Assembly (NCBI GenBank): GCA_000720805.1
Contig: JODI01000014.1
Coordinates: 62,001 to 126,000, forward strand
Direction of reading: 5' to 3'
From: Streptomyces violaceoruber
Lineage (GTDB): Bacteria > Actinomycetota > Actinomycetes > Streptomycetales > Streptomycetaceae
Length of the DNA: 64,000 bases
Shown: piece after piece, positions 1-64,000 of the stretch
How positions within the stretch are numbered: the first letter of the stretch is position 1
Layout: the number at the start of each line of letters is the position of its first letter
Made by a program: the position numbers and the translations under genes
The notes under the pieces: model-generated
Database searches by the model: none
Told to the model about the DNA's origin: nothing
Seen by the model: only the letters and a program-made list of their open reading frames with translations

Positions 1-4
1 GAGT

Positions 5-907
5 TCAGGCAGAGTCCATTTGCGTCGAGGGATCGACCACGCCGGGATCGACCACGCCGGGATCGACCACGTCGGGATCGACCAGGTCGGGAACGAGCGC
101 GCCCGGATCAAAGACCGACACCCGTGCCCGGTGCCTGGTCGGCCTCTCGATCTCGTCGACCACAGCCACCGCGAGATCGGCATACGACAACCCGCGCTGC
201 CCGACGGCCGTACCGGCACCGTCGGGCACGTGCTCACCGCCGAACCGGTACCGCCCGTTGCGCGGAGCGTGCTCCTCCAGCCCACCGCCCGGGGTGAGCA
301 TCACCCAGTCGACCGGACCGTCGCCCGCCTCCAGCAAGCGTCGCAGCCCTGCCGTGTGCGCGAGAGCGAAGGGCCGGATCTCCGGAGGGAACGCCTCGGG
401 GTCGTCCATCACCGGCCGCCCGTCCGCCCCGAGCAGGTTCGCGAACAGCCCGATCGCGACGAGGCGTTCCACTCCCGCGTCGGCGAGCCCGCCCAGCAGC
501 GCGTCCGCCGCCCTGACGAAGAAGTCCGGGTCGAGCGCGTCGAAGCCCTGCTCGGGCCCACTGAACGGAGAGACGGCGTGCACCGCTGCCACCGCTCCGG
601 CGGCGACCTCCGCAACCCGCGCGCGATCGACGACGTCACCCCGTACAACCGTCACGCCCGTCCCACCTGTCATGCCGATCACCCCGGTCTCACCTGTCAC
701 CCCGGTCTCACCTGTCACCCCGGTCTCACCTGTCACGCCGGACTCACCTGTCACGCCGGCCCCGCCCGTCGTTCCGAGATCTGGGTACCGCCGCGGGTCC
801 CGGACCACGGCTGTCACCGCGAGCCCCCGCCCGAGTGCCTCCGCCGTCACCGCGCGCCCGGCCCGTCCACCGGCTCCGAAGACGACGACGCGATGCGTGT
901 CACCCAT
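5..907 (-). CDS. NmrA-like NAD(P)-binding oxidoreductase
   Basis: A 300-residue protein with an N-terminal Rossmann dinucleotide-binding motif ([10 protein letters not shown] at about residues 11-20). The body resembles NmrA-like or atypical SDR NAD(P)-binding proteins such as azoreductase or quinone-reductase-like enzymes, but the substrate cannot be inferred. It starts at an ATG divergent from the HxlR regulator at 1007, a pairing typical of redox-responsive HxlR systems, so it may be that regulator's target. Two in-frame tandem repeats are unusual: about four TGVTGE-type hexapeptides near residues 52-75, and a VVDPG-type pentapeptide run at the C-terminus. Neither belongs to the fold; both probably form floppy insertions or tails. 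Confidence 0.75.
31..90. repeat. 15-bp minisatellite, four copies, inside a CDS
   Basis: Four consecutive 15-bp units of the form GATCGACCACGCCGG. The first two are identical; the third and fourth differ at one and two positions. They encode a VVDPG-type pentapeptide repeat at the C-terminal end of the reverse-strand oxidoreductase. The unit is a multiple of three, so copy-number change keeps the frame. Confidence 0.9.
682..753. repeat. 18-bp minisatellite, four copies, inside a CDS
   Basis: Four head-to-tail 18-bp units (CCCCGGTCTCACCTGTCA type). The first three are identical and the fourth differs at a few positions. They encode TGVTGE hexapeptides just after the N-terminal nucleotide-binding motif of the same reverse-strand oxidoreductase. 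This is the second independent in-frame minisatellite in one gene. Confidence 0.9.
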
Positions 908-1006
908 GTCCGACCTCCCTGTCCAGAACCGCTCTTCACGGCTCGACCTGGACGTTAGGCGTCGAAGGCCCGGTTACTTCAACGGTATCGGCGCTACCCT
1001 CGACCG

Positions 1007-1402
1007 ATGACCGACCTCACGGACGGCACCCTGCCCCCTCCTCTGGACCCCGACATGTTCGACCCGGCCTGCCCCTCCTCCGTGATGCCCTTCCGCGTGG
1101 GCGACAAATGGACGGGCATGGTGATCCGGTGCTTGGAGGGCGGCCCGCGACGCTTCACCGAACTCCTTGCCCCGCTCAGGTCCGTCACCCCCAAGGTCCT
1201 CAGCGAGACCCTGCGTGCGATGGAACGCGACGGCCTCCTCACCCGTACCGCGCACGACGAGAACCCGCCCCGTGTCGAATACGCCCTCACCCCTCTCGGC
1301 CGCACCCTGATCCCCCTCCTCGACGCCGCCCGCACCTGGAGCGAACGTCATCTGCCACGCCTGGTCGCCGCCCGCCGGGCTCACGAGCGCGACGCGCCCT
1401 GA
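1007..1402 (+). CDS. HxlR-family winged-helix regulator
   Basis: A 131-residue protein built around one HxlR/MarR-like winged helix-turn-helix (about residues 25-110), with the family pattern GDKWTGMVIRCLEGG, RFTELL and a wing ending in YALTPLG. HxlR proteins act as dimers and often sense electrophiles or redox stress, regulating a divergent oxidoreductase. Here the divergent neighbour is an NmrA-like oxidoreductase about 100 bp away, which fits. The Cys in PACPSS near residue 24 lies where several family members carry a sensor cysteine. A TACCCT hexamer six bases before the ATG suggests a very short or absent leader. Confidence 0.85.
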   Translation: MTDLTDGTLPPPLDPDMFDPACPSSVMPFRVGDKWTGMVIRCLEGGPRRFTELLAPLRSVTPKVLSETLRAMERDGLLTRTAHDENPPRVEYALTPLGRTLIPLLDAARTWSERHLPRLVAARRAHERDAP

Positions 1403-1427
1403 CCGCTGACTGACGCATCATGGCCGT

Positions 1428-2060
1428 GTGCGACTCGAAGCGATCACCTGGGACCGGCTCGGCGACCTCCTCGCCGAACGACTGATCGACCTGAAACCGG
1501 CCGACGGCGGCCCCTGGCCCCGTATCGCCTTCGACGGTGCCCCGGCCGCCCGTCCCGGAGACCTCGCCGAACGCGTCTCGGAGGCCCTGCGCATACGCGG
1601 CCGCCCTTCGCTCGTCGTCGACGCGCACGGCTTCCTGCGTCCCGCCTCCCTCCGCCTGGAGTACGGGCACCAGGACCTGGACGCCTACTACGACGGCTGG
1701 TTCGACACGGGCGCCCTGTGGCGCGAGGTCTTCGGTCCCCTCGAACCCGGCGGTGACGGCCGCGTCCTGCCCGATCTGTGGGACCCGGCCACCGACCGCG
1801 CCACCCGCAGCCCCTACCTCCAACTACCGCCCGGCGGTTTCCTGTTGCTGCACGGCCCCTTCCTGCTGCGCCACTGGTTCCCCTTCGACCTGACCGTCCA
1901 TGTCCTCCTCTCACCGGGCGCCCTGCGCCGTCGTACCCCCGAGTCCGAGCACTGGACCCTCCCCGCGTTCGAGCGCTACGAGGACGAGACCGACCCGGCC
2001 GGCACGGCCGACGTCCTGGTACGTGCCGACGATCCCCGTCACCCGGCGTGGAACGGCTGA
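1428..2060 (+). CDS. Uridine-kinase-like protein lacking a P-loop lysine
   Basis: A 210-residue protein with the overall layout of actinobacterial proteins annotated as uridine kinase or P-loop kinase-like: an early RIAFDG strand, a central YYDGWFD segment, LLLHGPFLL, and a lid-like RRRTPESEHW region. The Walker A position reads DGAPAARPGD instead of GxxxxGK[ST], so the catalytic Lys and Ser/Thr are missing. Phosphoryl transfer by the usual mechanism is doubtful; it may bind a nucleoside or act as a non-catalytic member. The start is the GTG at 1428, 25 bases after the HxlR stop, so the two may be co-transcribed. Confidence 0.6.
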   Translation: MRLEAITWDRLGDLLAERLIDLKPADGGPWPRIAFDGAPAARPGDLAERVSEALRIRGRPSLVVDAHGFLRPASLRLEYGHQDLDAYYDGWFDTGALWREVFGPLEPGGDGRVLPDLWDPATDRATRSPYLQLPPGGFLLLHGPFLLRHWFPFDLTVHVLLSPGALRRRTPESEHWTLPAFERYEDETDPAGTADVLVRADDPRHPAWNG

Positions 2061-2129
2061 TCCCCGGCCACGTCCCGCTGATCGGTCAACCCCCTTCTTC
2101 ATGCGCGCTCCGTCGACTGCTCTGGCCCC

Positions 2130-2423
2130 ATGACCTTCTCCTCCAGTGATTCCGTCACCTTCGGCGACTCGGCCCGCGCCCTTCTCGACGGCAGGAACTT
2201 CGCCGGCGTCGCCGCCCTCGGCGCGGACGGCGCCCCGCGGAACTCGGTGGTTGGATCAGCGGACGGCGCCCCGCGGAACTCGGTGGTTGGATCAATCGTG
2301 GTCTGGATCAATCGCGAGGACGACACCGAGTTCCGCTCCTCCACTGACAGACGCCAGAGGGCACGCCACCTCCGCCACGACACCCGTATCCGCGTCGTCC
2401 CACGGAAGCTCGTGGGCTTCTGA
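2130..2423 (+). pseudogene. Decayed PPOX-family (F420/FMN-binding) gene fragment
   Basis: The N-terminus (FGDSARALLDGRNFAGVAAL, then GADGAPRNSVV and VWINREDDT) matches actinobacterial pyridoxamine-5'-phosphate-oxidase-like split-barrel proteins of about 130-145 residues. Two lesions are visible. A perfect 36-bp tandem duplication doubles GAPRNSVV in frame. After DDT the frame slips: TEFRSSTDRRQRARHLRHDTRIRVV keeps the family's TDRRQKARDL-type helix, but the ORF then stops at 97 residues without the second half of the barrel. Intact relatives continue for another 60 or so residues. The product is unlikely to bind cofactor. Confidence 0.7.
2223..2294. repeat. Perfect 36-bp tandem duplication
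   Basis: Positions 2223-2258 and 2259-2294 are identical over 36 bp, adding twelve codons (ADGAPRNSVVGS) to the PPOX pseudogene. Just downstream an 11-base TGGATCAATCG is itself repeated, which suggests that slippage started from this microhomology. Confidence 0.95.
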
Positions 2424-2533
2424 GCCTGAGCGCGCTCCGGGTGCGTCGGCCCGGCGGCGCCGCGAGAATGTAGGGCGACGGGACATGCGGGGCCACCCGC
2501 TCCGCGCCGGCCACCCGGCACCGGGAGGTAACC

Positions 2534-2965
2534 ATGACCACCGCAGCGGACATCATGCACCGTGGCGCCCAGTGGATCCCCGCACACGAAACCCTGGACC
2601 GTGCCGCCCAACTGATGCGCGACCTGAACGTCGGGGCCCTGCCCATCAGCGACGAGAACGAACGGCTGTGCGGGATCCTCACCGACCGCGACATCGTCAT
2701 CGGCTGTGTCGCCATGGGCCACGACCCGGCCAAGGTCACCGCGGGCGAGATGGCCCACGGCACCCCGCGCTGGATCGATGCCGGCGCCGATGTCAGCGAG
2801 GTGCTGCACGAGATGCAGGAACACCAGATCCGCAGGCTGCCCGTCATCGAGAACAAGCGCCTCGTCGGCATGATCAGCGAGGCCGACCTGGCTCGGCACC
2901 TGCCCGACGACCAGATCGCGACCTGGGCCGAGAGCGTCTACGCCCGGGCAACCGACCGCCACTGA
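2534..2965 (+). CDS. Two-CBS-domain protein
   Basis: A 143-residue protein made of two CBS motifs (about residues 8-60 and 75-128). Each carries the family's LxxA/LHEM helix and a GxLTDRD or GMISEADL strand-turn. A pair of CBS domains forms a Bateman module that normally binds adenosine nucleotides or SAM. Stand-alone streptomycete versions like this are common and are probably energy or stress sensors acting on unidentified partners. A strong ribosome site (GGGAGGTAA) lies just before the ATG. It converges with corA. Confidence 0.9.
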   Translation: MTTAADIMHRGAQWIPAHETLDRAAQLMRDLNVGALPISDENERLCGILTDRDIVIGCVAMGHDPAKVTAGEMAHGTPRWIDAGADVSEVLHEMQEHQIRRLPVIENKRLVGMISEADLARHLPDDQIATWAESVYARATDRH

Positions 2966-3018
2966 GCCCGTGCCTCCGTCACCGACTCCAGGGCCTCAGT
3001 GCTGCGAGCGGGAACCGG

Positions 3019-4146
3019 TCAGAGCCAGCCGTTGCGCCGGAAGCCGCGGTACAGCACCAGGCAGGCCACGGATATCACGCCGATGATCAGGCCGTAGCCG
3101 TATCGCCAGTGCAGCTCCGGCATGTGGTCGAAGTTCATGCCGTACACCCCGCACACCATGGTCGGTACGGCGATCACCGCGGCCCAGGCCGTGATCTTCC
3201 GCATGTCCTCGTTCTGCGCGACCGTCACCTGTGCGAGATGCGCCTGGAGGATGGAGTTCAGCAGTTCGTCGAAGGCGGCGATCTGCTCCTTTGCACGCAG
3301 CAGATGGTCGGAGACATCGCGGAAGTAGGCCTGTATCTCCGGATCGACCACCCGGATCGGCCGGGTGGCCAGCTCCTCGAGCGGACGCCCGAGCGGAACG
3401 ACGGCCCGCTTCAGCTCCAGGAGCTCGCGCTTGAGCTGATAGATGCGCCCGGGGTCGATCCGGGCGCCGTTGTCCGCGAAGACCGCCGTCTCGACCTGGT
3501 CGATGTCCTCCTGCATCGCGTCGGTGACGACCAGGTAGTCGTCGACCACATGGTCCGCGATCGCGTGCAGCACCGCTGCCGGGCCCTTGGCGAGTTGCTG
3601 GGGAGCGGACTCCAGCTCCTCGCGCAACGGCCCCAGCGAGCCGTGCCGTCCATGGCGGACCGTGATGACGAAGTCCTGGCCGACGAACACCATGATCTCG
3701 CCGGTGTCGACCACCTCGCTGGTCGCCGTGAGCTCCTCGTGCTCGACGTAGCAGACCGTCTTGAAGACCGCGAACAGCGTTTCGCCGTAGCGCTCCAGCT
3801 TCGGGCGCTGATGGGCCTCGACCGCGTCCTCGACCGCCAGGGGGTGCAGGTCGAAGAGCTCGGCGATACCGGCGAACTCCCGGTCCGTCGGCTCGTGCAG
3901 GCCGAGCCAGACGAAACCGTCACGACTCTTGCGCACCCGCTCCACCGCGTCGACCACGTCACTGCCGGCCGGGACCCGCAAACCCTCCTTGTACGCCACG
4001 CAGTTCACCACCGAGGAGCCCAGCGGGGAACGGGCCGGATGGCTCAGGTCGACGCGGGGGCGTCGCCGGGCCAGCCGAGCCACCTTGCGAAGGCCGCCCG
4101 CCCTGCCGAAGCTGGTGACTTTCCGCAGATTCCCTGCCATCGACAT
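3019..4146 (-). CDS. corA: CorA-family Mg2+/Co2+ transporter
   Basis: A 375-residue inner-membrane cation channel. The long cytosolic N-terminal domain ends in two C-terminal membrane helices with the signature YGMNFDHMPE at about residues 335-344; the GMN motif forms the selectivity loop of CorA pentamers. The start is the ATG at 4146 because GAGGAGATCC lies just upstream and the preceding reading frame shows no homology. The extra N-terminal 40 or so residues, rich in Arg/Lys, are typical of streptomycete CorA. Next to a CBS protein, but convergent with it. Confidence 0.92.
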   Translation of the reverse strand: MSMAGNLRKVTSFGRAGGLRKVARLARRRPRVDLSHPARSPLGSSVVNCVAYKEGLRVPAGSDVVDAVERVRKSRDGFVWLGLHEPTDREFAGIAELFDLHPLAVEDAVEAHQRPKLERYGETLFAVFKTVCYVEHEELTATSEVVDTGEIMVFVGQDFVITVRHGRHGSLGPLREELESAPQQLAKGPAAVLHAIADHVVDDYLVVTDAMQEDIDQVETAVFADNGARIDPGRIYQLKRELLELKRAVVPLGRPLEELATRPIRVVDPEIQAYFRDVSDHLLRAKEQIAAFDELLNSILQAHLAQVTVAQNEDMRKITAWAAVIAVPTMVCGVYGMNFDHMPELHWRYGYGLIIGVISVACLVLYRGFRRNGWL

Positions 4147-4378
4147 CTGGATCTCCTCGCCTGGATCCCCCTCGCGCCGCATTCCCGCGCCTTGGTCGGC
4201 CAGTTTGCCAGCTCGACGTGAGCGGCGGGTAAGCCTGTGGGAACAGCGCGTTCCGCTTGGTTCCCGGCTGTGGACAACGGCTTTGTCGCTCCCCGGAGGG
4301 CTGGTGTCGGCATCTCCTCCATCTCGTCCCGTCGCGTCGACCCCTCCGGACAAGCCGGGCAACTGGGATGATCGCGGC

Positions 4379-5173
4379 ATGACGCGATCCGACCGGTATC
4401 TTCTCGACAACCGCCAGACCGAGGCGGGGGAACGTTTCGACGCCTTCGCCTCCCTCTTCGACCCCACGACCTTCCGGCATCTGGACGGATTCGGAATCGG
4501 ACCCGGCTGGCGTTGCTGGGAGGTCGGAGCCGGCGGCACCTCCGTCGTGTCCTGGCTGGCCAAGAAGGTCGGCCCGACCGGACGGGTCCTCGCCACCGAC
4601 ATCGACACCTCACGGGTCGCCGCGGCCGCCCGGCCTCCGGTGGAGGTGCGGGTGCACGACGTCGGTGCCGAGGAGCCGCCGGGGGAGGGGTTCGACCTGG
4701 TGCACGCCCGGCTCGTCCTCGTTCATGTGCCGGACCGGGAAAGGGCGTTGCGGTCCATGGTCAAGGCCCTGCGCCCCGGCGGACGCCTCCTGCTGGAGGA
4801 CGCCGACCCCGCCCTCCAGCCGCTGCTGTGCCCCGACGAGCACGGCCCCGAGCAGCAGCTCGCGAACCGGCTGCGCAAGGGCTTCCGCCGCCTGCTCGCC
4901 GAGCGGGGCGCCGACCTCTCCTACGGGCGCAAGCTGCCCCGTCTGCTCCGTGAGGCCGGTCTGCGCCGGGTGGAAGCCGACGCGTACTTCCCGGTCAGTT
5001 CACCCGCCGGCGCCGCCCTGGAGGCCGCCACGATCCGCCAGATCCGTGACCAACTCGTCGCCGAGGGCTACGCCACGGACCAGGACATCGACCGTCACCT
5101 CGCGAACGTCGCCGCCGGTGGCATGGACCTCGCCACGGCTCCGATGATCTCTGCATGGGGTCGGAAGGAGTAG
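4379..5173 (+). CDS. Class I SAM-dependent methyltransferase
   Basis: A 264-residue Rossmann-fold methyltransferase. Motif I reads WEVGAGGTSVVSWLA (about residues 46-60), the motif II acidic turn is ATDID, and the post-motif LRPGGRLLLEDAD closes the core domain. The C-terminal third is helical and could form the substrate lid. The methyl acceptor cannot be inferred. It is a single gene with its own start, diverging from corA across 232 bp and converging with the PfkB kinase gene. Confidence 0.88.
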   Translation: MTRSDRYLLDNRQTEAGERFDAFASLFDPTTFRHLDGFGIGPGWRCWEVGAGGTSVVSWLAKKVGPTGRVLATDIDTSRVAAAARPPVEVRVHDVGAEEPPGEGFDLVHARLVLVHVPDRERALRSMVKALRPGGRLLLEDADPALQPLLCPDEHGPEQQLANRLRKGFRRLLAERGADLSYGRKLPRLLREAGLRRVEADAYFPVSSPAGAALEAATIRQIRDQLVAEGYATDQDIDRHLANVAAGGMDLATAPMISAWGRKE

Positions 5174-5410
5174 GTGGGCGGGGGAATGAGGCTGGTCGCC
5201 GATCGCCGGGTGTCGGGTGTTCAGCGGCGAGCGGACAGCGGACAGCGGCGACGTGGATTTCGGCGGTACGGCGAACCGGTCCTGGGGCCGCGTACGGCGG
5301 GTACGCCGGACCGGCCGCTGCCGGCCGACGCGAGCCCGGGCCTGCGCGCTCCCCCAGGCGGTGTGAGCGGACGGTGCCGCCCGACAGACCGGGGATCGAC
5401 CCGCGGCGAC

Positions 5411-6439
5411 TCACGCCCGGTGCGCCACCGGCGGCCCTCCTCCGTCGGCCGCCCGTGCCTGCGTCGGCCCTCGAGAGTCGCCTCGCGGTGGACGGCCCCC
5501 CACCCGCTCCACCGCCAGCGCCCCCGCACGGCACCCGTCCGCCGCCGCGTCCTCGGGTGGGACACCGGTGAGCAGGGCGGCGAGGAAGGCGCCGGTGAAG
5601 GCATCGCCGGCGCCGGTGGTGTCCCGGGGTGTCGCCGGTACGGCGGGGACGCGGGCGATCACGGTGCCGGACCGGGCCACCAACGCACCCTCCGCGCCCT
5701 GCTTGACGATCACCAAGGGAACACGGCGGCTCAGTTCGGCCGCCGCGTCCGCCGCGTCGGTCGACCCCGTGAGCAGACACGCCTCGTCCCGGCTGGGCAG
5801 CAACACGTCCACACCCTGGATGAGTGCCAGGAAACGGTCCGTGCCCAACGCCACCAGGAACCCGGCGGAAGCCGGATCGAGGCTCACCGGCACTCCACGC
5901 GCGCGTGCCGCCTCCAACGCCACGGTCACGAACGCGCGGCTCCGCTCGGAGAACAGCAGGTAGCCGGACAGGTGCAGTCGAGCCACCCCGCCGAGCAGCG
6001 CGTCCGACCAGTCCTCCGGTGCCAGCCGCAACGACGCCCCGCTGTCCGTGAGGAACGTCCGCTCGGCGGCCGCCCCCGTGTCGACGAGGCAGATCACCGT
6101 CCCGGTCGGCGCCTGTGGATCGACGACGAGCCGGGGCCGTACGCCACAGGCGACCAGCTCTCGCTCGTGCCAGGCGGCCGAGTCCGCACCGACCCGCCCC
6201 AGCAGCCGCACTTCCACGCGGTCGCTGTGAGCAGCCCAGCAGGCCACGTTGGCCCCTGCCCCGCCCGGCACCGTCCGGATCGTCGCGGCGGTGTCCGTAC
6301 CCGCGGCGAGCGGCCCCCGATGCCGGGCGACGACGTCCGTGATGACGTCCCCGGCGACGAGCAGCGCACCGCCCGAATCGCCGGCTCGCCCCCGATCCGC
6401 CGCGTCAGCCGCACTCGGCCCGGGCCGCTCCGTGGTCAC
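5411..6439 (-). CDS. PfkB-family kinase, probable pseudouridine kinase
   Basis: A 342-residue ribokinase-like sugar kinase. PfkB signature 1 is seen around GGAGANVACWAA (about residues 59-70), and signature 2 with the catalytic Asp in DTTGAGDAFTGAF near residue 265. The GTG start overlaps the psuG stop by four bases (GTGA), so the two are translationally coupled. In psuG-kinase pairs the kinase makes pseudouridine 5'-phosphate, which PsuG then splits to uracil and ribose 5-phosphate. The role here rests on that pairing; sequence alone only supports a PfkB sugar or nucleoside kinase. The C-terminus has a Gly/Arg-rich extension. Confidence 0.85.
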   Translation of the reverse strand: MTTERPGPSAADAADRGRAGDSGGALLVAGDVITDVVARHRGPLAAGTDTAATIRTVPGGAGANVACWAAHSDRVEVRLLGRVGADSAAWHERELVACGVRPRLVVDPQAPTGTVICLVDTGAAAERTFLTDSGASLRLAPEDWSDALLGGVARLHLSGYLLFSERSRAFVTVALEAARARGVPVSLDPASAGFLVALGTDRFLALIQGVDVLLPSRDEACLLTGSTDAADAAAELSRRVPLVIVKQGAEGALVARSGTVIARVPAVPATPRDTTGAGDAFTGAFLAALLTGVPPEDAAADGCRAGALAVERVGGRPPRGDSRGPTQARAADGGGPPVAHRA

Positions 6440-7344
6440 GCCTCGGCCCAGGCCGCCGCGATCCGGCCCGCCAGCCGTACGTTGCCGCGTACCGCCGCCA
6501 GATTGGCGCTCAGCGAGGCTCCGTCGGTGTGCCGGACCAGGTAGTCGAGCAGGAACGGGGTGACCGCCTGACCGGAGATCCCCTCCGCCTCACACGCGTG
6601 CAGCGCGTCGGCGAGCACGCGCGCGTGCAACTCGGGATCGAGTTGCTCGGCCTCGGGCACGGGGTTGGCGACGATCAAGGCCGATCCGGGCCCGTCGAGC
6701 GCGTCCTGGGCCCTCATCACGTCCGCCACCTGCCCCGGGGAGTCCAGTGTCCACTCCACCGGGTGTCCCGAGTCGGACAGGTAGAAGCCGGGGAAGCGGT
6801 CTGTGCCGAATCCGGCCACCGCGACGCCCAGGGTCTCCAGGCGCTGCAGCGTCGCCGGCACGTCGAGGATGGACTTCACGCCCGCACACACCACGGTGAT
6901 CCGCGTGCACGCCAGCAGGCCGAGGTCGGCCGACTCGTCCTGAGTCACCGTCCACTCCCGGTGCACCCCGCCGAGCCCACCCGTCGCGAACACCCGCACA
7001 CCCGCCAGAGCCGACAGCAGCGCGGTCGCCGACACCGTGGTCGCACCGCTCGCCCCGGAGGCCACCGCGAGCGGCAGGTCCCGATGGCCCAGCTTGCGGA
7101 TGCCGTCCTCGTTCGCGACCCGCTCCAACTGCTCCTTGTCCAGACCGACATGGGGTCTGCCGTCCAGTACCGCGATCGTGGCGGGGACGGCACCCTCCCG
7201 CCGTACGACGTCCTCCAGCTCCAGCGCCACCTGGAGATTCCGCGGGCGCGGCAGCCCGTGCGCGATGATCGTGGACTCCAGGGCCACCACGGGTCGACGC
7301 GCGTCGATCGCGTCCCGCACTTCTTCGGACAGCACCAGCACCAC
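6436..7344 (-). CDS. psuG: Pseudouridine-5'-phosphate glycosidase
   Basis: A 302-residue enzyme that breaks the C-C glycosidic bond of pseudouridine 5'-phosphate in pseudouridine salvage. The family signature VALESTIIAHGLPRP lies near residues 18-33, and CAGVKSILDVPATLQRLET, containing the catalytic-lysine region, near the middle. The GTG at 7344 is preferred to the upstream ATG at 7377: ACAGGAGG sits seven bases before it and family members start just before SEEV. First gene of a two-gene operon with the PfkB kinase. Confidence 0.93.
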   Translation of the reverse strand: MVLVLSEEVRDAIDARRPVVALESTIIAHGLPRPRNLQVALELEDVVRREGAVPATIAVLDGRPHVGLDKEQLERVANEDGIRKLGHRDLPLAVASGASGATTVSATALLSALAGVRVFATGGLGGVHREWTVTQDESADLGLLACTRITVVCAGVKSILDVPATLQRLETLGVAVAGFGTDRFPGFYLSDSGHPVEWTLDSPGQVADVMRAQDALDGPGSALIVANPVPEAEQLDPELHARVLADALHACEAEGISGQAVTPFLLDYLVRHTDGASLSANLAAVRGNVRLAGRIAAAWAEA

Positions 7345-7443
7345 GAGCCTGCCTCCTGTCGGTCGGTCTTCCCTCATCTCTGGCGGGCGGTACGTCCGGT
7401 CAAACACTTGCGGGTTGTGGAAGACACCACCAGCCTGGGCCGC

Positions 7444-7872
7444 ATGACGGACAACACCACACGTCTCGACCATGTCGTCCTCTGGGTGCGGGACCCCCTG
7501 GCCTCGGCGGACTTCTACAAGAAGACGGTCGGCATGGAACCCGTGAGGCTCACCGACTTCGCCGCGGGGTCGGCCCCGTTCCCCTCCGTACGGCTCAACG
7601 ACGAGACCATCCTCGACCTCATGCCGCTCTCCACGGCGGAGCGCATGAAGATGGTCCCCGGCGCCGCTGAGAGCTCCGGGCACCCCGTCAACCACGTCTG
7701 TCTGGCCATGCCCGGCGACGACTTCCAGACCCTGCGCGACCGCCTGGAGGAACAGTCGGTCCCCGTCTCGGACATCTCCCACGACTCTTTCGGCGCCCGT
7801 GGAATGGCCCGCCGCAGCTTCTACTTCCGCGACCCGGACGGCAACATCTTCGAGGCCCGGCACTACGACTAG
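7444..7872 (+). CDS. VOC-family (glyoxalase/dioxygenase-fold) protein
   Basis: A 142-residue single vicinal-oxygen-chelate protein with paired beta-alpha-beta-beta-beta modules: LDHVVLWVRDPLASADFYKKTVGM at the N-terminus and YFRDPDGNIFEARHYD at the C-terminus. Likely metal ligands include the His of LDHV, the His of VNHV and the Glu of FEAR. Members include glyoxalase I, fosfomycin/bleomycin resistance proteins and dioxygenases, and nothing here separates these. Divergent from psuG. Confidence 0.88.
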   Translation: MTDNTTRLDHVVLWVRDPLASADFYKKTVGMEPVRLTDFAAGSAPFPSVRLNDETILDLMPLSTAERMKMVPGAAESSGHPVNHVCLAMPGDDFQTLRDRLEEQSVPVSDISHDSFGARGMARRSFYFRDPDGNIFEARHYD

Positions 7873-8180
7873 CCGCCCGAAGGGGGCACGCATCCCAGCG
7901 GCCAGGCCAGCCCTTCGTTGCTCAGGGACTTCAGGGTCTGCTTCTCGATGCCCGGATACAGTTCCGGGTTCTTGATCTCCAGGAGCAGCTTCTGGTGGTG
8001 CAGCTCGCCGCGGTGCAGGTACGGCAGGAGGGCGGTGGCGCCCAGGGGCGCGGTGGTCGTGGCGGCAACCGCAGTCGGCACCTCGGTGACCGACTGATCT
8101 GGTCTCCGGCTGGCTCCGGCGTCGACGGCATCATCACCGACAAGCCCGACGTGGTGCGCGACGAGCTTCCGGCAGTCTGA
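7873..8180. pseudogene. Scrambled glycerophosphodiester phosphodiesterase remnant
   Basis: Two pieces of one gene family lie on opposite strands. On the reverse strand, about 7889-8020 encodes HHQKLLLEIKNPELYPGIE, a hallmark of glycerophosphodiester phosphodiesterases (the LLLEIK strand carries an active-site Glu). On the forward strand, 8118-8180 encodes GVDGIITDKPDVVRDELPAV followed by a stop, the typical C-terminus of the same family. No ORF joins them. A central fragment appears to have been inverted relative to the C-terminus and the rest deleted. Confidence 0.6.
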
Positions 8181-8223
8181 GCCCCGTCGGGAGGCGGGGG
8201 CCGCGTTCGCCGCTCTCCGGGCG

Positions 8224-8246
8224 TTGTCAGTGGTGGGTTCTACGGT
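8224..8246 (+). promoter_or_regulatory. DNA-damage (RecA-NDp/PafBC-type) promoter of ogt
   Basis: TTGTCAGTG at 8224-8232, eight bases, then TACGGT at 8241-8246, a full match to the tTGTCRgtg-N8-TAnnnT consensus of the LexA-independent damage promoter. Seven bases later comes the ogt ATG, so the mRNA is predicted to be leaderless. Confidence 0.8.
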
Positions 8247-8253
8247 GGGTCAC

Positions 8254-8808
8254 ATGGACAGCGAGGGACAGTATGAGCAGCAGGTCGTGTGGACCGTGGT
8301 CGCCACCGGCATCGGTCCGCTGCTGTTGGCCGCGACCGGCGATGGCCTGGTCAACGTCGTCTTCCACGCCACGGACGCGGTGCGCGACACGGCGCTCGGC
8401 CGACTCGGGTCCCGGCTGGGCCGTGAGCCGGTCGAGGCCCCCGACTCCCCGCTGCTGGCCGAGGCGATACGCCAGGTGAAGGCGTATTTCGCGGGTGAGC
8501 GGCACGCCTTCGATCTGCCCCTGGACTGGTCGCTGATCTCCGGTTTCAACCGGCAGGTGCTGCGCGAGCTCGCCGCCGGCGTGCCGTACGGCTCGGTCGT
8601 CGGGTACGGCGATTTGGCCGGCCGGGTCGGCCAGCCGGGCGCCGCACAGGCGGTGGGGGTGGCGATGGGCGCCAATCCGCTGCCGGTCGTCGTGCCTTGT
8701 CATCGAGTCGTCGAGAGCGACGGCGGCATCGGCGGTTTCGGGGGCGGCCTGGAGACCAAGCGGAAGTTGCTCGCTCTGGAGGGGGTCCTGCCCGAGCCGC
8801 TGTTCTGA
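8254..8808 (+). CDS. ogt: Methylated-DNA-protein-cysteine methyltransferase
   Basis: A 184-residue suicide DNA-repair protein that takes the alkyl group from O6-alkylguanine onto Cys149 of the PCHRV motif. The preceding helix-turn-helix (VPYGSVVGYGDLA) is the DNA-binding segment. An in-frame TTG at 8224 would extend the ORF, but that triplet is part of the promoter -35 element, so the ATG at 8254 is chosen; the -10 lies only seven bases before it. The damage-type promoter implies induction by genotoxic stress, as for uvrB, uvrA and uvrC in this window. Confidence 0.93.
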   Translation: MDSEGQYEQQVVWTVVATGIGPLLLAATGDGLVNVVFHATDAVRDTALGRLGSRLGREPVEAPDSPLLAEAIRQVKAYFAGERHAFDLPLDWSLISGFNRQVLRELAAGVPYGSVVGYGDLAGRVGQPGAAQAVGVAMGANPLPVVVPCHRVVESDGGIGGFGGGLETKRKLLALEGVLPEPLF

Positions 8809-9120
8809 GCCCTCGAACACCTTCTCGCGCGCGCGTACATGCGCACTCCGCGCGTCGGTCTGTCACAGAGAGCTCCACTGTGACAGCAGAGGGTCAAGGG
8901 CGGAGGAGTGCGGAATGACCACAACTTGAACGGCGTTGCGCCATGGCCGCTCACCGATACAGCACAACTGGGGCAAGGACGTGTTTCTTTGCCGGAGAAT
9001 CGTTCGACCATTCCGGTGGGGGTCATACTCTCTGCCTCAGCCCTGACCGCTCGAGCGGTTCTGGGAAGGGGAGTACTTCGGGAAATACCGGGATGTAAGA
9101 AGGCGGAAGGGCAGCCGCGC
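8809..9120. other. 312-bp intergenic region between ogt and the MHYT gene
   Basis: It holds the 8860-8886 inverted repeat and a 14-bp perfect palindrome ACCGCTCGAGCGGT at 9046-9059. An ORF open from 8908 runs into the MHYT gene but has no homology there, so it is not called. The palindrome about 60 bp before the ATG is a candidate operator. Confidence 0.5.
8860..8886. promoter_or_regulatory. Perfect 9-bp inverted repeat downstream of ogt
   Basis: CTGTCACAG at 8860-8868 and CTGTGACAG at 8878-8886 are exact reverse complements with a 9-base spacer. It could be the ogt terminator hairpin (no T-tract) or an operator for the downstream MHYT gene. Confidence 0.5.
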
Positions 9121-9987
9121 ATGCAAGGCACGGTCGACGGATTCAGCTACGGACTCGTCACACCGGTGGTGGCCTACCTCATGGCCTGCCTGGGCGGCGC
9201 GCTGGGGCTGCGCTGCACCACCCGGTCCATGCTCGTCGGCGACTCCTGGCGACCAGGGTGGCTCGCCCTGGGCTCGGCCGCGATCGGCTCCGGCATATGG
9301 ACCATGCACTTCATCGCGATGATGGGCTTCAAGGTCAAACAGGCGCCGATCCACTACGACAAGGCCATCACCTTTGCCAGCCTGGGCGTCGCCATCGTCA
9401 TGGTGGGCATCGGCATCTTCATCGTCGGTTACAAGGGGGCGCGCGGCACCGCTCTGATGACGGGAGGCGCCATCACCGGCCTGGGGATCGCCACCATGCA
9501 CTACCTGGGCATGGCCGGCATGCGCTTCAACGGCAAGCTGGAGTACAACACGGCCACCGTGTCCGGCTCGGTCGTCATAGCCGTCGCCGCCGCCACCGCC
9601 GCGTTGTGGGCCGCCGGGCAGGTCAGGGGGTTCCTGTGGAGTGTGGGCGCAAGCCTGATCATGGGGCTCGCCGTCACCGGTATGCACTACACGGGCATGG
9701 CCGCCCTCCGCGTCCATCTCCACGGCACGGCGTCCCCGTCCTCCGGGGACTCCCCGGCCTCCCTGCTGGCGCCCATGATGATCGGCCCGCTCGCCTTCCT
9801 GCTGCTCGCGGGCGTCGTCGTGCTGTTCGACCCACTGATGGTCATGGGTAAGCCCGCCTGGACCCCCGCAGAGCACAAGCCGGGCGTCCCCGCGCGTGAA
9901 CTCGTCTCCCACGCCACCTCCCGCCGCCCCGCCCTCCGTACCCGCCGCCACGCAGAGCACAGCGCCCACACCCCCCAAAACCACTGA
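9121..9987 (+). CDS. MHYT-domain integral membrane sensor
   Basis: A 288-residue membrane protein with about seven hydrophobic segments. Three MHYT-type motifs, MHFIAMM, MHYLGMAGM and MHYTGMAAL, are spaced as in the MHYT domain, whose conserved Met and His residues are proposed to bind copper and sense a diatomic gas or redox state. No GGDEF, EAL or kinase output domain follows: after the last helix there is only a basic cytoplasmic tail of about 45 residues, as in many stand-alone streptomycete versions. GGAAGG precedes the ATG; the reading frame is open upstream but non-homologous. Confidence 0.88.
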   Translation: MQGTVDGFSYGLVTPVVAYLMACLGGALGLRCTTRSMLVGDSWRPGWLALGSAAIGSGIWTMHFIAMMGFKVKQAPIHYDKAITFASLGVAIVMVGIGIFIVGYKGARGTALMTGGAITGLGIATMHYLGMAGMRFNGKLEYNTATVSGSVVIAVAAATAALWAAGQVRGFLWSVGASLIMGLAVTGMHYTGMAALRVHLHGTASPSSGDSPASLLAPMMIGPLAFLLLAGVVVLFDPLMVMGKPAWTPAEHKPGVPARELVSHATSRRPALRTRRHAEHSAHTPQNH

Positions 9988-10005
9988 CAGGCCTCTCCGG
10001 CTTTC

Positions 10006-10035
10006 CCGAGGCTGCAGGAGGCCTGCCCGCCTCGG
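10006..10035 (+). terminator. Hairpin after the MHYT gene
   Basis: CCGAGGC pairs with GCCTCGG, and inside that GCAGG pairs with CCTGC around a 3-base loop, with small bulges. It lies 18 bases past the MHYT stop and has no T-tract. Confidence 0.45.
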
Positions 10036-10319
10036 AAGCCCGCCCCGCGCCCTGAGCGCCGCACCTCGCAAGCCTTGCGATCCTCCCTTGCGGCTCACGA
10101 CCTGCGGCCGTCCCCACCCCGACCGCCAGCTGCCCGGCGTCGCTCCTGCCTGCCTTGCACCGCTACGGCCCGTTCCGGGCTCGCCTCTCCCCGCCCTGGA
10201 CGCGCCTTCCTCCGGGATGCGCCCTGCCCCAGAACCGTCTCGCCCGTCCGAGCCGACCCACCCGGCCCCGAGCCACCCCGGAGACCCCGCCTCTCCCCGA
10301 AACCGCTGATCGGGCCGCG

Positions 10320-10342
10320 TTGTCAGTGGGGAGTCGTACGGT
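10320..10342 (+). promoter_or_regulatory. DNA-damage promoter of uvrB
   Basis: TTGTCAGTG at 10320-10328, eight bases, then TACGGT at 10337-10342, followed after seven bases by the uvrB ATG. A full consensus match with predicted leaderless transcription. Confidence 0.8.
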
Positions 10343-10349
10343 GGATGAC

Positions 10350-12488
10350 ATGCGGCCCGTTTCCCACATCGAACGCACGGTGGCGCCTTTCGAGGTCGTC
10401 AGTTCCTACCAGCCCAGCGGCGACCAGCCGGCGGCCATCGCCGACCTGGCCCGGCGCATCGAGGCCGGTGAGAAGGACGTCGTACTGCTCGGCGCGACCG
10501 GCACCGGCAAGTCCGCCACCACCGCGTGGATGATCGAGAAGCTCCAGCGCCCCACCCTGGTGATGGCGCCGAACAAGACGCTGGCGGCCCAGCTGGCGAA
10601 CGAGTTCCGCGAGCTGCTGCCGAACAACGCGGTCGAGTACTTTGTCTCGTACTACGACTACTACCAGCCCGAGGCGTACATCCCGCAGTCGGACACCTAC
10701 ATCGAGAAGGACTCCTCGATCAACGAGGAGGTCGAGCGGCTGCGCCACTCCGCCACCAACTCGCTGCTCACCCGCCGTGACGTCGTCGTGGTCGCCTCTG
10801 TCTCCTGCATCTACGGTCTCGGTACGCCGCAGGAGTACGTGGACCGGATGGTCCCCCTCAGGGTCGGTGACGAGCTCGACCGGGACCAGCTGCTCCGTCG
10901 CTTCGTCGACATCCAGTACACCCGTAACGACCTGGCCTTCACCCGTGGCACCTTCCGCGTCCGCGGCGACACCATCGAGATCTTCCCGGTCTACGAGGAA
11001 CTCGCCGTCCGCATCGAGATGTTCGGTGACGAGATCGAGGCCCTGACCACTCTCCACCCCGTCACCGGCGAGATCATCAGCGAAGACCAGCAGCTGTACA
11101 TCTTCCCGGCCTCCCATTACGTAGCGGGCCCCGAACGCATGGAGCGGGCCGTCAACGACATCGAGAAGGAGCTGGGGGAGCGCCTTGCCGAGTTGGAGAA
11201 GCAGGGCAAGCTCCTGGAGGCCCAGCGTCTGAGGATGCGCACGACGTACGACCTGGAGATGCTCCGCCAGATCGGTTCCTGCTCGGGCGTGGAGAACTAC
11301 TCGATGCACTTCGACGGCCGCCTGCCCGGCTCCCCGCCGAACACCCTGCTGGACTACTTCCCGGACGACTTCCTGCTCGTCATCGACGAGTCCCACAACA
11401 CCGTCCCTCAGATCGGCGCGATGTACGAGGGCGATGCCTCCCGCAAGCGCTCCCTCGTCGACCACGGCTTCCGCCTGCCCTCCGCCCTGGACAACCGCCC
11501 CCTGAAATGGGAGGAGTTCCAGGAGCGCGTCGGTCAGACCGTCTACCTGTCGGCCACCCCGGGCAAGTACGAACTCTCCCGCGGTGACGGCGTCGTCGAG
11601 CAGATCATCCGCCCGACCGGCCTGATCGACCCGGAGGTCGTCGTCAAGCCCACCGAGGGCCAGATCGACGACCTGGTGCACGAGATCCGCAAGCGCACCG
11701 AGAAGGACGAGCGAGTCCTGGTCACCACGCTCACCAAGAAGATGGCCGAGGACCTCACCGACTACTTCCTGGAACTCGGCATCCAGGTGCGCTATCTCCA
11801 CAGCGACGTCGACACCCTGCGCCGTGTGGAGCTGCTGCGGGAGCTGCGCTCCGGTGAATTCGACGTCCTCGTCGGCATCAACCTCCTCCGTGAGGGCCTG
11901 GACCTGCCCGAGGTCTCCCTGGTGGCTATCCTCGACGCCGACAAGGAGGGCTTCCTGCGCTCCGGCACCTCCCTCATCCAGACCATCGGCCGCGCGGCGC
12001 GCAACGTCTCCGGCCAGGTCCACATGTACGCCGACAAGATCACCCCTGCGATGGAGAAGGCCATCGAGGAGACCAATCGTCGCCGGGAGAAGCAGGTCGC
12101 GTACAACACGGAGCGGGGGCTCGACCCCCAGCCGCTCCGAAAGAAGATCAACGACATCGTGGCTCAGATCGCCCGTGAGGACGTCGACACGGAGCAACTG
12201 CTCGGCTCCGGCTACCGCAAGCTGAAGGACGGCAAGGGCGCCAAGGCCCCCGTGCCCGCCCTCGGCCACAAGGCGGCCAAGGGCGCGAAGGCAGCCAAGG
12301 GCAAGACCACGGCCACGGTTCCGACCGACCGTCCCGCGGCCGAACTCGCCGAGCAGATCGAGGAGATGACCGAGCGCATGCGCGCCGCGGCCGCGGACCT
12401 CCAGTTCGAGATCGCGGCCCGACTGCGCGACGAGGTCTCCGAGATGAAGAAGGAGCTGCGCCAGATGAAGGAGGCCGGACTGGCCTGA
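10350..12488 (+). CDS. uvrB: Excinuclease ABC subunit B
   Basis: A 712-residue DEAD-like helicase subunit of nucleotide excision repair. UvrA loads it at lesions; it then opens the damaged duplex and recruits UvrC. Walker A GATGTGKS is at residues 48-55, the beta-hairpin that clamps one strand is marked by [12 protein letters not shown], motif II is DESHNT, and a C-terminal UVR domain binds UvrC. A Lys/Ala-rich linker ([10 protein letters not shown] region) separates the helicase core from the UVR helix pair, as in other streptomycetes. The ATG is chosen because the -10 hexamer ends seven bases upstream. Confidence 0.97.
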
Positions 12489-12507
12489 CCGTTCCGCGGA
12501 GAGCCGT

Positions 12508-12540
12508 GTCAGCTGTGCGTACGCGTCAGCTGTGCGTACG
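12508..12540. repeat. 16-bp direct repeat, period 17, between uvrB and terD
   Basis: GTCAGCTGTGCGTACG occurs at 12508-12523 and again at 12525-12540. It lies 45 bp upstream of the terD damage promoter and could be a duplicated regulator site or a slippage product. The repeats resemble the -35 half of the damage motif but lack the TAnnnT partner. Confidence 0.7.
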
Positions 12541-12584
12541 GGCTGTGTTGCAAGACCGACACAAAGCGCGAACAGGGTGCGTCA

Positions 12585-12607
12585 CTGTCAGTGGCCCTGC
12601 GTAGGGT
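12585..12607 (+). promoter_or_regulatory. DNA-damage promoter of terD
   Basis: CTGTCAGTG at 12585-12593, eight bases, then TAGGGT at 12602-12607. It differs from the consensus only at the first, weakly conserved base. Transcription should begin about 50 bases before the terD GTG. Confidence 0.7.
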
Positions 12608-12662
12608 TCTGGGCATCCGCGGATCCCGCGGCAACAGGGGAAACACGAGAGGGGACCAGCGC

Positions 12663-13274
12663 GTGGTGGACGTATCCAAGGGCGGCGCGCCCGGCGGCGG
12701 CGTGAATCTGACCAAGGGTCAGGCCATCAGCCTGCAGAAGAACGACGGGGGCAGCCTCACCGCGGTGCGCATGGGGCTCGGCTGGCAGGCGGCTCCCCGG
12801 CGCGGCCTCTTCGGCTCCCGCACCCGGGAGATCGACCTGGACGCCTCGGCGGTCCTGTTCGCGGACAAGCAGCCGCTCGACGTCGTGTTCTTCCGCCATC
12901 TGGTGAGCGACGACGGCTCGGTGCGGCACACCGGCGACAACCTCGTCGGCGGTGTCGGGCAGGGCGGCGACGACGAGTCGATCCTCGTCGACCTGTCGCG
13001 GGTGCCGGTCCACATCGACCAGATCGTCTTCACCGTGAACTCGTTCACGGGCCAGACCTTCCAGGAAGTGCAGAACGCGTTCTGCCGTCTGGTCGACGAG
13101 ACCAACGGCCAGGAACTGGCCCGGTACACGCTCGCGGGCGGTGGCGCGTACACGGCCCAGATCATGGCCAAGGTGCACCGCACGGGCTCGGGCTGGACGA
13201 TGACGGCCCTGGGCACCCCGGCCAACGGCCGCACCTTCCAGGACCTGATGCCGGCGATCCTGCCGCACCTGTAG
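12663..13274 (+). CDS. TerD-family stress protein
   Basis: A 203-residue TerD-domain protein. The core contains the family's acidic Ca2+-binding loops (FGSRTREIDLDASAVLF, DNLVGGVGQGGDDESILVDL) and the VNSFTGQTFQEV segment. TerD proteins take part in calcium-dependent membrane-linked stress responses (tellurite, phage and DNA-damage phenotypes are reported). The GTG at 12663 has GAGAGGGG at good spacing; an earlier in-frame GTG at 12591 lies within the promoter. The damage promoter links this Ter gene to the repair genes around it. A second TerD-like gene follows after 55 bp. Confidence 0.92.
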   Translation: MVDVSKGGAPGGGVNLTKGQAISLQKNDGGSLTAVRMGLGWQAAPRRGLFGSRTREIDLDASAVLFADKQPLDVVFFRHLVSDDGSVRHTGDNLVGGVGQGGDDESILVDLSRVPVHIDQIVFTVNSFTGQTFQEVQNAFCRLVDETNGQELARYTLAGGGAYTAQIMAKVHRTGSGWTMTALGTPANGRTFQDLMPAILPHL

Positions 13275-13329
13275 CCCGCGAGCGGCGCCTGACACGACAC
13301 AGCGGACACACAGGGGGGGGACGAAGGCG

Positions 13330-15441
13330 ATGACGGCCGAGCTGGTGCGGGGGCAGAACCACCCGCTCTCCCAGGTCCGTCTGGAGATCCGGGTCTCGGC
13401 CGGTACGCCGGTCGTGGCGGCAGCCACCCTCGGCGACGAGCGCGGCAAGGTGCCCGGCGTGGAGTGGGTAGCCCATCCGGGAGCCCCCACCCTGCCGGGG
13501 CTGGAGGTCTCCCGGCAGGCGGCCGCCGACCATCGCCTCGCCGTCGATCTCGGCGCCATGTCCGAGGCCGTGCACCGGGTCAGCGTGCTGCTCGCCCTGC
13601 CCGCCCCGGGCATCGGGGGCCCCGTCCGCTTCGGCGCCGTCGCCGCCCCGTTCGTCGCGGTGACCGGCCTCGACGGCACCGAGATCGCCAGCTACACGAT
13701 CATGGGTCTGGACGCCGAGTCGGCCGTCGTCGCCCTGGAGCTCTACCGTCGGCAGGGCGCCTGGAAGGTGCGGGCGGTCGGCCAGGGATACGCGGGCGGC
13801 CTCGCCGAACTCCTCACCGACCAGGGTCTGGCCCAGGCCCACCCCCTCGCGAGCGGCATCAACGAAGCGATCGCCCAGGGTCTGGCCCGCTCGGTCCAGG
13901 CCCTGCCGCGCCCGGCGGACGCCGACAGCACCCGGCGGACGACCGCATCGGCACCCGGCGCCGACCAGGGCGGCCCGGCATCCCAGGGCACCCCCGGCCC
14001 TGTACCACCACAGCCGATGTCGCCGTACGCCGCCCCGGACCCCGGTGCACCGCAGCAACCCGCCTCTCCCTACGCCCCCCAGGGAACACCGGTGTCCGGT
14101 GCGTCGCCGCAGCCCGCCTCCCCGTACGACGTGCACGCCGCCCCCGGCGACCCCTCAGTCGTTCCCCAGGCGCACGACTCTTCCTCTGCCACCCAGCCCT
14201 CCGGACCCACCGCCTCCGGTGGCCCGATCGACTACAGCCACCCGCGTCGGCGGAACGCGGCCCCGCCACCACCCCCTCCTGCCGCGTCCGCGGCTCAGCC
14301 CGGGCAGTCCGCGACGCCGGTCGCGGGCGACGCGACCGGCTGGTCGATGGAGGAGCGGCTCTACAACCAGGTGTGGGGCATGTTCGAGGACCTGGCCCGG
14401 GCCATGGCCGCCTACCGCAGTGCGGTCGACTTCGCCGACGCGCGCATGGAGAAGGAACTCGACCAGGTCCTGTCCGACCCGCGCAGCCGGATCGGCGGGC
14501 AGGGCGACGCCGCGCGGGAGGCCGCCCGTGCCAGGCAGGCCCAGCTCGTCGACCAGGCCAGGGCGGCCCTTGACCGGGACCTCGCCCAACTCACAGCCGA
14601 GGCCGAGGTCGTCGAACCCGCACTGCCGCCCGCCTACGCGCGCTGGGACAACCCCGTGTGGCAGGCCTATCGCGTGCCGATGGAGATCCCCATGGCGCTG
14701 CGCGTCGGCGACCTCCATCTCCCCGAGGCCGCCGATCTGCGCATACCGATGCTGGTGCGGCTGCCCCTGGAACGGGGCCTGTGGATCGACAGCGGAGCCG
14801 CCGGATCGCTCGACGGCTCGTTCACCGACGCCTACGACCTGCGGCGCCTCGCTATGGAGACCGCGGTGGCGCACGCGGCGCGGCTGCTCGCGGTCCACCC
14901 CACGGGCGAGTTCGCCGTACACGTCATCGACCCCGCGGGTGCCGGCGCGCAGGCACTCGTTCCGCTGATGCAGGCCGGTGTCCTCGCGGCGCCGCCCGCG
15001 ATCGGAGCGGCGGGTGTCGCGGACACCCTGACCCGGCTGACCCAGCGCGTCGACCTGGTGCAGATGGCGATACGCGGCGGCGTCGCCGACTCGCTCCCGC
15101 CCGACCTCGACACCGCCGAGCAACTGCTGATCGTCAACGACTTCCCGCACGGCTTCGACGACCGTGCCGTGAACCAGCTGCGCTACCTCGCCGACGAGGG
15201 TCCCGCTGTCGGCGTCCACCTGATGATGGTCGCGGACCGGGAGGAGGCCATCGGTTACGGTCCGTTGCTGGATCCGCTGTGGCGCTCCCTGCTGCGCCTC
15301 ACTCCGGTGCCGGACGACCACCTCGCCGACCCCTGGGTGGGGCACGCCTGGACGTACGAACCCGCCCTCGTCCCGCCCGGAAGTCAGGTGCTCCAACAGG
15401 TGCTTGCCGACGTCGCGAGGGCCCGCACCAAGCACACGTAA
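13330..15441 (+). CDS. TerD-domain protein with C-terminal degenerate FtsK-like domain
   Basis: A 703-residue multidomain protein. Residues 1 to about 185 form a TerD-like domain (VSAGTPVVAAATLGD, AVDLGAMSEAVHRVSVLLALP, IASYTIMGLDAESAVVALELYR). A Pro/Ala/Gln-rich linker with repeated SPYA-type motifs spans about 195-320, then a helical YNQVWGMFEDLARAM segment. The last 260 residues have the strand order of FtsK/HerA ATPases (RLPLERGLWI, AVHVIDPAG, LLIVNDFPHGF, VGVHLMMVADREE), but the P-loop position reads IDSGAAGSLDG and lacks the GK[ST] signature. The FtsK relation is my inference from layout. Probably expressed with terD; an 8-G run precedes the start region. Confidence 0.75.
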   Translation: MTAELVRGQNHPLSQVRLEIRVSAGTPVVAAATLGDERGKVPGVEWVAHPGAPTLPGLEVSRQAAADHRLAVDLGAMSEAVHRVSVLLALPAPGIGGPVRFGAVAAPFVAVTGLDGTEIASYTIMGLDAESAVVALELYRRQGAWKVRAVGQGYAGGLAELLTDQGLAQAHPLASGINEAIAQGLARSVQALPRPADADSTRRTTASAPGADQGGPASQGTPGPVPPQPMSPYAAPDPGAPQQPASPYAPQGTPVSGASPQPASPYDVHAAPGDPSVVPQAHDSSSATQPSGPTASGGPIDYSHPRRRNAAPPPPPPAASAAQPGQSATPVAGDATGWSMEERLYNQVWGMFEDLARAMAAYRSAVDFADARMEKELDQVLSDPRSRIGGQGDAAREAARARQAQLVDQARAALDRDLAQLTAEAEVVEPALPPAYARWDNPVWQAYRVPMEIPMALRVGDLHLPEAADLRIPMLVRLPLERGLWIDSGAAGSLDGSFTDAYDLRRLAMETAVAHAARLLAVHPTGEFAVHVIDPAGAGAQALVPLMQAGVLAAPPAIGAAGVADTLTRLTQRVDLVQMAIRGGVADSLPPDLDTAEQLLIVNDFPHGFDDRAVNQLRYLADEGPAVGVHLMMVADREEAIGYGPLLDPLWRSLLRLTPVPDDHLADPWVGHAWTYEPALVPPGSQVLQQVLADVARARTKHT

Positions 15442-15483
15442 AGCCTCCCGATCAGGGATTTTGACCTTTATTTTGCCAATCGC

Positions 15484-15513
15484 TTTACCTTTCCTTGGTG
15501 ATTGGGGTACCGT
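15484..15513 (+). promoter_or_regulatory. AT-rich promoter upstream of the terC riboswitch
   Basis: TTTACC at 15484-15489 and TACCGT at 15508-15513 are spaced by 18 bases and would start transcription near 15520, directly before the riboswitch P1 stem. The 50 bases upstream are unusually AT-rich for this genome and hold a second -35-like TTGACC at 15461. Confidence 0.45.
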
Positions 15514-15521
15514 TTTTCTCA

Positions 15522-15663
15522 CGGAGGGGAGTACTCCCTGTCGACTGCGGCGTACCCGTCAATACGGATCTGGGAAGATCCCGGGGCGTCGGCCCACCCT
15601 GGGTGGAAGAGACCTCCGGCAGCGCGACGACGCTGGTTACTTGCCGTTACGTATTGCCGGAGG
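15522..15663 (+). promoter_or_regulatory. yybP-ykoY manganese riboswitch of terC
   Basis: Hallmarks of the yybP-ykoY Mn2+ aptamer occur in order: P1 5' strand CGGAGG (15522-15527) leading into GGGGAGTA, a stem-loop with CCCGTCAATACGG, a GGGAAGATCCC stem, and GGAAGAGACC leading into the P1 3' strand CCTCCG (15613-15618). The expression platform is readable: CCTCCGGCA (15613-15621) can pair either with the P1 5' strand or with TGCCGGAGG (15655-15663). The latter contains the GGAGG ribosome site four bases before the terC GTG. Metal binding should stabilise P1 and free the ribosome site, so Mn2+ should switch terC on. Confidence 0.85.
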
Positions 15664-15667
15664 CGCA

Positions 15668-17086
15668 GTGAATGTTTCCTTGACCCTGTGGGTCCTGACG
15701 ATCGTGGGCCTTGCCGCCCTCATCGCGGTCGACTTCTTCATCGGCCGCAAGCCGCACGACGTGTCCATCAAGGAAGCGGGGATCTGGACCGTCGTCTGGA
15801 TCGCCCTGGCCGGTCTCTTCGGGCTCGGCCTACTGATCTTCGGCGGCGGACAGCCGTCCGGAGAGTTCTTCGCGGGCTTCATCACCGAGAAGTCGCTCAG
15901 CGTCGACAACCTCTTCGTCTTCGTCCTGATCATGGCGAAGTTCGCGGTGCCCTCGCAGTACCAGCAGCGCGTGCTCCTCATCGGTGTCCTCATAGCCCTG
16001 GTCCTGCGGGCCATCTTCATCGCCGCGGGCGCCGCCATCCTCGCCAGCTTCGCGTGGGTGTTCTATCTCTTCGGCGCCTTCCTGATCTGGACCGCCTGGA
16101 AGCTCATCCAGGAGGCCCGGGCCGACGAGGAGGACGAGGAGTTCGAGGAGAACAAGCTGCTGAAGGCGGTGGAGCAGCGCTTCGGCGTGGCCGACCGGTA
16201 CCACGGCACCAAGCTGTGGATCCAGGAGAACGGCAAGCGGGTCATGACCCCGATGCTGGTCGTGATGCTCGCGATCGGCACCACCGACGTGCTCTTCGCG
16301 CTCGACTCGATTCCCGCGATCTTCGGCCTGACCCAGGACCCGTACATCGTCTTCACCGCCAACGCGTTCGCCCTGATGGGCCTGCGGCAGCTGTACTTCC
16401 TCATCGGGGGGCTGCTGCGGAAGCTGGTCCACCTCAGCTACGGTCTGTCGATCATCCTGGGCTTCATCGGCGTCAAGCTGGTCCTGCACGCACTGCACGA
16501 GTCCGGGGTCTCCGAAGGACAGCATCGAGGCCTGACGGCGTCGGACGTACGAACAACCACCCGGGAGCGGTGCGCGGCGCATTGCCGAGCACCGCTCCCG
16601 GTGCGATGTGAAGAACTGTTCGCGGAAACGGACCAGGCCTGGCGGATCGCGCCACGCGGGCCGGCCCCGCTCGGCGTGGCCGGCCTGGCAGAGGGCGTCT
16701 CACCGACCATCAAGACCGGTCGAGGCGGCCGATCTGCCACCCGTCGTCGTAGTGATCACCGCCTTGCCGGTGCCGCTGCCCGAGACCGTCGCCGCACTGA
16801 GCTCCGCCCGCCGCGACAGGGTGCGGGCCGGCCTCAACCCGGTCCCCGGCTCGGCGACGGCCGGCATCGGCCTGACCGCCCCCCGCGGTCGCCCTGGCAT
16901 CCGCCGGCTCACCAGCCCTCTCGAACTCGGCCCGGGTGTCACTCACATGGTGCTGGTGCCGCTGTCCGCGGTGGTGAGTTCCCCGACCCTGTTGCCGGGT
17001 CGTGCCACCGCACTCCGGGGCGGCATGCATCTCGTGGTGTTCGCCACCTGTCTGGAGCTGGCGATCACCCCCTGGCCGGTGCGTAA
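15668..17086 (+). CDS. TerC-family membrane protein with aberrant C-terminus
   Basis: The first 280 or so residues are a typical TerC/Alx-type membrane protein: GTG start, VDFFIGRKPHDVSIKEA, the acidic intramembrane motifs EKSLSVDNLFVF and TTDVLFALDSIPAIFGL, and a long acidic cytosolic loop. TerC proteins are tied to Mn2+ export or metal loading of exported enzymes, which agrees with the Mn2+ riboswitch. Homology ends at LHALHESG (about 16505). The final transmembrane helix is missing and the frame runs for another 190 residues through unrelated sequence to 17086. In the +1 frame KDSIEA and a stop at 16533-16535 look like the original terminus, so an internal frameshifting deletion is inferred. 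Confidence 0.75.
   Translation: MNVSLTLWVLTIVGLAALIAVDFFIGRKPHDVSIKEAGIWTVVWIALAGLFGLGLLIFGGGQPSGEFFAGFITEKSLSVDNLFVFVLIMAKFAVPSQYQQRVLLIGVLIALVLRAIFIAAGAAILASFAWVFYLFGAFLIWTAWKLIQEARADEEDEEFEENKLLKAVEQRFGVADRYHGTKLWIQENGKRVMTPMLVVMLAIGTTDVLFALDSIPAIFGLTQDPYIVFTANAFALMGLRQLYFLIGGLLRKLVHLSYGLSIILGFIGVKLVLHALHESGVSEGQHRGLTASDVRTTTRERCAAHCRAPLPVRCEELFAETDQAWRIAPRGPAPLGVAGLAEGVSPTIKTGRGGRSATRRRSDHRLAGAAARDRRRTELRPPRQGAGRPQPGPRLGDGRHRPDRPPRSPWHPPAHQPSRTRPGCHSHGAGAAVRGGEFPDPVAGSCHRTPGRHASRGVRHLSGAGDHPLAGA
16561..16601 (+). terminator. Former terC terminator hairpin, now inside the ORF
   Basis: CCGGGAGCGGTGC (16561-16573) and GCACCGCTCCCGG (16589-16601) form a perfect 13-bp stem with a 15-base loop. 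It stands 26 bases after the putative original terC stop at 16535, where a terminator would be expected. Confidence 0.65.
16736..17077 (+). pseudogene. Ca2+/H+ antiporter (ChaA/CaxA family) C-terminal remnant
   Basis: A frame here encodes PLPETVAALSSARRDRVRAGLN, then PGSATAGIGLT, then GPGVTHMVLVPLSAVVSSPTLLPGRATALRGGMHLVVFATCLELAITPW. This follows the C-terminal half of bacterial Ca2+/H+ antiporters, with the acidic PE motif in the cation site and the THMVLL / LLPGRATPLQGGVHLVLF helices. The N-terminal half is absent, there is no start or ribosome site, and several conserved residues are altered. It lies on the forward strand in a different frame from the terC read-through. Confidence 0.65.
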
Positions 17087-17107
17087 ACGCCTGCGTAATC
17101 GCTTACG
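17082..17107. promoter_or_regulatory. LacI-type 26-bp dyad site
   Basis: CGTAAACG, ten bases (CCTGCGTAAT), then CGCTTACG. It has the same layout as the site upstream of the LacI-family gene (30025-30050), sharing 15 of 16 arm bases and 7 of 10 spacer bases. It lies between the antiporter remnant and the 3' end of the MHS transporter, so its role is unclear. Confidence 0.4.
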
Positions 17108-17116
17108 CACCCGCGC

Positions 17117-18448
17117 TCAGTCCGTGGCCGGCTCCGGTGCGGGTTGTGCGGGTTGTGCGGGTTGTGCCACCGCCGGTACCGGCCGCGTCTCCGGGAGCAG
17201 CGCGAAGCACCCCAGGCTCAGCAGCGCGATCCCCGTCAGATACGCCCCCACGCCCCACGGCACCCGTCCGCCCTGCTCGACCAGCGCCGTCGCGACGATC
17301 GGCGTGAGCGCGCCGCCGACCACCCCGCCGAGGTTGTAGCCGACCGCGGCGCCCGTGCAGCGCACCCGGGGCTCGTACAACTCCGGCAGATACGCGGCGA
17401 TCACGGCGAACATCGTGATGAACGCGAGCATCGCCCCCAGGAAACCGAGGAACATCGGCAACGGCTCACCGGTCGCGAGGAGCGCGACCATCGGGAACAT
17501 CCACACGGCGGCCGCCGCGCATCCGGCCAGGCACAGGGGCCGCCGCCCGTAGCGGTCGCCGAGCAGCGCCGCCACCGGCGTGAGCGAGCCCTTCACCAGC
17601 ACCGCGGCCATGATGCAGGTCAGCGTGACGGTGCGGCTGACGCCGAGGCGTTCCGTCGCGTAGGCGAGGGACCAGGTCGTGACGGCGTAGAAGATCGCGT
17701 ATCCGACCGAGAGCGCGCCGGCCGTCAGCAGGACGAGCCGCCAGTGGCCGCGCACCACCTCGACGAAAGGCACGCGCGCGTGGTCGTCGAGGTCAAGGAA
17801 ACCGGGGCTCTCGGTGAGCGAGGACCGCAGCCACAGCCCGGCCACGGCCAGCACCCCTGCCGCCCAGAACGGCACCCGCCAGCCCCACTGGGCGAACTGC
17901 GCCTCGGACAGCGTCGACGACAGTGCCAGCACCACACCGTTGGCGAGCAGGAAGCCCAGCGCGGGGCCCACCTGCGGGAAGCTGGACCACAGGCCGCGCC
18001 GCTCGGCGGGTGCGTGCTCCGCGGTCAGCAGCACGGCCCCGCCCCATTCCCCGCCCAGCCCCAGCCCCTGCAGAAACCGCAGCACCAGCAGGAGCACCGG
18101 AGCGGTCACGCCGATCGTGTCGTACGTCGGGACACAGCCGACCGCCACCGTGGAGGCGCCCGTCAACAGCAGCGAGGCGACCAGGACCGGCCGACGCCCG
18201 TGGCGGTCCCCGATGTGCCCGAACAGCACCGAACCGAGCGGGCGCGCGACGAAACCCACGCCGAAGGTCCCGAAGGCGGCCAGAGTCCCCGCGACCGGCG
18301 AGAACGTCGGGAAGAACAGTGGCCCCAGGACCAGCGCCGCCGCGGTCCCGTAGACGAAGAAGTCGTAGAACTCGATGGCCGTCCCGGCGAGCGAGGCGGC
18401 CGCGAGCCGCAGCATGGAGGGTGCCCTTACGGAGCGTACGTCGTGCAT
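17117..18448 (-). CDS. MHS-family MFS transporter
   Basis: A 443-residue, 12-helix major-facilitator protein of the metabolite:H+ symporter subfamily. Signs are the N-terminal SLAGTAIEFYDFFVYGTAAALVLGPLFFP, the loop 2-3 motif GHIGDRHGRRPVLV, and LRFLQGLGLGGEWGGAVLLTAEHAP. Relatives carry alpha-ketoglutarate, shikimate, citrate or proline/betaine; the substrate cannot be chosen from sequence. It is a single gene. Its stop lies ten bases from the LacI-type dyad. Confidence 0.9.
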   Translation of the reverse strand: MHDVRSVRAPSMLRLAAASLAGTAIEFYDFFVYGTAAALVLGPLFFPTFSPVAGTLAAFGTFGVGFVARPLGSVLFGHIGDRHGRRPVLVASLLLTGASTVAVGCVPTYDTIGVTAPVLLLVLRFLQGLGLGGEWGGAVLLTAEHAPAERRGLWSSFPQVGPALGFLLANGVVLALSSTLSEAQFAQWGWRVPFWAAGVLAVAGLWLRSSLTESPGFLDLDDHARVPFVEVVRGHWRLVLLTAGALSVGYAIFYAVTTWSLAYATERLGVSRTVTLTCIMAAVLVKGSLTPVAALLGDRYGRRPLCLAGCAAAAVWMFPMVALLATGEPLPMFLGFLGAMLAFITMFAVIAAYLPELYEPRVRCTGAAVGYNLGGVVGGALTPIVATALVEQGGRVPWGVGAYLTGIALLSLGCFALLPETRPVPAVAQPAQPAQPAPEPATD

Positions 18449-18508
18449 GCCGCTTCAACTACCCGCGGTGATCGCCGGTTACGGGGGCGCACGGGGTCGC
18501 GGCCCGTG

Positions 18509-19555
18509 TCAGTAGGTGACGGTGATGCGCCGGGCGGGACCGTCGACGCGCACCGTGCCCCCGTAGGGGATGACGAGTTGTGGATCGGTGTGCCCGAAGT
18601 CGACGTCGAAGACGATCGTGATGCCGGGGGTGTACGCGCGCGTGGCGCGCAGTACGGCCTCGCGCTGGTCGGCGGCGTAACGCGCGGCCTCTTCAGGGCT
18701 GTTGGGGTGCTCGAAGGACCAGGCCTTCGGGCGGCCCATCAGGAGGGCGGAGAAGCGCTGGAGCAGCCCGCGCTCGCCCATCGCGCGCAGCGTTCGGAAG
18801 ACTTCCTCGCCGCTCGGCAGCTCCTCCGAGGTCTCCAGGAACAGCACTCCGCCGTCGTACACCGACAGGTCGTGGGAGATCTCCCGGTCCGCCATCAGCA
18901 GCCCGCCGACGATCTCCAGACAGCCGCCCCAACTGCGGCCCTCGATCACGCGGCCGGCGTTCAGCCAGGTCCATCCGGTGCCGGGGCGGGTCTCCGGTTC
19001 ACCGTCGAAGGTCGCTGGGTCCGCCCAGTCGCGGTGGACGTCGGTCCAGTGCTCGGCCGGCTTCAACTCGTAAGCGCCCGTGGTGAAGAGCGCCGCCCGC
19101 AGGGACTCGGCGGTCTGCGGGTGCATGGCACCGGGACGACCCAGCTCGACCATCACGGACGCCCCGTAATAGCCGACGATCCCGGTGTTGTACAAGTACG
19201 CGAGCAGGTTGGTGTTGTCGCTCATTCCGAAGAAGGGCTTCGGGTTCGCCCGGATCAACTCCCGGTCCAGCAGCGGCAGTACGGTGATCTGGTCGTCGCC
19301 GCCGATGGAGGCGACCACCGCCTTGATGTCCGGATCGGCGAAGGCCGCGTGGAGGTCGTCGGCCCGTTCCCGCGGTGTCGAGTCCATCGTGCGGGTCGCC
19401 GGGTACTCGACGGGTTCGAGTCCGTACTCCTTGCGCAGCCGCTCGAGGCCCAGCTCGTAGGGGCGCGGGAAGAGGCCGGGCAGGCCGGCGGAGGGCGAGA
19501 CCACGGCAATGCGGTCGCCGGCGGAGGGCTTGGCGGGACAGGCGGGTGGCGTCAT
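18509..19555 (-). CDS. S66-family LD-carboxypeptidase
   Basis: A 348-residue serine peptidase of family S66 (LdcA/MccF). The nucleophile Ser is in FFGMSDNTNLLAYL, and the other catalytic elements are the Glu in VLFLETSEE and the His in VDFGHTDPQ. LdcA trims the terminal D-Ala from peptidoglycan tetrapeptides in cell-wall recycling, while MccF-type members detoxify microcin-like acyl-sulfamoyl nucleotides. No signal peptide is seen, which suits a cytoplasmic role. The ATG at 19555 is preferred because upstream residues lack homology. Divergent from aroQ. Confidence 0.9.
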   Translation of the reverse strand: MTPPACPAKPSAGDRIAVVSPSAGLPGLFPRPYELGLERLRKEYGLEPVEYPATRTMDSTPRERADDLHAAFADPDIKAVVASIGGDDQITVLPLLDRELIRANPKPFFGMSDNTNLLAYLYNTGIVGYYGASVMVELGRPGAMHPQTAESLRAALFTTGAYELKPAEHWTDVHRDWADPATFDGEPETRPGTGWTWLNAGRVIEGRSWGGCLEIVGGLLMADREISHDLSVYDGGVLFLETSEELPSGEEVFRTLRAMGERGLLQRFSALLMGRPKAWSFEHPNSPEEAARYAADQREAVLRATRAYTPGITIVFDVDFGHTDPQLVIPYGGTVRVDGPARRITVTY

Positions 19556-19668
19556 CCGGTGAGGGTACGAGCCGTGGCTCCCCGCGCGCACCGTGATAAA
19601 CCGGGTCCGAGCAGCGGTCCCCGATGGATCGCCCCGCCCCGCCCCGCCCCGAACGGACCGGAGGAACC

Positions 19669-20142
19669 GTGCCCCGTACCCTGGCCAACGCCCCGATCAT
19701 GATCCTCAACGGCCCCAACCTGAACCTGCTCGGCCAGCGCCAGCCGGAGATCTACGGCTCCGACACCCTCGCCGACGTCGAGGCCCTGTGCGCCAAGGCG
19801 GCGGCGGCGCACGGCGGCACGGTGGACTTCCGGCAGTCCAACCACGAGGGCGAGTTGGTCGACTGGATCCACGAGGCGCGGCTCCACCACTGCGGGATCG
19901 TGATCAACCCCGGCGCCTACTCGCACACCTCGGTGGCGATCCTGGACGCGCTCAACACCTGTGACGGACTTCCGGTGGTGGAGGTCCACATCTCCAACAT
20001 CCACCAGCGCGAGTCCTTCCGGCACCACTCGTACGTCTCCCTGCGCGCCGACGGCGTCATCGCCGGGTGCGGGGTGCAGGGGTACGCCTTCGGGGTCGAG
20101 CGGGTCGCGACGCTGACGGGGGCGGGGCAGGGGAACGCGTAA
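19669..20142 (+). CDS. aroQ: Type II 3-dehydroquinate dehydratase
   Basis: A 157-residue enzyme of the shikimate pathway that converts 3-dehydroquinate to 3-dehydroshikimate. The class II signatures are complete: [17 protein letters not shown] with the catalytic Arg/Tyr loop, [28 protein letters not shown], and [18 protein letters not shown]. The GTG start has GGAGGAACC just upstream. An in-frame ATG at 19624 gives a Pro-rich extension without homology. It stands alone, away from the main aro genes, as often in streptomycetes. Confidence 0.95.
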
Positions 20143-20151
20143 GCGTTTACG
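20138..20151. promoter_or_regulatory. LacI-like palindrome at the aroQ stop
   Basis: CGTAAGCGTTTACG at 20138-20151 differs by one base from the perfect palindrome CGTAAACGTTTACG and overlaps the aroQ stop codon. It resembles LacI/GalR half-sites elsewhere in the window, but its place between convergent genes makes an operator role uncertain. Confidence 0.35.
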
Positions 20152-20175
20152 TTTCCGGACGCGCCGAACGGCTCC

Positions 20176-20924
<749 letters not shown>

Positions 20925-20928
<4 letters not shown>

Positions 20929-21842
20929 AGCGTTCCTCCCTGGGCCCGGCGCCGGTCCATCCGGGCCGTCACCCAGTCCGTGAACCGTGTCATCGGGATC
21001 GTCAGCGCCACGAAGACCAGGCCCGCGACGATGTACGGCGTGTAGTTGAGACTGCGGCCCACGATGATGTCCGCGGCCCGTACGGCGTCGATCGCGCCGC
21101 CGATCGACACGAGTCCGGTGTCCTTCTGCAGCGACACCAGGTCGTTCAGCAGGGGAGGCACCTGGCGGCGCACGGCCTGCGGCAGGACGACGTACCGCAG
21201 CGCCTGCCGGTTGTTGAGGCCGAGCGAGCGGGCCGCGGCGCGCTGGGAGGGATGGACGGACTCGATGCCGGCGCGGAACACCTCGGCGACGTAGGCCGAG
21301 TACGTGAGGGTGAGCGCCGTACCGCCCAGCAGCACCGGGTCGACGGTCACGCCCTGCAGCCTCAGCGCGGGTACACCGAGGACCACGATCATCAGGTTGA
21401 TGATGAGCGGCAGTCCGCGGAAGAAGTCGGTGTAGGCGGCGGCCAGGACCCGCAGGGGGAAGAAGACCGGGCCGCGCAGGGTGCGGGCGATGGCGATGAG
21501 CATGCCGAGAACCAGCACGGCGACGCCGCAGATCAGCAGCAGCCGGACGTTGAGCCACAGCCCTTCGAGGACCTTGGGCAGCGCCTCGCGCGCGTACTGC
21601 CCGTTGAAGAACGTCTCCTTGGTGCGTTGCCAGCCGGGCGCGTTGACGACGACCAGATAGAGGACGGCACCGGTGGCCAGGGTGGAGAGGGCTGCGATGG
21701 CCGTGGCACGGCGGGAGCGGGCGCGCTTGTAGGCCTCGCGTTCGATCCGGCGCTGCGACGGGGTGTATCCGTCGCCGCCGGCCGTCATGTCACCGTTGTC
21801 GTCGGCGCCCTCCTGACCGGACTCCTCCTTGGCGAGCGTCAC
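20925..21842 (-). CDS. Amino-acid ABC transporter permease
   Basis: A 305-residue His/Glu/Gln/Arg-type permease. After a charged cytoplasmic N-terminus of about 55 residues come five or six transmembrane helices. The EAA-like loop is AGIESVHPSQRAAARSLGLNNRQALRYVVLPQA, which docks on the ATPase. The family's TDFFRGLPLIINLMIV segment is present. The GTG start overlaps the binding-protein stop (GTGA), so translation is coupled at both ends. Confidence 0.92.
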
Positions 21843-22723
21843 TTGAGCACCGGGGCGTCGACGGCCTCGGACAGCCACTGCTTGTCCAGCTTCGCCAGGG
21901 TGCCGTCCTTGCGCAGGGCGTCCACGGCGTCCGTCACGCACGAGGTGAGCGCGCTGCCTTTGTCGAGCACGAGCCCGAACTGCTCCGGAGTGCCGCCCTG
22001 GTTCTCGAACTGACCCACGATCTTGGCGTCCGTCACCTCGGCCGCGGTGATGTAGAACGCGGTCGGCAGGTCGGTGACGATGGCGTCGACCTGGCCGTTC
22101 TTCAGCGCGGACTTGGCCTGGTCGTTCTTGGCGTAGACGGCGGCCTGCCGCGTCGGCTTCACCAGGTCGTCGATGTAGTCGAGGCTGGTCGTGCCGACCT
22201 GTGCGCCCAGCTTGAGACCCTTCAGGTCCGCGATGCTCGTCGCCTTCGCGGCCTTGGTGCCCTTGAGCGCGATGACCGCCTGGCGCACGTCGTAGTAGCC
22301 GGACGAGAAGTCGACGGCCTTCTTGCGCTCCTCGCTGACCGACACCTGGTTGATGTCGAAGTCGAACGTTTTCTCACCGGGCGCGAAGGCCTTGTTGAAG
22401 GGGACGCTCTGCCAGACGACGGCACTCCTGTCGTAGCCGAGCTGCTTCGCCACGGCGTACGCGACCGCCGACTCGAAGCCCTTGCCGTTGGCCGGCTTGC
22501 CGTCCTTGAACCACGGCTCGTACGCGGGCTCGTCGGTGGCGACGGTCAGCTTGCCGGAGGACTTGGTGGCCAGCTTGCCCTTGGCGCAGGTCGCGCCGGC
22601 CGACCCCGAAGCGGCGCCGGTGGCCTTCTCCTCCGGCTGCGGAGCACAACCGACGGCGGTGGCGAGCAGGGCTATGGTCGCGGCGGCGACGGCGCGGTGG
22701 AGCACGCGCGGGGCAGGATGCAT
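21839..22723 (-). CDS. Amino-acid ABC transporter substrate-binding lipoprotein
   Basis: A 294-residue periplasmic-binding-protein family 3 solute receptor. The N-terminus has a basic and hydrophobic signal followed by the lipobox AVGC, so it is anchored to the outer face of the membrane by diacylglycerol. The mature part has the family's LTVATDEPAYEPWF, GFESAVAYAVAKQLG, FDFDINQVSVSEERKKAVDFSSGYY and GTTSLDYID segments. The ligand is probably a polar amino acid but cannot be named. First gene of the three-gene importer operon; no strong ribosome site is seen before the ATG. Confidence 0.92.
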   Translation of the reverse strand: MHPAPRVLHRAVAAATIALLATAVGCAPQPEEKATGAASGSAGATCAKGKLATKSSGKLTVATDEPAYEPWFKDGKPANGKGFESAVAYAVAKQLGYDRSAVVWQSVPFNKAFAPGEKTFDFDINQVSVSEERKKAVDFSSGYYDVRQAVIALKGTKAAKATSIADLKGLKLGAQVGTTSLDYIDDLVKPTRQAAVYAKNDQAKSALKNGQVDAIVTDLPTAFYITAAEVTDAKIVGQFENQGGTPEQFGLVLDKGSALTSCVTDAVDALRKDGTLAKLDKQWLSEAVDAPVLK

Positions 22724-23085
22724 GGCGGGAGATTGACAGCCGACCGTCCCGTTTGTCGAGGTCACAGCGGGAATTGTCCGCATACTGGGAACCGTGTTGC
22801 GTTCTTGTGAACACGTGGCAGGAGGGACGCCGGGGCCGCCGGTCGAGGGCGGGGATCGAAAGACCGGCGGCCCGTACCGCGCAGGAGCCGTCATCCTGTG
22901 CGGGGCTGCTTCCAGTTGACTGCGCAACCAGGTGCGCGGGGAGCGCGCGCGTGACACCGGCGCGTGTGAACGGTTCACACGGGGCGCGTGCGCGGGGCGT
23001 GCGTCTTACGGGCCGATGCCCGCCCGCACCACTTCGCGCCCACCTGCCGCTCGGGCCGCCGCACCGCCGACGCTCAGCGCCACAC
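22724..23085. other. 362-bp intergenic region upstream of the ABC importer
   Basis: It separates the binding-protein gene from the MBL hydrolase gene; both are on the reverse strand, so this is the importer's promoter region. It contains the 19-bp palindrome at 22963-22981. No gene is supported. Confidence 0.5.
22963..22981. promoter_or_regulatory. 19-bp perfect palindrome, candidate operator
   Basis: CGTGTGAAC and GTTCACACG are exact inverted repeats around one central base. The compact, symmetrical form suits a dimeric GntR- or TetR-like regulator. It lies 240 bp upstream of the importer operon. Confidence 0.5.
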
Positions 23086-23742
23086 TCACCACCCGCGCGC
23101 GTGCCACTCCGGCAGATGCGGGCGCTCCGCACCCAGCGTCGTGTCGTCGCCATGCCCCGGGTAGACCCAGGTCTCGTCCGGGAGCGCGTCGAAGATCTTC
23201 GTTTCGACATCGTGGATCAGGCTGGCGAACGCCTTCGGGTCCTTGCGGGTGTTGCCCACACCGCCGGGGAAGAGGCAGTCGCCGGTGAACACGTGCGGAT
23301 GCCCGTGCGGGTCGTCGTAGACGAGGGCGATCGAACCGGGCGTGTGCCCGACCAGGTGGCGCGCGGTGAGTTCCACGCGCCCCACGCGGATGGTGTCGCC
23401 GTCGTCCACCAGGACGTCGGTCGGCACGGGGATGCCGTCGGCGTCGTCCCGGCCGGCGTACGTCCGCGCCCGCGTGACCGCGACGATCTCGGCGAGCGCC
23501 TGCCAGTGGTCGCCGTGCTGGTGCGTGGTGACGACGGAGGCGACGCCGTCGTCACCGATCGTGCCGAGCAGGGTGTGCGCGTCGTTGGCCGCGTCGATCA
23601 GCAATTGCTCGTCCGTGGCCCGGCAGCGCAGCAGATAGGCGTTGTTGTCCATCGGGCCGACGGCGATCTTCGTGATCATCAGGTCCTTGAGCTCGTGCAC
23701 GTCCGCCGGGCCGCCGACCGTCACCTGTCCGCTGTACGTCAT
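23086..23742 (-). CDS. Metallo-beta-lactamase-fold hydrolase (glyoxalase II-like)
   Basis: A 218-residue MBL-fold enzyme. The metal-binding motif THQHGDH is near residue 73; other ligands are the His of GHTPGS, the Asp of FTGDCLFPGG and the His of YPGHGDDTTLG. This pattern matches hydroxyacylglutathione-hydrolase-like enzymes, which in mycothiol-using actinobacteria may act on other thioesters. It begins with an ATG at 23742. Confidence 0.9.
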   Translation of the reverse strand: MTYSGQVTVGGPADVHELKDLMITKIAVGPMDNNAYLLRCRATDEQLLIDAANDAHTLLGTIGDDGVASVVTTHQHGDHWQALAEIVAVTRARTYAGRDDADGIPVPTDVLVDDGDTIRVGRVELTARHLVGHTPGSIALVYDDPHGHPHVFTGDCLFPGGVGNTRKDPKAFASLIHDVETKIFDALPDETWVYPGHGDDTTLGAERPHLPEWHARGW

Positions 23743-23788
23743 GGCGGCCAGCCTATAGCGGGGGAGCGGTCCCGAGCCCGGCCGAGTG

Positions 23789-24478
23789 CTACAGAGGAGG
23801 GAGCGTCGGCAGCGGGCCGCCGGTCACGGTCAGACCGGAGCCGTCGCGGCGGCCGCAGAGCCAGCCGAGCAGCTCGGGGGCGGAACCGGTGACGGTGATC
23901 TCGGGGGTGCTCGTCTCCCGGCGACCCGTGCTCCACGCGCGCGTGCCGTCCGTCAGATGCGTCGGGGGCACATCGGGGTGCCCGGTGAACCGCTCGGTCA
24001 GGAACTCGGTCTCGCGCTGGGTGAACTCCTCCGGGAGATCATCCAGTTCGTATCCGATGCCGAGGTCCACGTGATGCAGCTCCAACTCGATCCACCGCCG
24101 GAACGGAACCCGGGACGCCGAGTCGGTGACCCCGCCCCGCAGCTCGACCGTGCGCGACCAGTCCGCCGGCACGGCCCCGGCCTCCTGGAAGCGGGCCGCG
24201 CTGTCCCGCAGGTCGGCGAGCTGCACGTCGAGAGGGCGCGGGGCGCCCCGCTCGATGTCGCCGTCCCGGGCCTCGGGGGAGGTGTACATCGGACGCCCCT
24301 GCAGGACGTTCACGAGGGCGTCGGCGTTCCGTGAGAGATGGGCCAGGACGTGGCCCCGGGTCCAGCGGGGAAGTCGTGACGGCTCGGCCACCGACGCGTT
24401 GTCCAGTTCGGCGACTGCGGTGAGCAGCCGCTCGGTCGCGTCCCGTACAGATGCCAGGTCATGAGCGTGATCCATCAT
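23789..24478 (-). CDS. Maleylpyruvate isomerase family mycothiol-dependent enzyme
   Basis: A 229-residue DinB/MDMPI-type four-helix protein. The helix LPRWTRGHVLAHLSRNADALVNVL carries the first metal-binding His, and RWIELELHHVDLGIGY the HxxxD-like second site; the C-terminal half is a typical MDMPI C-domain (GSAPELLGWLCGR). Members use mycothiol to isomerise or conjugate substrates. The start is one of two adjacent ATGs (24478 or 24475). It diverges from uvrA. A CACCTT-N6-AAGGTG dyad lies about 23 bases upstream of its start (24501-24518). Confidence 0.85.
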   Translation of the reverse strand: MMDHAHDLASVRDATERLLTAVAELDNASVAEPSRLPRWTRGHVLAHLSRNADALVNVLQGRPMYTSPEARDGDIERGAPRPLDVQLADLRDSAARFQEAGAVPADWSRTVELRGGVTDSASRVPFRRWIELELHHVDLGIGYELDDLPEEFTQRETEFLTERFTGHPDVPPTHLTDGTRAWSTGRRETSTPEITVTGSAPELLGWLCGRRDGSGLTVTGGPLPTLPPL

Positions 24479-24622
24479 GGGGCTGACATTAGCCACGCCA
24501 CACCTTTGGGTGAAGGTGGTGAACGGGTGCCGTAAATCGAATGTGCGTGCTATAGGGTCGAGTTTGGCGTCGGGCATGCTGGAGAGCCGGGGATTGTTAT
24601 GCATCCGGGAATCCGACCGGCG

Positions 24623-24645
24623 TTGTCAGTGGCTCCCCCTAGTCT
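24623..24645 (+). promoter_or_regulatory. DNA-damage promoter of uvrA
   Basis: TTGTCAGTG at 24623-24631, eight bases, then TAGTCT at 24640-24645, matching tTGTCRgtg-N8-TAnnnT. The uvrA GTG is 56 bases downstream, so this transcript has a leader, unlike those of uvrB and uvrC. Confidence 0.8.
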
Positions 24646-24701
24646 GAGAAAACACGGGGGCCTCGCCCCTGTCACTTCTCTCAAGAAAGGTGCGGACCGG
24701 C

Positions 24702-27746
<3,045 letters not shown>

Positions 27747-27821
27747 GCCGAGCGGAACACGCAGGCCGGCGCCCTGTCAGCGCCGGTCGGCGCACGGCAC
27801 GTCCGGACGGGACCAGCCACA

Positions 27822-27856
27822 GCGGCGCCCCGCGGGAACTCCCCGCGGGGCGCCGC
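27822..27856. terminator. Strong hairpin between convergent uvrA and PfkB kinase
   Basis: A perfect 15-bp stem, all G-C pairs (GCGGCGCCCCGCGGG with its complement), around a 5-base loop AACTC at 27837-27841. It lies 76 bases after the uvrA stop and 31 before the kinase stop, so it can serve both strands. Confidence 0.8.
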
Positions 27857-27886
27857 CCGTTTGCGCTACCGCCTCTCAGCCCTGTG

Positions 27887-28795
27887 TCAGCCCTCCAGCT
27901 CGTGGGCGTACGGCGGCTCCGCCCCCGCTCGTGAGCAGGTGATCGCAGCCGCCCGGGCCGCGAAGCGAAGCAGCTGGGTCCAGCCGTCGGGGCCCAGTGC
28001 GACGAGCGCCTGAGGGGACAGGGCGTCCCGGGCCAGGAGACCGTGCAGCAGGGCCGCGTTCACGGTGTCGCCCGCGCCGATCGTGTCCACGACGTCGACC
28101 TTCTCGCCCGGCACGGAGTGCACCGCACCGTCGCGGGTGAAGACGGTCAGCCCGTCGCCGCCCTGGGTGATCACGACGGCCGAGGGCCCGGAGGCCAGCC
28201 ACTCGCGCGGGGTGCCGCCCAGCCACAGGGCGTCCTCTTCGGAGAGTTTGAGCAGCGACACTGACGGCAGCCAGCTCTTGAACCGGGCCCGGTAGGCATC
28301 CGCGTCGGGGATCAGCCCGGCCCGGATGTTCGGGTCGAGCGCGGTGAACACGCCCTGCGCGGCCGCCGTCCGCATCAGCTCCTCGTAGGCGCTGGCCCCC
28401 GGCTCCAGAACCAGGGAGCAGGTGCCGAAGGACACCGCCCGGGTTCCCTCGGGAAGTCCTGCGGGCGCGGTGAACAGCCGGTCGGCGGTGCCGTCGACAT
28501 AGAAGGAGTAGGCGGCCGACCCGTGCGCGTCGATCGTGGCGACGGCGAGGGTGGTCGGCTCGGTGCCGCGCTGTACGTCCGACACGTCCACCCCCGCCCG
28601 ACGCAGGCCGTCGAGCAGGGCCTGCCCGAAGGCGTCCTCGGAGACGCGGGAGCAGAAGGCCGTGGGGGAGCCGAGCCGGCCGAGGGCGACGGCCGTGTTG
28701 TAGGGGCCGCCGCCGAGCGCCGGCTGCAGGCTCGCGAGGGCGCCTGTGCCCTGCGGTACCAGGTCGATCAGGGCCTCACCGGCGACGACGATCAC
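27887..28795 (-). CDS. PfkB-family carbohydrate kinase (fructokinase-like)
   Basis: A 302-residue ribokinase-fold kinase. The N-terminal VAGEALIDLVPQG and GGGPYNTAVALGRLG form PfkB signature 1, while DTIGAGDTVNAALL carries the catalytic Asp near residue 235. The start and the GxxP-N pattern are closest to fructokinases, so the substrate is probably fructose or a related ketose. It begins with GTG, 66 bases after the LacI-family regulator gene on the same strand, so the two likely form an operon and the regulator probably senses its substrate or product. Confidence 0.88.
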   Translation of the reverse strand: MIVVAGEALIDLVPQGTGALASLQPALGGGPYNTAVALGRLGSPTAFCSRVSEDAFGQALLDGLRRAGVDVSDVQRGTEPTTLAVATIDAHGSAAYSFYVDGTADRLFTAPAGLPEGTRAVSFGTCSLVLEPGASAYEELMRTAAAQGVFTALDPNIRAGLIPDADAYRARFKSWLPSVSLLKLSEEDALWLGGTPREWLASGPSAVVITQGGDGLTVFTRDGAVHSVPGEKVDVVDTIGAGDTVNAALLHGLLARDALSPQALVALGPDGWTQLLRFAARAAAITCSRAGAEPPYAHELEG

Positions 28796-28861
28796 GAGAC
28801 GGTTCCTCTCTCGGGTTGCGAGGGGGTTGGGGCTGCGCTGGGGCTGCGCGGAGGGCAGGGC

Positions 28862-29962
28862 TTACTGGGACTGCGGCGGAGCCTGCGACGAAGGTGCGGC
28901 TCCCCCGGACCGCAGAGGTCGCCTGCGCTGCCCGCGCCGCTCCGGCTCACCGGTGCAGCCGCATGACGTGCGGTGGACGAAGGTGCAGGCCAGCCGTACG
29001 GTCCGGGCGGGCCGCCCCGGGGCGGCCAGACGTTCCAGGAGCACCCGGACCGCCTGGGCGCCGATCTCCTTGCTGGGCTGGGCGATGGCGGTGAGCCGGG
29101 GAGTGAACAGGTCGGCCCAGGCGAAGTCGTCGAAGCAGCACAGCGCGATGTCGCCGGGCACGGACAGGCCATGCTCACGCAGCGCGCGCAGGGCACCGAG
29201 CGTCATCGTGTTGTTGGCGGTGACGAGTGCGGTGGGTGGCGCGGCGAGGGCGAGCAGGGCAGCCGTAGCGCGCTGCCCGCCGGCCGACTCGGAGTCGCCG
29301 TGGACCACCAGACGTTCGTCGTAGGGAAGTCCGGCGGCGGCGAGGCCGTGGCGGTAGCCGGTGATCCGCTCGCCGGTCGTGCTCAGCCCGGGCCGACCCG
29401 CGACCAGGGCGATCCGGCGGTGGCCGAGACCGGCGAGATGGGTGACCAGTTCGGCCGTCGGCTCGGCGCTGTCGGCGCAGACCTGGTCGAAGCGCGGAGT
29501 GCCGTCCTCAGGGGAGTCGACCACCCGGTCCAGGAACACGGCCGGTACGTCATGACGGCCCAGATAGGCGACCAGCTCGCGCGGGTCCGCGGAGGGCGCG
29601 ACGATCATGCCGTCCACCCGCCGCTCGTGCAGGAGCTGGACGACCTTGCGTTCGTGCTCGGGATCGTCGTGCGGATCGGCGATGAGCAGGCTGTAGCCGT
29701 GCTCCAGGGCGCCGGCCTCGACGCCCTGGAGGATCTCGGTGAAGTAGGGATTGCTGATCGCCGACACCGCGAGGCCGATGGACCGCGTCCGCGAGGTCAC
29801 CAGGGAGCGGGCGAGCGTGTTGGGCGTGTAGCCGAGCTCCTCGATGGCATCCAGTACGGCCTGGCGGGTGTGGGGCAGCACCGGCCGGGTGTCGTTGAGG
29901 ACGTGCGAGACGGTCGCCACCGACACACCGGCGCTGCGGGCGACGTCGGCCATGGTCGGCAT
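28862..29962 (-). CDS. LacI-family transcriptional regulator
   Basis: A 366-residue repressor with an N-terminal LacI helix-turn-helix and hinge (MADVARSAGVSVATVSHVLNDTRPV, residues 4-28) and a periplasmic-binding-like sugar-sensing domain (SIGLAVSAISNPYFTEILQGVE and later DIALCCFDDFAWADLFTPRLT). GAGGAGAAC precedes the chosen ATG at 29962; the frame is open upstream without homology. The C-terminal 30 residues are Arg/Pro/Gln-rich and not part of the fold. A dyad of LacI type at 30025-30050 suggests autoregulation; the downstream PfkB kinase is the likely target. Confidence 0.9.
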   Translation of the reverse strand: MPTMADVARSAGVSVATVSHVLNDTRPVLPHTRQAVLDAIEELGYTPNTLARSLVTSRTRSIGLAVSAISNPYFTEILQGVEAGALEHGYSLLIADPHDDPEHERKVVQLLHERRVDGMIVAPSADPRELVAYLGRHDVPAVFLDRVVDSPEDGTPRFDQVCADSAEPTAELVTHLAGLGHRRIALVAGRPGLSTTGERITGYRHGLAAAGLPYDERLVVHGDSESAGGQRATAALLALAAPPTALVTANNTMTLGALRALREHGLSVPGDIALCCFDDFAWADLFTPRLTAIAQPSKEIGAQAVRVLLERLAAPGRPARTVRLACTFVHRTSCGCTGEPERRGQRRRPLRSGGAAPSSQAPPQSQ

Positions 29963-30024
29963 CGGGTTCTCCTCTCGGGCCGCGCGGGCCTTCCGGACGG
30001 GAACGTATCCGATTCGACGGCCCA

Positions 30025-30050
30025 CGTAAACGTTTGCGCAATCGTTTACG
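30025..30050. promoter_or_regulatory. LacI-type operator upstream of the LacI-family gene
   Basis: CGTAAACG, ten bases (TTTGCGCAAT), then CGTTTACG: perfect 8-bp arms. Two shorter palindromes overlap inside, AAACGTTT at 30028 and TTGCGCAA at 30034, the classic LacI/GalR central CG form. It is 63 bp before the regulator's ATG. Confidence 0.7.
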
Positions 30051-30145
30051 CCGCGTCACCGTCTGCGTCACGCTCCAGGTGGGCTCGCCCAGGGGTCGGG
30101 AGAATCACTCACCGATGGAACTCACCCACGGTCCGGGCGCCCGGC

Positions 30146-31102
30146 TCACTCCCAGTCCCAGGCGATCCCCACGATCCCCGACCGCACCCGCGGCTCGACC
30201 AGGTGCACCGAGTGGTGTCTCCCGGTGAGTGCCAGTTCCTGGCGGCCGGCGCGCGGCGCCGCCGCCGAGTGCTGGGTGAACCGGTGGCAGCGCACGGGCA
30301 GGGCGTTCTCGTCGAACCGCACCTGGAGCGCGTACTGGCCGCCCGCGGGCCCCGGACCGCGGACGTACTCCCGCGACACGCCCGCCGTGCCGTCCTCGAC
30401 GCTGTAGCGGAACAGGAACGTGTCGCCGGCCCGCAGCCGGGCGTCGAAGAGCAGCTCGGCCACGAGCACACCGGTGTCGTGGTGCGAACGGATCCGTCCG
30501 GTACGGCAGTTGTCTAGGGCCTGGACGGTCATGCGCTCGGGTGCACACCCGGGGTCGCCGTGGTGGACGGCCACGAAGCGGTCGACGCCGTCCCGGTGGG
30601 CGCGGACGATGTGGTGCGACTCCCGCGCCGCGAGTTCGCGACGCGCCCCGATGCGGACCCGTTCGTGGTGCCCGAGGGTGTGCAGCCCGCTGTCCAGCGG
30701 CGAACCCAGGTCGGCCAGCAGGTGCTCCAGCACGTCCGAGGCGGCCATCAGGGAGCGGTAGGAACGGGCCGGGGGCCGCTGCGCGGCGGGCCCCTCGTCG
30801 GGCCGGGCGAGCAGCCGGATCAGTGACTCCTCCGGCAGCTGGAGGATCTCCTCCAGCGCCCGCACGGCCCGCAGTGACTCCGGACGCTGGGGGCGCCGGG
30901 CGCCTTGCTGCCAGTAACTCAGGCTGGTGACGCCGACCTTGACCCCGTGGCGTGACAGGTGGTGCTGCACCCGCTGCAGCGGCAGTCCGCGGGCGGCGAT
31001 CGCGGCGCGCAGGGCGACGTGGAAGGGGCCGCCACGCAGGGCCGAGTCCAGTTCCGCGGTGACGCCGCCGGCGATGTCCGCGTGCTGTGTGGCGTGCGGC
31101 AT
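30146..31102 (-). CDS. Helix-turn-helix DNA-binding protein, streptomycete type
   Basis: A 318-residue protein. Residues 25-95 read as a Cro/C1-like helix-turn-helix (RAAIAARGLPLQRVQHHLSRHGVKVGVTSLSYWQQGARRPQRPESLRAVRALEEIL), with the pattern of XRE regulators that pick a spacing-tolerant operator. The remaining 220 residues have mixed strands (RIGARRELAARESHHIVRAHRDGVDRFVAVHH, YALQVRFDENALPVRCHRF) and no family I recognise, perhaps a ligand-binding or beta-barrel domain. No partner gene is adjacent on its strand. Conserved-looking but of unknown function. Confidence 0.75.
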   Translation of the reverse strand: MPHATQHADIAGGVTAELDSALRGGPFHVALRAAIAARGLPLQRVQHHLSRHGVKVGVTSLSYWQQGARRPQRPESLRAVRALEEILQLPEESLIRLLARPDEGPAAQRPPARSYRSLMAASDVLEHLLADLGSPLDSGLHTLGHHERVRIGARRELAARESHHIVRAHRDGVDRFVAVHHGDPGCAPERMTVQALDNCRTGRIRSHHDTGVLVAELLFDARLRAGDTFLFRYSVEDGTAGVSREYVRGPGPAGGQYALQVRFDENALPVRCHRFTQHSAAAPRAGRQELALTGRHHSVHLVEPRVRSGIVGIAWDWE

Positions 31103-31371
31103 GCAGAGGCCTTTCTGTGAAGGGGCACGACGGCTGGTCAGACCGCGCGTGGAGGTGCCGGTACCACTGTGCCGACGGGGGTCTTCACATCCGTACGCCG
31201 TCGTTCAGGGCCCGCAGTTCCCCCGCATTGAAGCGTGTTGACCAAGTCCCGACAACACCTGATGTCGATCCCTGGTGGGCTCATGGCCGACTTCGAGCTC
31301 ACTCGGCAGGCGTCGTGGTCATGGGAGTGCGTCGAGGTGGGGACCGCCGGGTGCGCTGCGGCCGGCCGGGA

Positions 31372-31393
31372 TCCGCGACGGCCCCGTCGCGGA
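31372..31393. promoter_or_regulatory. 22-bp palindrome upstream of uvrC
   Basis: TCCGCGACGG and CCGTCGCGGA are exact 10-bp inverted repeats separated by two bases. It sits 50 bp upstream of the uvrC -35 element and could be an extra operator or the end of an upstream transcript. Confidence 0.5.
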
Positions 31394-31442
31394 ACGAACC
31401 TTCTCGTGCACGCAGCGCAGCCAGGAACTCACGGACGCCGCA

Positions 31443-31465
31443 CTGTCAGCCCCCGCCAGTAGGGT
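31443..31465 (+). promoter_or_regulatory. DNA-damage promoter of uvrC
   Basis: CTGTCAGCC at 31443-31451, eight bases, then TAGGGT at 31460-31465. The TGTCA core and the spacing are kept but the final GTG of the -35 is CC-rich, so this is the weakest of the six. The ATG follows after seven bases, again predicting a leaderless mRNA. Confidence 0.65.
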
Positions 31466-31472
31466 GTGAGAC

Positions 31473-33530
31473 ATGGCCGATCCCTCCAGCTACCGCCCCC
31501 GGCCGGGACAGATCCCGGACTCTCCCGGGGTCTACAGGTTCCGAGACGAGCACCGCCGGGTGATCTACGTCGGAAAGGCGAAAAGCCTGCGCCAGCGCCT
31601 GGCGAACTACTTCCAGGATCTGGCGGGCCTGCACCCCCGCACCCGCACCATGGTCACCACGGCCGCGTCCGTGGAATGGACGGTGGTGTCCACGGAAGTC
31701 GAGGCGCTGCAGCTGGAGTACTCCTGGATCAAGGAGTTCGACCCCCGCTTCAACGTCAAGTACCGCGACGACAAGAGCTACCCGTACCTCGCGGTGACGA
31801 TGAACGAGGAGTTCCCGCGCGTTCAGGTGATGCGCGGTCACAAGAAGAAGGGCGTGCGCTACTTCGGGCCGTACGGACACGCCTGGGCGATCCGCGACAC
31901 CGTCGACCTCCTCCTGCGCGTCTTCCCCGTGCGCACCTGTTCGGCCGGCGTCTTCAAGAACGCCGCCCGCACCGGCCGTCCCTGCCTGCTCGGTTACATC
32001 GGCAAGTGCTCCGCACCCTGCGTCGAGCGGGTCTCCGCCGAGGAGCACCGCGAACTGGCCGAGGAGTTCTGCGACTTCGTGGCCGGCCGCACCGGCACCT
32101 ATCTGCGCCGCCTGGAGAAGCAGATGATGGAGGCGGCCGAGGAGATGGAGTACGAGCGGGCGGCTCGCCTGCGCGACGACATCGAGGCCCTGAAGAAGGC
32201 CATGGAGAAGAACGCGGTCGTGCTCGCCGACGCGACCGACGCCGACCTGATCGCGGTCGCCGAGGACGAGCTGGAAGCGGCCGTGCAGATCTTCCACGTC
32301 CGCGGCGGACGCGTGCGCGGCCAGCGCGGCTGGGTCACCGACAAGGTCGAGGAGATCACCACCGGCGCCCTCGTCGAACACGCCCTCCAGCAGCTCTACG
32401 GCGAGGAGAAGGGTGACGCGGTCCCCAAGGAGGTCCTCGTCCCCGCCCTGCCCGACCCCGTGGAGCCCGTCCAGGAGTGGCTCAGCGAGCGGCGCGGGGC
32501 GAACGTCTCGCTGCGCATACCGCAGCGCGGCGACAAGAAGGCCCTCATGGAGACCGTGCAGCGCAACGCCCTCCAGTCGCTCGCCCTGCACAAGACCAAG
32601 CGCGCCTCCGACCTGACCACCCGCTCGCGTGCCCTGGAGGAGATCGCCGAGGCCCTCGACCTGGACAGCGCTCCCCTGCGCATCGAGTGCTACGACATCT
32701 CGCACCTCCAGGGCGACGACGTCGTGGCCTCCATGGTCGTCTTCGAGGACGGCCTGCAGCGCAAGAGCGAGTACCGCCGCTTCCAGATCAAGGGCTTCGA
32801 GGGCCAGGACGACGTCCGCTCCATGCACGAGGTGATCACCCGCCGCTTCCGGCGCTACCTCGCGGAGAAGGAGAAGACGGGCGAGTGGACCGACGGTGCC
32901 GCCGAGGGCCTCACCAACGGCCTCACCGACGGTCTCAAGGACGAGGACGGGCGCCCCAAGCGCTTCGCCTACCCGCCCCAGCTCGTCGTCGTCGACGGCG
33001 GCCAGCCGCAGGTGGCCGCCGCCAAGAGGGCCCTGGACGAGCTCGGCATCGACGACATCGCCGTCTGCGGCCTCGCCAAGCGCCTGGAGGAGGTCTGGCT
33101 GCCCGGCGAGGACGACCCGGTGGTCCTGCCCCGCACCAGCGAGGGCCTCTACCTGCTGCAACGCGTCCGTGACGAGGCCCACCGCTTCGCCATCACCTAC
33201 CAGCGGACCAAGAGGGCCAAGCGTTTCCGGTCGAGCCCGCTGGACGACGTCCCGGGGCTCGGGGACACGCGCAAGCAGGCACTGCTGAAGCATTTCGGTT
33301 CGTTGAAGAAACTGCGGTCCGCCACCATCGACCAGATCTGCGAGGTCCCCGGCATAGGCCGCAAGACGGCCGAGACGATCGCCGTCGCCCTCGCCCAGTC
33401 GGCTCCCGCCACGCCGGCCGTGAACACGGCGACTGGCGAGATCATGGAAGAGGAACCCGGCACCATGGGTTCCAGTGGGGAGCCCGTGACGATGGGCGCC
33501 CCGGACGAACGACGGGGGCAGGAGACATGA
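31473..33530 (+). CDS. uvrC: Excinuclease ABC subunit C
   Basis: A 685-residue dual-incision nuclease of excision repair. The N-terminal GIY-YIG domain ([25 protein letters not shown], about residues 16-42) cuts 3' to the lesion. A UVR helix pair near residue 205-240 binds UvrB. The RNase H-like domain ([24 protein letters not shown]) cuts 5' and ends in a helix-hairpin-helix pair ([26 protein letters not shown]). The ATG at 31473 lies seven bases after the -10. Its stop overlaps the rapZ ATG (ATGA), so uvrC, rapZ, yvcK and whiA form one coupled operon. Confidence 0.97.
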
Positions 33531-34486
33531 ATGTGAACGAGCACGACGGGCAACAAGGCCAGGCCGGAGACGGAGCACAGGTGAGTACGGGCACGCCCAA
33601 CGAGACGGCCGCGGTCCCGGACGCGGCCATCCCCGAGCTGGTGATCATCTCCGGCATGTCCGGGGCCGGGCGCTCGACGGCCGCCAAGTGTCTGGAGGAC
33701 CTCGGCTGGTTCGTCGTCGACAACCTGCCGCCCGCCCTGATCCCCACCATGGTGGAGCTCGGCGCCCGCTCCCAGGGCAACGTGGCGCGGATCGCGGTCG
33801 TCGTCGACGTCCGCGGCCGCCGCTTCTTCGACAACCTCCGCGAGTCCCTCGCCGACCTCGACAGCAGGAACGTCACCCGGCGGATCGTCTTCCTGGAGTC
33901 CTCGGACGAGGCCTTGGTGCGCCGCTTCGAGTCGGTGCGCCGCCCGCACCCACTCCAGGGCGACGGCCGCATCGTCGACGGCATCGACGCCGAGCGCGAA
34001 CTGCTGCGCGAGCTGCGCGGCGACGCCGACCTGGTGATCGACACCTCCAGCCTCAACGTGCATGAACTGCGCGCCAAGATGGACGCCCGGTTCGCCGGCG
34101 AGGAGGAGCCCGAGCTGCGGGCCACCGTCATGTCCTTCGGCTTCAAGTACGGCCTCCCGGTCGACGCAGACCTGGTCGCGGACATGCGCTTCCTCCCCAA
34201 CCCGCACTGGGTCCCGGAACTGCGCCCCTTCACCGGCCTCAACGAGGAGGTGTCGGCGTACGTCTTCAACCAGCCCGGCGCCAAGGAGTTCCTCGACCGC
34301 TACGCCGAACTGCTCCGGCTCATCGCGGCGGGCTACCGCCGTGAGGGCAAGCGGTACGTGACGATCGCCATCGGCTGCACGGGCGGCAAGCACCGCTCGG
34401 TCGCCACTTCGGAGAAGCTCGCCGCGCGACTCGCGGCCGAGGGCGTGGAGACGGTGGTCGTGCACCGGGACATGGGACGGGAATGA
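33527..34486 (+). CDS. rapZ: RapZ/YvcJ-family nucleotide-binding protein
   Basis: A 319-residue P-loop protein. The nucleotide site reads GMSGAGRST at residues 43-51, the GxSGxGRS variant typical of this family. The C-terminal domain includes [23 protein letters not shown] and [21 protein letters not shown]. In E. coli RapZ steers small-RNA decay of glmS mRNA; Gram-positive YvcJ binds nucleotides and GTP, and its role in Streptomyces is not settled. It sits between uvrC and yvcK with 4-bp overlaps on both sides, so is expressed with them. Confidence 0.94.
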
Positions 34487-35550
34487 CGGCACGTACTCCG
34501 CGGCTGAGCGGGCTGCGCCGGGCCGTCCCGGTGGGCAGGGCGAGCAGGCCCGTCGAGGCGCGCGGCGCCAAGCCGCGCCGCCGGGGCGCCCAGCCCAAGG
34601 TGGTCGCACTCGGCGGCGGCATGGGCCTGTCCGCCTCACTCGCCGCACTGCGCCGGATCACCGGCGACCTCACCGCCGTCGTCACCGTGGCGGACGACGG
34701 CGGCTCCAGCGGACGCCTGCGTGACGAGCTGGGGGTGCTGCCACCCGGCGACCTGCGCAAGGCGCTGGCCGCGCTGTGCGGCGACGACGACTGGGGCCAG
34801 ACCTGGGCCCGGGTCATCCAGCACCGCTTCCAGTCCCAGGGCGACCTGCACGAACACGCGGTCGGCAACCTGCTGATCGTCGCCCTGTGGGAGCAGCTCG
34901 GCGACCATGTCCAGGCCCTCGACCTGGTCGGCAGGCTGCTCGGCGCGCACGGCCGGGTGCTGCCCATGTCCGCCGTACCGCTGGAGCTGCAGGCCCTGGT
35001 CAAGGGCCACGACCCGGAGCGGCCCGAGGCGGTCGACACCGTACGGGGACAGGCCACCGTCGCCCTCACCCCCGGCGAGGTGCAGTCCGTGCATCTCGTT
35101 CCGCACGACCCGCCCGCGGTCCCGGAGGCGGTGGAGGCCGTCCTCGACGCGGACTGGGTGGTCCTGGGCCCCGGCTCCTGGTTCTCGTCGGTCATCCCGC
35201 ACCTGCTGGTGCCCGAGCTCCTGGACGCGCTCACGCAGACGAAGGCCCGCCGGGTACTCTCCCTGAACCTCGCGCCGCAACCCGGAGAAACCGAGGGCTT
35301 CTCCCCGCAGCGTCATGTGGAGGTTTTGGGACGACACGCCCCTAAACTCGCCCTGGACGTGGTGCTGGCCGACGAGGCCGCCGTGCCTGATCGCGAAGTG
35401 CTCACCGAGGCCGCCAAGCGGCTCGGAGCCGCGGTCGAGCTGGCCCCGGTGGCCCGGACGGACGGGAGCCCAAGGCATGACCCGGAGCTTCTGGCCGCCG
35501 CGTACGACCGTATTTTTCGGATGCATGGAAGGATCGGCCCATGGCGATGA
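34483..35550 (+). CDS. yvcK: YvcK/CofD-like gluconeogenesis factor
   Basis: A 355-residue Rossmann-like protein of the CofD/YvcK family. Its nucleotide-sugar loop is [18 protein letters not shown] near residues 34-51, followed by [24 protein letters not shown] and [13 protein letters not shown]. YvcK-type proteins bind UDP-GlcNAc, support growth on gluconeogenic carbon and influence cell-wall synthesis. The short Arg-rich N-terminus is typical of actinomycetes. It overlaps rapZ by 4 bases and whiA by 10, so the three are co-translated. Confidence 0.94.
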
Positions 35551-36530
35551 CGGCAGCGGTGAAGGACGAGATCTCCCGGCTCCCCGTCACCCGGACCTGC
35601 TGCAGGAAGGCGGAGGTCTCCGCCCTTCTGCGGTTCGCCGGCGGCCTCCACCTGGTGAGCGGGCGCATCGTGATCGAGGCGGAGCTGGACACCGCGATGG
35701 CGGCCCGCCGTCTCAAGCGGGACATCCTGGAGATCTTCGGCCACAGTTCCGAGCTGATCGTGATGGCACCCGGCGGACTGCGCCGCGGCTCGCGTTACGT
35801 CGTCCGGGTCGTCGCCGGCGGTGACCAGCTGGCCCGGCAGACCGGCCTGGTGGACGGCCGGGGGCGCCCGATCCGGGGTCTGCCGCCGCAGGTGGTCTCG
35901 GGGGCCACCTGCGACGCGGAGGCGGCCTGGCGCGGGGCCTTCCTGGCGCACGGCTCGCTCACCGAACCCGGCCGTTCCTCCTCCCTGGAAGTGACCTGCC
36001 CGGGCCCCGAGGCCGCGCTCGCCCTGGTCGGAGCCGCCCGTCGGCTGTCGATCGCGGCGAAGGCCCGCGAGGTGCGCGGGGTGGACCGCGTTGTCGTCCG
36101 TGACGGTGACGCGATCGGCGCCCTGCTGACCCGTCTCGGCGCCCACGAGTCGGTGCTGGCCTGGGAGGAGCGACGGATGCGCCGCGAGGTGCGCGCCACG
36201 GCGAACCGTCTCGCCAACTTCGACGACGCCAACCTGCGCCGCTCCGCACGCGCGGCCGTCGCCGCCGGCGCCCGGGTGCAGCGTGCCCTGGAGATCCTCG
36301 GCGACGACGTGCCCGAGCACCTGGCTGCCGCCGGCCGGCTGCGCATGGACCACAAGCAGGCCTCCCTGGAGGAGCTGGGCGCGCTCGCCGACCCGCCGCT
36401 GACCAAGGACGCGGTGGCCGGCCGTATCCGCCGGCTGCTGGCGATGGCCGACAAACGCGCCTCCGACCTCGGCATCCCGGGCACGGACGCCAACCTCAGC
36501 GAGGAGCTCGCCGACAACCTTGTCGGATGA
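35541..36530 (+). CDS. whiA: Sporulation regulator WhiA
   Basis: A 329-residue transcription factor that acts with WhiB to start sporulation septation in aerial hyphae. The N-terminal two thirds are a LAGLIDADG-like fold without the catalytic acids ([42 protein letters not shown]). The C-terminal helix-turn-helix is around [25 protein letters not shown]. It is the last gene of the uvrC-rapZ-yvcK-whiA unit and is followed by a strong terminator. Its presence supports a sporulating actinomycete. Confidence 0.97.
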
Positions 36531-36576
36531 GCCGGACGAGCGGGATGGGCCGGAGCATCTGAAGGCCCCTCATTAC

Positions 36577-36617
36577 GCCGGTGCCGACGCCCACTTGGGT
36601 GAACGGCACCGGCTTTT
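36577..36617 (+). terminator. Intrinsic terminator after whiA
   Basis: GCCGGTGCCG (36577-36586) pairs with CGGCACCGGC (36604-36613), followed at once by TTTT. It marks the end of the operon 46 bases after the whiA stop. Confidence 0.8.
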
Positions 36618-36708
36618 GCGTGTCGTTGTGGCGGCCTTGACTCGATCATGAACTGTCATGAGCCTGGCATCAGTTCGCTGCTGTGGCGGACCCACCCTAG
36701 GGGGGTTC

Positions 36709-39657
36709 ATGAGACGAAAAGCGAGACCGATCCTCGCTGTTGGCGCGCTTGTGCTGGGCGGTGCGGGCATCGCACCGCTCGCGCAGGCCGCGGAAAGCCC
36801 CGGCTCTCCCGACCCCAACGAGGTCAAGGTCTTCCGGGCCGAGGTCACCCAGCAGCAGGTACCCCTGCTGCTGGCGGCCGGTCAGGACGGCCACGAGCTC
36901 GGTGAGCAGGTGCCCGAGAAGGGCGAGGCCACCGTCGAGGTCTACCTCACCGACCAGCAGGCCGACAAGCTCAAGGACCAGGGCGTCGGCCTCACCGAGC
37001 ACAAGCTGTCCGCCAAGGCCGAGAACCGCGTCGAGGCCGCGGCCGAGGGTGTGTTCCGCCCGTACAGCGGAAGGGGCGGCCTGAAGGAGGAGATCCTCAG
37101 GACCGGCCGGCAGAACCCCGACCTCACCAAGGTCGTCTCCATCGGCAAGACGGTGGGCGGCCAGGACATTCTCGCGCTCAAGCTGACCAAGGGCGCGAAG
37201 AAGTCCAAGGACGGCTCCAAGCCCTCCGTCCTGTACGTGTCCAACCAGCACGCGCGCGAGTGGATCACGCCGGAGATGACCCGCCGGCTGATGCACCACT
37301 ACGTGGACAACTACAAGACGGACAAGCGCATCAAGAAGCTCGTCGACTCGACCGAGCTGTGGTTCGTGCTGTCGGCCAACCCCGACGGCTACGACTACAC
37401 CTTCCAGAACTCCGACACCCGCCTGTGGCGCAAGAACCTGCGGGACGTCAACGGCGACGGAGCCATCAGCACCGGTGACGGCGTCGACCTCAACCGCAAC
37501 TTCCCCTACAAGTGGGGCTACGACGACGAGGGCTCGTCCCCCAACCCCACCAGCCAGACCTACCGCGGCGCCGCCCCCGGCTCCGAGCCCGAGACCAGGG
37601 CGCTGGACGTCTTCGAGAAGCGGATCGGGTTCACGTACGGCATCAACTACCACTCCGCCGCCGAGCTCCTCCTCTACGGAGTCGGCTGGCAGGTGGCCAC
37701 GGACACCCCCGACGACGTCGCCTACAAGGCGCTCGCCGGCACCCCCGACAACTCCGCGATCCCCGGCTACCACCCGCAGGTCTCCTCGGAGCTGTACACC
37801 ACCAACGGCGAGGCGGACGGCCACGCGGCCAACGTCAACGGCACGGCGATGTTCACCCCCGAGATGTCGACCTGTCAGACCGCGTCGGACCTCGACCCCA
37901 AGGACGCCTGGAACGCGGCCGACTGCCAGTCGGTCTTCAACTTCCCGGACGACGAGAAGCTGATCCAGCAGGAGTTCGAGAAGAACATCCCGTTCGCGCT
38001 CTCCGTCGCCGAGAGCGCAGCCCACCCCGACCAGCCGAAGTCGTCGGTCGGCCGCAGCGCCGCCGACTTCACCACGGCCCCGTTCTCCACGTCGTACTCG
38101 CGCGGTGCCGACCAGGAGGTCTCCGTCGTCGCCCGGAAGGCGCTGCGCGGCAAGGAGCTCAAGTACCGCGTCAACGGCCGTACCCACGACCGGACACTGC
38201 GCCCCTGGAAGGGCGGCGAGACCTACGGCGGTGAGGACAACCTCTACTTCGACGAGTACCGCGCCAAGGTCCAGGACGGCGACCCGGGCGACAAGGTCGA
38301 GGTGTGGTTCACCGGAGAGACGAAGAGCGGCAAGAAGGTCTCCAGCGAGCACTTCACCTACACCGTCGCGCAACGGCCCCGCGCGGACGTCCTCGTCGTC
38401 GCGGAGGAGGGCGCGGCCGCCACGCAGGCGCAGACCTACGTCGGCGCGCTGAAGGCCGCCGGCCGCAAGGCGGTCGTCTGGGACGTCGCCACCCAGGGCG
38501 CGCCCGACGCGCTCGGCGTGCTGAGCCACTTCGACACTGTCGTCCACTACACCGGGGCGAGCGTCCCCGGCATCGCCACCCAGCTGGAGCTGCGCGCCTT
38601 CCTCAACGAGGGCGGCAAGCTGCTCGAGGCCGGCGAGCAGGCCGGCGGCAGCGTGGCCCTCGCCGACGGCACCCCGTCGGACGACTTCAGTCAGTACTAC
38701 CTGGGCGCCTACTCCCGTACGTCGACCCCGGGGGCCACCGGCTTCACCGGCTCCGGCAAGCTGGGCGGCTTCACGGGCGCGCTCGGCCCCGCGGCCGGCA
38801 ACCCGCTGGACGGGGCCGGGACCTTCGGCGTGACCTCCGACGAACTGCCCGCCGACAGGTATCCCCAGTTCGCGAGCGCGGGCGCGGGCCAGTTCGCCGG
38901 CACTGTCAACCCGTACGGGCCCTACGCGGGCTCCTTCATGGCGGCCGCCGTGCACACCGACGACGCCTACAAGCGGCTCACCCGCACCGTGGACCTCACG
39001 GGCGTGAGCGCGGCCGACAAGCCCGGCCTGCGCACCCGGCTGCTGTGGGACACCGAGCCGGGCTACGACAACGCGATCGTCGAGGCCCACACCACCGGTG
39101 CCGACGACTGGACCACGCTCCCCGAGACGGGCGGCGCCACCCGCACCACCGTGCCGGAGGACTGCTCCGCCGGGTACTACGTGGGCGAGCACCCGCAGCT
39201 CGAGCACTACCTGACCCTGTCGACCACGGGATGCGCCGCCACCGGCACCACCGGCGCGTGGAACGCCCTCACCGGCGCCTCCAACGGCTGGCAGCAGGTG
39301 AACTTCGACCTGAGCGCGTACGCCGGCAAGTCGGTCGAGATCTCGATCAGCTACGTCACCGACCCCGGCAGCGGCGGCCACGGCGTCCTCGCGGACGACG
39401 CCTCGCTGGTCGTCGGCGGCACCGCCACCGAGACCGAGGGCTTCGAGACGTCGCTGGGTGCCTGGAAGGTCGCCGGGCCGCCCCCGGGCAGCCCGGCCGT
39501 ACTCAAGGACTGGACGCGCACCGGCACCCTGTTCCAGACGTACGGAGCGATCACCACGGACGACACCGTGCTGCTGGGCTTCGGCCTTGAGCACGTCGCC
39601 TCGGCGGCCGACCGGACGGCTCTCCTGAAGAAGGCGCTCGCGGCGCTCGACGAGTGA
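36709..39657 (+). CDS. Secreted M14 zinc carboxypeptidase
   Basis: A 982-residue exported peptidase. A Sec signal peptide (MRRKARPILAVGALVLGGAGIAPLAQA) is followed by a pro-region, then an M14 carboxypeptidase domain with zinc ligands His181 and Glu184 in HAREW, His315 in NYHSAAE, and catalytic Glu385 in FTPEMS. A long C-terminal part includes a Rossmann-like DVLVVAEEGAAATQAQTY segment, and near residues 810-960 an immune-inhibitor-A-like jelly-roll (YVGEHPQLEHY, WQQVNFDLSAYAGKSVEISISYVTDPG). It probably degrades extracellular protein. AGGGGGG precedes the ATG at 36709; the earlier ATG at 36658 would bury the signal peptide. Confidence 0.93.
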   Translation: MRRKARPILAVGALVLGGAGIAPLAQAAESPGSPDPNEVKVFRAEVTQQQVPLLLAAGQDGHELGEQVPEKGEATVEVYLTDQQADKLKDQGVGLTEHKLSAKAENRVEAAAEGVFRPYSGRGGLKEEILRTGRQNPDLTKVVSIGKTVGGQDILALKLTKGAKKSKDGSKPSVLYVSNQHAREWITPEMTRRLMHHYVDNYKTDKRIKKLVDSTELWFVLSANPDGYDYTFQNSDTRLWRKNLRDVNGDGAISTGDGVDLNRNFPYKWGYDDEGSSPNPTSQTYRGAAPGSEPETRALDVFEKRIGFTYGINYHSAAELLLYGVGWQVATDTPDDVAYKALAGTPDNSAIPGYHPQVSSELYTTNGEADGHAANVNGTAMFTPEMSTCQTASDLDPKDAWNAADCQSVFNFPDDEKLIQQEFEKNIPFALSVAESAAHPDQPKSSVGRSAADFTTAPFSTSYSRGADQEVSVVARKALRGKELKYRVNGRTHDRTLRPWKGGETYGGEDNLYFDEYRAKVQDGDPGDKVEVWFTGETKSGKKVSSEHFTYTVAQRPRADVLVVAEEGAAATQAQTYVGALKAAGRKAVVWDVATQGAPDALGVLSHFDTVVHYTGASVPGIATQLELRAFLNEGGKLLEAGEQAGGSVALADGTPSDDFSQYYLGAYSRTSTPGATGFTGSGKLGGFTGALGPAAGNPLDGAGTFGVTSDELPADRYPQFASAGAGQFAGTVNPYGPYAGSFMAAAVHTDDAYKRLTRTVDLTGVSAADKPGLRTRLLWDTEPGYDNAIVEAHTTGADDWTTLPETGGATRTTVPEDCSAGYYVGEHPQLEHYLTLSTTGCAATGTTGAWNALTGASNGWQQVNFDLSAYAGKSVEISISYVTDPGSGGHGVLADDASLVVGGTATETEGFETSLGAWKVAGPPPGSPAVLKDWTRTGTLFQTYGAITTDDTVLLGFGLEHVASAADRTALLKKALAALDE

Positions 39658-39780
39658 CCGAAGGGGTGATCGACGAGTGACAGAAGGGCGAGTGAGTGAA
39701 CTGTGAGCGGAGGGTGACGTCCATGGTCAACCAGGCGTGACTCCTCGTAGCAACATCGGGTGATCGGGCCTCCGGGCCCG

Positions 39781-39816
39781 GGCGGTCCGTACCCCTACTG
39801 GTGGGTACGGGCCGCC
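39781..39816 (+). terminator. Hairpin after the M14 peptidase gene
   Basis: A 14-bp stem with one G-T pair (GGCGGTCCGTACCC with GGGTACGGGCCGCC) around an 8-base loop. It ends about 125 bp before the gap start, and separates the peptidase from the glycolytic genes. Confidence 0.7.
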
Positions 39817-39867
39817 TCGCCGTGTATGAGGCATCTCGATGTCACCACGCGAGCCACAGGGAGGTAG

Positions 39868-40953
<1,086 letters not shown>

Positions 40954-40975
40954 TCAACAGAGCAGGCACTTCGGT

Positions 40976-41027
40976 GTGAGGTCAGGGCTCGGGCGGCGCG
41001 CAACGCGCTGCCCGAGCCCTGACTCAC
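40976..41027 (+). terminator. Very long gap-pgk intergenic hairpin
   Basis: GTCAGGGCTCGGGC and GCCCGAGCCCTGAC are exact 14-bp inverted repeats. The stem continues inward through GGCGCG/CGCGCT to a CAA loop and outward, with one bulge, through GTGA/TCAC, giving about 24 pairs. It may be a partial terminator or an mRNA-stabilising element for gap. Confidence 0.75.
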
Positions 41028-41086
41028 GTACACATCAGCCCTCTCAGGATCACGAGCATCACGAGCCCTCTCCAGGAGTTCCCTCC

Positions 41087-42298
41087 ATGAAGACGATCGA
41101 CGAACTTCTCGCCGAAGGCGTGGCCGGCAAGCGGGTCTTCGTCCGCGCCGACCTGAACGTGCCGCTGGACAGCGGCACCATCACCGACGACGGCCGCATC
41201 CGTGCCGTGCTGCCCACCGTCAAGGCCCTCGCCGAGGCGGGCGCCCGGGTGGTCGTCGCCTCGCACCTGGGCCGCCCCAAGGGGGCCCCGGACCCGGCCT
41301 TCTCGCTGGCTCCGGCCGCCTCGCGCCTCGGTGAACTCCTCGGTACCGGCGTGGCGTTCGCGACCGACACGGTCGGCGAGTCCGCCAGGTCCACCGTCGC
41401 CGGCCTCGCCGACGGTCAGGCCGCCGTCATCGAGAACCTGCGCTTCAACGCAGGCGAGACCAGCAAGGACGACGCCGAGCGCGGCGCCTTCGCGGACCAG
41501 CTCGCCGAACTCGCGGACCTGTACGTGGGCGACGGCTTCGGCGCGGTCCACCGCAAGCACGCCTCCGTGTTCGACCTCCCCGCCCGTCTGCCGCACGCAG
41601 CCGGCTACCTCATCGCCACCGAGGTCGCCGTCCTGAAGAAGCTCACCGAGGACGTCAAGCGCCCCTACGTGGTCGCGCTCGGCGGCGCCAAGGTCTCCGA
41701 CAAGCTCGCCGTCATCGACCAGCTGCTCGGCAAGGCCGACCGCATCCTGATCGGCGGTGGCATGGCCTACACGTTCCTCAAGGCCAAGGGCTACGAGATC
41801 GGCAAGTCCCTCCTCCAGGAGGACCAGATCCCGGCGGTCCTGGAGTACGTCGAGCGCGCCGAGAAGACCGGCGTGGAGCTGGTGCTGCCCTTCGACGCCC
41901 TGGTCGGTCCCGAGTTCCCCGACCTGAAGACCAAGGCCCCCGCGAACCCCACCGCCGTCGCCGCAGACGCGATCCCGGCCGACCAGATGGGCCTGGACAT
42001 CGGTCCAGAGTCCCGCAAGCTGTACGCCTCGAAGCTCACCGACGCCGCCACCGTCTTCTGGAACGGCCCCATGGGCGTCTTCGAGCACCCCGACTACGCC
42101 GAGGGCACCAAGGCGGTCGCCCAGGCCCTCCTCGACTCCCCGGGCTTCACGGTCGTCGGCGGCGGCGACTCCGCCGCGGCCGTCCGCATCCTGGGCTTCG
42201 ACGAGAACGCATTCGGCCACATCTCGACCGGTGGCGGCGCCTCCCTCGAATACCTCGAGGGCAAGACGCTCCCCGGCCTCGCCGCACTGGAGGACTGA
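41087..42298 (+). CDS. pgk: Phosphoglycerate kinase
   Basis: A 403-residue glycolytic kinase transferring phosphate from 1,3-bisphosphoglycerate to ADP. The N-lobe substrate signature is [15 protein letters not shown], and HLGRPKG and ENLRFNAGE follow; the C-lobe nucleotide site shows [22 protein letters not shown] and [15 protein letters not shown] lies before the ATG at 41087; the longer upstream frame has no homology. Five bases separate its stop from tpiA. Confidence 0.97.
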
Positions 42299-42303
42299 CC
42301 TCA

Positions 42304-43095
42304 ATGGCTCCATCCACCTCTTCGGGGCGCACGCCGCTGATGGCGGGCAACTGGAAGATGAACCTCAACCACCTCGAGGCCATCGCCCACGTCCAGAAGC
42401 TCGCCTTCGCGCTCGCCGACAAGGACTACGACGCCGTGGAGGTCGCCGTCCTGCCGCCCTTCACCGACCTGCGCTCCGTGCAGACCCTGGTCGACGGCGA
42501 CAAGCTCAAGATCAAGTACGGCGCCCAGGACATTTCGGCGCATGACGGCGGTGCCTACACCGGCGAGATCTCCGGTTCGATGCTGGCCAAGCTGAAGTGC
42601 ACGTACGTGGCGATCGGCCACTCCGAGCGTCGGCAGTACCACAACGAGACCGACGAGCTGATCAACGCCAAGGTCAAGGCCGCCTACAAGCACGGCCTGA
42701 CCCCGATCCTGTGCGTCGGAGAGGAGCTGGACGTCCGCGAGGCGGGCAACCACGTCACCCACACCCTCGCCCAGGTCGAGGGCGGTCTGAAGGACCTCCC
42801 GGCCGAGCAGGCCGAGTCGATCGTGATCGCCTACGAGCCCGTGTGGGCCATCGGCACCGGCAAGGTCTGCGGCGCCGACGACGCCCAGGAGGTCTGCGCG
42901 GCCATCCGCGGCAAGGTCGCCGAGCTCTACACGCAGGAGCTGGCCGACCAGGTGCGCATCCAGTACGGCGGCTCCGTGAAGGCCGGCAACGTCGCCGAGA
43001 TCATGGCGAAGGCCGACATCGACGGCGCCCTGGTCGGCGGCGCGTCGCTGGACGCCGACGAGTTCGTCAAGATCGTGCGGTTCCGCGACCAGTGA
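42304..43095 (+). CDS. tpiA: Triosephosphate isomerase
   Basis: A 263-residue TIM-barrel enzyme interconverting dihydroxyacetone phosphate and glyceraldehyde 3-phosphate. Catalytic elements are NWKMN (Lys), GHSERRQ (His) and [12 protein letters not shown] (Glu), with the phosphate loop YGGSVKAGN. It begins with ATG five bases after pgk, so it is co-transcribed with pgk; a 12-bp hairpin follows. Confidence 0.97.
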
Positions 43096-43126
43096 GTATG
43101 CGGTAGCGGCGATACGTCGTACTCTT

Positions 43127-43157
43127 GCGGGGTCCAGCAGTCTTCGCTGGACCCCGC
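43127..43157 (+). terminator. Hairpin between tpiA and secG
   Basis: GCGGGGTCCAGC (43127-43138) and GCTGGACCCCGC (43146-43157) form a perfect 12-bp stem with a 7-base loop. No T-tract; termination may be partial, with secG read through. Confidence 0.65.
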
Positions 43158-43190
43158 AGTCCATCAGAATCCGAGGAAGTTGGTCCAGCC

Positions 43191-43427
43191 GTGGTTATGG
43201 GGTTCTCGATCGCCCTGATCGTCTTCAGCCTGCTGATGATGCTGCTGGTGCTGATGCACAAGGGCAAGGGCGGCGGCCTCTCCGACATGTTCGGTGGCGG
43301 GATGCAGTCGTTCGTCGGTGGCTCCTCGGTCGCCGAGCGCAACCTGGACCGCATCACCGTCGTGGTCGGTCTGCTGTGGTTCGCGTGCATCGTGGTGCTC
43401 GGCATCCTGATGAAGGTGAACAACTGA
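43191..43427 (+). CDS. secG: Preprotein translocase subunit SecG
   Basis: A 78-residue membrane subunit of the SecYEG channel. It has two hydrophobic helices (FSIALIVFSLLMMLLVLM and ITVVVGLLWFACIVVLGIL) joined by the conserved Gly-rich loop HKGKGGGLSDMFGGG. The start is the GTG at 43191 or the ATG two codons later. It lies beyond the tpiA hairpin in the common actinobacterial gap-pgk-tpi-secG order. Confidence 0.93.
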   Translation: MVMGFSIALIVFSLLMMLLVLMHKGKGGGLSDMFGGGMQSFVGGSSVAERNLDRITVVVGLLWFACIVVLGILMKVNN

Positions 43428-43545
43428 TCAGCGTCGCACACGCGGCACGTCCATTCCGCACGTAACGCCCCATGTTCGGTACGCGCAGCTGAGCGCGGCC
43501 TATCATGGGGCTTGCGTCTGTGTATGGGGGTGGTAACTCCAATCA

Positions 43546-43574
43546 CTGGACGCGCGTTGGGCCTTACGTAGACT
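43546..43574 (+). promoter_or_regulatory. HrdB-like promoter of the rbpA-family gene
   Basis: CTGGAC, 17 bases, then TAGACT, close to the TTGACA-N17-TAnnnT form used by the main sigma factor. It would give a leader of about 60 bases before the GTG at 43641. Confidence 0.5.
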
Positions 43575-43640
43575 GAGGCGCTCGCAGTGAGGCGAAACGC
43601 CGACTCGCTTTGCGGCACCATCACGCAGGGAGTTACGACC

Positions 43641-43976
43641 GTGGCAAGTGGCAACGCGATCCGAGGAAGCCGGGTCGGGGCGGGGCCGATGGGCGAGGCC
43701 GAGCGGGGCGAGTCCGCGCCCCGGCTGCGCATCTCCTTCTGGTGCTCCAACGGGCACGAAACGGTGCCCAGCTTCGCCAGCGACGCGCAGGTCCCCGAAA
43801 CCTGGGACTGCCCGCGCTGCGGCTTTCCAGCAGGCCAGGACCGGGACAACCCCCCGGACCCGCCGCGCACCGAGCCCTACAAGACGCACCTCGCCTACGT
43901 GCGGGAGCGGCGCAGCGACGCGGACGGCGAGGCGATCCTCGCCGAGGCGCTCGCCAAACTGCGGGGCGAGATCTAG
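43641..43976 (+). CDS. RbpA-family RNA polymerase-binding protein
   Basis: A 111-residue protein of the actinobacterial RbpA family, which binds the principal sigma factor and RNA polymerase and stabilises open complexes. The RbpA zinc-type core is seen in FWCSNGHE and WDCPRCGFPAG; the C-terminal sigma-interacting helix is HLAYVRERRSDADGEAILAEALAKLR, and the N-terminus has GNAIRGSRVGAGPMGEAERG. Streptomycetes carry more than one RbpA-like protein and I cannot tell from this window which paralogue it is. The GTG at 43641 is chosen because homology starts there. Followed by an intrinsic terminator. Confidence 0.88.
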   Translation: MASGNAIRGSRVGAGPMGEAERGESAPRLRISFWCSNGHETVPSFASDAQVPETWDCPRCGFPAGQDRDNPPDPPRTEPYKTHLAYVRERRSDADGEAILAEALAKLRGEI

Positions 43977-43986
43977 GTATTGAGAG

Positions 43987-44024
43987 CCGGCCGGGTATCC
44001 GAGGGATGCCCGGCCGGGGCTGTT
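43987..44024 (+). terminator. Intrinsic terminator after the rbpA-family gene
   Basis: CCGGCCGGGTATCC (43987-44000) pairs with GGATGCCCGGCCGG (44004-44017) around a GAG loop, then GGCTGTTTT supplies a U-tract. One of the clearest terminators in the window. Confidence 0.8.
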
Positions 44025-44057
44025 TTCGTACCCGGCGGCCGTCCGGCCGCGGACCCA

Positions 44058-44080
44058 TTGTCAGTGGTGCCCTCTACGGT
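44058..44080 (+). promoter_or_regulatory. DNA-damage promoter of an MFS transporter gene
   Basis: TTGTCAGTG at 44058-44066, eight bases, then TACGGT at 44075-44080, a full consensus match. The GTG of the MFS gene is 32 bases downstream. Placed right after the rbpA terminator, so it drives only this gene. Confidence 0.8.
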
Positions 44081-44111
44081 TTGTGCATCGGGCGAACCGT
44101 GAGGGGGAGTT

Positions 44112-45380
44112 GTGGCGACAGTCGACGCGGTGGACGGGCGTGCGCCGGCGTGGCATGGGGGATTCGGGCGGCTGTGGAGCGCCGCCGTGCTCTCCAGCTT
44201 CGGTGACGCGCTGCGGAACTCCGCACTGCCGCTGCTCGCCGCGACACTGACGGACCGGCCCCTGCTGGTCGCCGCGGTCACCGCCTGCGGCTATCTGCCC
44301 TGGCTCGTCTTCGGGCTGCTCGGCGGCGCCGTCGCGGACCGCGTGGACCAGCGGCGCGCGATGGGGGCGGTGGACGGGGTACGAGGGCTGCTGGTCGCCT
44401 GTTTCGCCGTGGCCGTCGCCCTCGGACACGCCTCGATCGGTCTGCTGATCGCGCTGGCCTTCGCCCTGACCACCCTGCAGACCCTCTTCGACAACGCCTC
44501 CACCGCCCTGCTGCCCACCCTGGTGCACCGCAGGGCGCTCGGCAGTGCGAACGCGCGGCTCATGACCGGCCAGCAGATCGCGGGCGGCCTGCTGGGCGCA
44601 CCCCTGGTGCCGGTGCTGCTGTGGGGCGGCGCCGCCCTGCCCTTCGCGGCGGACGCGGTCACCTTCCTGGTCGCCGCCGCCCTGGTCGCCTCGCTGCGCA
44701 CCACCCTGCCCGAGCGGAAACCGAGACCGGCCGGCAGCACCCTGCGCCGCGAGATCGCCGAGGGACTGCGCGCCCTGGGACGGGACAGGGCCCTGCGCGG
44801 GCTGTGCGCCGCCACCGCCCTGTGCAACGTCGGCGTGGGCGCCCTCATCGCCGGCCTGGTGCTCCTGGTGACCGGCTGGCTGGGCGCAGGTACGGCGGGA
44901 TACGCGGCGGCCCTGACCGCGTACACGGTCGGCGGGCTGACCGGGGGAGCGGCGAGCGGCCGGCTTGTGGCCCGGCTCGGGCGGGTGCGCGCGGTGCTGC
45001 TCGCCGGGACGGTGCAGATCGGCGCGCTGGTGGTGATGGGGTCGGTGCGCAGCCTGGTCACGCTGGCCGGTGCCATGGCCGTCTTCGGGTTCATGGGCAT
45101 GGTGTGGAACGTCAACACCAGAACGCTGATGCAGGAGCGAGCCCCCGCGGAGATGCTGGGCCGGGTCAGCGCGGCCTTCCGCACCCTGGCGGTCGCCGGA
45201 GCCCCCCTCGGGGCGCTGCTCGGCGGTGCGGTGGCCACCGCCTGGGGCCTGAACACCCCGGCCCTGTTCGCGGCCGCCTTCTTCGTCCTGTCCGTCGCCT
45301 CGCTGATACCCGCGCTCAAGGTGAACGTATCTGTGGTCGCCCCCGACGACGACGCCACGACAGCTTCCGCCCCGCGCTGA
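44112..45380 (+). CDS. MFS exporter, DNA-damage promoter
   Basis: A 422-residue, 12-helix major-facilitator protein of the enterobactin-exporter/DHA3-like type (LWSAAVLSSFGDALRNSALPLLAATLT at the N-terminus; GGAVADRVDQRRAMGAVDGVRGLL in the loop 2-3 position; a second half beginning RALRGLCAATALCNVGVGALIAGLVLLV). Such proteins pump drugs, siderophores or metabolites; the substrate is unknown. GAGGGGGAG precedes the GTG. It is transcribed alone from a damage promoter, which suggests export of a genotoxic compound or a damage-linked metabolite. Confidence 0.88.
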   Translation: MATVDAVDGRAPAWHGGFGRLWSAAVLSSFGDALRNSALPLLAATLTDRPLLVAAVTACGYLPWLVFGLLGGAVADRVDQRRAMGAVDGVRGLLVACFAVAVALGHASIGLLIALAFALTTLQTLFDNASTALLPTLVHRRALGSANARLMTGQQIAGGLLGAPLVPVLLWGGAALPFAADAVTFLVAAALVASLRTTLPERKPRPAGSTLRREIAEGLRALGRDRALRGLCAATALCNVGVGALIAGLVLLVTGWLGAGTAGYAAALTAYTVGGLTGGAASGRLVARLGRVRAVLLAGTVQIGALVVMGSVRSLVTLAGAMAVFGFMGMVWNVNTRTLMQERAPAEMLGRVSAAFRTLAVAGAPLGALLGGAVATAWGLNTPALFAAAFFVLSVASLIPALKVNVSVVAPDDDATTASAPR

Positions 45381-45450
45381 TCAACTAGGTTGGGAACGGC
45401 GGCGGGACAGTGGTACAGGCAGACGTACGAAAGAAGGCTGAACTCCGGAC

Positions 45451-47103
45451 ATGAACGCAGACGGCCGTAAGAGGCTCAACCGGACGCCCGAGTGGACCGC
45501 TCTGGCGAAGCACCGCGAGGATCTCGGGGAGGTGCGGCTGCGTGAGCTGTTCGCCGACCCCGGCCGCGGCAGCGGACACACCCTGCGGGTCGGCGACCTG
45601 TACGTCGACCACTCCAAGCACCTCGTGACCGACGAGACGCTGCGGCTGCTGCGCGAGCTGGCCGCCGCCGCCGACGTCTTCGGCCTGCGGGACGCCATGT
45701 TCCGCGGCGAGAAGATCAACACGACCGAGAACCGGGCCGTGCTGCACACCGCGCTGCGCGCCCCGCGTGACGCGGTGGTCGAGGTCGACGGGGAGAACGT
45801 CGTGCCGGCGGTGCACGCCGTCCTCGACAAGATGGCCGGCTTCGCCGAGCGCGTCCGCTCCGGCGCCTGGACCGGCCACACAGGCAAGCGCATCAAGAAC
45901 GTGGTCAACATCGGTATCGGCGGCTCGGACCTGGGCCCGGCGATGGCCTACGAGGTGCTGCGCGCATACACCGACCGCGATCTCACGGTCCGCTTCGTGT
46001 CGAACGTGGACGGGGCCGACCTGCACGAGGCCACCCGCGACCTGGACGCGGCCGAGACGCTGTTCGTCATCGCCTCCAAGACCTTCACCACGATCGAGAC
46101 GATCACCAACGCGACCTCGGCCCGCGAGTGGCTGCTCACCGAGCTGAAGGCAGGGCAGGACGCGGTCGCCCGGCACTTCGTGGCGCTGTCGACCAACTCC
46201 GAGAAGGTGTCGGAGTTCGGTATCGACCCGGACAACATGTTCGAGTTCTGGAACTGGGTCGGCGGCCGATACTCCTACGACTCGGCGATCGGTCTGTCCC
46301 TGATGATCGCCATCGGCCCGGACCGCTTCCGGGAGATGCTCGACGGTTTCCGGATCGTCGACGAGCACTTCCGCACGGCGCCCGCCGAGGCCAACGTGCC
46401 GTTGCTGCTGGGCCTGTTGGGGGTCTGGTACGGCAACTTCTTCGACGCCCAGTCGCACGCCGTGCTGCCGTACAGCCACTACCTGTCGAAGTTCACCGCG
46501 TACCTGCAGCAGCTGGACATGGAGTCCAACGGCAAGTCGGTGGACCGTGACGGCGAGCCCGTCGACTGGCAGACCGGGCCGGTGGTGTGGGGCACGCCCG
46601 GCACCAACGGGCAGCACGCCTACTACCAACTCATCCACCAGGGCACCAAGCTGATTCCGGCGGACTTCATCGGCTTCGCCCGCCCGGTCGACGAGCTGAG
46701 CGACGAACTCAAGGCGCAGCACGACCTGTTGATGGCCAACTTCTTCGCCCAGACCCAGGCGCTGGCCTTCGGCAAGACGCCCGAAGAGGTGCGCGCGGAG
46801 GGGGTGCCCGAGGAGCTGGTGCCCCACAAGACGTTCAAGGGCAACCACCCCACGACCACCATCCTCGCGCGCGAGCTGACCCCGTCGGTGCTCGGCCAGC
46901 TCATCGCCCTCTACGAGCACAAGGTGTTCGTGCAGGGCGCGATCTGGAACATCGACTCGTTCGACCAGTGGGGCGTCGAACTCGGCAAGGTCCTCGCCAG
47001 GCGCGTGGAACCCGCGCTGACGGAGGGCGCGGAGGTACCCGGGCTGGACGCCTCCACCAAGGCCCTGGTCAGCACGTACCGGGAGCTGCGCGGCCGGCAG
47101 TGA
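45451..47103 (+). CDS. pgi: Glucose-6-phosphate isomerase
   Basis: A 550-residue enzyme interconverting glucose 6-phosphate and fructose 6-phosphate at the glycolysis/pentose-phosphate branch. Conserved segments include [29 protein letters not shown] (phosphate binding), [12 protein letters not shown], the [13 protein letters not shown] segment (related to the usual GGRYSLWSAIGL), and [10 protein letters not shown] at the C-terminus. The catalytic Glu/His lie around [13 protein letters not shown] and [16 protein letters not shown]. It converges on the pgl-opcA-zwf-tal-tkt operon, so the two branches face each other. Confidence 0.97.
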
Positions 47104-47179
47104 GTGAGACACGCTGGTGCGGCGCCGCTGGTGTGCGGTGAAGCAGGTCCCCGGCTCACAGGGGGAGGGGGGAGCGCCG

Positions 47180-47211
47180 GGGCGGCGGGGGCGGGAAAGC
47201 CTCCGCCGCCC
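47180..47211. terminator. Hairpin between convergent pgi and pgl
   Basis: GGGCGGCGGGGGC (47180-47192) pairs with GCCTCCGCCGCCC (47199-47211), one G-T pair, around a GGGAAA loop. It lies six bases past the pgl stop and can serve both strands. Confidence 0.55.
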
Positions 47212-47216
47212 TCAGC

Positions 47217-47999
47217 TCACGACGACGCCGGCGGATACAGCGACCGCGGCAGCTGCGAGGCCGCCGCGGAGTCCAGCAGCCACAGGGTGCGCTGCCTGCC
47301 CTGCGCACCCGCCACCGGGGCCTGGATCTCGCCCGCGCCCGAGAGGCCGATCGCCACGGCCTCGGCCTTGTCCTCGCCCGCTGCCAGGAGCCAGACCTCG
47401 CGGGCCGCGCGGATCGCCGGGAGGGTGAGGGTGACACGGGTCGGCGGGGGCTTCGGGGCACCGTGGACGCCGACGACCGTGCGCTCGGTCTCCCGGACGG
47501 CCGGGAGCTCGGGGAACAGGGACGCCACATGGGTGTCCGGGCCCACGCCCAGCATCAGGACGTCGAAGGTCGGGACGGCACCGTGGTTCTCCGGGCCCGC
47601 CGCACGGGCCAGCTCCTCGGCGTACCCCGCCGCCGCGGCGTCCGCGTCGGCGCCGTACGGGCCGTCCGACGCGGGCATGGCGTGCACGCGCTTCGGGTCC
47701 AGCGGCACCGAGGCCAGCAGGGCCTCGCGGGCCTGCGTGACATTGCGGTCCGGGTCGCCCTCCGGGAGGAACCGTTCGTCGCCCCACCACAGGTCGAGGC
47801 GGCCCCAGTCGATGGCGTCCCGGGCCGGTGCGGCGGCCAGGGCGGCGAGCAGACCGTTGCCGTTGCGGCCGCCCGTGAGGACCACGGACGCCGCACCGCG
47901 CGAGGCCTGCGCGTCCACGATCTTCGTGATCAGGCGGGCCGCGGCGGCCTGCGCCATCAGCTCCTTGTCGTGGTGCACGACCAGCTGCGGAGTGCTCAC
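47217..47999 (-). CDS. pgl: 6-phosphogluconolactonase
   Basis: A 260-residue DevB-type lactonase hydrolysing 6-phosphogluconolactone in the oxidative pentose phosphate pathway. Family signatures are ASVVLTGGRNGNGLLAAL, DLWWGDERFLPEGDPDRN and FDVLMLGVGPDTHVASLFP; the usual GMGEDGH/GVGPDGH motif reads GVGPDTH here. The GTG start overlaps the opcA stop by four bases. Last gene of the tkt-tal-zwf-opcA-pgl operon, ending at a hairpin. Confidence 0.94.
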   Translation of the reverse strand: MSTPQLVVHHDKELMAQAAAARLITKIVDAQASRGAASVVLTGGRNGNGLLAALAAAPARDAIDWGRLDLWWGDERFLPEGDPDRNVTQAREALLASVPLDPKRVHAMPASDGPYGADADAAAAGYAEELARAAGPENHGAVPTFDVLMLGVGPDTHVASLFPELPAVRETERTVVGVHGAPKPPPTRVTLTLPAIRAAREVWLLAAGEDKAEAVAIGLSGAGEIQAPVAGAQGRQRTLWLLDSAAASQLPRSLYPPASS

Positions 48000-49180
48000 T
48001 TCGCCGCCGCCTTCCTCACCGGGGCCTGTGCCGCCGCTTCCTTCGCGGATGCTTTCGCAGCCGCTTCAAGGGGTGTAGGGATCGCGTCGGCGCCTTCTCC
48101 TTTGGCTCCTTCGGCTCCTTCGGCTCCCTCGGCTCCTTTGGCCACCGGTCCCTCCGCGGGGGTGTCCGCCGCCTGAGCGGCCGGCTCCGGTACGGGCGTC
48201 CCGGCAGCCTTGCCGTGCGACCCGTGCTGCCCATGCGTCCCGTTCGACCCGTTCGAGGTGTTCAGCCGCTCCACCCCGAACCGCAGCGCGGACGCGTACG
48301 TGTCGTCCGGGTCCAGCCGTCGCAGCTCCTCCGCGATCAGCTCGGCCGTGTCGCGGCGCTTGAGCGCCACCGCACGGTCCGGCTGGCCCTGGATGGAGAG
48401 GGTGGCGAGAGCACCGTCGGCGCGGTCGAGGACGATCGGGCCGCCGTCGGTGTTCATCCGGACCGCGGTCAGGCCGGGGCCCGACGACAGCGAACGCTTC
48501 ACCGGGACGTCCAGCCGGTCCGCGAGCCACATGGCCAGCAGCTCGCAGCTCGGGTTGAACTCCTCGCCCTCCACCTCGACGGTCTCGACCTCGCAGGTGA
48601 CCTGGTCCAGAGCCGCCGCCAGCATCGAACGCCAGGGCGTGATCCGGGTCCAGGACAGGTCGGTGTCGCCGGGGGTGTAGGCGTCGGCGCGGGCACCGAG
48701 CTCCCGTACCGGCTGCTCGGAGGCGTAGGTGTCGGTGACCCGGCGCTGGGCCAGGGCGCCCAGCGGGTCCTTCGCCGGGTCGAGCGGCGCGTTGACCGGC
48801 CACCAGACCACCACCGGGGCGTCCGGCAGCAGCAGCGGCAGGACGACCGACTGGGCGTGGCTGACGACATCGCCGTACAGCCGCAGGACGACCGTCTCGC
48901 CGGTGCCGGCGTCCGCGCCGACCCGTACCTCGGCGTCCAGCCGGGACTGCGTACGGTCGCGGGGCGAACGCGAGACGCGCTTGACGACCACGAGCGTGCG
49001 CGAGGGGTGCTCGTGCGAGGCGTCGTTGGCGGCCTTCAGGGCGTCGTACGCGTTCTCCTCGTCCGTGACGATGACCAGCGTGAGCACCATGCCGACGGCC
49101 GGTGTGCCGATGGCCCGGCGGCCCTGCACCAGCGCCTTGTTGATCTTGCTGGCCGTGGTGTCCGTGAGGTCTATCTTCAT
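47996..49180 (-). CDS. opcA: Glucose-6-phosphate dehydrogenase assembly protein
   Basis: A 394-residue protein that allosterically supports G6PDH activity and oligomer formation in actinobacteria and cyanobacteria. The core is clear: MKIDLTDTTASKINKALVQGRR, VVVWWPVNAPLDPAKDPLGALAQRRVTDTY, TDLSWTRITPWRSMLAAALDQ and LAMWLADRLDVPVKR. The last 90 residues are an Ala/Glu/Lys-rich tail with a tandem EGA tripeptide run (9-bp DNA repeat near 48103-48141), longer than the usual 310-360 residue proteins. It overlaps zwf and pgl by four bases each. Confidence 0.95.
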   Translation of the reverse strand: MKIDLTDTTASKINKALVQGRRAIGTPAVGMVLTLVIVTDEENAYDALKAANDASHEHPSRTLVVVKRVSRSPRDRTQSRLDAEVRVGADAGTGETVVLRLYGDVVSHAQSVVLPLLLPDAPVVVWWPVNAPLDPAKDPLGALAQRRVTDTYASEQPVRELGARADAYTPGDTDLSWTRITPWRSMLAAALDQVTCEVETVEVEGEEFNPSCELLAMWLADRLDVPVKRSLSSGPGLTAVRMNTDGGPIVLDRADGALATLSIQGQPDRAVALKRRDTAELIAEELRRLDPDDTYASALRFGVERLNTSNGSNGTHGQHGSHGKAAGTPVPEPAAQAADTPAEGPVAKGAEGAEGAEGAKGEGADAIPTPLEAAAKASAKEAAAQAPVRKAAAK

Positions 49181-50715
49181 GGCCGGCGCCAGCTCCGTCC
49201 GTCTCGCTCGAGCATCTCGTCCGCCTCCACGGGGCCCCAGGTACCGGCCTCGTACTGGGCGGGCTTGCCGTGCTTGTCCCAGTACTCCTCGATCGGGTCG
49301 AGGATCTTCCAGGACAGCTCGACCTCCTCGGTGCGCGGGAAGAGGTTCGAGTCGCCGAGCAGCACGTCGAGGATGAGCCGCTCGTACGCCTCCGGGCTGG
49401 ACTCCGTGAACGACTCGCCGTAGGCGAAGTCCATGGAGACGTCCCGGATCTCCATCGAGGTGCCGGGCACCTTGGAGCCGAAGCGGACCGTGACGCCCTC
49501 GTCGGGCTGGACGCGGATGACGATCGCGTTCTTGCCGAGCTCCTCCGTCGCCGTGTGGTCGAAGGGGGAGTGCGGGGCCCGCTGGAAGACCACCGCGATC
49601 TCGGTGACCCGGCGGCCCAGCCGCTTGCCGGTGCGCAGGTAGAAGGGGACGCCCGCCCAGCGGCGGTTGTCGATCTCCACCTTGATCGCGGCGTACGTGT
49701 CGGTCTTCGACTTGCGGTCGATGCCGTCCTCTTCGAGGTAGCCGATGACCTTCTCGCCACCCTGCCAGCCGGCCGCGTACTGCCCGCGGACGGTGTCCGC
49801 GCCGAGGTCCTTCGGCAGCTTCACCGCGCCGAGCACCTTGGTCTTCTCGGCGGCGAGCGCGTCCGCGTCGAACGAGGACGGCTCCTCCATGGCGGTCAGC
49901 GCCATCAGCTGGAGCAGGTGGTTCTGGATCACGTCACGGGCGGCGCCGATGCCGTCGTAGTAGCCGGCCCGGCCGCCGATGCCGATGTCCTCGGCCATGG
50001 TGATCTGTACGTGGTCCACGAAGGACCGGTTCCAGATCGGCTCGAACATCGTGTTGGCGAAGCGGAGCGCCAGGATGTTCTGGACGGTCTCCTTGCCGAG
50101 GTAGTGGTCGATGCGGAAGACCTGGTCCGGGGCGAAGACCTCCTCGACGGTCGTGTTGAGCTCCTCGGCCGACTTCAGGTCGTGGCCGAAGGGCTTCTCG
50201 ATGACCGCGCGTCGCCAGGATCCACCCGACTGGTCGGCCAGGCCGTGCTTCTTGAGCTGCTGGATGACCACCGGGAAGGCGGACGGCGGCACGGAGAGGT
50301 AGAAGGCGAAGTTGCCGCCCGTGCCCTGCGCCTTGTCCAGTTCCTCGATGGTGCCGCGCAGCCGCTCGAACGCGTCGTCGTCGTCGAAGGTGCCCTGGAC
50401 GAAGCGCATCCCCTGGATGAGCTGCTGCCAGACCTCCTCACGGAACGGCGTCCGCGCGTGCTCCTTCACGGCGTCGTGGACCTCCTGCGCGAAGTCCTCG
50501 TGCTGCCACTCCCGCCGGGCGAAACCGACCAGCGAGAAGCCCGGCGGCAGCAGACCCCGGTTCGCGAGGTCGTACACGGCGGGCATGAGCTTCTTTCGTG
50601 ACAAATCGCCCGTGACGCCGAAGATGACCAGGCCCGACGGCCCCGCGATGCGCGGGAGCCGTCGGTCGGCGGGGTCACGGAGCGGGTTCGCTCCGGAACC
50701 GGAGATAGGCGCCAA
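49177..50715 (-). CDS. zwf: Glucose-6-phosphate 1-dehydrogenase
   Basis: A 512-residue enzyme oxidising glucose 6-phosphate with NADP. The coenzyme site is VIFGVTGDLSRKKLMPAVYDL, the active site RIDHYLGKETVQN, and the substrate-binding segment VIEKPFGHDL. MRF, PFYLRTGKRL and LILDVLLGDSNLFPRTEEVE complete the family pattern. A TTG start at 50715 is inferred because it sits just four bases after the tal stop and upstream sequence belongs to tal. Coupled to opcA by an ATGA overlap. Confidence 0.96.
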   Translation of the reverse strand: MAPISGSGANPLRDPADRRLPRIAGPSGLVIFGVTGDLSRKKLMPAVYDLANRGLLPPGFSLVGFARREWQHEDFAQEVHDAVKEHARTPFREEVWQQLIQGMRFVQGTFDDDDAFERLRGTIEELDKAQGTGGNFAFYLSVPPSAFPVVIQQLKKHGLADQSGGSWRRAVIEKPFGHDLKSAEELNTTVEEVFAPDQVFRIDHYLGKETVQNILALRFANTMFEPIWNRSFVDHVQITMAEDIGIGGRAGYYDGIGAARDVIQNHLLQLMALTAMEEPSSFDADALAAEKTKVLGAVKLPKDLGADTVRGQYAAGWQGGEKVIGYLEEDGIDRKSKTDTYAAIKVEIDNRRWAGVPFYLRTGKRLGRRVTEIAVVFQRAPHSPFDHTATEELGKNAIVIRVQPDEGVTVRFGSKVPGTSMEIRDVSMDFAYGESFTESSPEAYERLILDVLLGDSNLFPRTEEVELSWKILDPIEEYWDKHGKPAQYEAGTWGPVEADEMLERDGRSWRRP

Positions 50716-50719
50716 GGGT

Positions 50720-51838
50720 TCAGCCCTCCGAAGGGGCGAGGCGCTGAAGCTCCGCCTCGGTCGACTTGAGCAGGTCGTTCCAGGACGCCTCGAACTTCTC
50801 GACGCCCTCCTTCTCCAGGAGCTCGACCACCTCGTCGTACGGGATCCCGAGCTTCTCGACCGCGTCGAGCTCGGCGCGGGCCTGCTCGTACGTACCGGCG
50901 ATGGCGTTGCCGCGGATCTCGCCCTGCTCCTCGGTGGCGAACAGGGTCGCCTCCGGCATGGTGTTCACCGTGTTCGGCGCGACCAGTTCCTCGACGTACA
51001 TGGTCTTCTTGTACGCCGGGTCCTTGACGCCGGTCGACGCCCACAGCGGACGCTGCTTGTTGGCGCCGGCGCTCTCCAGCGTGCTCCAGCGGCCCGAGGA
51101 GAAGACCTCCTCGTAGGCCTGGTAGGCCAGGCGCGCGTTGGCGACGCCGGCCTTGCCGCGGGCGGCCTTGGCCTCGTCGGTGCCGAGCGCGTCGATCTGC
51201 TTGTCGATCTCGGTGTCCACGCGGGACACGAAGAAGGACGCCACGGAGTGGATCTTCGAGAGGTCCAGGCCGCGCTCCTTGGCCTTCTCCAGGCCGGCGA
51301 GGAACGCGTCCATGACCTCGCGGTAGCGCTCCAGCGAGAAGATCAGCGTGACGTTGACGCTGATGCCGAGGCCGATGACCTCGGTGATCGCCGGGATGCC
51401 GGCACGGGTGGCCGGGATCTTGATGAGGGTGTTGGGGCGGTCCACCAGCCACGCGAGCTGCTTGGCCTCGGCGACCGTCGCCTTGGTGTTGTGGGCCAGG
51501 CGCGGGTCGACCTCGATCGACACGCGGCCGTCCTGGCCGCCGGTGGCGTCGAAGACCGGGCGCAGGATGTCGGCGGCGTCACGGACGTCCGCCGTCGTGA
51601 TCATGCGGATGGCCTCTTCGACGGTGACCTTGCGGAAGGCGAGGTCGGAGACCTGCAGGTCGTAGCCGTCGCCTTCGGAGATCGCCTTCTGGAAGATGGA
51701 CGGGTTGGTGGTGACGCCCACGACGTGCTGCTGGTCGATCAGCTCGGCGAGGTTGCCGGACGTGATCCGCTTGCGCGACAGGTCGTCCAGCCAGATCGCC
51801 ACGCCTTCTTCGGAGAGGCGCTTGAGTGCGTCTGTCAT
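50720..51838 (-). CDS. tal: Transaldolase
   Basis: A 372-residue class I aldolase of the non-oxidative pentose phosphate pathway. It has [15 protein letters not shown] near residue 40, the Schiff-base Lys in [11 protein letters not shown], and the [17 protein letters not shown] phosphate-site segment; its length matches the actinobacterial tal type (about 370-380) rather than the 315-residue E. coli type. TAGGAG precedes the ATG. It is second in the operon after tkt and four bases from zwf. Confidence 0.96.
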
Positions 51839-51871
51839 GGAATTACATCTCCTACGTGTCGTATATGAGCG

Positions 51872-53804
51872 TCAGCGCTGGGCGGCGGCGATGGATTCCC
51901 GGGCCTTGGCGGCCACGTTCTCGGCAGTGAAGCCGAACTCGCGGAAGAGCACCTTGGCGTCGGCCGAAGCACCGAAGTGCTCCAGGGAAACGATGCGACC
52001 CGAGTCGCCCACGTACTTGTGCCAGGTGAGACCGATACCGGCCTCGACCGCGACACGCGCCTTCACCGCCGGCGGCAGGACGCTGTCCCGGTACCCCTGG
52101 TCCTGCTCCTCGAACCACTCCACGGACGGCATGGACACCACTCGCGTCGGCACACCGTCGGCTTCGAGCTGCTCGCGCGCCTCCACGGCGACGTGCACCT
52201 CGGAACCGGTGGCGATCAGGATCACCTCGGGAGTCCCGCCGGAGGCCTCGAACAGGACGTAACCGCCCTTGGCCGCGTCCTCGTTGGGCTCGTACGTCGG
52301 CACGCCCTGGCGGGTCAGCGCCAGACCGTGCGGGGCGCCCTTGCCGAAGACCTTGGTGTAGCGCTTGAGGATCTCGCGCCACGCGATCGCGGTCTCGTTG
52401 GCGTCGGCCGGGCGGACCACGTTCAGACCCGGGATGGCGCGCAGCGACGCCAGGTGCTCGACGGGCTGGTGGGTCGGGCCGTCCTCGCCCAGGCCGATGG
52501 AGTCGTGCGTCCACACGTACGTCACCGGCAGGTGCATCAGGGCCGACAGGCGCACGGCGTTGCGCATGTAGTCGGAGAACACGAGGAACGTGCCGCCGTA
52601 GATGCGCGTGTTTCCGTGCAGCGCGATGCCGTTCATCTCCGCGGCCATGGAGTGCTCGCGGATGCCGAAGTGGATCGTGCGGCCGTACGGGTCGGCCTCC
52701 GGCAGCGGGTTGGACCGGGATCTTCTCCTCCCAGCCGGTGGGCAGCTCACCCGCGGCGACACGGTCGAACTCGGCCGCGCGCTCCGGCTTGTTGCTGCGC
52801 CACTCCTGGAACGACTTCTCCCACTCGGCCTTGGCCTGCCGTCCCCGCTCACCCAGTGCCCGGGTGTGCGCGAGGACCTCGTCGGCGACCTCGAAGGTCT
52901 TGGCCGGGTCGAAGCCGAGGACGCGCTTGGTGGCCGCGACCTCGTCGTCGCCCAGCGCCGAGCCGTGCGCGGCCTCGGTGTTCTGGGCGTTCGGCGCCGG
53001 CCAGGCGATGATCGAGCGCATCGCGATGAACGACGGCCGGTCGGTGACCGCCTTCGCCGCCTCGATCGCGTTGTAGAGGGCGTGCGGGTCGAGGTCGCCG
53101 TCCGGCTTCGGGGCCACGCGCTGGACGTGCCAGCCGTACGCCTCGTACCGCTTGGCGGTCTCCTCGGAGACGGCTGTCGCCGTGTCGCCCTCGATGGAGA
53201 TGTGGTTGTCGTCCCACAGCAGCACGAGGTTGCCGAGCTTCTGGTGGCCGGCCAGCGAGGACGCCTCCGCGGAGATGCCCTCCTGGAGGCAGCCGTCACC
53301 GGCGATGGCGAAGATGAAGTGGTCGAAGGGGGACTCGCCAGCGGGGGCGTCCGGGTCGAACAGGCCGCGCTCGTAGCGGGCGGCCATCGCCATGCCGACC
53401 GCGTTGGCGATACCCTGGCCCAGCGGGCCGGTGGTGGTCTCCACGCCGGTGGTGTGGCCGTACTCCGGGTGTCCCGGGGTCTTCGAACCCCAGGTCCGGA
53501 ACGCCTTCAGGTCGTCCAGCTCAAGACCGAAACCGGCCAGGTACAGCTGGGTGTAGAGGGTCAGGGACGAGTGGCCCGCGGACAGCACGAAGCGGTCGCG
53601 GCCGACCCAGTCCGGGTCCGCGGGGTCGTGCCGCATCACCTTCTGGAAGAGGGTGTAGGCGGCAGGCGCCAGGCTCATCGCCGTGCCGGGATGGCCGTTG
53701 CCGACCTTCTGTACGGCATCGGCGGCCAGGACGCGGGCGGTGTCCACGGCCCGCTGGTCCAGCTCGGTCCACTCGAGGTCTGTGGTGGTCGGCTTGGTGC
53801 TCAC
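51872..53804 (-). pseudogene. tkt: Transketolase gene broken by an internal deletion
   Basis: Both ends are a clear transketolase: GTG start then [26 protein letters not shown] and the thiamine-pyrophosphate motif IAGDGCLQEGISAEASSLAGH on one side, FGIREHSMAAEMNGIAL (catalytic Glu) and LGEDGPTHQPVEHLASLRAIPG on the other. At 52712 the first 364 codons (ending WEEKIPV) run into NPLPEADPYGRTIHF in another frame. About 50 residues are absent, including the conserved ATR...GGSADL...SN segment that binds sugar phosphate. The remaining halves total about 643 codons against roughly 695 expected. As read, the product would be frameshifted and inactive; a paralogue elsewhere must supply activity. Confidence 0.88.
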
Positions 53805-53829
53805 CCTGGGTCAGGGCTCCTCTCCACAT

Positions 53830-53860
53830 GTCACGCATGTCGAAACGTCACGCATGTCGA
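53830..53860. repeat. 14-bp direct repeat upstream of tkt
   Basis: GTCACGCATGTCGA occurs at 53830-53843 and 53847-53860, 17 bases start to start, 26 bases before the tkt GTG. Placed where an activator or repressor would bind to control the pentose-phosphate operon. Confidence 0.7.
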
Positions 53861-54075
53861 TTGCCGGTGCACTGGGCGCCCCGGCCGATGTCGAGCCTAC
53901 CCCCGTCCGCACATGCGTTTTTTCGAGTCATTCCAGACTGCCGGGACTCATCGGGATCCGCCTGCCGACTGGCCTGTTCCGCATTCGGCAGGTGAATACG
54001 GAGCCGCTCATCGGAGTGCTCAATCGAGTGCCGTCGGGCTCTTCCAGCAGGGCCGCTTCACATGATCCGACCAGC

Positions 54076-54166
54076 GCCGCCACCGCGGCCCGGCGACGCC
54101 GCCGGCAGCGGCCCGGCAATGCCGCCGACAGCGGCCCGGCAGCGCCGCCGATCGCCTGCCCGACCA
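54076..54166. repeat. Degenerate 23-bp tandem repeat upstream of ctaB
   Basis: About four units of the type GCCGCCG-RCAGCGGCCCGGCA. The units at 54098-54120 and 54121-54143 are nearly identical; the flanking units have drifted. It is not part of a supported gene and is 126 bp before the ctaB start. Confidence 0.75.
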
Positions 54167-54291
54167 GCGCCGCTCAACACGACCCCACCCCCGCGAATGT
54201 CGGGGTATGGGCAACGTCTACAGTGGCGTGGTACGCGCGAGCCTTTACCGGGACTTCACAGGGTGGGGCTTGCTGGGATGTCTCTGTAGGG

Positions 54292-55245
54292 GTGTGCGTG
54301 ACGGCCGTCGAATCCCGTCCAGCGGGGGTGCTCGGGGAGAGCAGGAGCTCGAGTCACCGGCCGTTCGGGGCCCGTGTCAAAGCGTTCGTGGCGCTGACGA
54401 AGCCGCGGATCATCGAGCTGCTGCTGATCACCACCGTCCCGGTGATGTTCCTGGCGCAGCAGGGTGTGCCCGACCTGAAGCTGGTGCTGCTCACCTGTGT
54501 CGGCGGCTACCTCTCCGCGGGCGGCGCCAACGCGCTGAACATGTACATCGACCGCGACATCGACGCGCTGATGGACCGCACCTCGCAGCGTCCGCTGGTC
54601 ACCGGCATGGTCAGTCCGCGCGAGTGCCTGGTCTTCGGTATCTCTCTCGCGGTCGTCTCGACGCTGTTGTTCGGCCTGGCCGTCAACTGGCTGTCGGCCT
54701 GGCTGTCGCTCGGCGCGCTCCTCTTCTATGTGGTCGTCTACACGATGATCCTCAAGCGCCGCACCTCGCAGAACATCGTGTGGGGCGGCATCGCCGGCTG
54801 CCTGCCCGTCCTCATCGGCTGGTCGTCCGTCACCAACTCCATGTCGTGGGCGCCGGTCATCCTCTTCCTCGTCATGTTCTTCTGGACGCCGCCGCACTAC
54901 TGGCCGCTGTCCATGAAGGTCAGGGAGGACTACGCGCGCGTGGGCGTGCCGATGCTGCCGGTGGTCGCCTCGAACAAGGTGGTCGCGCGGCAGATCGTGC
55001 TCTACAGCTGGGTGATGGTCGCGGTGTCGCTGCTGCTGACCCCGCTCGGCTACACCGGCTGGTTCTACACGGTGGTCGCGCTGCTGGCCGGCGGCTTCTG
55101 GCTGTGGGAGGCGCACGGGCTGCAGAACCGGGCCAAGGCCGAGGTGACCGGCGTGAAGCTCAAGGAGATGCGGCTGTTCCACTGGTCGATCACCTACGTC
55201 TCGCTCCTGTTCGTGGCGGTCGCGGTGGATCCCTTCCTCCGCTGA
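54292..55245 (+). CDS. ctaB: Protoheme IX farnesyltransferase
   Basis: A 317-residue UbiA-type membrane prenyltransferase that makes heme O from heme B for the aa3 cytochrome oxidase. The two Asp-rich sites are [15 protein letters not shown] and a second Asp-rich region near [13 protein letters not shown]; about nine transmembrane helices follow. The GTG at 54292 gives the VCVTAVES start seen in relatives; the GTG at 54298 is possible. A 19-bp hairpin follows. Separated from ctaA by two genes. Confidence 0.95.
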
Positions 55246-55260
55246 CGCCAGTGTGACGTC

Positions 55261-55304
55261 CGACGGGCGGGGTGCGTGGTCAAGGCCACGCACCCCGCCC
55301 GTCG
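55261..55304 (+). terminator. 19-bp perfect hairpin after ctaB
   Basis: CGACGGGCGGGGTGCGTGG pairs completely with its complement around a 6-base loop TCAAGG, starting 15 bases after the ctaB stop. It ends before the small gene at 55338. Confidence 0.8.
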
Positions 55305-55337
55305 CCGTTCGCTCTACCCGTCGGTAGCATCCTGGCC

Positions 55338-55694
55338 ATGGCAGACACGCAGCAGGTTGACGAGGGCACCGACGCCAAGCAGGCCGCACGGGCCGCGCGC
55401 AGGGTGGCCCGGCTGGCCAAGCAGATCGGCGCCTTCTCCAAGGCGCACGGCGGCGCCGAGGGCCAGTTGGCCTACCTCGGACAGCGCGGCGCACGGATCG
55501 TGCTCGTCGGCGAGGACGGCGGCTGGGGCGACCTGGTGGCCCCGTCGTACGACATCGCCGAGAAGGCCGTCGCCAAGGCCGGGATCACCGTCCACGAGGC
55601 GTTCGACGGCGAGTTCGCGGCCAAGGTGAGGACGGGCCCGTACGAATGGACCCGCATGGCCGGGATCCAGGTGGGCGGTCCGAGCAACACCTGA
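55338..55694 (+). CDS. Conserved 118-residue protein of unknown function
   Basis: A small soluble protein: an Ala/Arg-rich N-terminal helix (QAARAARRVARLAKQIGAFSKAHGG), then alternating strands and helices (ARIVLVGEDGGWGDLVAPSYDIAEKAVAKAGITVHEAF). I do not recognise a family, though the conserved-looking GEDGGWGDLVAP and EWTRMAGIQVGG ends suggest a real, selected gene. Codon use is like its neighbours. Its ATG follows the ctaB terminator by about 35 bases, and another gene starts 82 bases after its stop. Confidence 0.8.
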   Translation: MADTQQVDEGTDAKQAARAARRVARLAKQIGAFSKAHGGAEGQLAYLGQRGARIVLVGEDGGWGDLVAPSYDIAEKAVAKAGITVHEAFDGEFAAKVRTGPYEWTRMAGIQVGGPSNT

Positions 55695-55775
55695 CACCGG
55701 GTTCACCCGTTAGGCCCCGTGCGGGACCGTAGGAGAACACGGTCCCGGGACGTGGTCCAGTCACGGGGAGTCCGG

Positions 55776-56882
55776 ATGATCGAAACGCCGTCCCTCGTGG
55801 ACCAGTACTGCCACGGCGTGCTGAGAACGGAGCTGGGTCTCGGTACCTTCGAGGCCCAGCTGGCCCGCACCGAGGGCCCGCCCGCGCCGGGCACGACGCT
55901 CTTCGACACCCAGACCGGCTTCGCGGTACGCCGCTGGTGCCCCCCGTTGCTCGGCCTGGAAGCGCACTGCTCACCCGCCCGTTACCTCGCCCGGCGCCGT
56001 GAACTCGGCGTACTGGAGTCGGGCCGCCGTCTGCTGCGCGGCAGCGGCATCACGACGTATCTGGTGGACGCCGGGCTGCCCGGCGATCTCACCGGGCCCG
56101 GTGAGATGGCCTCCACGGCGGGCGCCGAGGCCCGCGAGGTCGTACGGCTGGAGCTCCTCGCCGAACAGGTCGCCGACACCTCCGGCACGGTCGAGTCCTT
56201 CCTCGCCAACCTCGCCGAGTCGGTGCACGGCGCCGCAGCGAACGCGGTCGCCTTCTCGTCGGCGGCGGGCGTACGGCACGGGCTGGCGCTCGCTCCGGAG
56301 CCGCCGGGGCCGGGCGAGGTGCGGGGCGCGGCGGGGCGCTGGCTCGCCGGGCGCCGGGTGGGCGGGGAACTGACCGACCCGGTGCTGCTGCGACACCTGC
56401 TGTGGATCGCGGTCGCCTCCGGCCGGCCTCTCCAACTGCATGCCGGGCTCGGCGAACCGGGCCTGCGCATCGACCGCGCCGACCCGGTCCTGCTGACCGA
56501 CTTCGTGCGGGCCACGGCCGGCCTGGGCACCGACCTCGTCCTGCTGCACAGTTACCCGTACCACCGGCACGCCGCCCATCTCGCCGGGGTCTTCCCGCAT
56601 GTGTACGCCGACTCGGGCGCCGCCCTGGTGCGCACCGGCGCCCGGGCCGCGACCGTCCTCGCGGAGATCCTGGAGCTCGCCCCCTTCGGCAAGATCCTCT
56701 TCTCCAGCGGCGCCCAGGGCCTGCCCGAACTGCATGTCGTGGGGGCGCGACTGTTCCGTGAGGCCCTGTCCAGGGTGCTCGAGACATGGGTGGCGGAGGG
56801 CGCGTGGTCCCTGGCGGACGCGCGACGGGTGGCCGGGCTGATCGCGTCGGGGAACGCCCGGCGGGTGTACGGGCTGGTGTGA
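55776..56882 (+). CDS. Amidohydrolase-family protein
   Basis: A 368-residue TIM-barrel metal-dependent hydrolase (amidohydrolase-2-like, related to the N-terminal domain of nodulin/glutamine-synthetase fusions). Supporting parts are VDQYCHGVLR at the start (HxH replaced by QYCH), LQLHAGLGEPGLRID with the barrel His, VLLHSYPYHRHAAHLAGVFPHVYADSGAAL, and KILFSSGAQGLPELHVVGARLFREAL at the end. Substrate unknown. The usual HxH at strand 1 is not intact, so metal binding may differ. CACGGGGAG precedes the ATG. It converges with ctaA across 24 bases. Confidence 0.75.
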   Translation: MIETPSLVDQYCHGVLRTELGLGTFEAQLARTEGPPAPGTTLFDTQTGFAVRRWCPPLLGLEAHCSPARYLARRRELGVLESGRRLLRGSGITTYLVDAGLPGDLTGPGEMASTAGAEAREVVRLELLAEQVADTSGTVESFLANLAESVHGAAANAVAFSSAAGVRHGLALAPEPPGPGEVRGAAGRWLAGRRVGGELTDPVLLRHLLWIAVASGRPLQLHAGLGEPGLRIDRADPVLLTDFVRATAGLGTDLVLLHSYPYHRHAAHLAGVFPHVYADSGAALVRTGARAATVLAEILELAPFGKILFSSGAQGLPELHVVGARLFREALSRVLETWVAEGAWSLADARRVAGLIASGNARRVYGLV

Positions 56883-56906
56883 CCTACGGCCGGGGGCCCT
56901 GGGGGC

Positions 56907-57914
56907 TCACGCCCGGGTCAGCGTCGCCTCGCTGGACGGGCCCGGGACGTCGGCCTCCGGCTCCGGCCGCTCCCGCAGGGCCAGCAGCACCCGCAGGACC
57001 GCGATCCAGACCAGGGCCGAGCCGAGCATGTGCAGACCGACCAGGATCTCGGGGAGGTCCGTGAAGTACTGGACGTAGCCGATGACGCCCTGGGCGAGCA
57101 GGATCAGGAAGAGGTCGCGGGTGCGGTCGAGCGGGGCCTTGGGGGAGTCGACCGCCTTGAGGACGAACCACAGGGCGAACGTCAGGGACACCACGATCCA
57201 GGCCAGCACCGCGTGTGCCTTCGCCACGGTCTCCCAGTCGATCGGCATCCGCTCGACCTCGCTGGAGTCGCCCGCGTGCGGACCCGCGCCGGTCACCACC
57301 GTGCCCACCAGGATCAGCAGCCCGGACGCCGCGAGCAGGCACCACACCAGTTGCTGCACGGCCTTGCCGACCAGCGGACGGGACGGTCCGTCGCCCTCCC
57401 GGGTGCGCTGCCACATCACCGTGGCGATCGAGATCAGGGCCGTCGTCGCCACGAAGTGGGCCGCGACCGTGTACGGGTTGAGGCCGACCAGGACCACGAT
57501 GCCGCCGAGGATCGCGTTGCTCATCACCACCCAGAACTGGGCCCAGCCCAGCCGGGTCAGGCTGCGCCGGTACGGCTTCTGGGAACGCGCGGCGATGATC
57601 GCCCAGCCGACGGCGGCGCACAGCACGTACGTGAGCATGCGGTTGCCGAACTCGATGGCACCGTGGAAGCCCATCGCGCTGGTGGCGGTCAGCGAGTTGT
57701 CGGTGCACTTGGGCCAGGTCGGGCAGCCCAGCCCGGATCCGGTGAGCCGGACCGCACCGCCGGTGACCACGATGACCACCGCCATCACGAGCGCGGCGAG
57801 GGCCGCCCGCTGAACCGTCCGAGGAGTCGGGGTCCAGCGTTCGGCGATGAAGGCGAGGGGGTTGCGGACGGCCGCTACGGCGTCGGCGCGGGTCACGTTT
57901 GGCACGCGTTCCAT
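56907..57914 (-). CDS. ctaA: Heme A synthase (COX15/CtaA)
   Basis: A 335-residue, eight-helix membrane enzyme that oxidises the C8 methyl of heme O to make heme A. The family marks are VVTGGAVRLTGSGLGCPTWPKCTDN (first Glu-like extracellular loop with its cysteine), FHGAIEFGNRMLTYVL with heme His, GLNPYTVAAHFVATTALISIATV, HAVLAWIVVSLTF, and GLHMLGSALVWIAVLRVLL with the second heme His pair. Start is the ATG at 57914; a GTG three codons later is possible. Works after CtaB; they lie about 1.6 kb apart on opposite strands. Confidence 0.94.
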   Translation of the reverse strand: MERVPNVTRADAVAAVRNPLAFIAERWTPTPRTVQRAALAALVMAVVIVVTGGAVRLTGSGLGCPTWPKCTDNSLTATSAMGFHGAIEFGNRMLTYVLCAAVGWAIIAARSQKPYRRSLTRLGWAQFWVVMSNAILGGIVVLVGLNPYTVAAHFVATTALISIATVMWQRTREGDGPSRPLVGKAVQQLVWCLLAASGLLILVGTVVTGAGPHAGDSSEVERMPIDWETVAKAHAVLAWIVVSLTFALWFVLKAVDSPKAPLDRTRDLFLILLAQGVIGYVQYFTDLPEILVGLHMLGSALVWIAVLRVLLALRERPEPEADVPGPSSEATLTRA

Positions 57915-57981
57915 CGTAGGGGTCCCGCTTGTGCACGCTTTCACGAGGGTCCGCCGACGGCCCGCACCGGCGGATGAGTGC

Positions 57982-58758
57982 CTACTCCCAGCGGAAGAAC
58001 CGGCCGGCGACCGCCAGTCCCACGACCGCCCAGACGGCGAGGATTCCCAGGTCGCCCCAGGGCATGCTGGCACCGTGCTGGAGTAGGTCGCGCAGTCCGT
58101 CCGACAGGGCGGTGATCGGCAGCAGGGCGAGGACGTCCTGGGCGCCGGACGGGAACTTGTCCAGCGGAACGATCACACCGCCGCCCACGAGCAGCAGCAG
58201 GAACACCAGGTTGGCGGCGGCCAGGGTCGCCTCCGCCTTCAGGGTGCCCGCCATCAGCAGGCCGAGCCCGGAGAACGCGGCCGTGCCCAGCACCAGCAGG
58301 AGCAGGACGGCGAGCGGGTTGCCGTGCGGGGACCAGCCCAGGGCGAAGGCGATCGCCGTCAGCAGGATCACCTGCAGGACCTCGGTGACCAGCACGGAGA
58401 GCGTCTTCGCGGTCATCAGACCCCAGCGGGGCAGCGGGGAGGAGGCGAGCCGCTTCAGCACGCCGTAGCGGCGCTCGAAGCCGGTCGCGATGGCCTGCCC
58501 CGTGAACGCCGTGGACATCACGGCGAGCGCCAGGATGCCGGGGGCGAGGAAGTCCACCGCCTCACCGGCGCCCGTGTCCACGATGTCCACCGAGCTGAAC
58601 AGGAGCAGCAGCAGTGTCGGGATCACGACCGTCAGCAGCAGCTGCTCGCCGTTGCGCAGCAGCATCTTCGTCTCCAGCGCCGCCTGGGCCCCGATCATGC
58701 GGGCCAGGGGCGCCGCACCGGGCTTCGGGGCGTAGGTACCCGTGACGGCGGTGGTCAT
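57982..58758 (-). CDS. ABC-2 type exporter permease
   Basis: A 258-residue membrane protein with about six helices, of the ABC-2 family: TKMLLRNGEQLLLTVVIPTLLLLLFSS, FLAPGILALAVMSTAFTGQAIATGFERRYGVLKRLASSPLPRWGLMTAKTL and GVIVPLDKFPSGAQDVLALLPITALSDGLRDLL. It partners with the ATPase gene just upstream, probably for drug, antibiotic or lipid export. Its ATG lies within a second copy of the ATPase gene's 3' end, which also supplies its AAGGAG ribosome site. Confidence 0.93.
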   Translation of the reverse strand: MTTAVTGTYAPKPGAAPLARMIGAQAALETKMLLRNGEQLLLTVVIPTLLLLLFSSVDIVDTGAGEAVDFLAPGILALAVMSTAFTGQAIATGFERRYGVLKRLASSPLPRWGLMTAKTLSVLVTEVLQVILLTAIAFALGWSPHGNPLAVLLLLVLGTAAFSGLGLLMAGTLKAEATLAAANLVFLLLLVGGGVIVPLDKFPSGAQDVLALLPITALSDGLRDLLQHGASMPWGDLGILAVWAVVGLAVAGRFFRWE

Positions 58759-58879
58759 GAGCGCAACTCCTTGCCCGTGAGTTCCAAGCTGTGCTTTCCC
58801 CGGGGGTGATCCCCGGGCCCCCAGCAGTACCCCGTGCCGGCCGGTGTCATGAGCGCAACTCCTTGCCCGTGAGCTCCAA
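58754..58879. repeat. Duplicated 3' end of the ABC ATPase gene
   Basis: A 34-bp sequence with one mismatch occurs at 58754-58787 and at 58846-58879, 92 bp apart. Both copies encode the same ATPase C-terminus (ELTGKELRS and stop), with the AAGGAG that serves the permease. Between them lies about 58 bp containing a CCCGGGG-N5-CCCCGGG hairpin. Upstream of the duplication the two genes must once have overlapped by ATGA; the insertion moved the ribosome site along with the start. Confidence 0.85.
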
Positions 58880-59770
58880 AAAGACGTCTTCCAGGGTGTG
58901 CCGTTCCACCGAGATCTTCTCCGGCATCACCCCGTGCTGCGCGCACCAGGAGGTGACCGTGGCGAGCAGTTGCGGGTCGACCTTGCCGCCGACCCGGTAG
59001 GAGCCTGGCGTCAGTTCCGCGGCCGTGCAGTCGGCGGGCAGCGCCTTGAGCAGGGAGCCCACGTCCAGTCCCGGGCGGCCGGAGAAGCGGAGCGTGTTCT
59101 CGGCGCCGCCGCGGCACAGCTCTTCGGGGGAGCCGTGGGCGATGACCCGGCCCGCGTCGATGATCGCGACGTCGTCGGCGAGTTGCTCGGCCTCGTCCAT
59201 GGAGTGCGTGGTGAGGATCGCGGAGACGCCGTCGGCGCGCAGGTCGCGGATGAGGTCCCAGGTGGCGCGACGGGCCTGCGGGTCCAGGCCCGCGGTCGGC
59301 TCGTCCAGGAACACCAGTTCCGGACGGCCGACGACCGCCATGGCCAGCGCGAGCCGCTGCTGCTGCCCGCCGGACAGCCGCCGGTACGTGGTCCGGCCGC
59401 AACTGCCCAGTCCGAGCCGCTCGATGAGCGCGTCCACGTCCAGGGGATGGGCGTGCAGCCTGGCCACGTGGCGGAGCATCTCGTCGGCCCGCGCCCCCGA
59501 GTAGACGCCCCCGGACTGCAGCATCACGCCGATTCTGGGGTGCAGTCGGCGGGCCTCGCGCACCGGGTCGAGGCCCAGGACGCGGACCGTGCCCGAGTCG
59601 GGTGTGCGGTACCCCTCGCAGGTCTCGACCGTGGTCGTCTTGCCCGCCCCGTTGGGGCCGAGGACGGCGGTCACACCCGCGCGGGCCACCAGGTCGAGGC
59701 CGTCCACCGCGGTCTTTCGGCCGTACCGCTTCACCAGGGCCTGGATCTGGACCACGGGCTCACTTCGCAT
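58847..59770 (-). CDS. ABC exporter ATP-binding protein
   Basis: A 307-residue ABC ATPase of the drug-export type (DrrA/CcmA-like). Walker A is GPNGAGKTTTVET near residues 38-50, the Q-loop is VMLQSGGVYSGARADEML, signature LSGGQQQRLALA, Walker B LVFLDEPTAGLDP and H-loop THSMDEAEQLADD. A 90-residue C-terminal domain (LSVERHTLEDVFLELTG-type end) follows, as in DrrA. First gene of a two-gene exporter operon with the ABC-2 permease; its stop and the permease start are separated by the duplicated segment. Confidence 0.94.
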   Translation of the reverse strand: MRSEPVVQIQALVKRYGRKTAVDGLDLVARAGVTAVLGPNGAGKTTTVETCEGYRTPDSGTVRVLGLDPVREARRLHPRIGVMLQSGGVYSGARADEMLRHVARLHAHPLDVDALIERLGLGSCGRTTYRRLSGGQQQRLALAMAVVGRPELVFLDEPTAGLDPQARRATWDLIRDLRADGVSAILTTHSMDEAEQLADDVAIIDAGRVIAHGSPEELCRGGAENTLRFSGRPGLDVGSLLKALPADCTAAELTPGSYRVGGKVDPQLLATVTSWCAQHGVMPEKISVERHTLEDVFLELTGKELRS

Positions 59771-59859
59771 GGGTCCAGAGTCTAGGTTCGCGGACGGCGT
59801 CCCAGACCGGCGGGTACGGGATCTCCACCCCCGCCGCCCTCACCGGGCGAGGTCGGGCC

Positions 59860-60660
59860 TCAGATCTCGTCCTCACGGGACCGGTGCAGCGCCAGCCACC
59901 GCCGCGCGTACGCCACCGCGTCCGCCACCGGGAACAGCCGTACGTCGGCCCCGCCCACCCTGCTCCGTACGACGACGGGGACGTCCCGCTCGAAGTCGTG
60001 GCCCAGCTCGTCGAACCGGTCCGAGCTGATCGACACCTCGGTGACCACTTCCCAGCCCGCCGGACCCGGCCGGCCGACCTTCACCAGCGGCGACGGTATG
60101 CGGTATTCGGCGAGGTGGAAGGAGGTGCAGGTGTCGTAGCCGGCGCCGAGCAGCAGCACCCGGGCGCCGAGTTCCTCCAGCCGGGCCAGCGGGCTGCGCT
60201 CGCCCAGCCGGCAGTCCGGCGCGTGCCCCTCGACGATCTGAGCGGCGCGCGGGCCGACGGCCGCGAACGAGGTCTGCGGATGCGCGCTGCGCAGGGCACC
60301 CGGCCAGGTCCGTACGATCTCCGGGACCACGCCCACCCCGAGAGAGGGCGAGACGTGCGGGTCGTACGCGGGCATCGTGGCCCGGAGCGTCTCCCACCAC
60401 TCCTCGGGCACCGGAGGGTTTCTCCACACGGCCGGGTCGGAGAGGTCGCCGGTCTGGGTGGGGACCACCAGCGTGCCCGCCGGGCCGAGGGCGTCGAGCA
60501 GGCCCTGGACCACCGCGACGGCTCCTCCGCTCACCCATCCGAGGGAGCTCAGTGACGTGTGCACCAGGAGGATGTCGCCGGGCCGGACGCCGAGCTCGTG
60601 CAGCTGGTCGGCGAGTGTGGCCCGAGTGACAAGGGGGCCGGTCGGAGGGGGTGTGGGCAT
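59860..60660 (-). CDS. Aminoglycoside N(3)-acetyltransferase family protein
   Basis: A 266-residue protein of the AAC(3) family: LGVRPGDILLVHTSLSSLGWVSGGAVAVVQGLLDALGPAGTLVVPTQTGDLSDPA at the N-terminus, HPQTSFAAVGPRA, and LLLGAGYDTCTSFHLAEYRI with conserved His. Known members transfer acetyl from acetyl-CoA to the 3-amino group of aminoglycosides; chromosomal streptomycete copies like this may act on other substrates. The ATG at 60660 is favoured over an upstream in-frame one at 60720 because homology starts with the Leu-rich helix after TRATLADQL. Confidence 0.88.
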   Translation of the reverse strand: MPTPPPTGPLVTRATLADQLHELGVRPGDILLVHTSLSSLGWVSGGAVAVVQGLLDALGPAGTLVVPTQTGDLSDPAVWRNPPVPEEWWETLRATMPAYDPHVSPSLGVGVVPEIVRTWPGALRSAHPQTSFAAVGPRAAQIVEGHAPDCRLGERSPLARLEELGARVLLLGAGYDTCTSFHLAEYRIPSPLVKVGRPGPAGWEVVTEVSISSDRFDELGHDFERDVPVVVRSRVGGADVRLFPVADAVAYARRWLALHRSREDEI

Positions 60661-60734
60661 GGTTCGGGAGTGTCCCCGACGAGGCCCGGCCGCGCCACCG
60701 GTTTGTTCGCCTCTGATCATTTCCGCAGGTCGGA

Positions 60735-60748
60735 TTAGGTTTACCTAA
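60735..60748. promoter_or_regulatory. Iron-box-like dyad upstream of sufR
   Basis: TTAGGT-TT-ACCTAA, perfect 6-bp arms. It resembles the DtxR/DmdR iron box (TTAGGTTAG-CTAACCTAA type) though shorter. It would tie suf expression to iron status and sits 73 bp upstream of sufR. Confidence 0.4.
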
Positions 60749-60807
60749 GTGACGCAGGGCACCGTCCGCCGGTCGGGACGCGGCTTGCCTGCCTCAGAGG
60801 AATTACG

Positions 60808-60821
60808 CAACAATGGCGTTG
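60808..60821. promoter_or_regulatory. SufR operator of the suf operon
   Basis: CAAC-AATGGC-GTTG matches the CAAC-N6-GTTG site described for streptomycete SufR. It overlaps the sufR start codon, so a bound repressor would block both transcription and translation entry. Confidence 0.75.
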
Positions 60822-61564
60822 TGAAAAACGTCGACGAGGCTCGGGAGACCCTCACGGGGGCCCCTCAGGAGGAACTCGCGACCGGTGAGCGCTCGACGCG
60901 CAACCGGGTCGCGCGGTCCATCCTGGACCACGGGCCGTCGACCGTGACCGAGCTGGCCGGACGCCTGGGGCTCACCCCGGCGGCCGTGCGCCGGCATCTG
61001 GACGCGCTGGTCGCCGACGACGTCGTGGAGGCACGCGAGCAGCGGGTCTACGGCGCGCGCGGCCGCGGCCGCCCCGCGAAGGTCTTCGCCCTGACCGACT
61101 GCGGCCGGGACGCCTTCGACCAGTCCTACGACAAGCTCGCCGCGGACGCCCTGAGCTGGATCCAGGAGCGCTTCGGCGGGGACGAGGCGGTCGTCGCCTT
61201 CGCCCGCGCCAGGATCGCCGAGCAGGCCGCCGCCTACCGCAGGGCGATCGAGGCCGCGGCCCCCGAGGACCGCACCGAAGCCCTGGCCAGGGCCCTGAGC
61301 GCCGACGGCTACGCTGCCACGGCGCGCAGCGCACCGGTCGGCGAGCAGCTGTGCCAGCACCACTGCCCGGTGGCCCACGTAGCGGAGAAGTTCCCGCAGC
61401 TCTGCGACGCGGAGACCGAGATCTTCTCCCAGCTGCTCGGCACGCACGTCCAGCGACTGGCGACCATCGCGCACGGCGACGGTGTCTGCACGACGTTCAT
61501 CCCAAAGATTTCCAAGACCACACCTGACGCATCTGCAAGCACGGCCGGGAGGAACCCCGCATGA
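60821..61564 (+). CDS. sufR: SufR, iron-sulfur-cluster repressor of the suf operon
   Basis: A 247-residue DeoR/ArsR-like winged-helix regulator. The helix-turn-helix is in [36 protein letters not shown] and the wing ends [20 protein letters not shown]-terminal cysteine cluster, Cys178, Cys182 and Cys195 in [18 protein letters not shown], ligates a [4Fe-4S] cluster in family members; loss of the cluster relieves repression of suf genes. The GTG at 60821 is chosen over the one at 60749. It overlaps sufB by four bases (ATGA), so it autoregulates the operon. Confidence 0.94.
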
Positions 61565-62982
61565 CTCTCCCCACGGAGACTGCCCACCCCGAGCTCGAGG
61601 GCCTGGGCAAGTACGAGTACGGCTGGGCCGACTCCGACACGGCCGGCGCCTCTGCCAAGCGCGGCATCAACGAGGACGTCGTCCGCGACATCTCGGCGAA
61701 GAAGAACGAGCCGGAGTGGATGACCAAGCTCCGCCTCAAGGGCCTGCGCCTGTTCGAGAAGAAGCCCATGCCGAACTGGGGCTCGGACCTGTCGGGCATC
61801 GACTTCGACAACATCAAGTACTTCGTGCGCTCCACGGAGAAGCAGGCGGAGTCCTGGGAGGACCTGCCCGAGGACATCAAGAACACGTACGACAAGCTCG
61901 GCATCCCCGAGGCGGAGAAGCAGCGCCTCGTCGCCGGTGTCGCGGCCCAGTACGAGTCCGAGGTCGTCTACCACCAGATCCGTGAGGACCTGGAGGAGCA
62001 GGGCGTCATCTTCCTCGACACCGACACCGCGCTGAAGGAGCACCCGGAGCTCTTCAAGGAGTACTTCGGGACCGTCATCCCCGTCGGTGACAACAAGTTC
62101 GCCTCGCTGAACACCGCCGTGTGGTCCGGCGGCTCCTTCATCTACGTGCCGAAGGGCGTGCACGTGGAGATCCCGCTCCAGGCCTACTTCCGTATCAACA
62201 CGGAGAACATGGGCCAGTTCGAGCGGACCCTGATCATCGTCGACGAGGGCGCCTACGTGCACTACGTCGAGGGTTGTACGGCCCCGATCTACAAGTCGGA
62301 CTCGCTGCACAGCGCCGTGGTCGAGATCATCGTCAAGAAGAACGCCCGCTGCCGTTACACGACCATCCAGAACTGGTCGAACAACGTCTACAACCTGGTC
62401 ACCAAGCGCGCCGTGGCGTACGAGGGCGCGACCATGGAGTGGATCGACGGCAACATCGGCTCCAAGGTGACGATGAAGTACCCGGCCGTCTACCTGATGG
62501 GCGAGCACGCCAAGGGCGAGACCCTCTCCATCGCCTTCGCGGGCGAGGGACAGCACCAGGACGCCGGCTCCAAGATGGTCCACATGGCGCCGAACACCTC
62601 CTCCAACATCGTCTCCAAGTCGGTGGCGCGTGGGGGCGGCCGTACGTCCTACCGCGGTCTCGTCGAGATCGGCGAGGGCGCGCACGGCTCGAAGTCCAAC
62701 GTGCTGTGCGACGCGCTGCTCGTCGACACCATCTCCCGCTCCGACACGTACCCCTACGTGGACGTCCGCGAGGACGACGTGTCCATGGGCCACGAGGCGA
62801 CCGTCTCCAAGGTCTCCGAGGACCAGCTCTTCTACCTGATGAGCCGTGGTCTGAGCGAGTTCGAGGCGATGGCGATGATCGTGCGCGGCTTCGTCGAGCC
62901 GATCGCGAAGGAGCTCCCCATGGAGTACGCGCTGGAACTCAACCGGCTGATCGAGCTGCAGATGGAAGGCGCGGTCGGTTAG
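61561..62982 (+). CDS. sufB: Fe-S cluster assembly scaffold SufB
   Basis: A 473-residue scaffold subunit of the SufBCD complex, on which new [4Fe-4S] clusters are built. Conserved segments include [20 protein letters not shown] and [21 protein letters not shown] near the start, [93 protein letters not shown], and the C-terminal [26 protein letters not shown]. Coupled to sufR by ATGA overlap; sufD follows after 62 bases. Confidence 0.97.
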
Positions 62983-63044
62983 GACCCGCCCCACCACGAC
63001 CAGCTAGCGAATTCCGACGCAGGAAAGAGAGCAGACCGACAGCC

Positions 63045-64000
63045 ATGGCTGAGGCTCAGAACATCCCCGTGGGCTCCACCACCGCGGGCCAGATCGCGGT
63101 GGCCGCCGAGTCGACCGTCGCCACGCGCATGAGCGCGCCCCCGTCCTTTGACGTGGCGGACTTCCCGGTCCCCCACGGCCGCGAGGAGGAGTGGCGGTTC
63201 ACGCCGCTGGAGCGGCTGCGCGGGCTGCACGACGGCACCGCGGTCGCCACCGGCGACGGCGTGAAGGTCGACATCGACGCCCCCGAGGGGGTCGTGATCG
63301 AGACCGTCGGCCGTGACGACGCCCGGATCGGCAGGGCCGGCACCCCGGTGGACCGCGTCGCCGCCCAGGCGTACTCGGCGTTCGAGAAGGCCGGCGTGGT
63401 CACCGTCCCCAAGGAGACGGTGCTCACCGAGCCGATCCGGATCGCCGTGCACGGCGAGGGCGGCACCGCCTACGCCCACCAGGTGATCGAGCTGGGAGCC
63501 TTCGCCGAGGCCGTCGTCGTCATCGACCACACCGGTGACGCCGTGCTCGCCGCCAACGTCGACTACGTCCTCGGGGACGGCGCGAAGCTGACCGTCGTCT
63601 CCGTCCAGGACTGGGACGACAAGGCCGTGCACGTGGGCCAGCACAACGCGCTGATCGGCCGGGACGCCACCTTCAAGTCGTTCGTGGTCACCTTCGGCGG
63701 CGACCTCGTACGCCTGCACCCGCGCGTCGCCTACGCCGGCACCGGCGGCGAGGCCGAGCTGTTCGGCCTCTACTTCACGGACGCCGGCCAGCACCAGGAG
63801 CACCGCCTCCTGGTCGACCACAACACCCCGCACTGCAAGTCGAACGTGGCCTACAAGGGCGCGCTCCAGGGTGACGGTGCCCACGCGGTGTGGATCGGCG
63901 ACGTCCTGATCGAGGCCAAGGCCGAGGGCACGGACACGTACGAGATGAACCGCAACCTGGTTCTGACCGACGGCGCCCGGGTCGACTCCGTGCCGAACCT
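63045..64000 (+). CDS. sufD: Fe-S cluster assembly protein SufD (cut by window end)
   Basis: The first 318 codons of SufD, partner of SufB in the SufBCD scaffold. MAEAQN start; FPVPHGREEEWRFTPLERL is the family's N-terminal mark, then VVVIDHTGDAVLAANVDYVLGDGAKLTVVSVQDWDDKAVHVGQHNALIGRDATFKSFVV and TDAGQHQEHRLLVDHNTPHCKSNVAYKGALQG with the metal-associated His. The frame is still open at 64000; the usual total is about 390-400 residues. AGGAAAGAGAG precedes the ATG. Confidence 0.95.
   Translation, partial: MAEAQNIPVGSTTAGQIAVAAESTVATRMSAPPSFDVADFPVPHGREEEWRFTPLERLRGLHDGTAVATGDGVKVDIDAPEGVVIETVGRDDARIGRAGTPVDRVAAQAYSAFEKAGVVTVPKETVLTEPIRIAVHGEGGTAYAHQVIELGAFAEAVVVIDHTGDAVLAANVDYVLGDGAKLTVVSVQDWDDKAVHVGQHNALIGRDATFKSFVVTFGGDLVRLHPRVAYAGTGGEAELFGLYFTDAGQHQEHRLLVDHNTPHCKSNVAYKGALQGDGAHAVWIGDVLIEAKAEGTDTYEMNRNLVLTDGARVDSVPN

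Follow-up and report, generated by a model that had tools for sequence, protein, structure and literature searches.

Do four DNA repair genes, terD and an MFS transporter gene in one stretch of Streptomyces violaceoruber DNA share a promoter, and which response would such a promoter serve? Streptomyces makes many DNA-damaging antibiotics, and damage control matters there. An earlier note on this stretch of 64,000 nucleotides (the window) had described six copies of one motif as a local, LexA-independent repair regulon that extends to Ter and exporter functions. Our sequence comparisons lead to a wider picture, in which the six sites are very probably promoters of a genome-wide RecA-NDp class serving a PafBC-type DNA-damage response.

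A shared promoter motif in the window

The pattern TGTCRG-N10-TANNNT matches the window six times compared to 0.12 expected matches (mean of 100 dinucleotide shuffles, maximum 1), and the six copies that had been claimed were all found, each on the forward strand with the first T of TGTC at positions 8225, 10321, 12586, 24624, 31444 and 44059. The fixed spacing was likewise confirmed, because variation of the gap between TGTC[AG]G and TANNNT from 4 to 21 bases gave six matches at gap 10, one at gap 15 and none elsewhere. The core pattern, in which TANNNT is a box of sigma-70 type, is present at all six sites and the full GTG end at five, while the uvrC site ends with GCC in place of GTG. According to Pfam, the downstream genes encode O6-methylguanine methyltransferase, UvrB, TerD, UvrA, UvrC and an MFS_1 protein, hence four of the six genes behind the shared promoter are DNA repair genes (Table 1).

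Table 1. Features of the predicted promoter class and associated elements in the window.
Feature	Position	Strand	Details	Basis
Putative PafBC-type promoter of ogt	8224..8246	+	TTGTCAGTG-N8-TACGGT	motif scan
ogt	8254..8808	+	predicted leaderless, ATG 7 nt after -10 box	PF01035, PF02870, TIGR00589
Putative PafBC-type promoter of uvrB	10320..10342	+	TTGTCAGTG-N8-TACGGT	motif scan
uvrB	10350..12488	+	predicted leaderless, ATG 7 nt after -10 box	Pfam UvrB_inter
Conserved inverted repeat upstream of terD	12544..12563	.	TGTGTTGCAAGACCGACACA; separate from PafBC box	sequence comparison
Putative PafBC-type promoter of terD	12585..12607	+	CTGTCAGTG-N8-TAGGGT	motif scan
terD	12663..13274	+	leadered; start GTG lies 55 nt past the -10 box and has a purine-rich RBS	Pfam TerD
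Possible weak SOS box upstream of uvrA	24537..24552	+		3 mismatches to TCGAACNNNNGTTCGA
Putative PafBC-type promoter of uvrA	24623..24645	+	TTGTCAGTG-N8-TAGTCT	motif scan
uvrA	24702..27746	+	leadered, start 24690 or 24702	Pfam UvrA_inter, UvrA_DNA-bind
Putative PafBC-type promoter of uvrC	31443..31465	+	CTGTCAGCC-N8-TAGGGT	motif scan
uvrC	31473..33530	+	predicted leaderless, ATG 7 nt after -10 box	Pfam UvrC domains
Putative PafBC-type promoter of MFS transporter	44058..44080	+	TTGTCAGTG-N8-TACGGT	motif scan
MFS exporter-like protein (MFS_1/MFS_3)	44112..45380	+	leadered	nearest NCBIfam TIGR00900, below its cut-off

The proposal of one promoter class of RecA-NDp/PafBC form stands for ogt, uvrB, uvrA, uvrC and the MFS gene. 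As to excision repair, the further statement that the motif marks all such genes is correct for uvrA, uvrB and uvrC in the window but needs to be qualified beyond it, where two UvrD-type helicase genes (L003, L040) are also preceded by the motif. In related loci, 22 bases of the uvrA promoter are identical in S. tendae, and the strict core motif also occurs before ogt-like genes of S. tendae (L140) and S. oceani (L109, with ogt turned relative to uvrB). Among 43 inspected uvrB loci (of 80 returned), 18 have the strict motif at most 110 nt upstream; the Streptomycetaceae recognised by name in this sample were S. tendae, S. oceani and Peterkaempfera, and the S. oceani uvrB gene (L109) gave no upstream match to the strict motif.

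Extent in the genome and the genus

The genome scan with fixed spacing, which the earlier note had asked for, returned 101 matches versus 12 for the reversed pattern, an approximately 8-fold excess. With about 100 copies spread all over the genome, the response would be genome-wide rather than local, and the idea of a local regulon was therefore rejected. The window nevertheless holds more sites than an even spread predicts (6 versus 0.61, Poisson 4e-5), which we read as the uvr genes lying near one another. The protein scan started from 100 of the 101 sites and covered 70 downstream proteins and then 8 more; the 22 sites left out of it include some without a clear reading frame. Judged from their Pfam families, at least 25 of the 70 proteins have, in our reading, functions in repair, recombination or replication, RecA included.

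The same motif was found throughout the genus. In 61 genomes we counted 4,848 matches versus 589 for the control, i.e. 45 to 138 matches per genome, and the excess over the control was at least 3.7-fold in each of the 61. The genome also encodes the putative activator. On contig C11, dop, pup, prcB, prcA, pafA, pafB and pafC follow each other on one strand; PafC consists of HTH_PafC, WYL and WCX domains and PafB of WYL and WCX domains, and the locus also matches the Pup_ligase, Proteasome and Pup families. Outside the genus, 22 of 37 PafC-bearing genomes have at least four matches to a tight motif and 15 of 37 have fewer, while 12 genomes without a PafC match contain four such matches in total (one for the control) and none of them has four or more. 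Since the 58 genomes of the PafC comparison were hand-picked from 296 and are mutually related, the apparent association of PafC presence with motif abundance is only suggestive.

The position of start codons provides a second signal. An ATG 6-8 nt past the -10 box was observed at 42 of 100 sites of this genome compared to 2.9 in shuffles, and among the 4,848 genus-wide matches an ATG at 16-18 nt occurred 1,734 times versus 112. Because of this accumulation of ATG codons directly after the -10 box, leaderless mRNAs are predicted, ogt, uvrB and uvrC among them, and with the leaderless ATG taken as +1 the box would span -30 to -22 with its centre at -26. The automatic choice of starts is unreliable for GTG, as exemplified by recA, which was called leaderless at a GTG, hence the leaderless prediction is based on ATG counts. 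For recA, a later ATG is presumably the likelier start, judged from the RecA N-terminus.

Proposed control and alternative explanations

We infer that the motif class is controlled by PafBC. In such a mechanism, DNA damage would generate single-stranded DNA, which would be bound by the WYL domains of PafBC. PafBC would then touch the box centred at -26 and aid RNA polymerase with the housekeeping sigma factor HrdB, and target promoters without a normal -35 element would be used through the kind of sigma adaptation described in M. smegmatis. The mRNAs of ogt, uvrB and uvrC would be leaderless, those of uvrA, terD and the exporter leadered. The available part of the report on the M. smegmatis complex structure places the PafBC-specific motif at -26 as well (PMC11804915). 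For Streptomyces in general, we give an even chance to a PafBC response of approximately 60-90 promoters, with 40-50% leaderless genes, an activated pup gene and two MFS exporter-like proteins.

It appears improbable to us that, instead of PafBC, a dedicated ECF sigma factor (e.g. SCO4895/SLIV_13900) reads the sites directly, with -35 and -10 elements separated by 12 nt. ECF sigma factors normally recognise -10 sequences other than TANNNT, and TANNNT is present at all sites, though the search pattern itself required it. A sigma factor was indeed proposed for the TGTC/12-nt/TANNNT promoter class of S. lividans, which is enriched in COG category L, and its genes were called independent of HrdB, which fits poorly with a simple HrdB adaptation; but according to the accessible sections of the same study, TANNNT is the -10 element of all S. 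lividans start sites pooled (PMC6742748). Moreover, the box and its spacing equal those of mycobacterial PafBC promoters as given by the earlier note, and the sigma factor gene that lies behind one site in this genome (L088), whose product has an NTF2/SnoaL tail, is equally explained as a target. Recognition by ClgR rather than PafBC, which Wang 2011 reportedly found at the RecA-independent promoter of mycobacteria (according to the accessible discussion in PMC5656591), is very unlikely in view of the PafBC binding in vivo at RecA-NDp described in the available text of PMC6789036 and of the structural assignment of the -26 motif to PafBC (PMC11804915).

We consider it just as doubtful that the repair genes are plain LexA/SOS genes and the shared motif a look-alike housekeeping promoter, even though the available part of an S. 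venezuelae study gives a LexA ChIP peak at uvrA with an expression change just below the cut-off (PMC9380542). The window contains 56 SOS-like matches with up to three mismatches versus 28 expected, a number reached in 0 of 100 shuffles. However, the 200 bases that precede each of the six boxes contain just two of them in all, at 24537 (uvrA, non-coding) and at 12394 (terD), the latter inside the uvrB coding sequence, and none at ogt, uvrB, uvrC or the MFS gene; furthermore, LexA leaves the fixed box at the predicted position -26 unexplained. The label LexA-independent is tentative, with the weak SOS-like site and the reported LexA peak both at uvrA. Taken together, LexA, an ECF sigma factor and ClgR were each weighed and found unsupported as main control. 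An artefact of chance or codon usage is least probable of all and was rejected for the motif class. The pattern is degenerate (2-21 reversed-pattern matches per genus genome), and given this background about a tenth of the 101 sites may be spurious, but the shuffles, the 8-fold excess over the reversed pattern both here and summed over the genus, the start-codon spike and the footprint at the MFS gene argue against chance.

Relation to known systems

The mycobacterial RecA-NDp/P1 promoter, which responds to DNA damage, and the PafBC regulon are reportedly treated in Gamulin 2004 and Mueller 2018, and Ahel 2002 is said to be the work cited for RecA-NDp promoters of Streptomyces. The proposed PafBC class shares with the Mycobacterium regulon the box with an 8-base gap to TANNNT (motif as quoted by the earlier note), the position of pafBC next to pafA and, as far as the accessible text of PMC8223512 goes, the members recA, uvrA and uvrC. 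This genome differs in its R of TGTCR, which is A at 80 and G at 20 of the 100 sites, and in that 42 of these sites have an ATG 6-8 nt past the -10 box. Within Streptomyces, RecA-NDp promoters were described for recA and for SCO6735, which was induced 5-fold by UV; promoter type and genus are the same, but the available portion of this account deals with single genes and contains neither a genome-wide list, a PafBC link, a leaderless pattern nor the MFS, terD and pup genes (PMC5087735). The S. lividans class agrees letter for letter as TGTC-N12-TANNNT, is supported by mapped start sites and is rich in DNA replication, recombination and repair genes; in the parts at our disposal a sigma factor is credited, and PafBC and RecA-NDp are unnamed (PMC6742748). 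Control by PafBC would offer an identity for this class.

To judge from its available text, a paper of 2022 still left open whether Streptomyces has a RecA/LexA-independent damage response, and a first search reported there pointed to a lack of conservation of the M. smegmatis PafBC motif in S. venezuelae (PMC9380542). The motif in all 61 sampled genomes of the genus bears on both this question and the suggested absence. Repair genes, exporters and pup form a candidate list for pafBC-dependence.

Putative members beyond DNA repair

The gene pup, which lies outside the window, has the motif in 26 of the 29 loci compared from other Streptomyces, and 24 of 27 pup loci of other genera within the class lack it. 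For Streptomyces we count pup among the candidate targets, although PafBC of M. smegmatis was without influence on pupylation components under the conditions tested, according to the accessible part of PMC5656591. If true, one signal would start the repair and raise the tag which later clears the repair proteins.

The extension of the motif to terD was only partly sustained. The motif is present upstream of the gene, but the core box is intact in only 10 of 29 other Streptomyces homologues, i.e. in 11 of 30 loci with the own one included; 4 of the 30 have one mismatch and 12 at least two. A -10-like site was found in 27 loci and is absent in three, including one truncated on its upstream side, and in locus L196 the box lies one base further away. 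In view of the 12 loci with at least two mismatches and the three without a -10-like site, terD was downgraded from a firm member. A literature search on TerD and DNA damage in Streptomyces returned, in the texts available, E. coli work only. The inverted repeat upstream of terD is the sole genomic site of TGTGTYGNNNNNNCRACACA at up to one mismatch and recurs in 21 of the 30 terD loci, as judged with a regular expression that was composed after viewing those loci.

The extension to exporters was supported. The strict motif precedes the MFS gene in 15 of 15 orthologues compared to 0 of 14 non-orthologous best matches, and the MFS gene is firmly placed among the predicted members of the promoter class. 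The flanks of its promoter are just 54% alike across the orthologues, with the conservation percentages partly built in by anchoring the rows on the strict motif, from which the count of 15 of 15 is free. A second MFS gene with a site (L021), for which the TcmA exporter is the nearest model, has its ATG 7 nt after its -10 box. One orthologue of the first MFS gene (L235) contains a stop within the matched region.

A promoter motif spread over the genome

The strict motif TGTCRG-N10-TANNNT, a candidate PafBC-type (RecA-NDp) promoter, has six matches in the 64-kb window (Table), exactly at the positions proposed in an earlier note, compared to a mean of 0.12 and a maximum of 1 in 100 dinucleotide shuffles. 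When the gap between TGTC[AG]G and TANNNT was varied from 4 to 21 bases, a gap of 10 gave all six matches, a gap of 15 a single one and the others none. The identities of the six downstream genes were upheld by Pfam.

Table. Motif sites and neighboring features. Site forms follow the notation of the earlier note.
Feature	Location	Strand	Description
ogt site	8224	+	[CT]TGTCAGTG-N8-TANNNT
uvrB site	10320	+	[CT]TGTCAGTG-N8-TANNNT
Inverted repeat	12544-12563		TGTGTTGCAAGACCGACACA, upstream of terD, separate from the PafBC box
terD site	12585	+	[CT]TGTCAGTG-N8-TANNNT
TerD-domain protein	13330-15441		703 residues, N-terminal TerD domain, directly downstream of terD
uvrA site	24623	+	[CT]TGTCAGTG-N8-TANNNT
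uvrC site	31443	+	CTGTCAGCC-N8-TAGGGT
RbpA gene	43641-43976		PF13397, directly upstream of the MFS promoter
MFS transporter site	44058	+	[CT]TGTCAGTG-N8-TANNNT
pup	L018 / L251 / L189:14100-14620		Locus handles; own genome (G000), contig C11, outside the window; strict PafBC-type motif upstream
Second MFS protein	L021:1530-3020		PafBC-type motif, ATG 7 nt past the -10

However, the set of sites is not local, contrary to the earlier note: the 10.5-Mb genome (350 contigs) holds 101 strict matches versus 12 for the reversed pattern, a control from which about one in ten genome-wide sites is expected to be spurious. Evenly spread, 0.61 sites would fall into the window instead of six (Poisson 4e-5), an excess that we attribute to the uvr genes sitting near one another. 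The uvrB, terD and uvrA sites of S. tendae likewise lie within 10 kb; this species (Streptomycetaceae) also has the closest named UvrB in our scan (93%), pointing to Streptomyces as the host, although the scan may omit entries that resemble the window very closely.

Promoter function of the sites is independently supported by the start codons, since ATG piles up 6-8 nt past the last TANNNT base. It is found there at 42 of 100 sites in the own genome, compared to a mean of 2.9 and at most 10 when the following 60 bases were shuffled, and 53 of the 100 have, at 5-10 nt, an ATG or GTG that heads an open frame of 60 codons. In the 61 genus genomes compared, the own included, 4,848 matches face 589 in the control (45-138 versus 2-21 per genome, lowest ratio 3.7), the highest count, in genome G341, being possibly inflated by recurring motif copies. 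Of these 4,848 sites, 1,734 have an ATG at 6-8 nt and 112 have one at 16-18 nt, part of the latter being second ATGs of sites already counted. Hence, leaderless mRNAs are predicted at about 36-42% of the motif sites, in the window at ogt, uvrB and uvrC but not at uvrA, terD and the MFS gene. For S. lividans and S. coelicolor, about 20% of genes are given as leaderless in PMC6742748. In G341 and G344, another genome, identical or near-identical motif copies recur (e.g. TGTCAGAGCAGGCGCATACCCT), perhaps within a repeated element.

Genes behind the sites

For 100 of the 101 sites sequence was fetched, and 70 downstream proteins, picked by script, were scanned first and 8 later. By classes that we assigned from family names, at least 25 of the 70 belong to repair, recombination or replication. 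These include Ogt, UvrA, UvrB, UvrC, a UvrA-like protein, RecA, RuvC, a RadA-like protein and MgsA/RarA; two UvrD-type helicases, RecQ, RecD2, a DEAD-type helicase (locus L011) and a SNF2 protein; XseA, a PD-(D/E)XK nuclease, an exonuclease with BRCT and an exonuclease III type protein; HhH-GPD, uracil-DNA and AlkZ-like glycosylases and the NAD-dependent ligase; and DnaE and DnaX. Many sites precede genes without evident repair role. Further downstream proteins are ThyX, ribosomal protein S6, Pup, a DEAD helicase near pafBC, CoaE, DapF, MoaA, TyrS, a sigma factor with NTF2 tail, a protein kinase with PASTA domains, three MFS proteins and an ABC transporter. The thyX gene (locus L080) carries an intein domain together with an HNH endonuclease domain, and the closest model to the second MFS protein is the tetracenomycin exporter TcmA, with a score below the cut-off.

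Conservation in relatives

In S. tendae and S. oceani, ogt-like genes (Ogt recognized by eye) have the strict core motif upstream as well; the gene is inverted there relative to uvrB and keeps the motif nonetheless, so the promoter moves with its gene. Of the 43 named uvrB loci inspected (80 returned), 18 have the strict motif at most 110 nt upstream, spread over several actinobacterial orders; at S. oceani uvrB none was found within this distance.

The two unexpected members fared differently. The best match to the MFS gene was examined in 30 of 31 genus genomes, and all 15 matches besides the own that we take as orthologues (at least 62% identity; one, L235, with a stop codon within the match) have the strict motif 53-105 bases upstream of the match, compared to none of the 14 weaker best matches. 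In the 16 promoters aligned on the motif, majority agreement is 99% for the 9-base box, 94% for the -10, 84% for the spacer and 54% for the flanks, whereby the fixed pattern letters are conserved by construction and the flanks gauge divergence. On this comparative evidence we firmly assign the MFS gene to the promoter class. The neighboring gene product RbpA, an RNA polymerase-binding protein, was also present in PafBC in vitro transcription reactions, according to PMC11804915.

In contrast, membership of terD is doubtful. Its motif exists in the own genome, but among 30 loci from 31 genomes the core box is intact in only 11 (the own and 10 others), with one mismatch in 4 and two or more in 12. 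A -10-like site, by an expression composed after viewing the loci, occurs in 27 of the 30, and the TGTGTTGCAAGACCGACACA repeat, of which the own genome has no other such site, in 21. The patchy core box and the separate conserved repeat therefore suggest that terD may have an older promoter and its own control; the repeat is possibly the site of another regulator, and the PafBC box may have been gained or lost by lineage.

The likely activator

The own genome has the gene order dop, pup, prcB, prcA, a transporter-like gene, pafA, pafB and pafC (order by reading, domains matched). PafC was searched in 58 hand-picked genomes out of 296 of the phylum (every one of the 26 from genus and class, and 32 others) and matched at E 1e-15 in 46. 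The 12 without match gave 4 tight-motif matches versus 1 in the control, none having four or more; among PafC-bearing genomes outside the genus, 22 of 37 have at least four and 15 fewer. Relatedness and hand-picking of the genomes weaken this co-occurrence. With the ATG taken as +1, the box spans -30 to -22 (centre -26), and M. smegmatis PafB reportedly touches a PafBC-specific -26 motif (PMC11804915). PafBC, to which the earlier note links the motif, is by our inference the likely activator.

In S. lividans, a class of mapped promoters consists of TGTC, 12 bases and TANNNT and is over-represented among genes for DNA replication, recombination and repair; TGTC-N12-TANNNT is the motif described here, and the class was attributed to a sigma factor (PMC6742748). 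RecA-NDp promoters were reported for S. coelicolor recA and SCO6735 (PMC5087735). For S. venezuelae, PMC9380542 states that the PafBC motif seemed not to be conserved in an initial search, and that the response is still to be shown in Streptomyces. Among the matches listed (titles and abstract starts), we found no paper on a Streptomyces PafBC regulon, nor one on pup and damage in Streptomyces.

A candidate target outside the window

The pup gene represents a new lead as candidate PafBC target. The strict motif precedes it in 27 of 30 Streptomyces loci (26 of 29 without the own), one further genome giving no pup locus, and in one additional Streptomyces locus from the class search. That search matched pup in 34 of 40 genomes, 4 of which gave no locus; of the 27 loci from its remaining genera, only 3 have the motif. 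In M. smegmatis, pupylation components were reportedly not influenced by PafBC in the conditions examined (PMC5656591). If true, a damage-driven rise of Pup, as predicted from the motif, would be new wiring. The pup site reads TGTCGGACCCTGCTTGTAGGGT, a sub-form also found at ligA, recD2, xseA and exonuclease III type genes.
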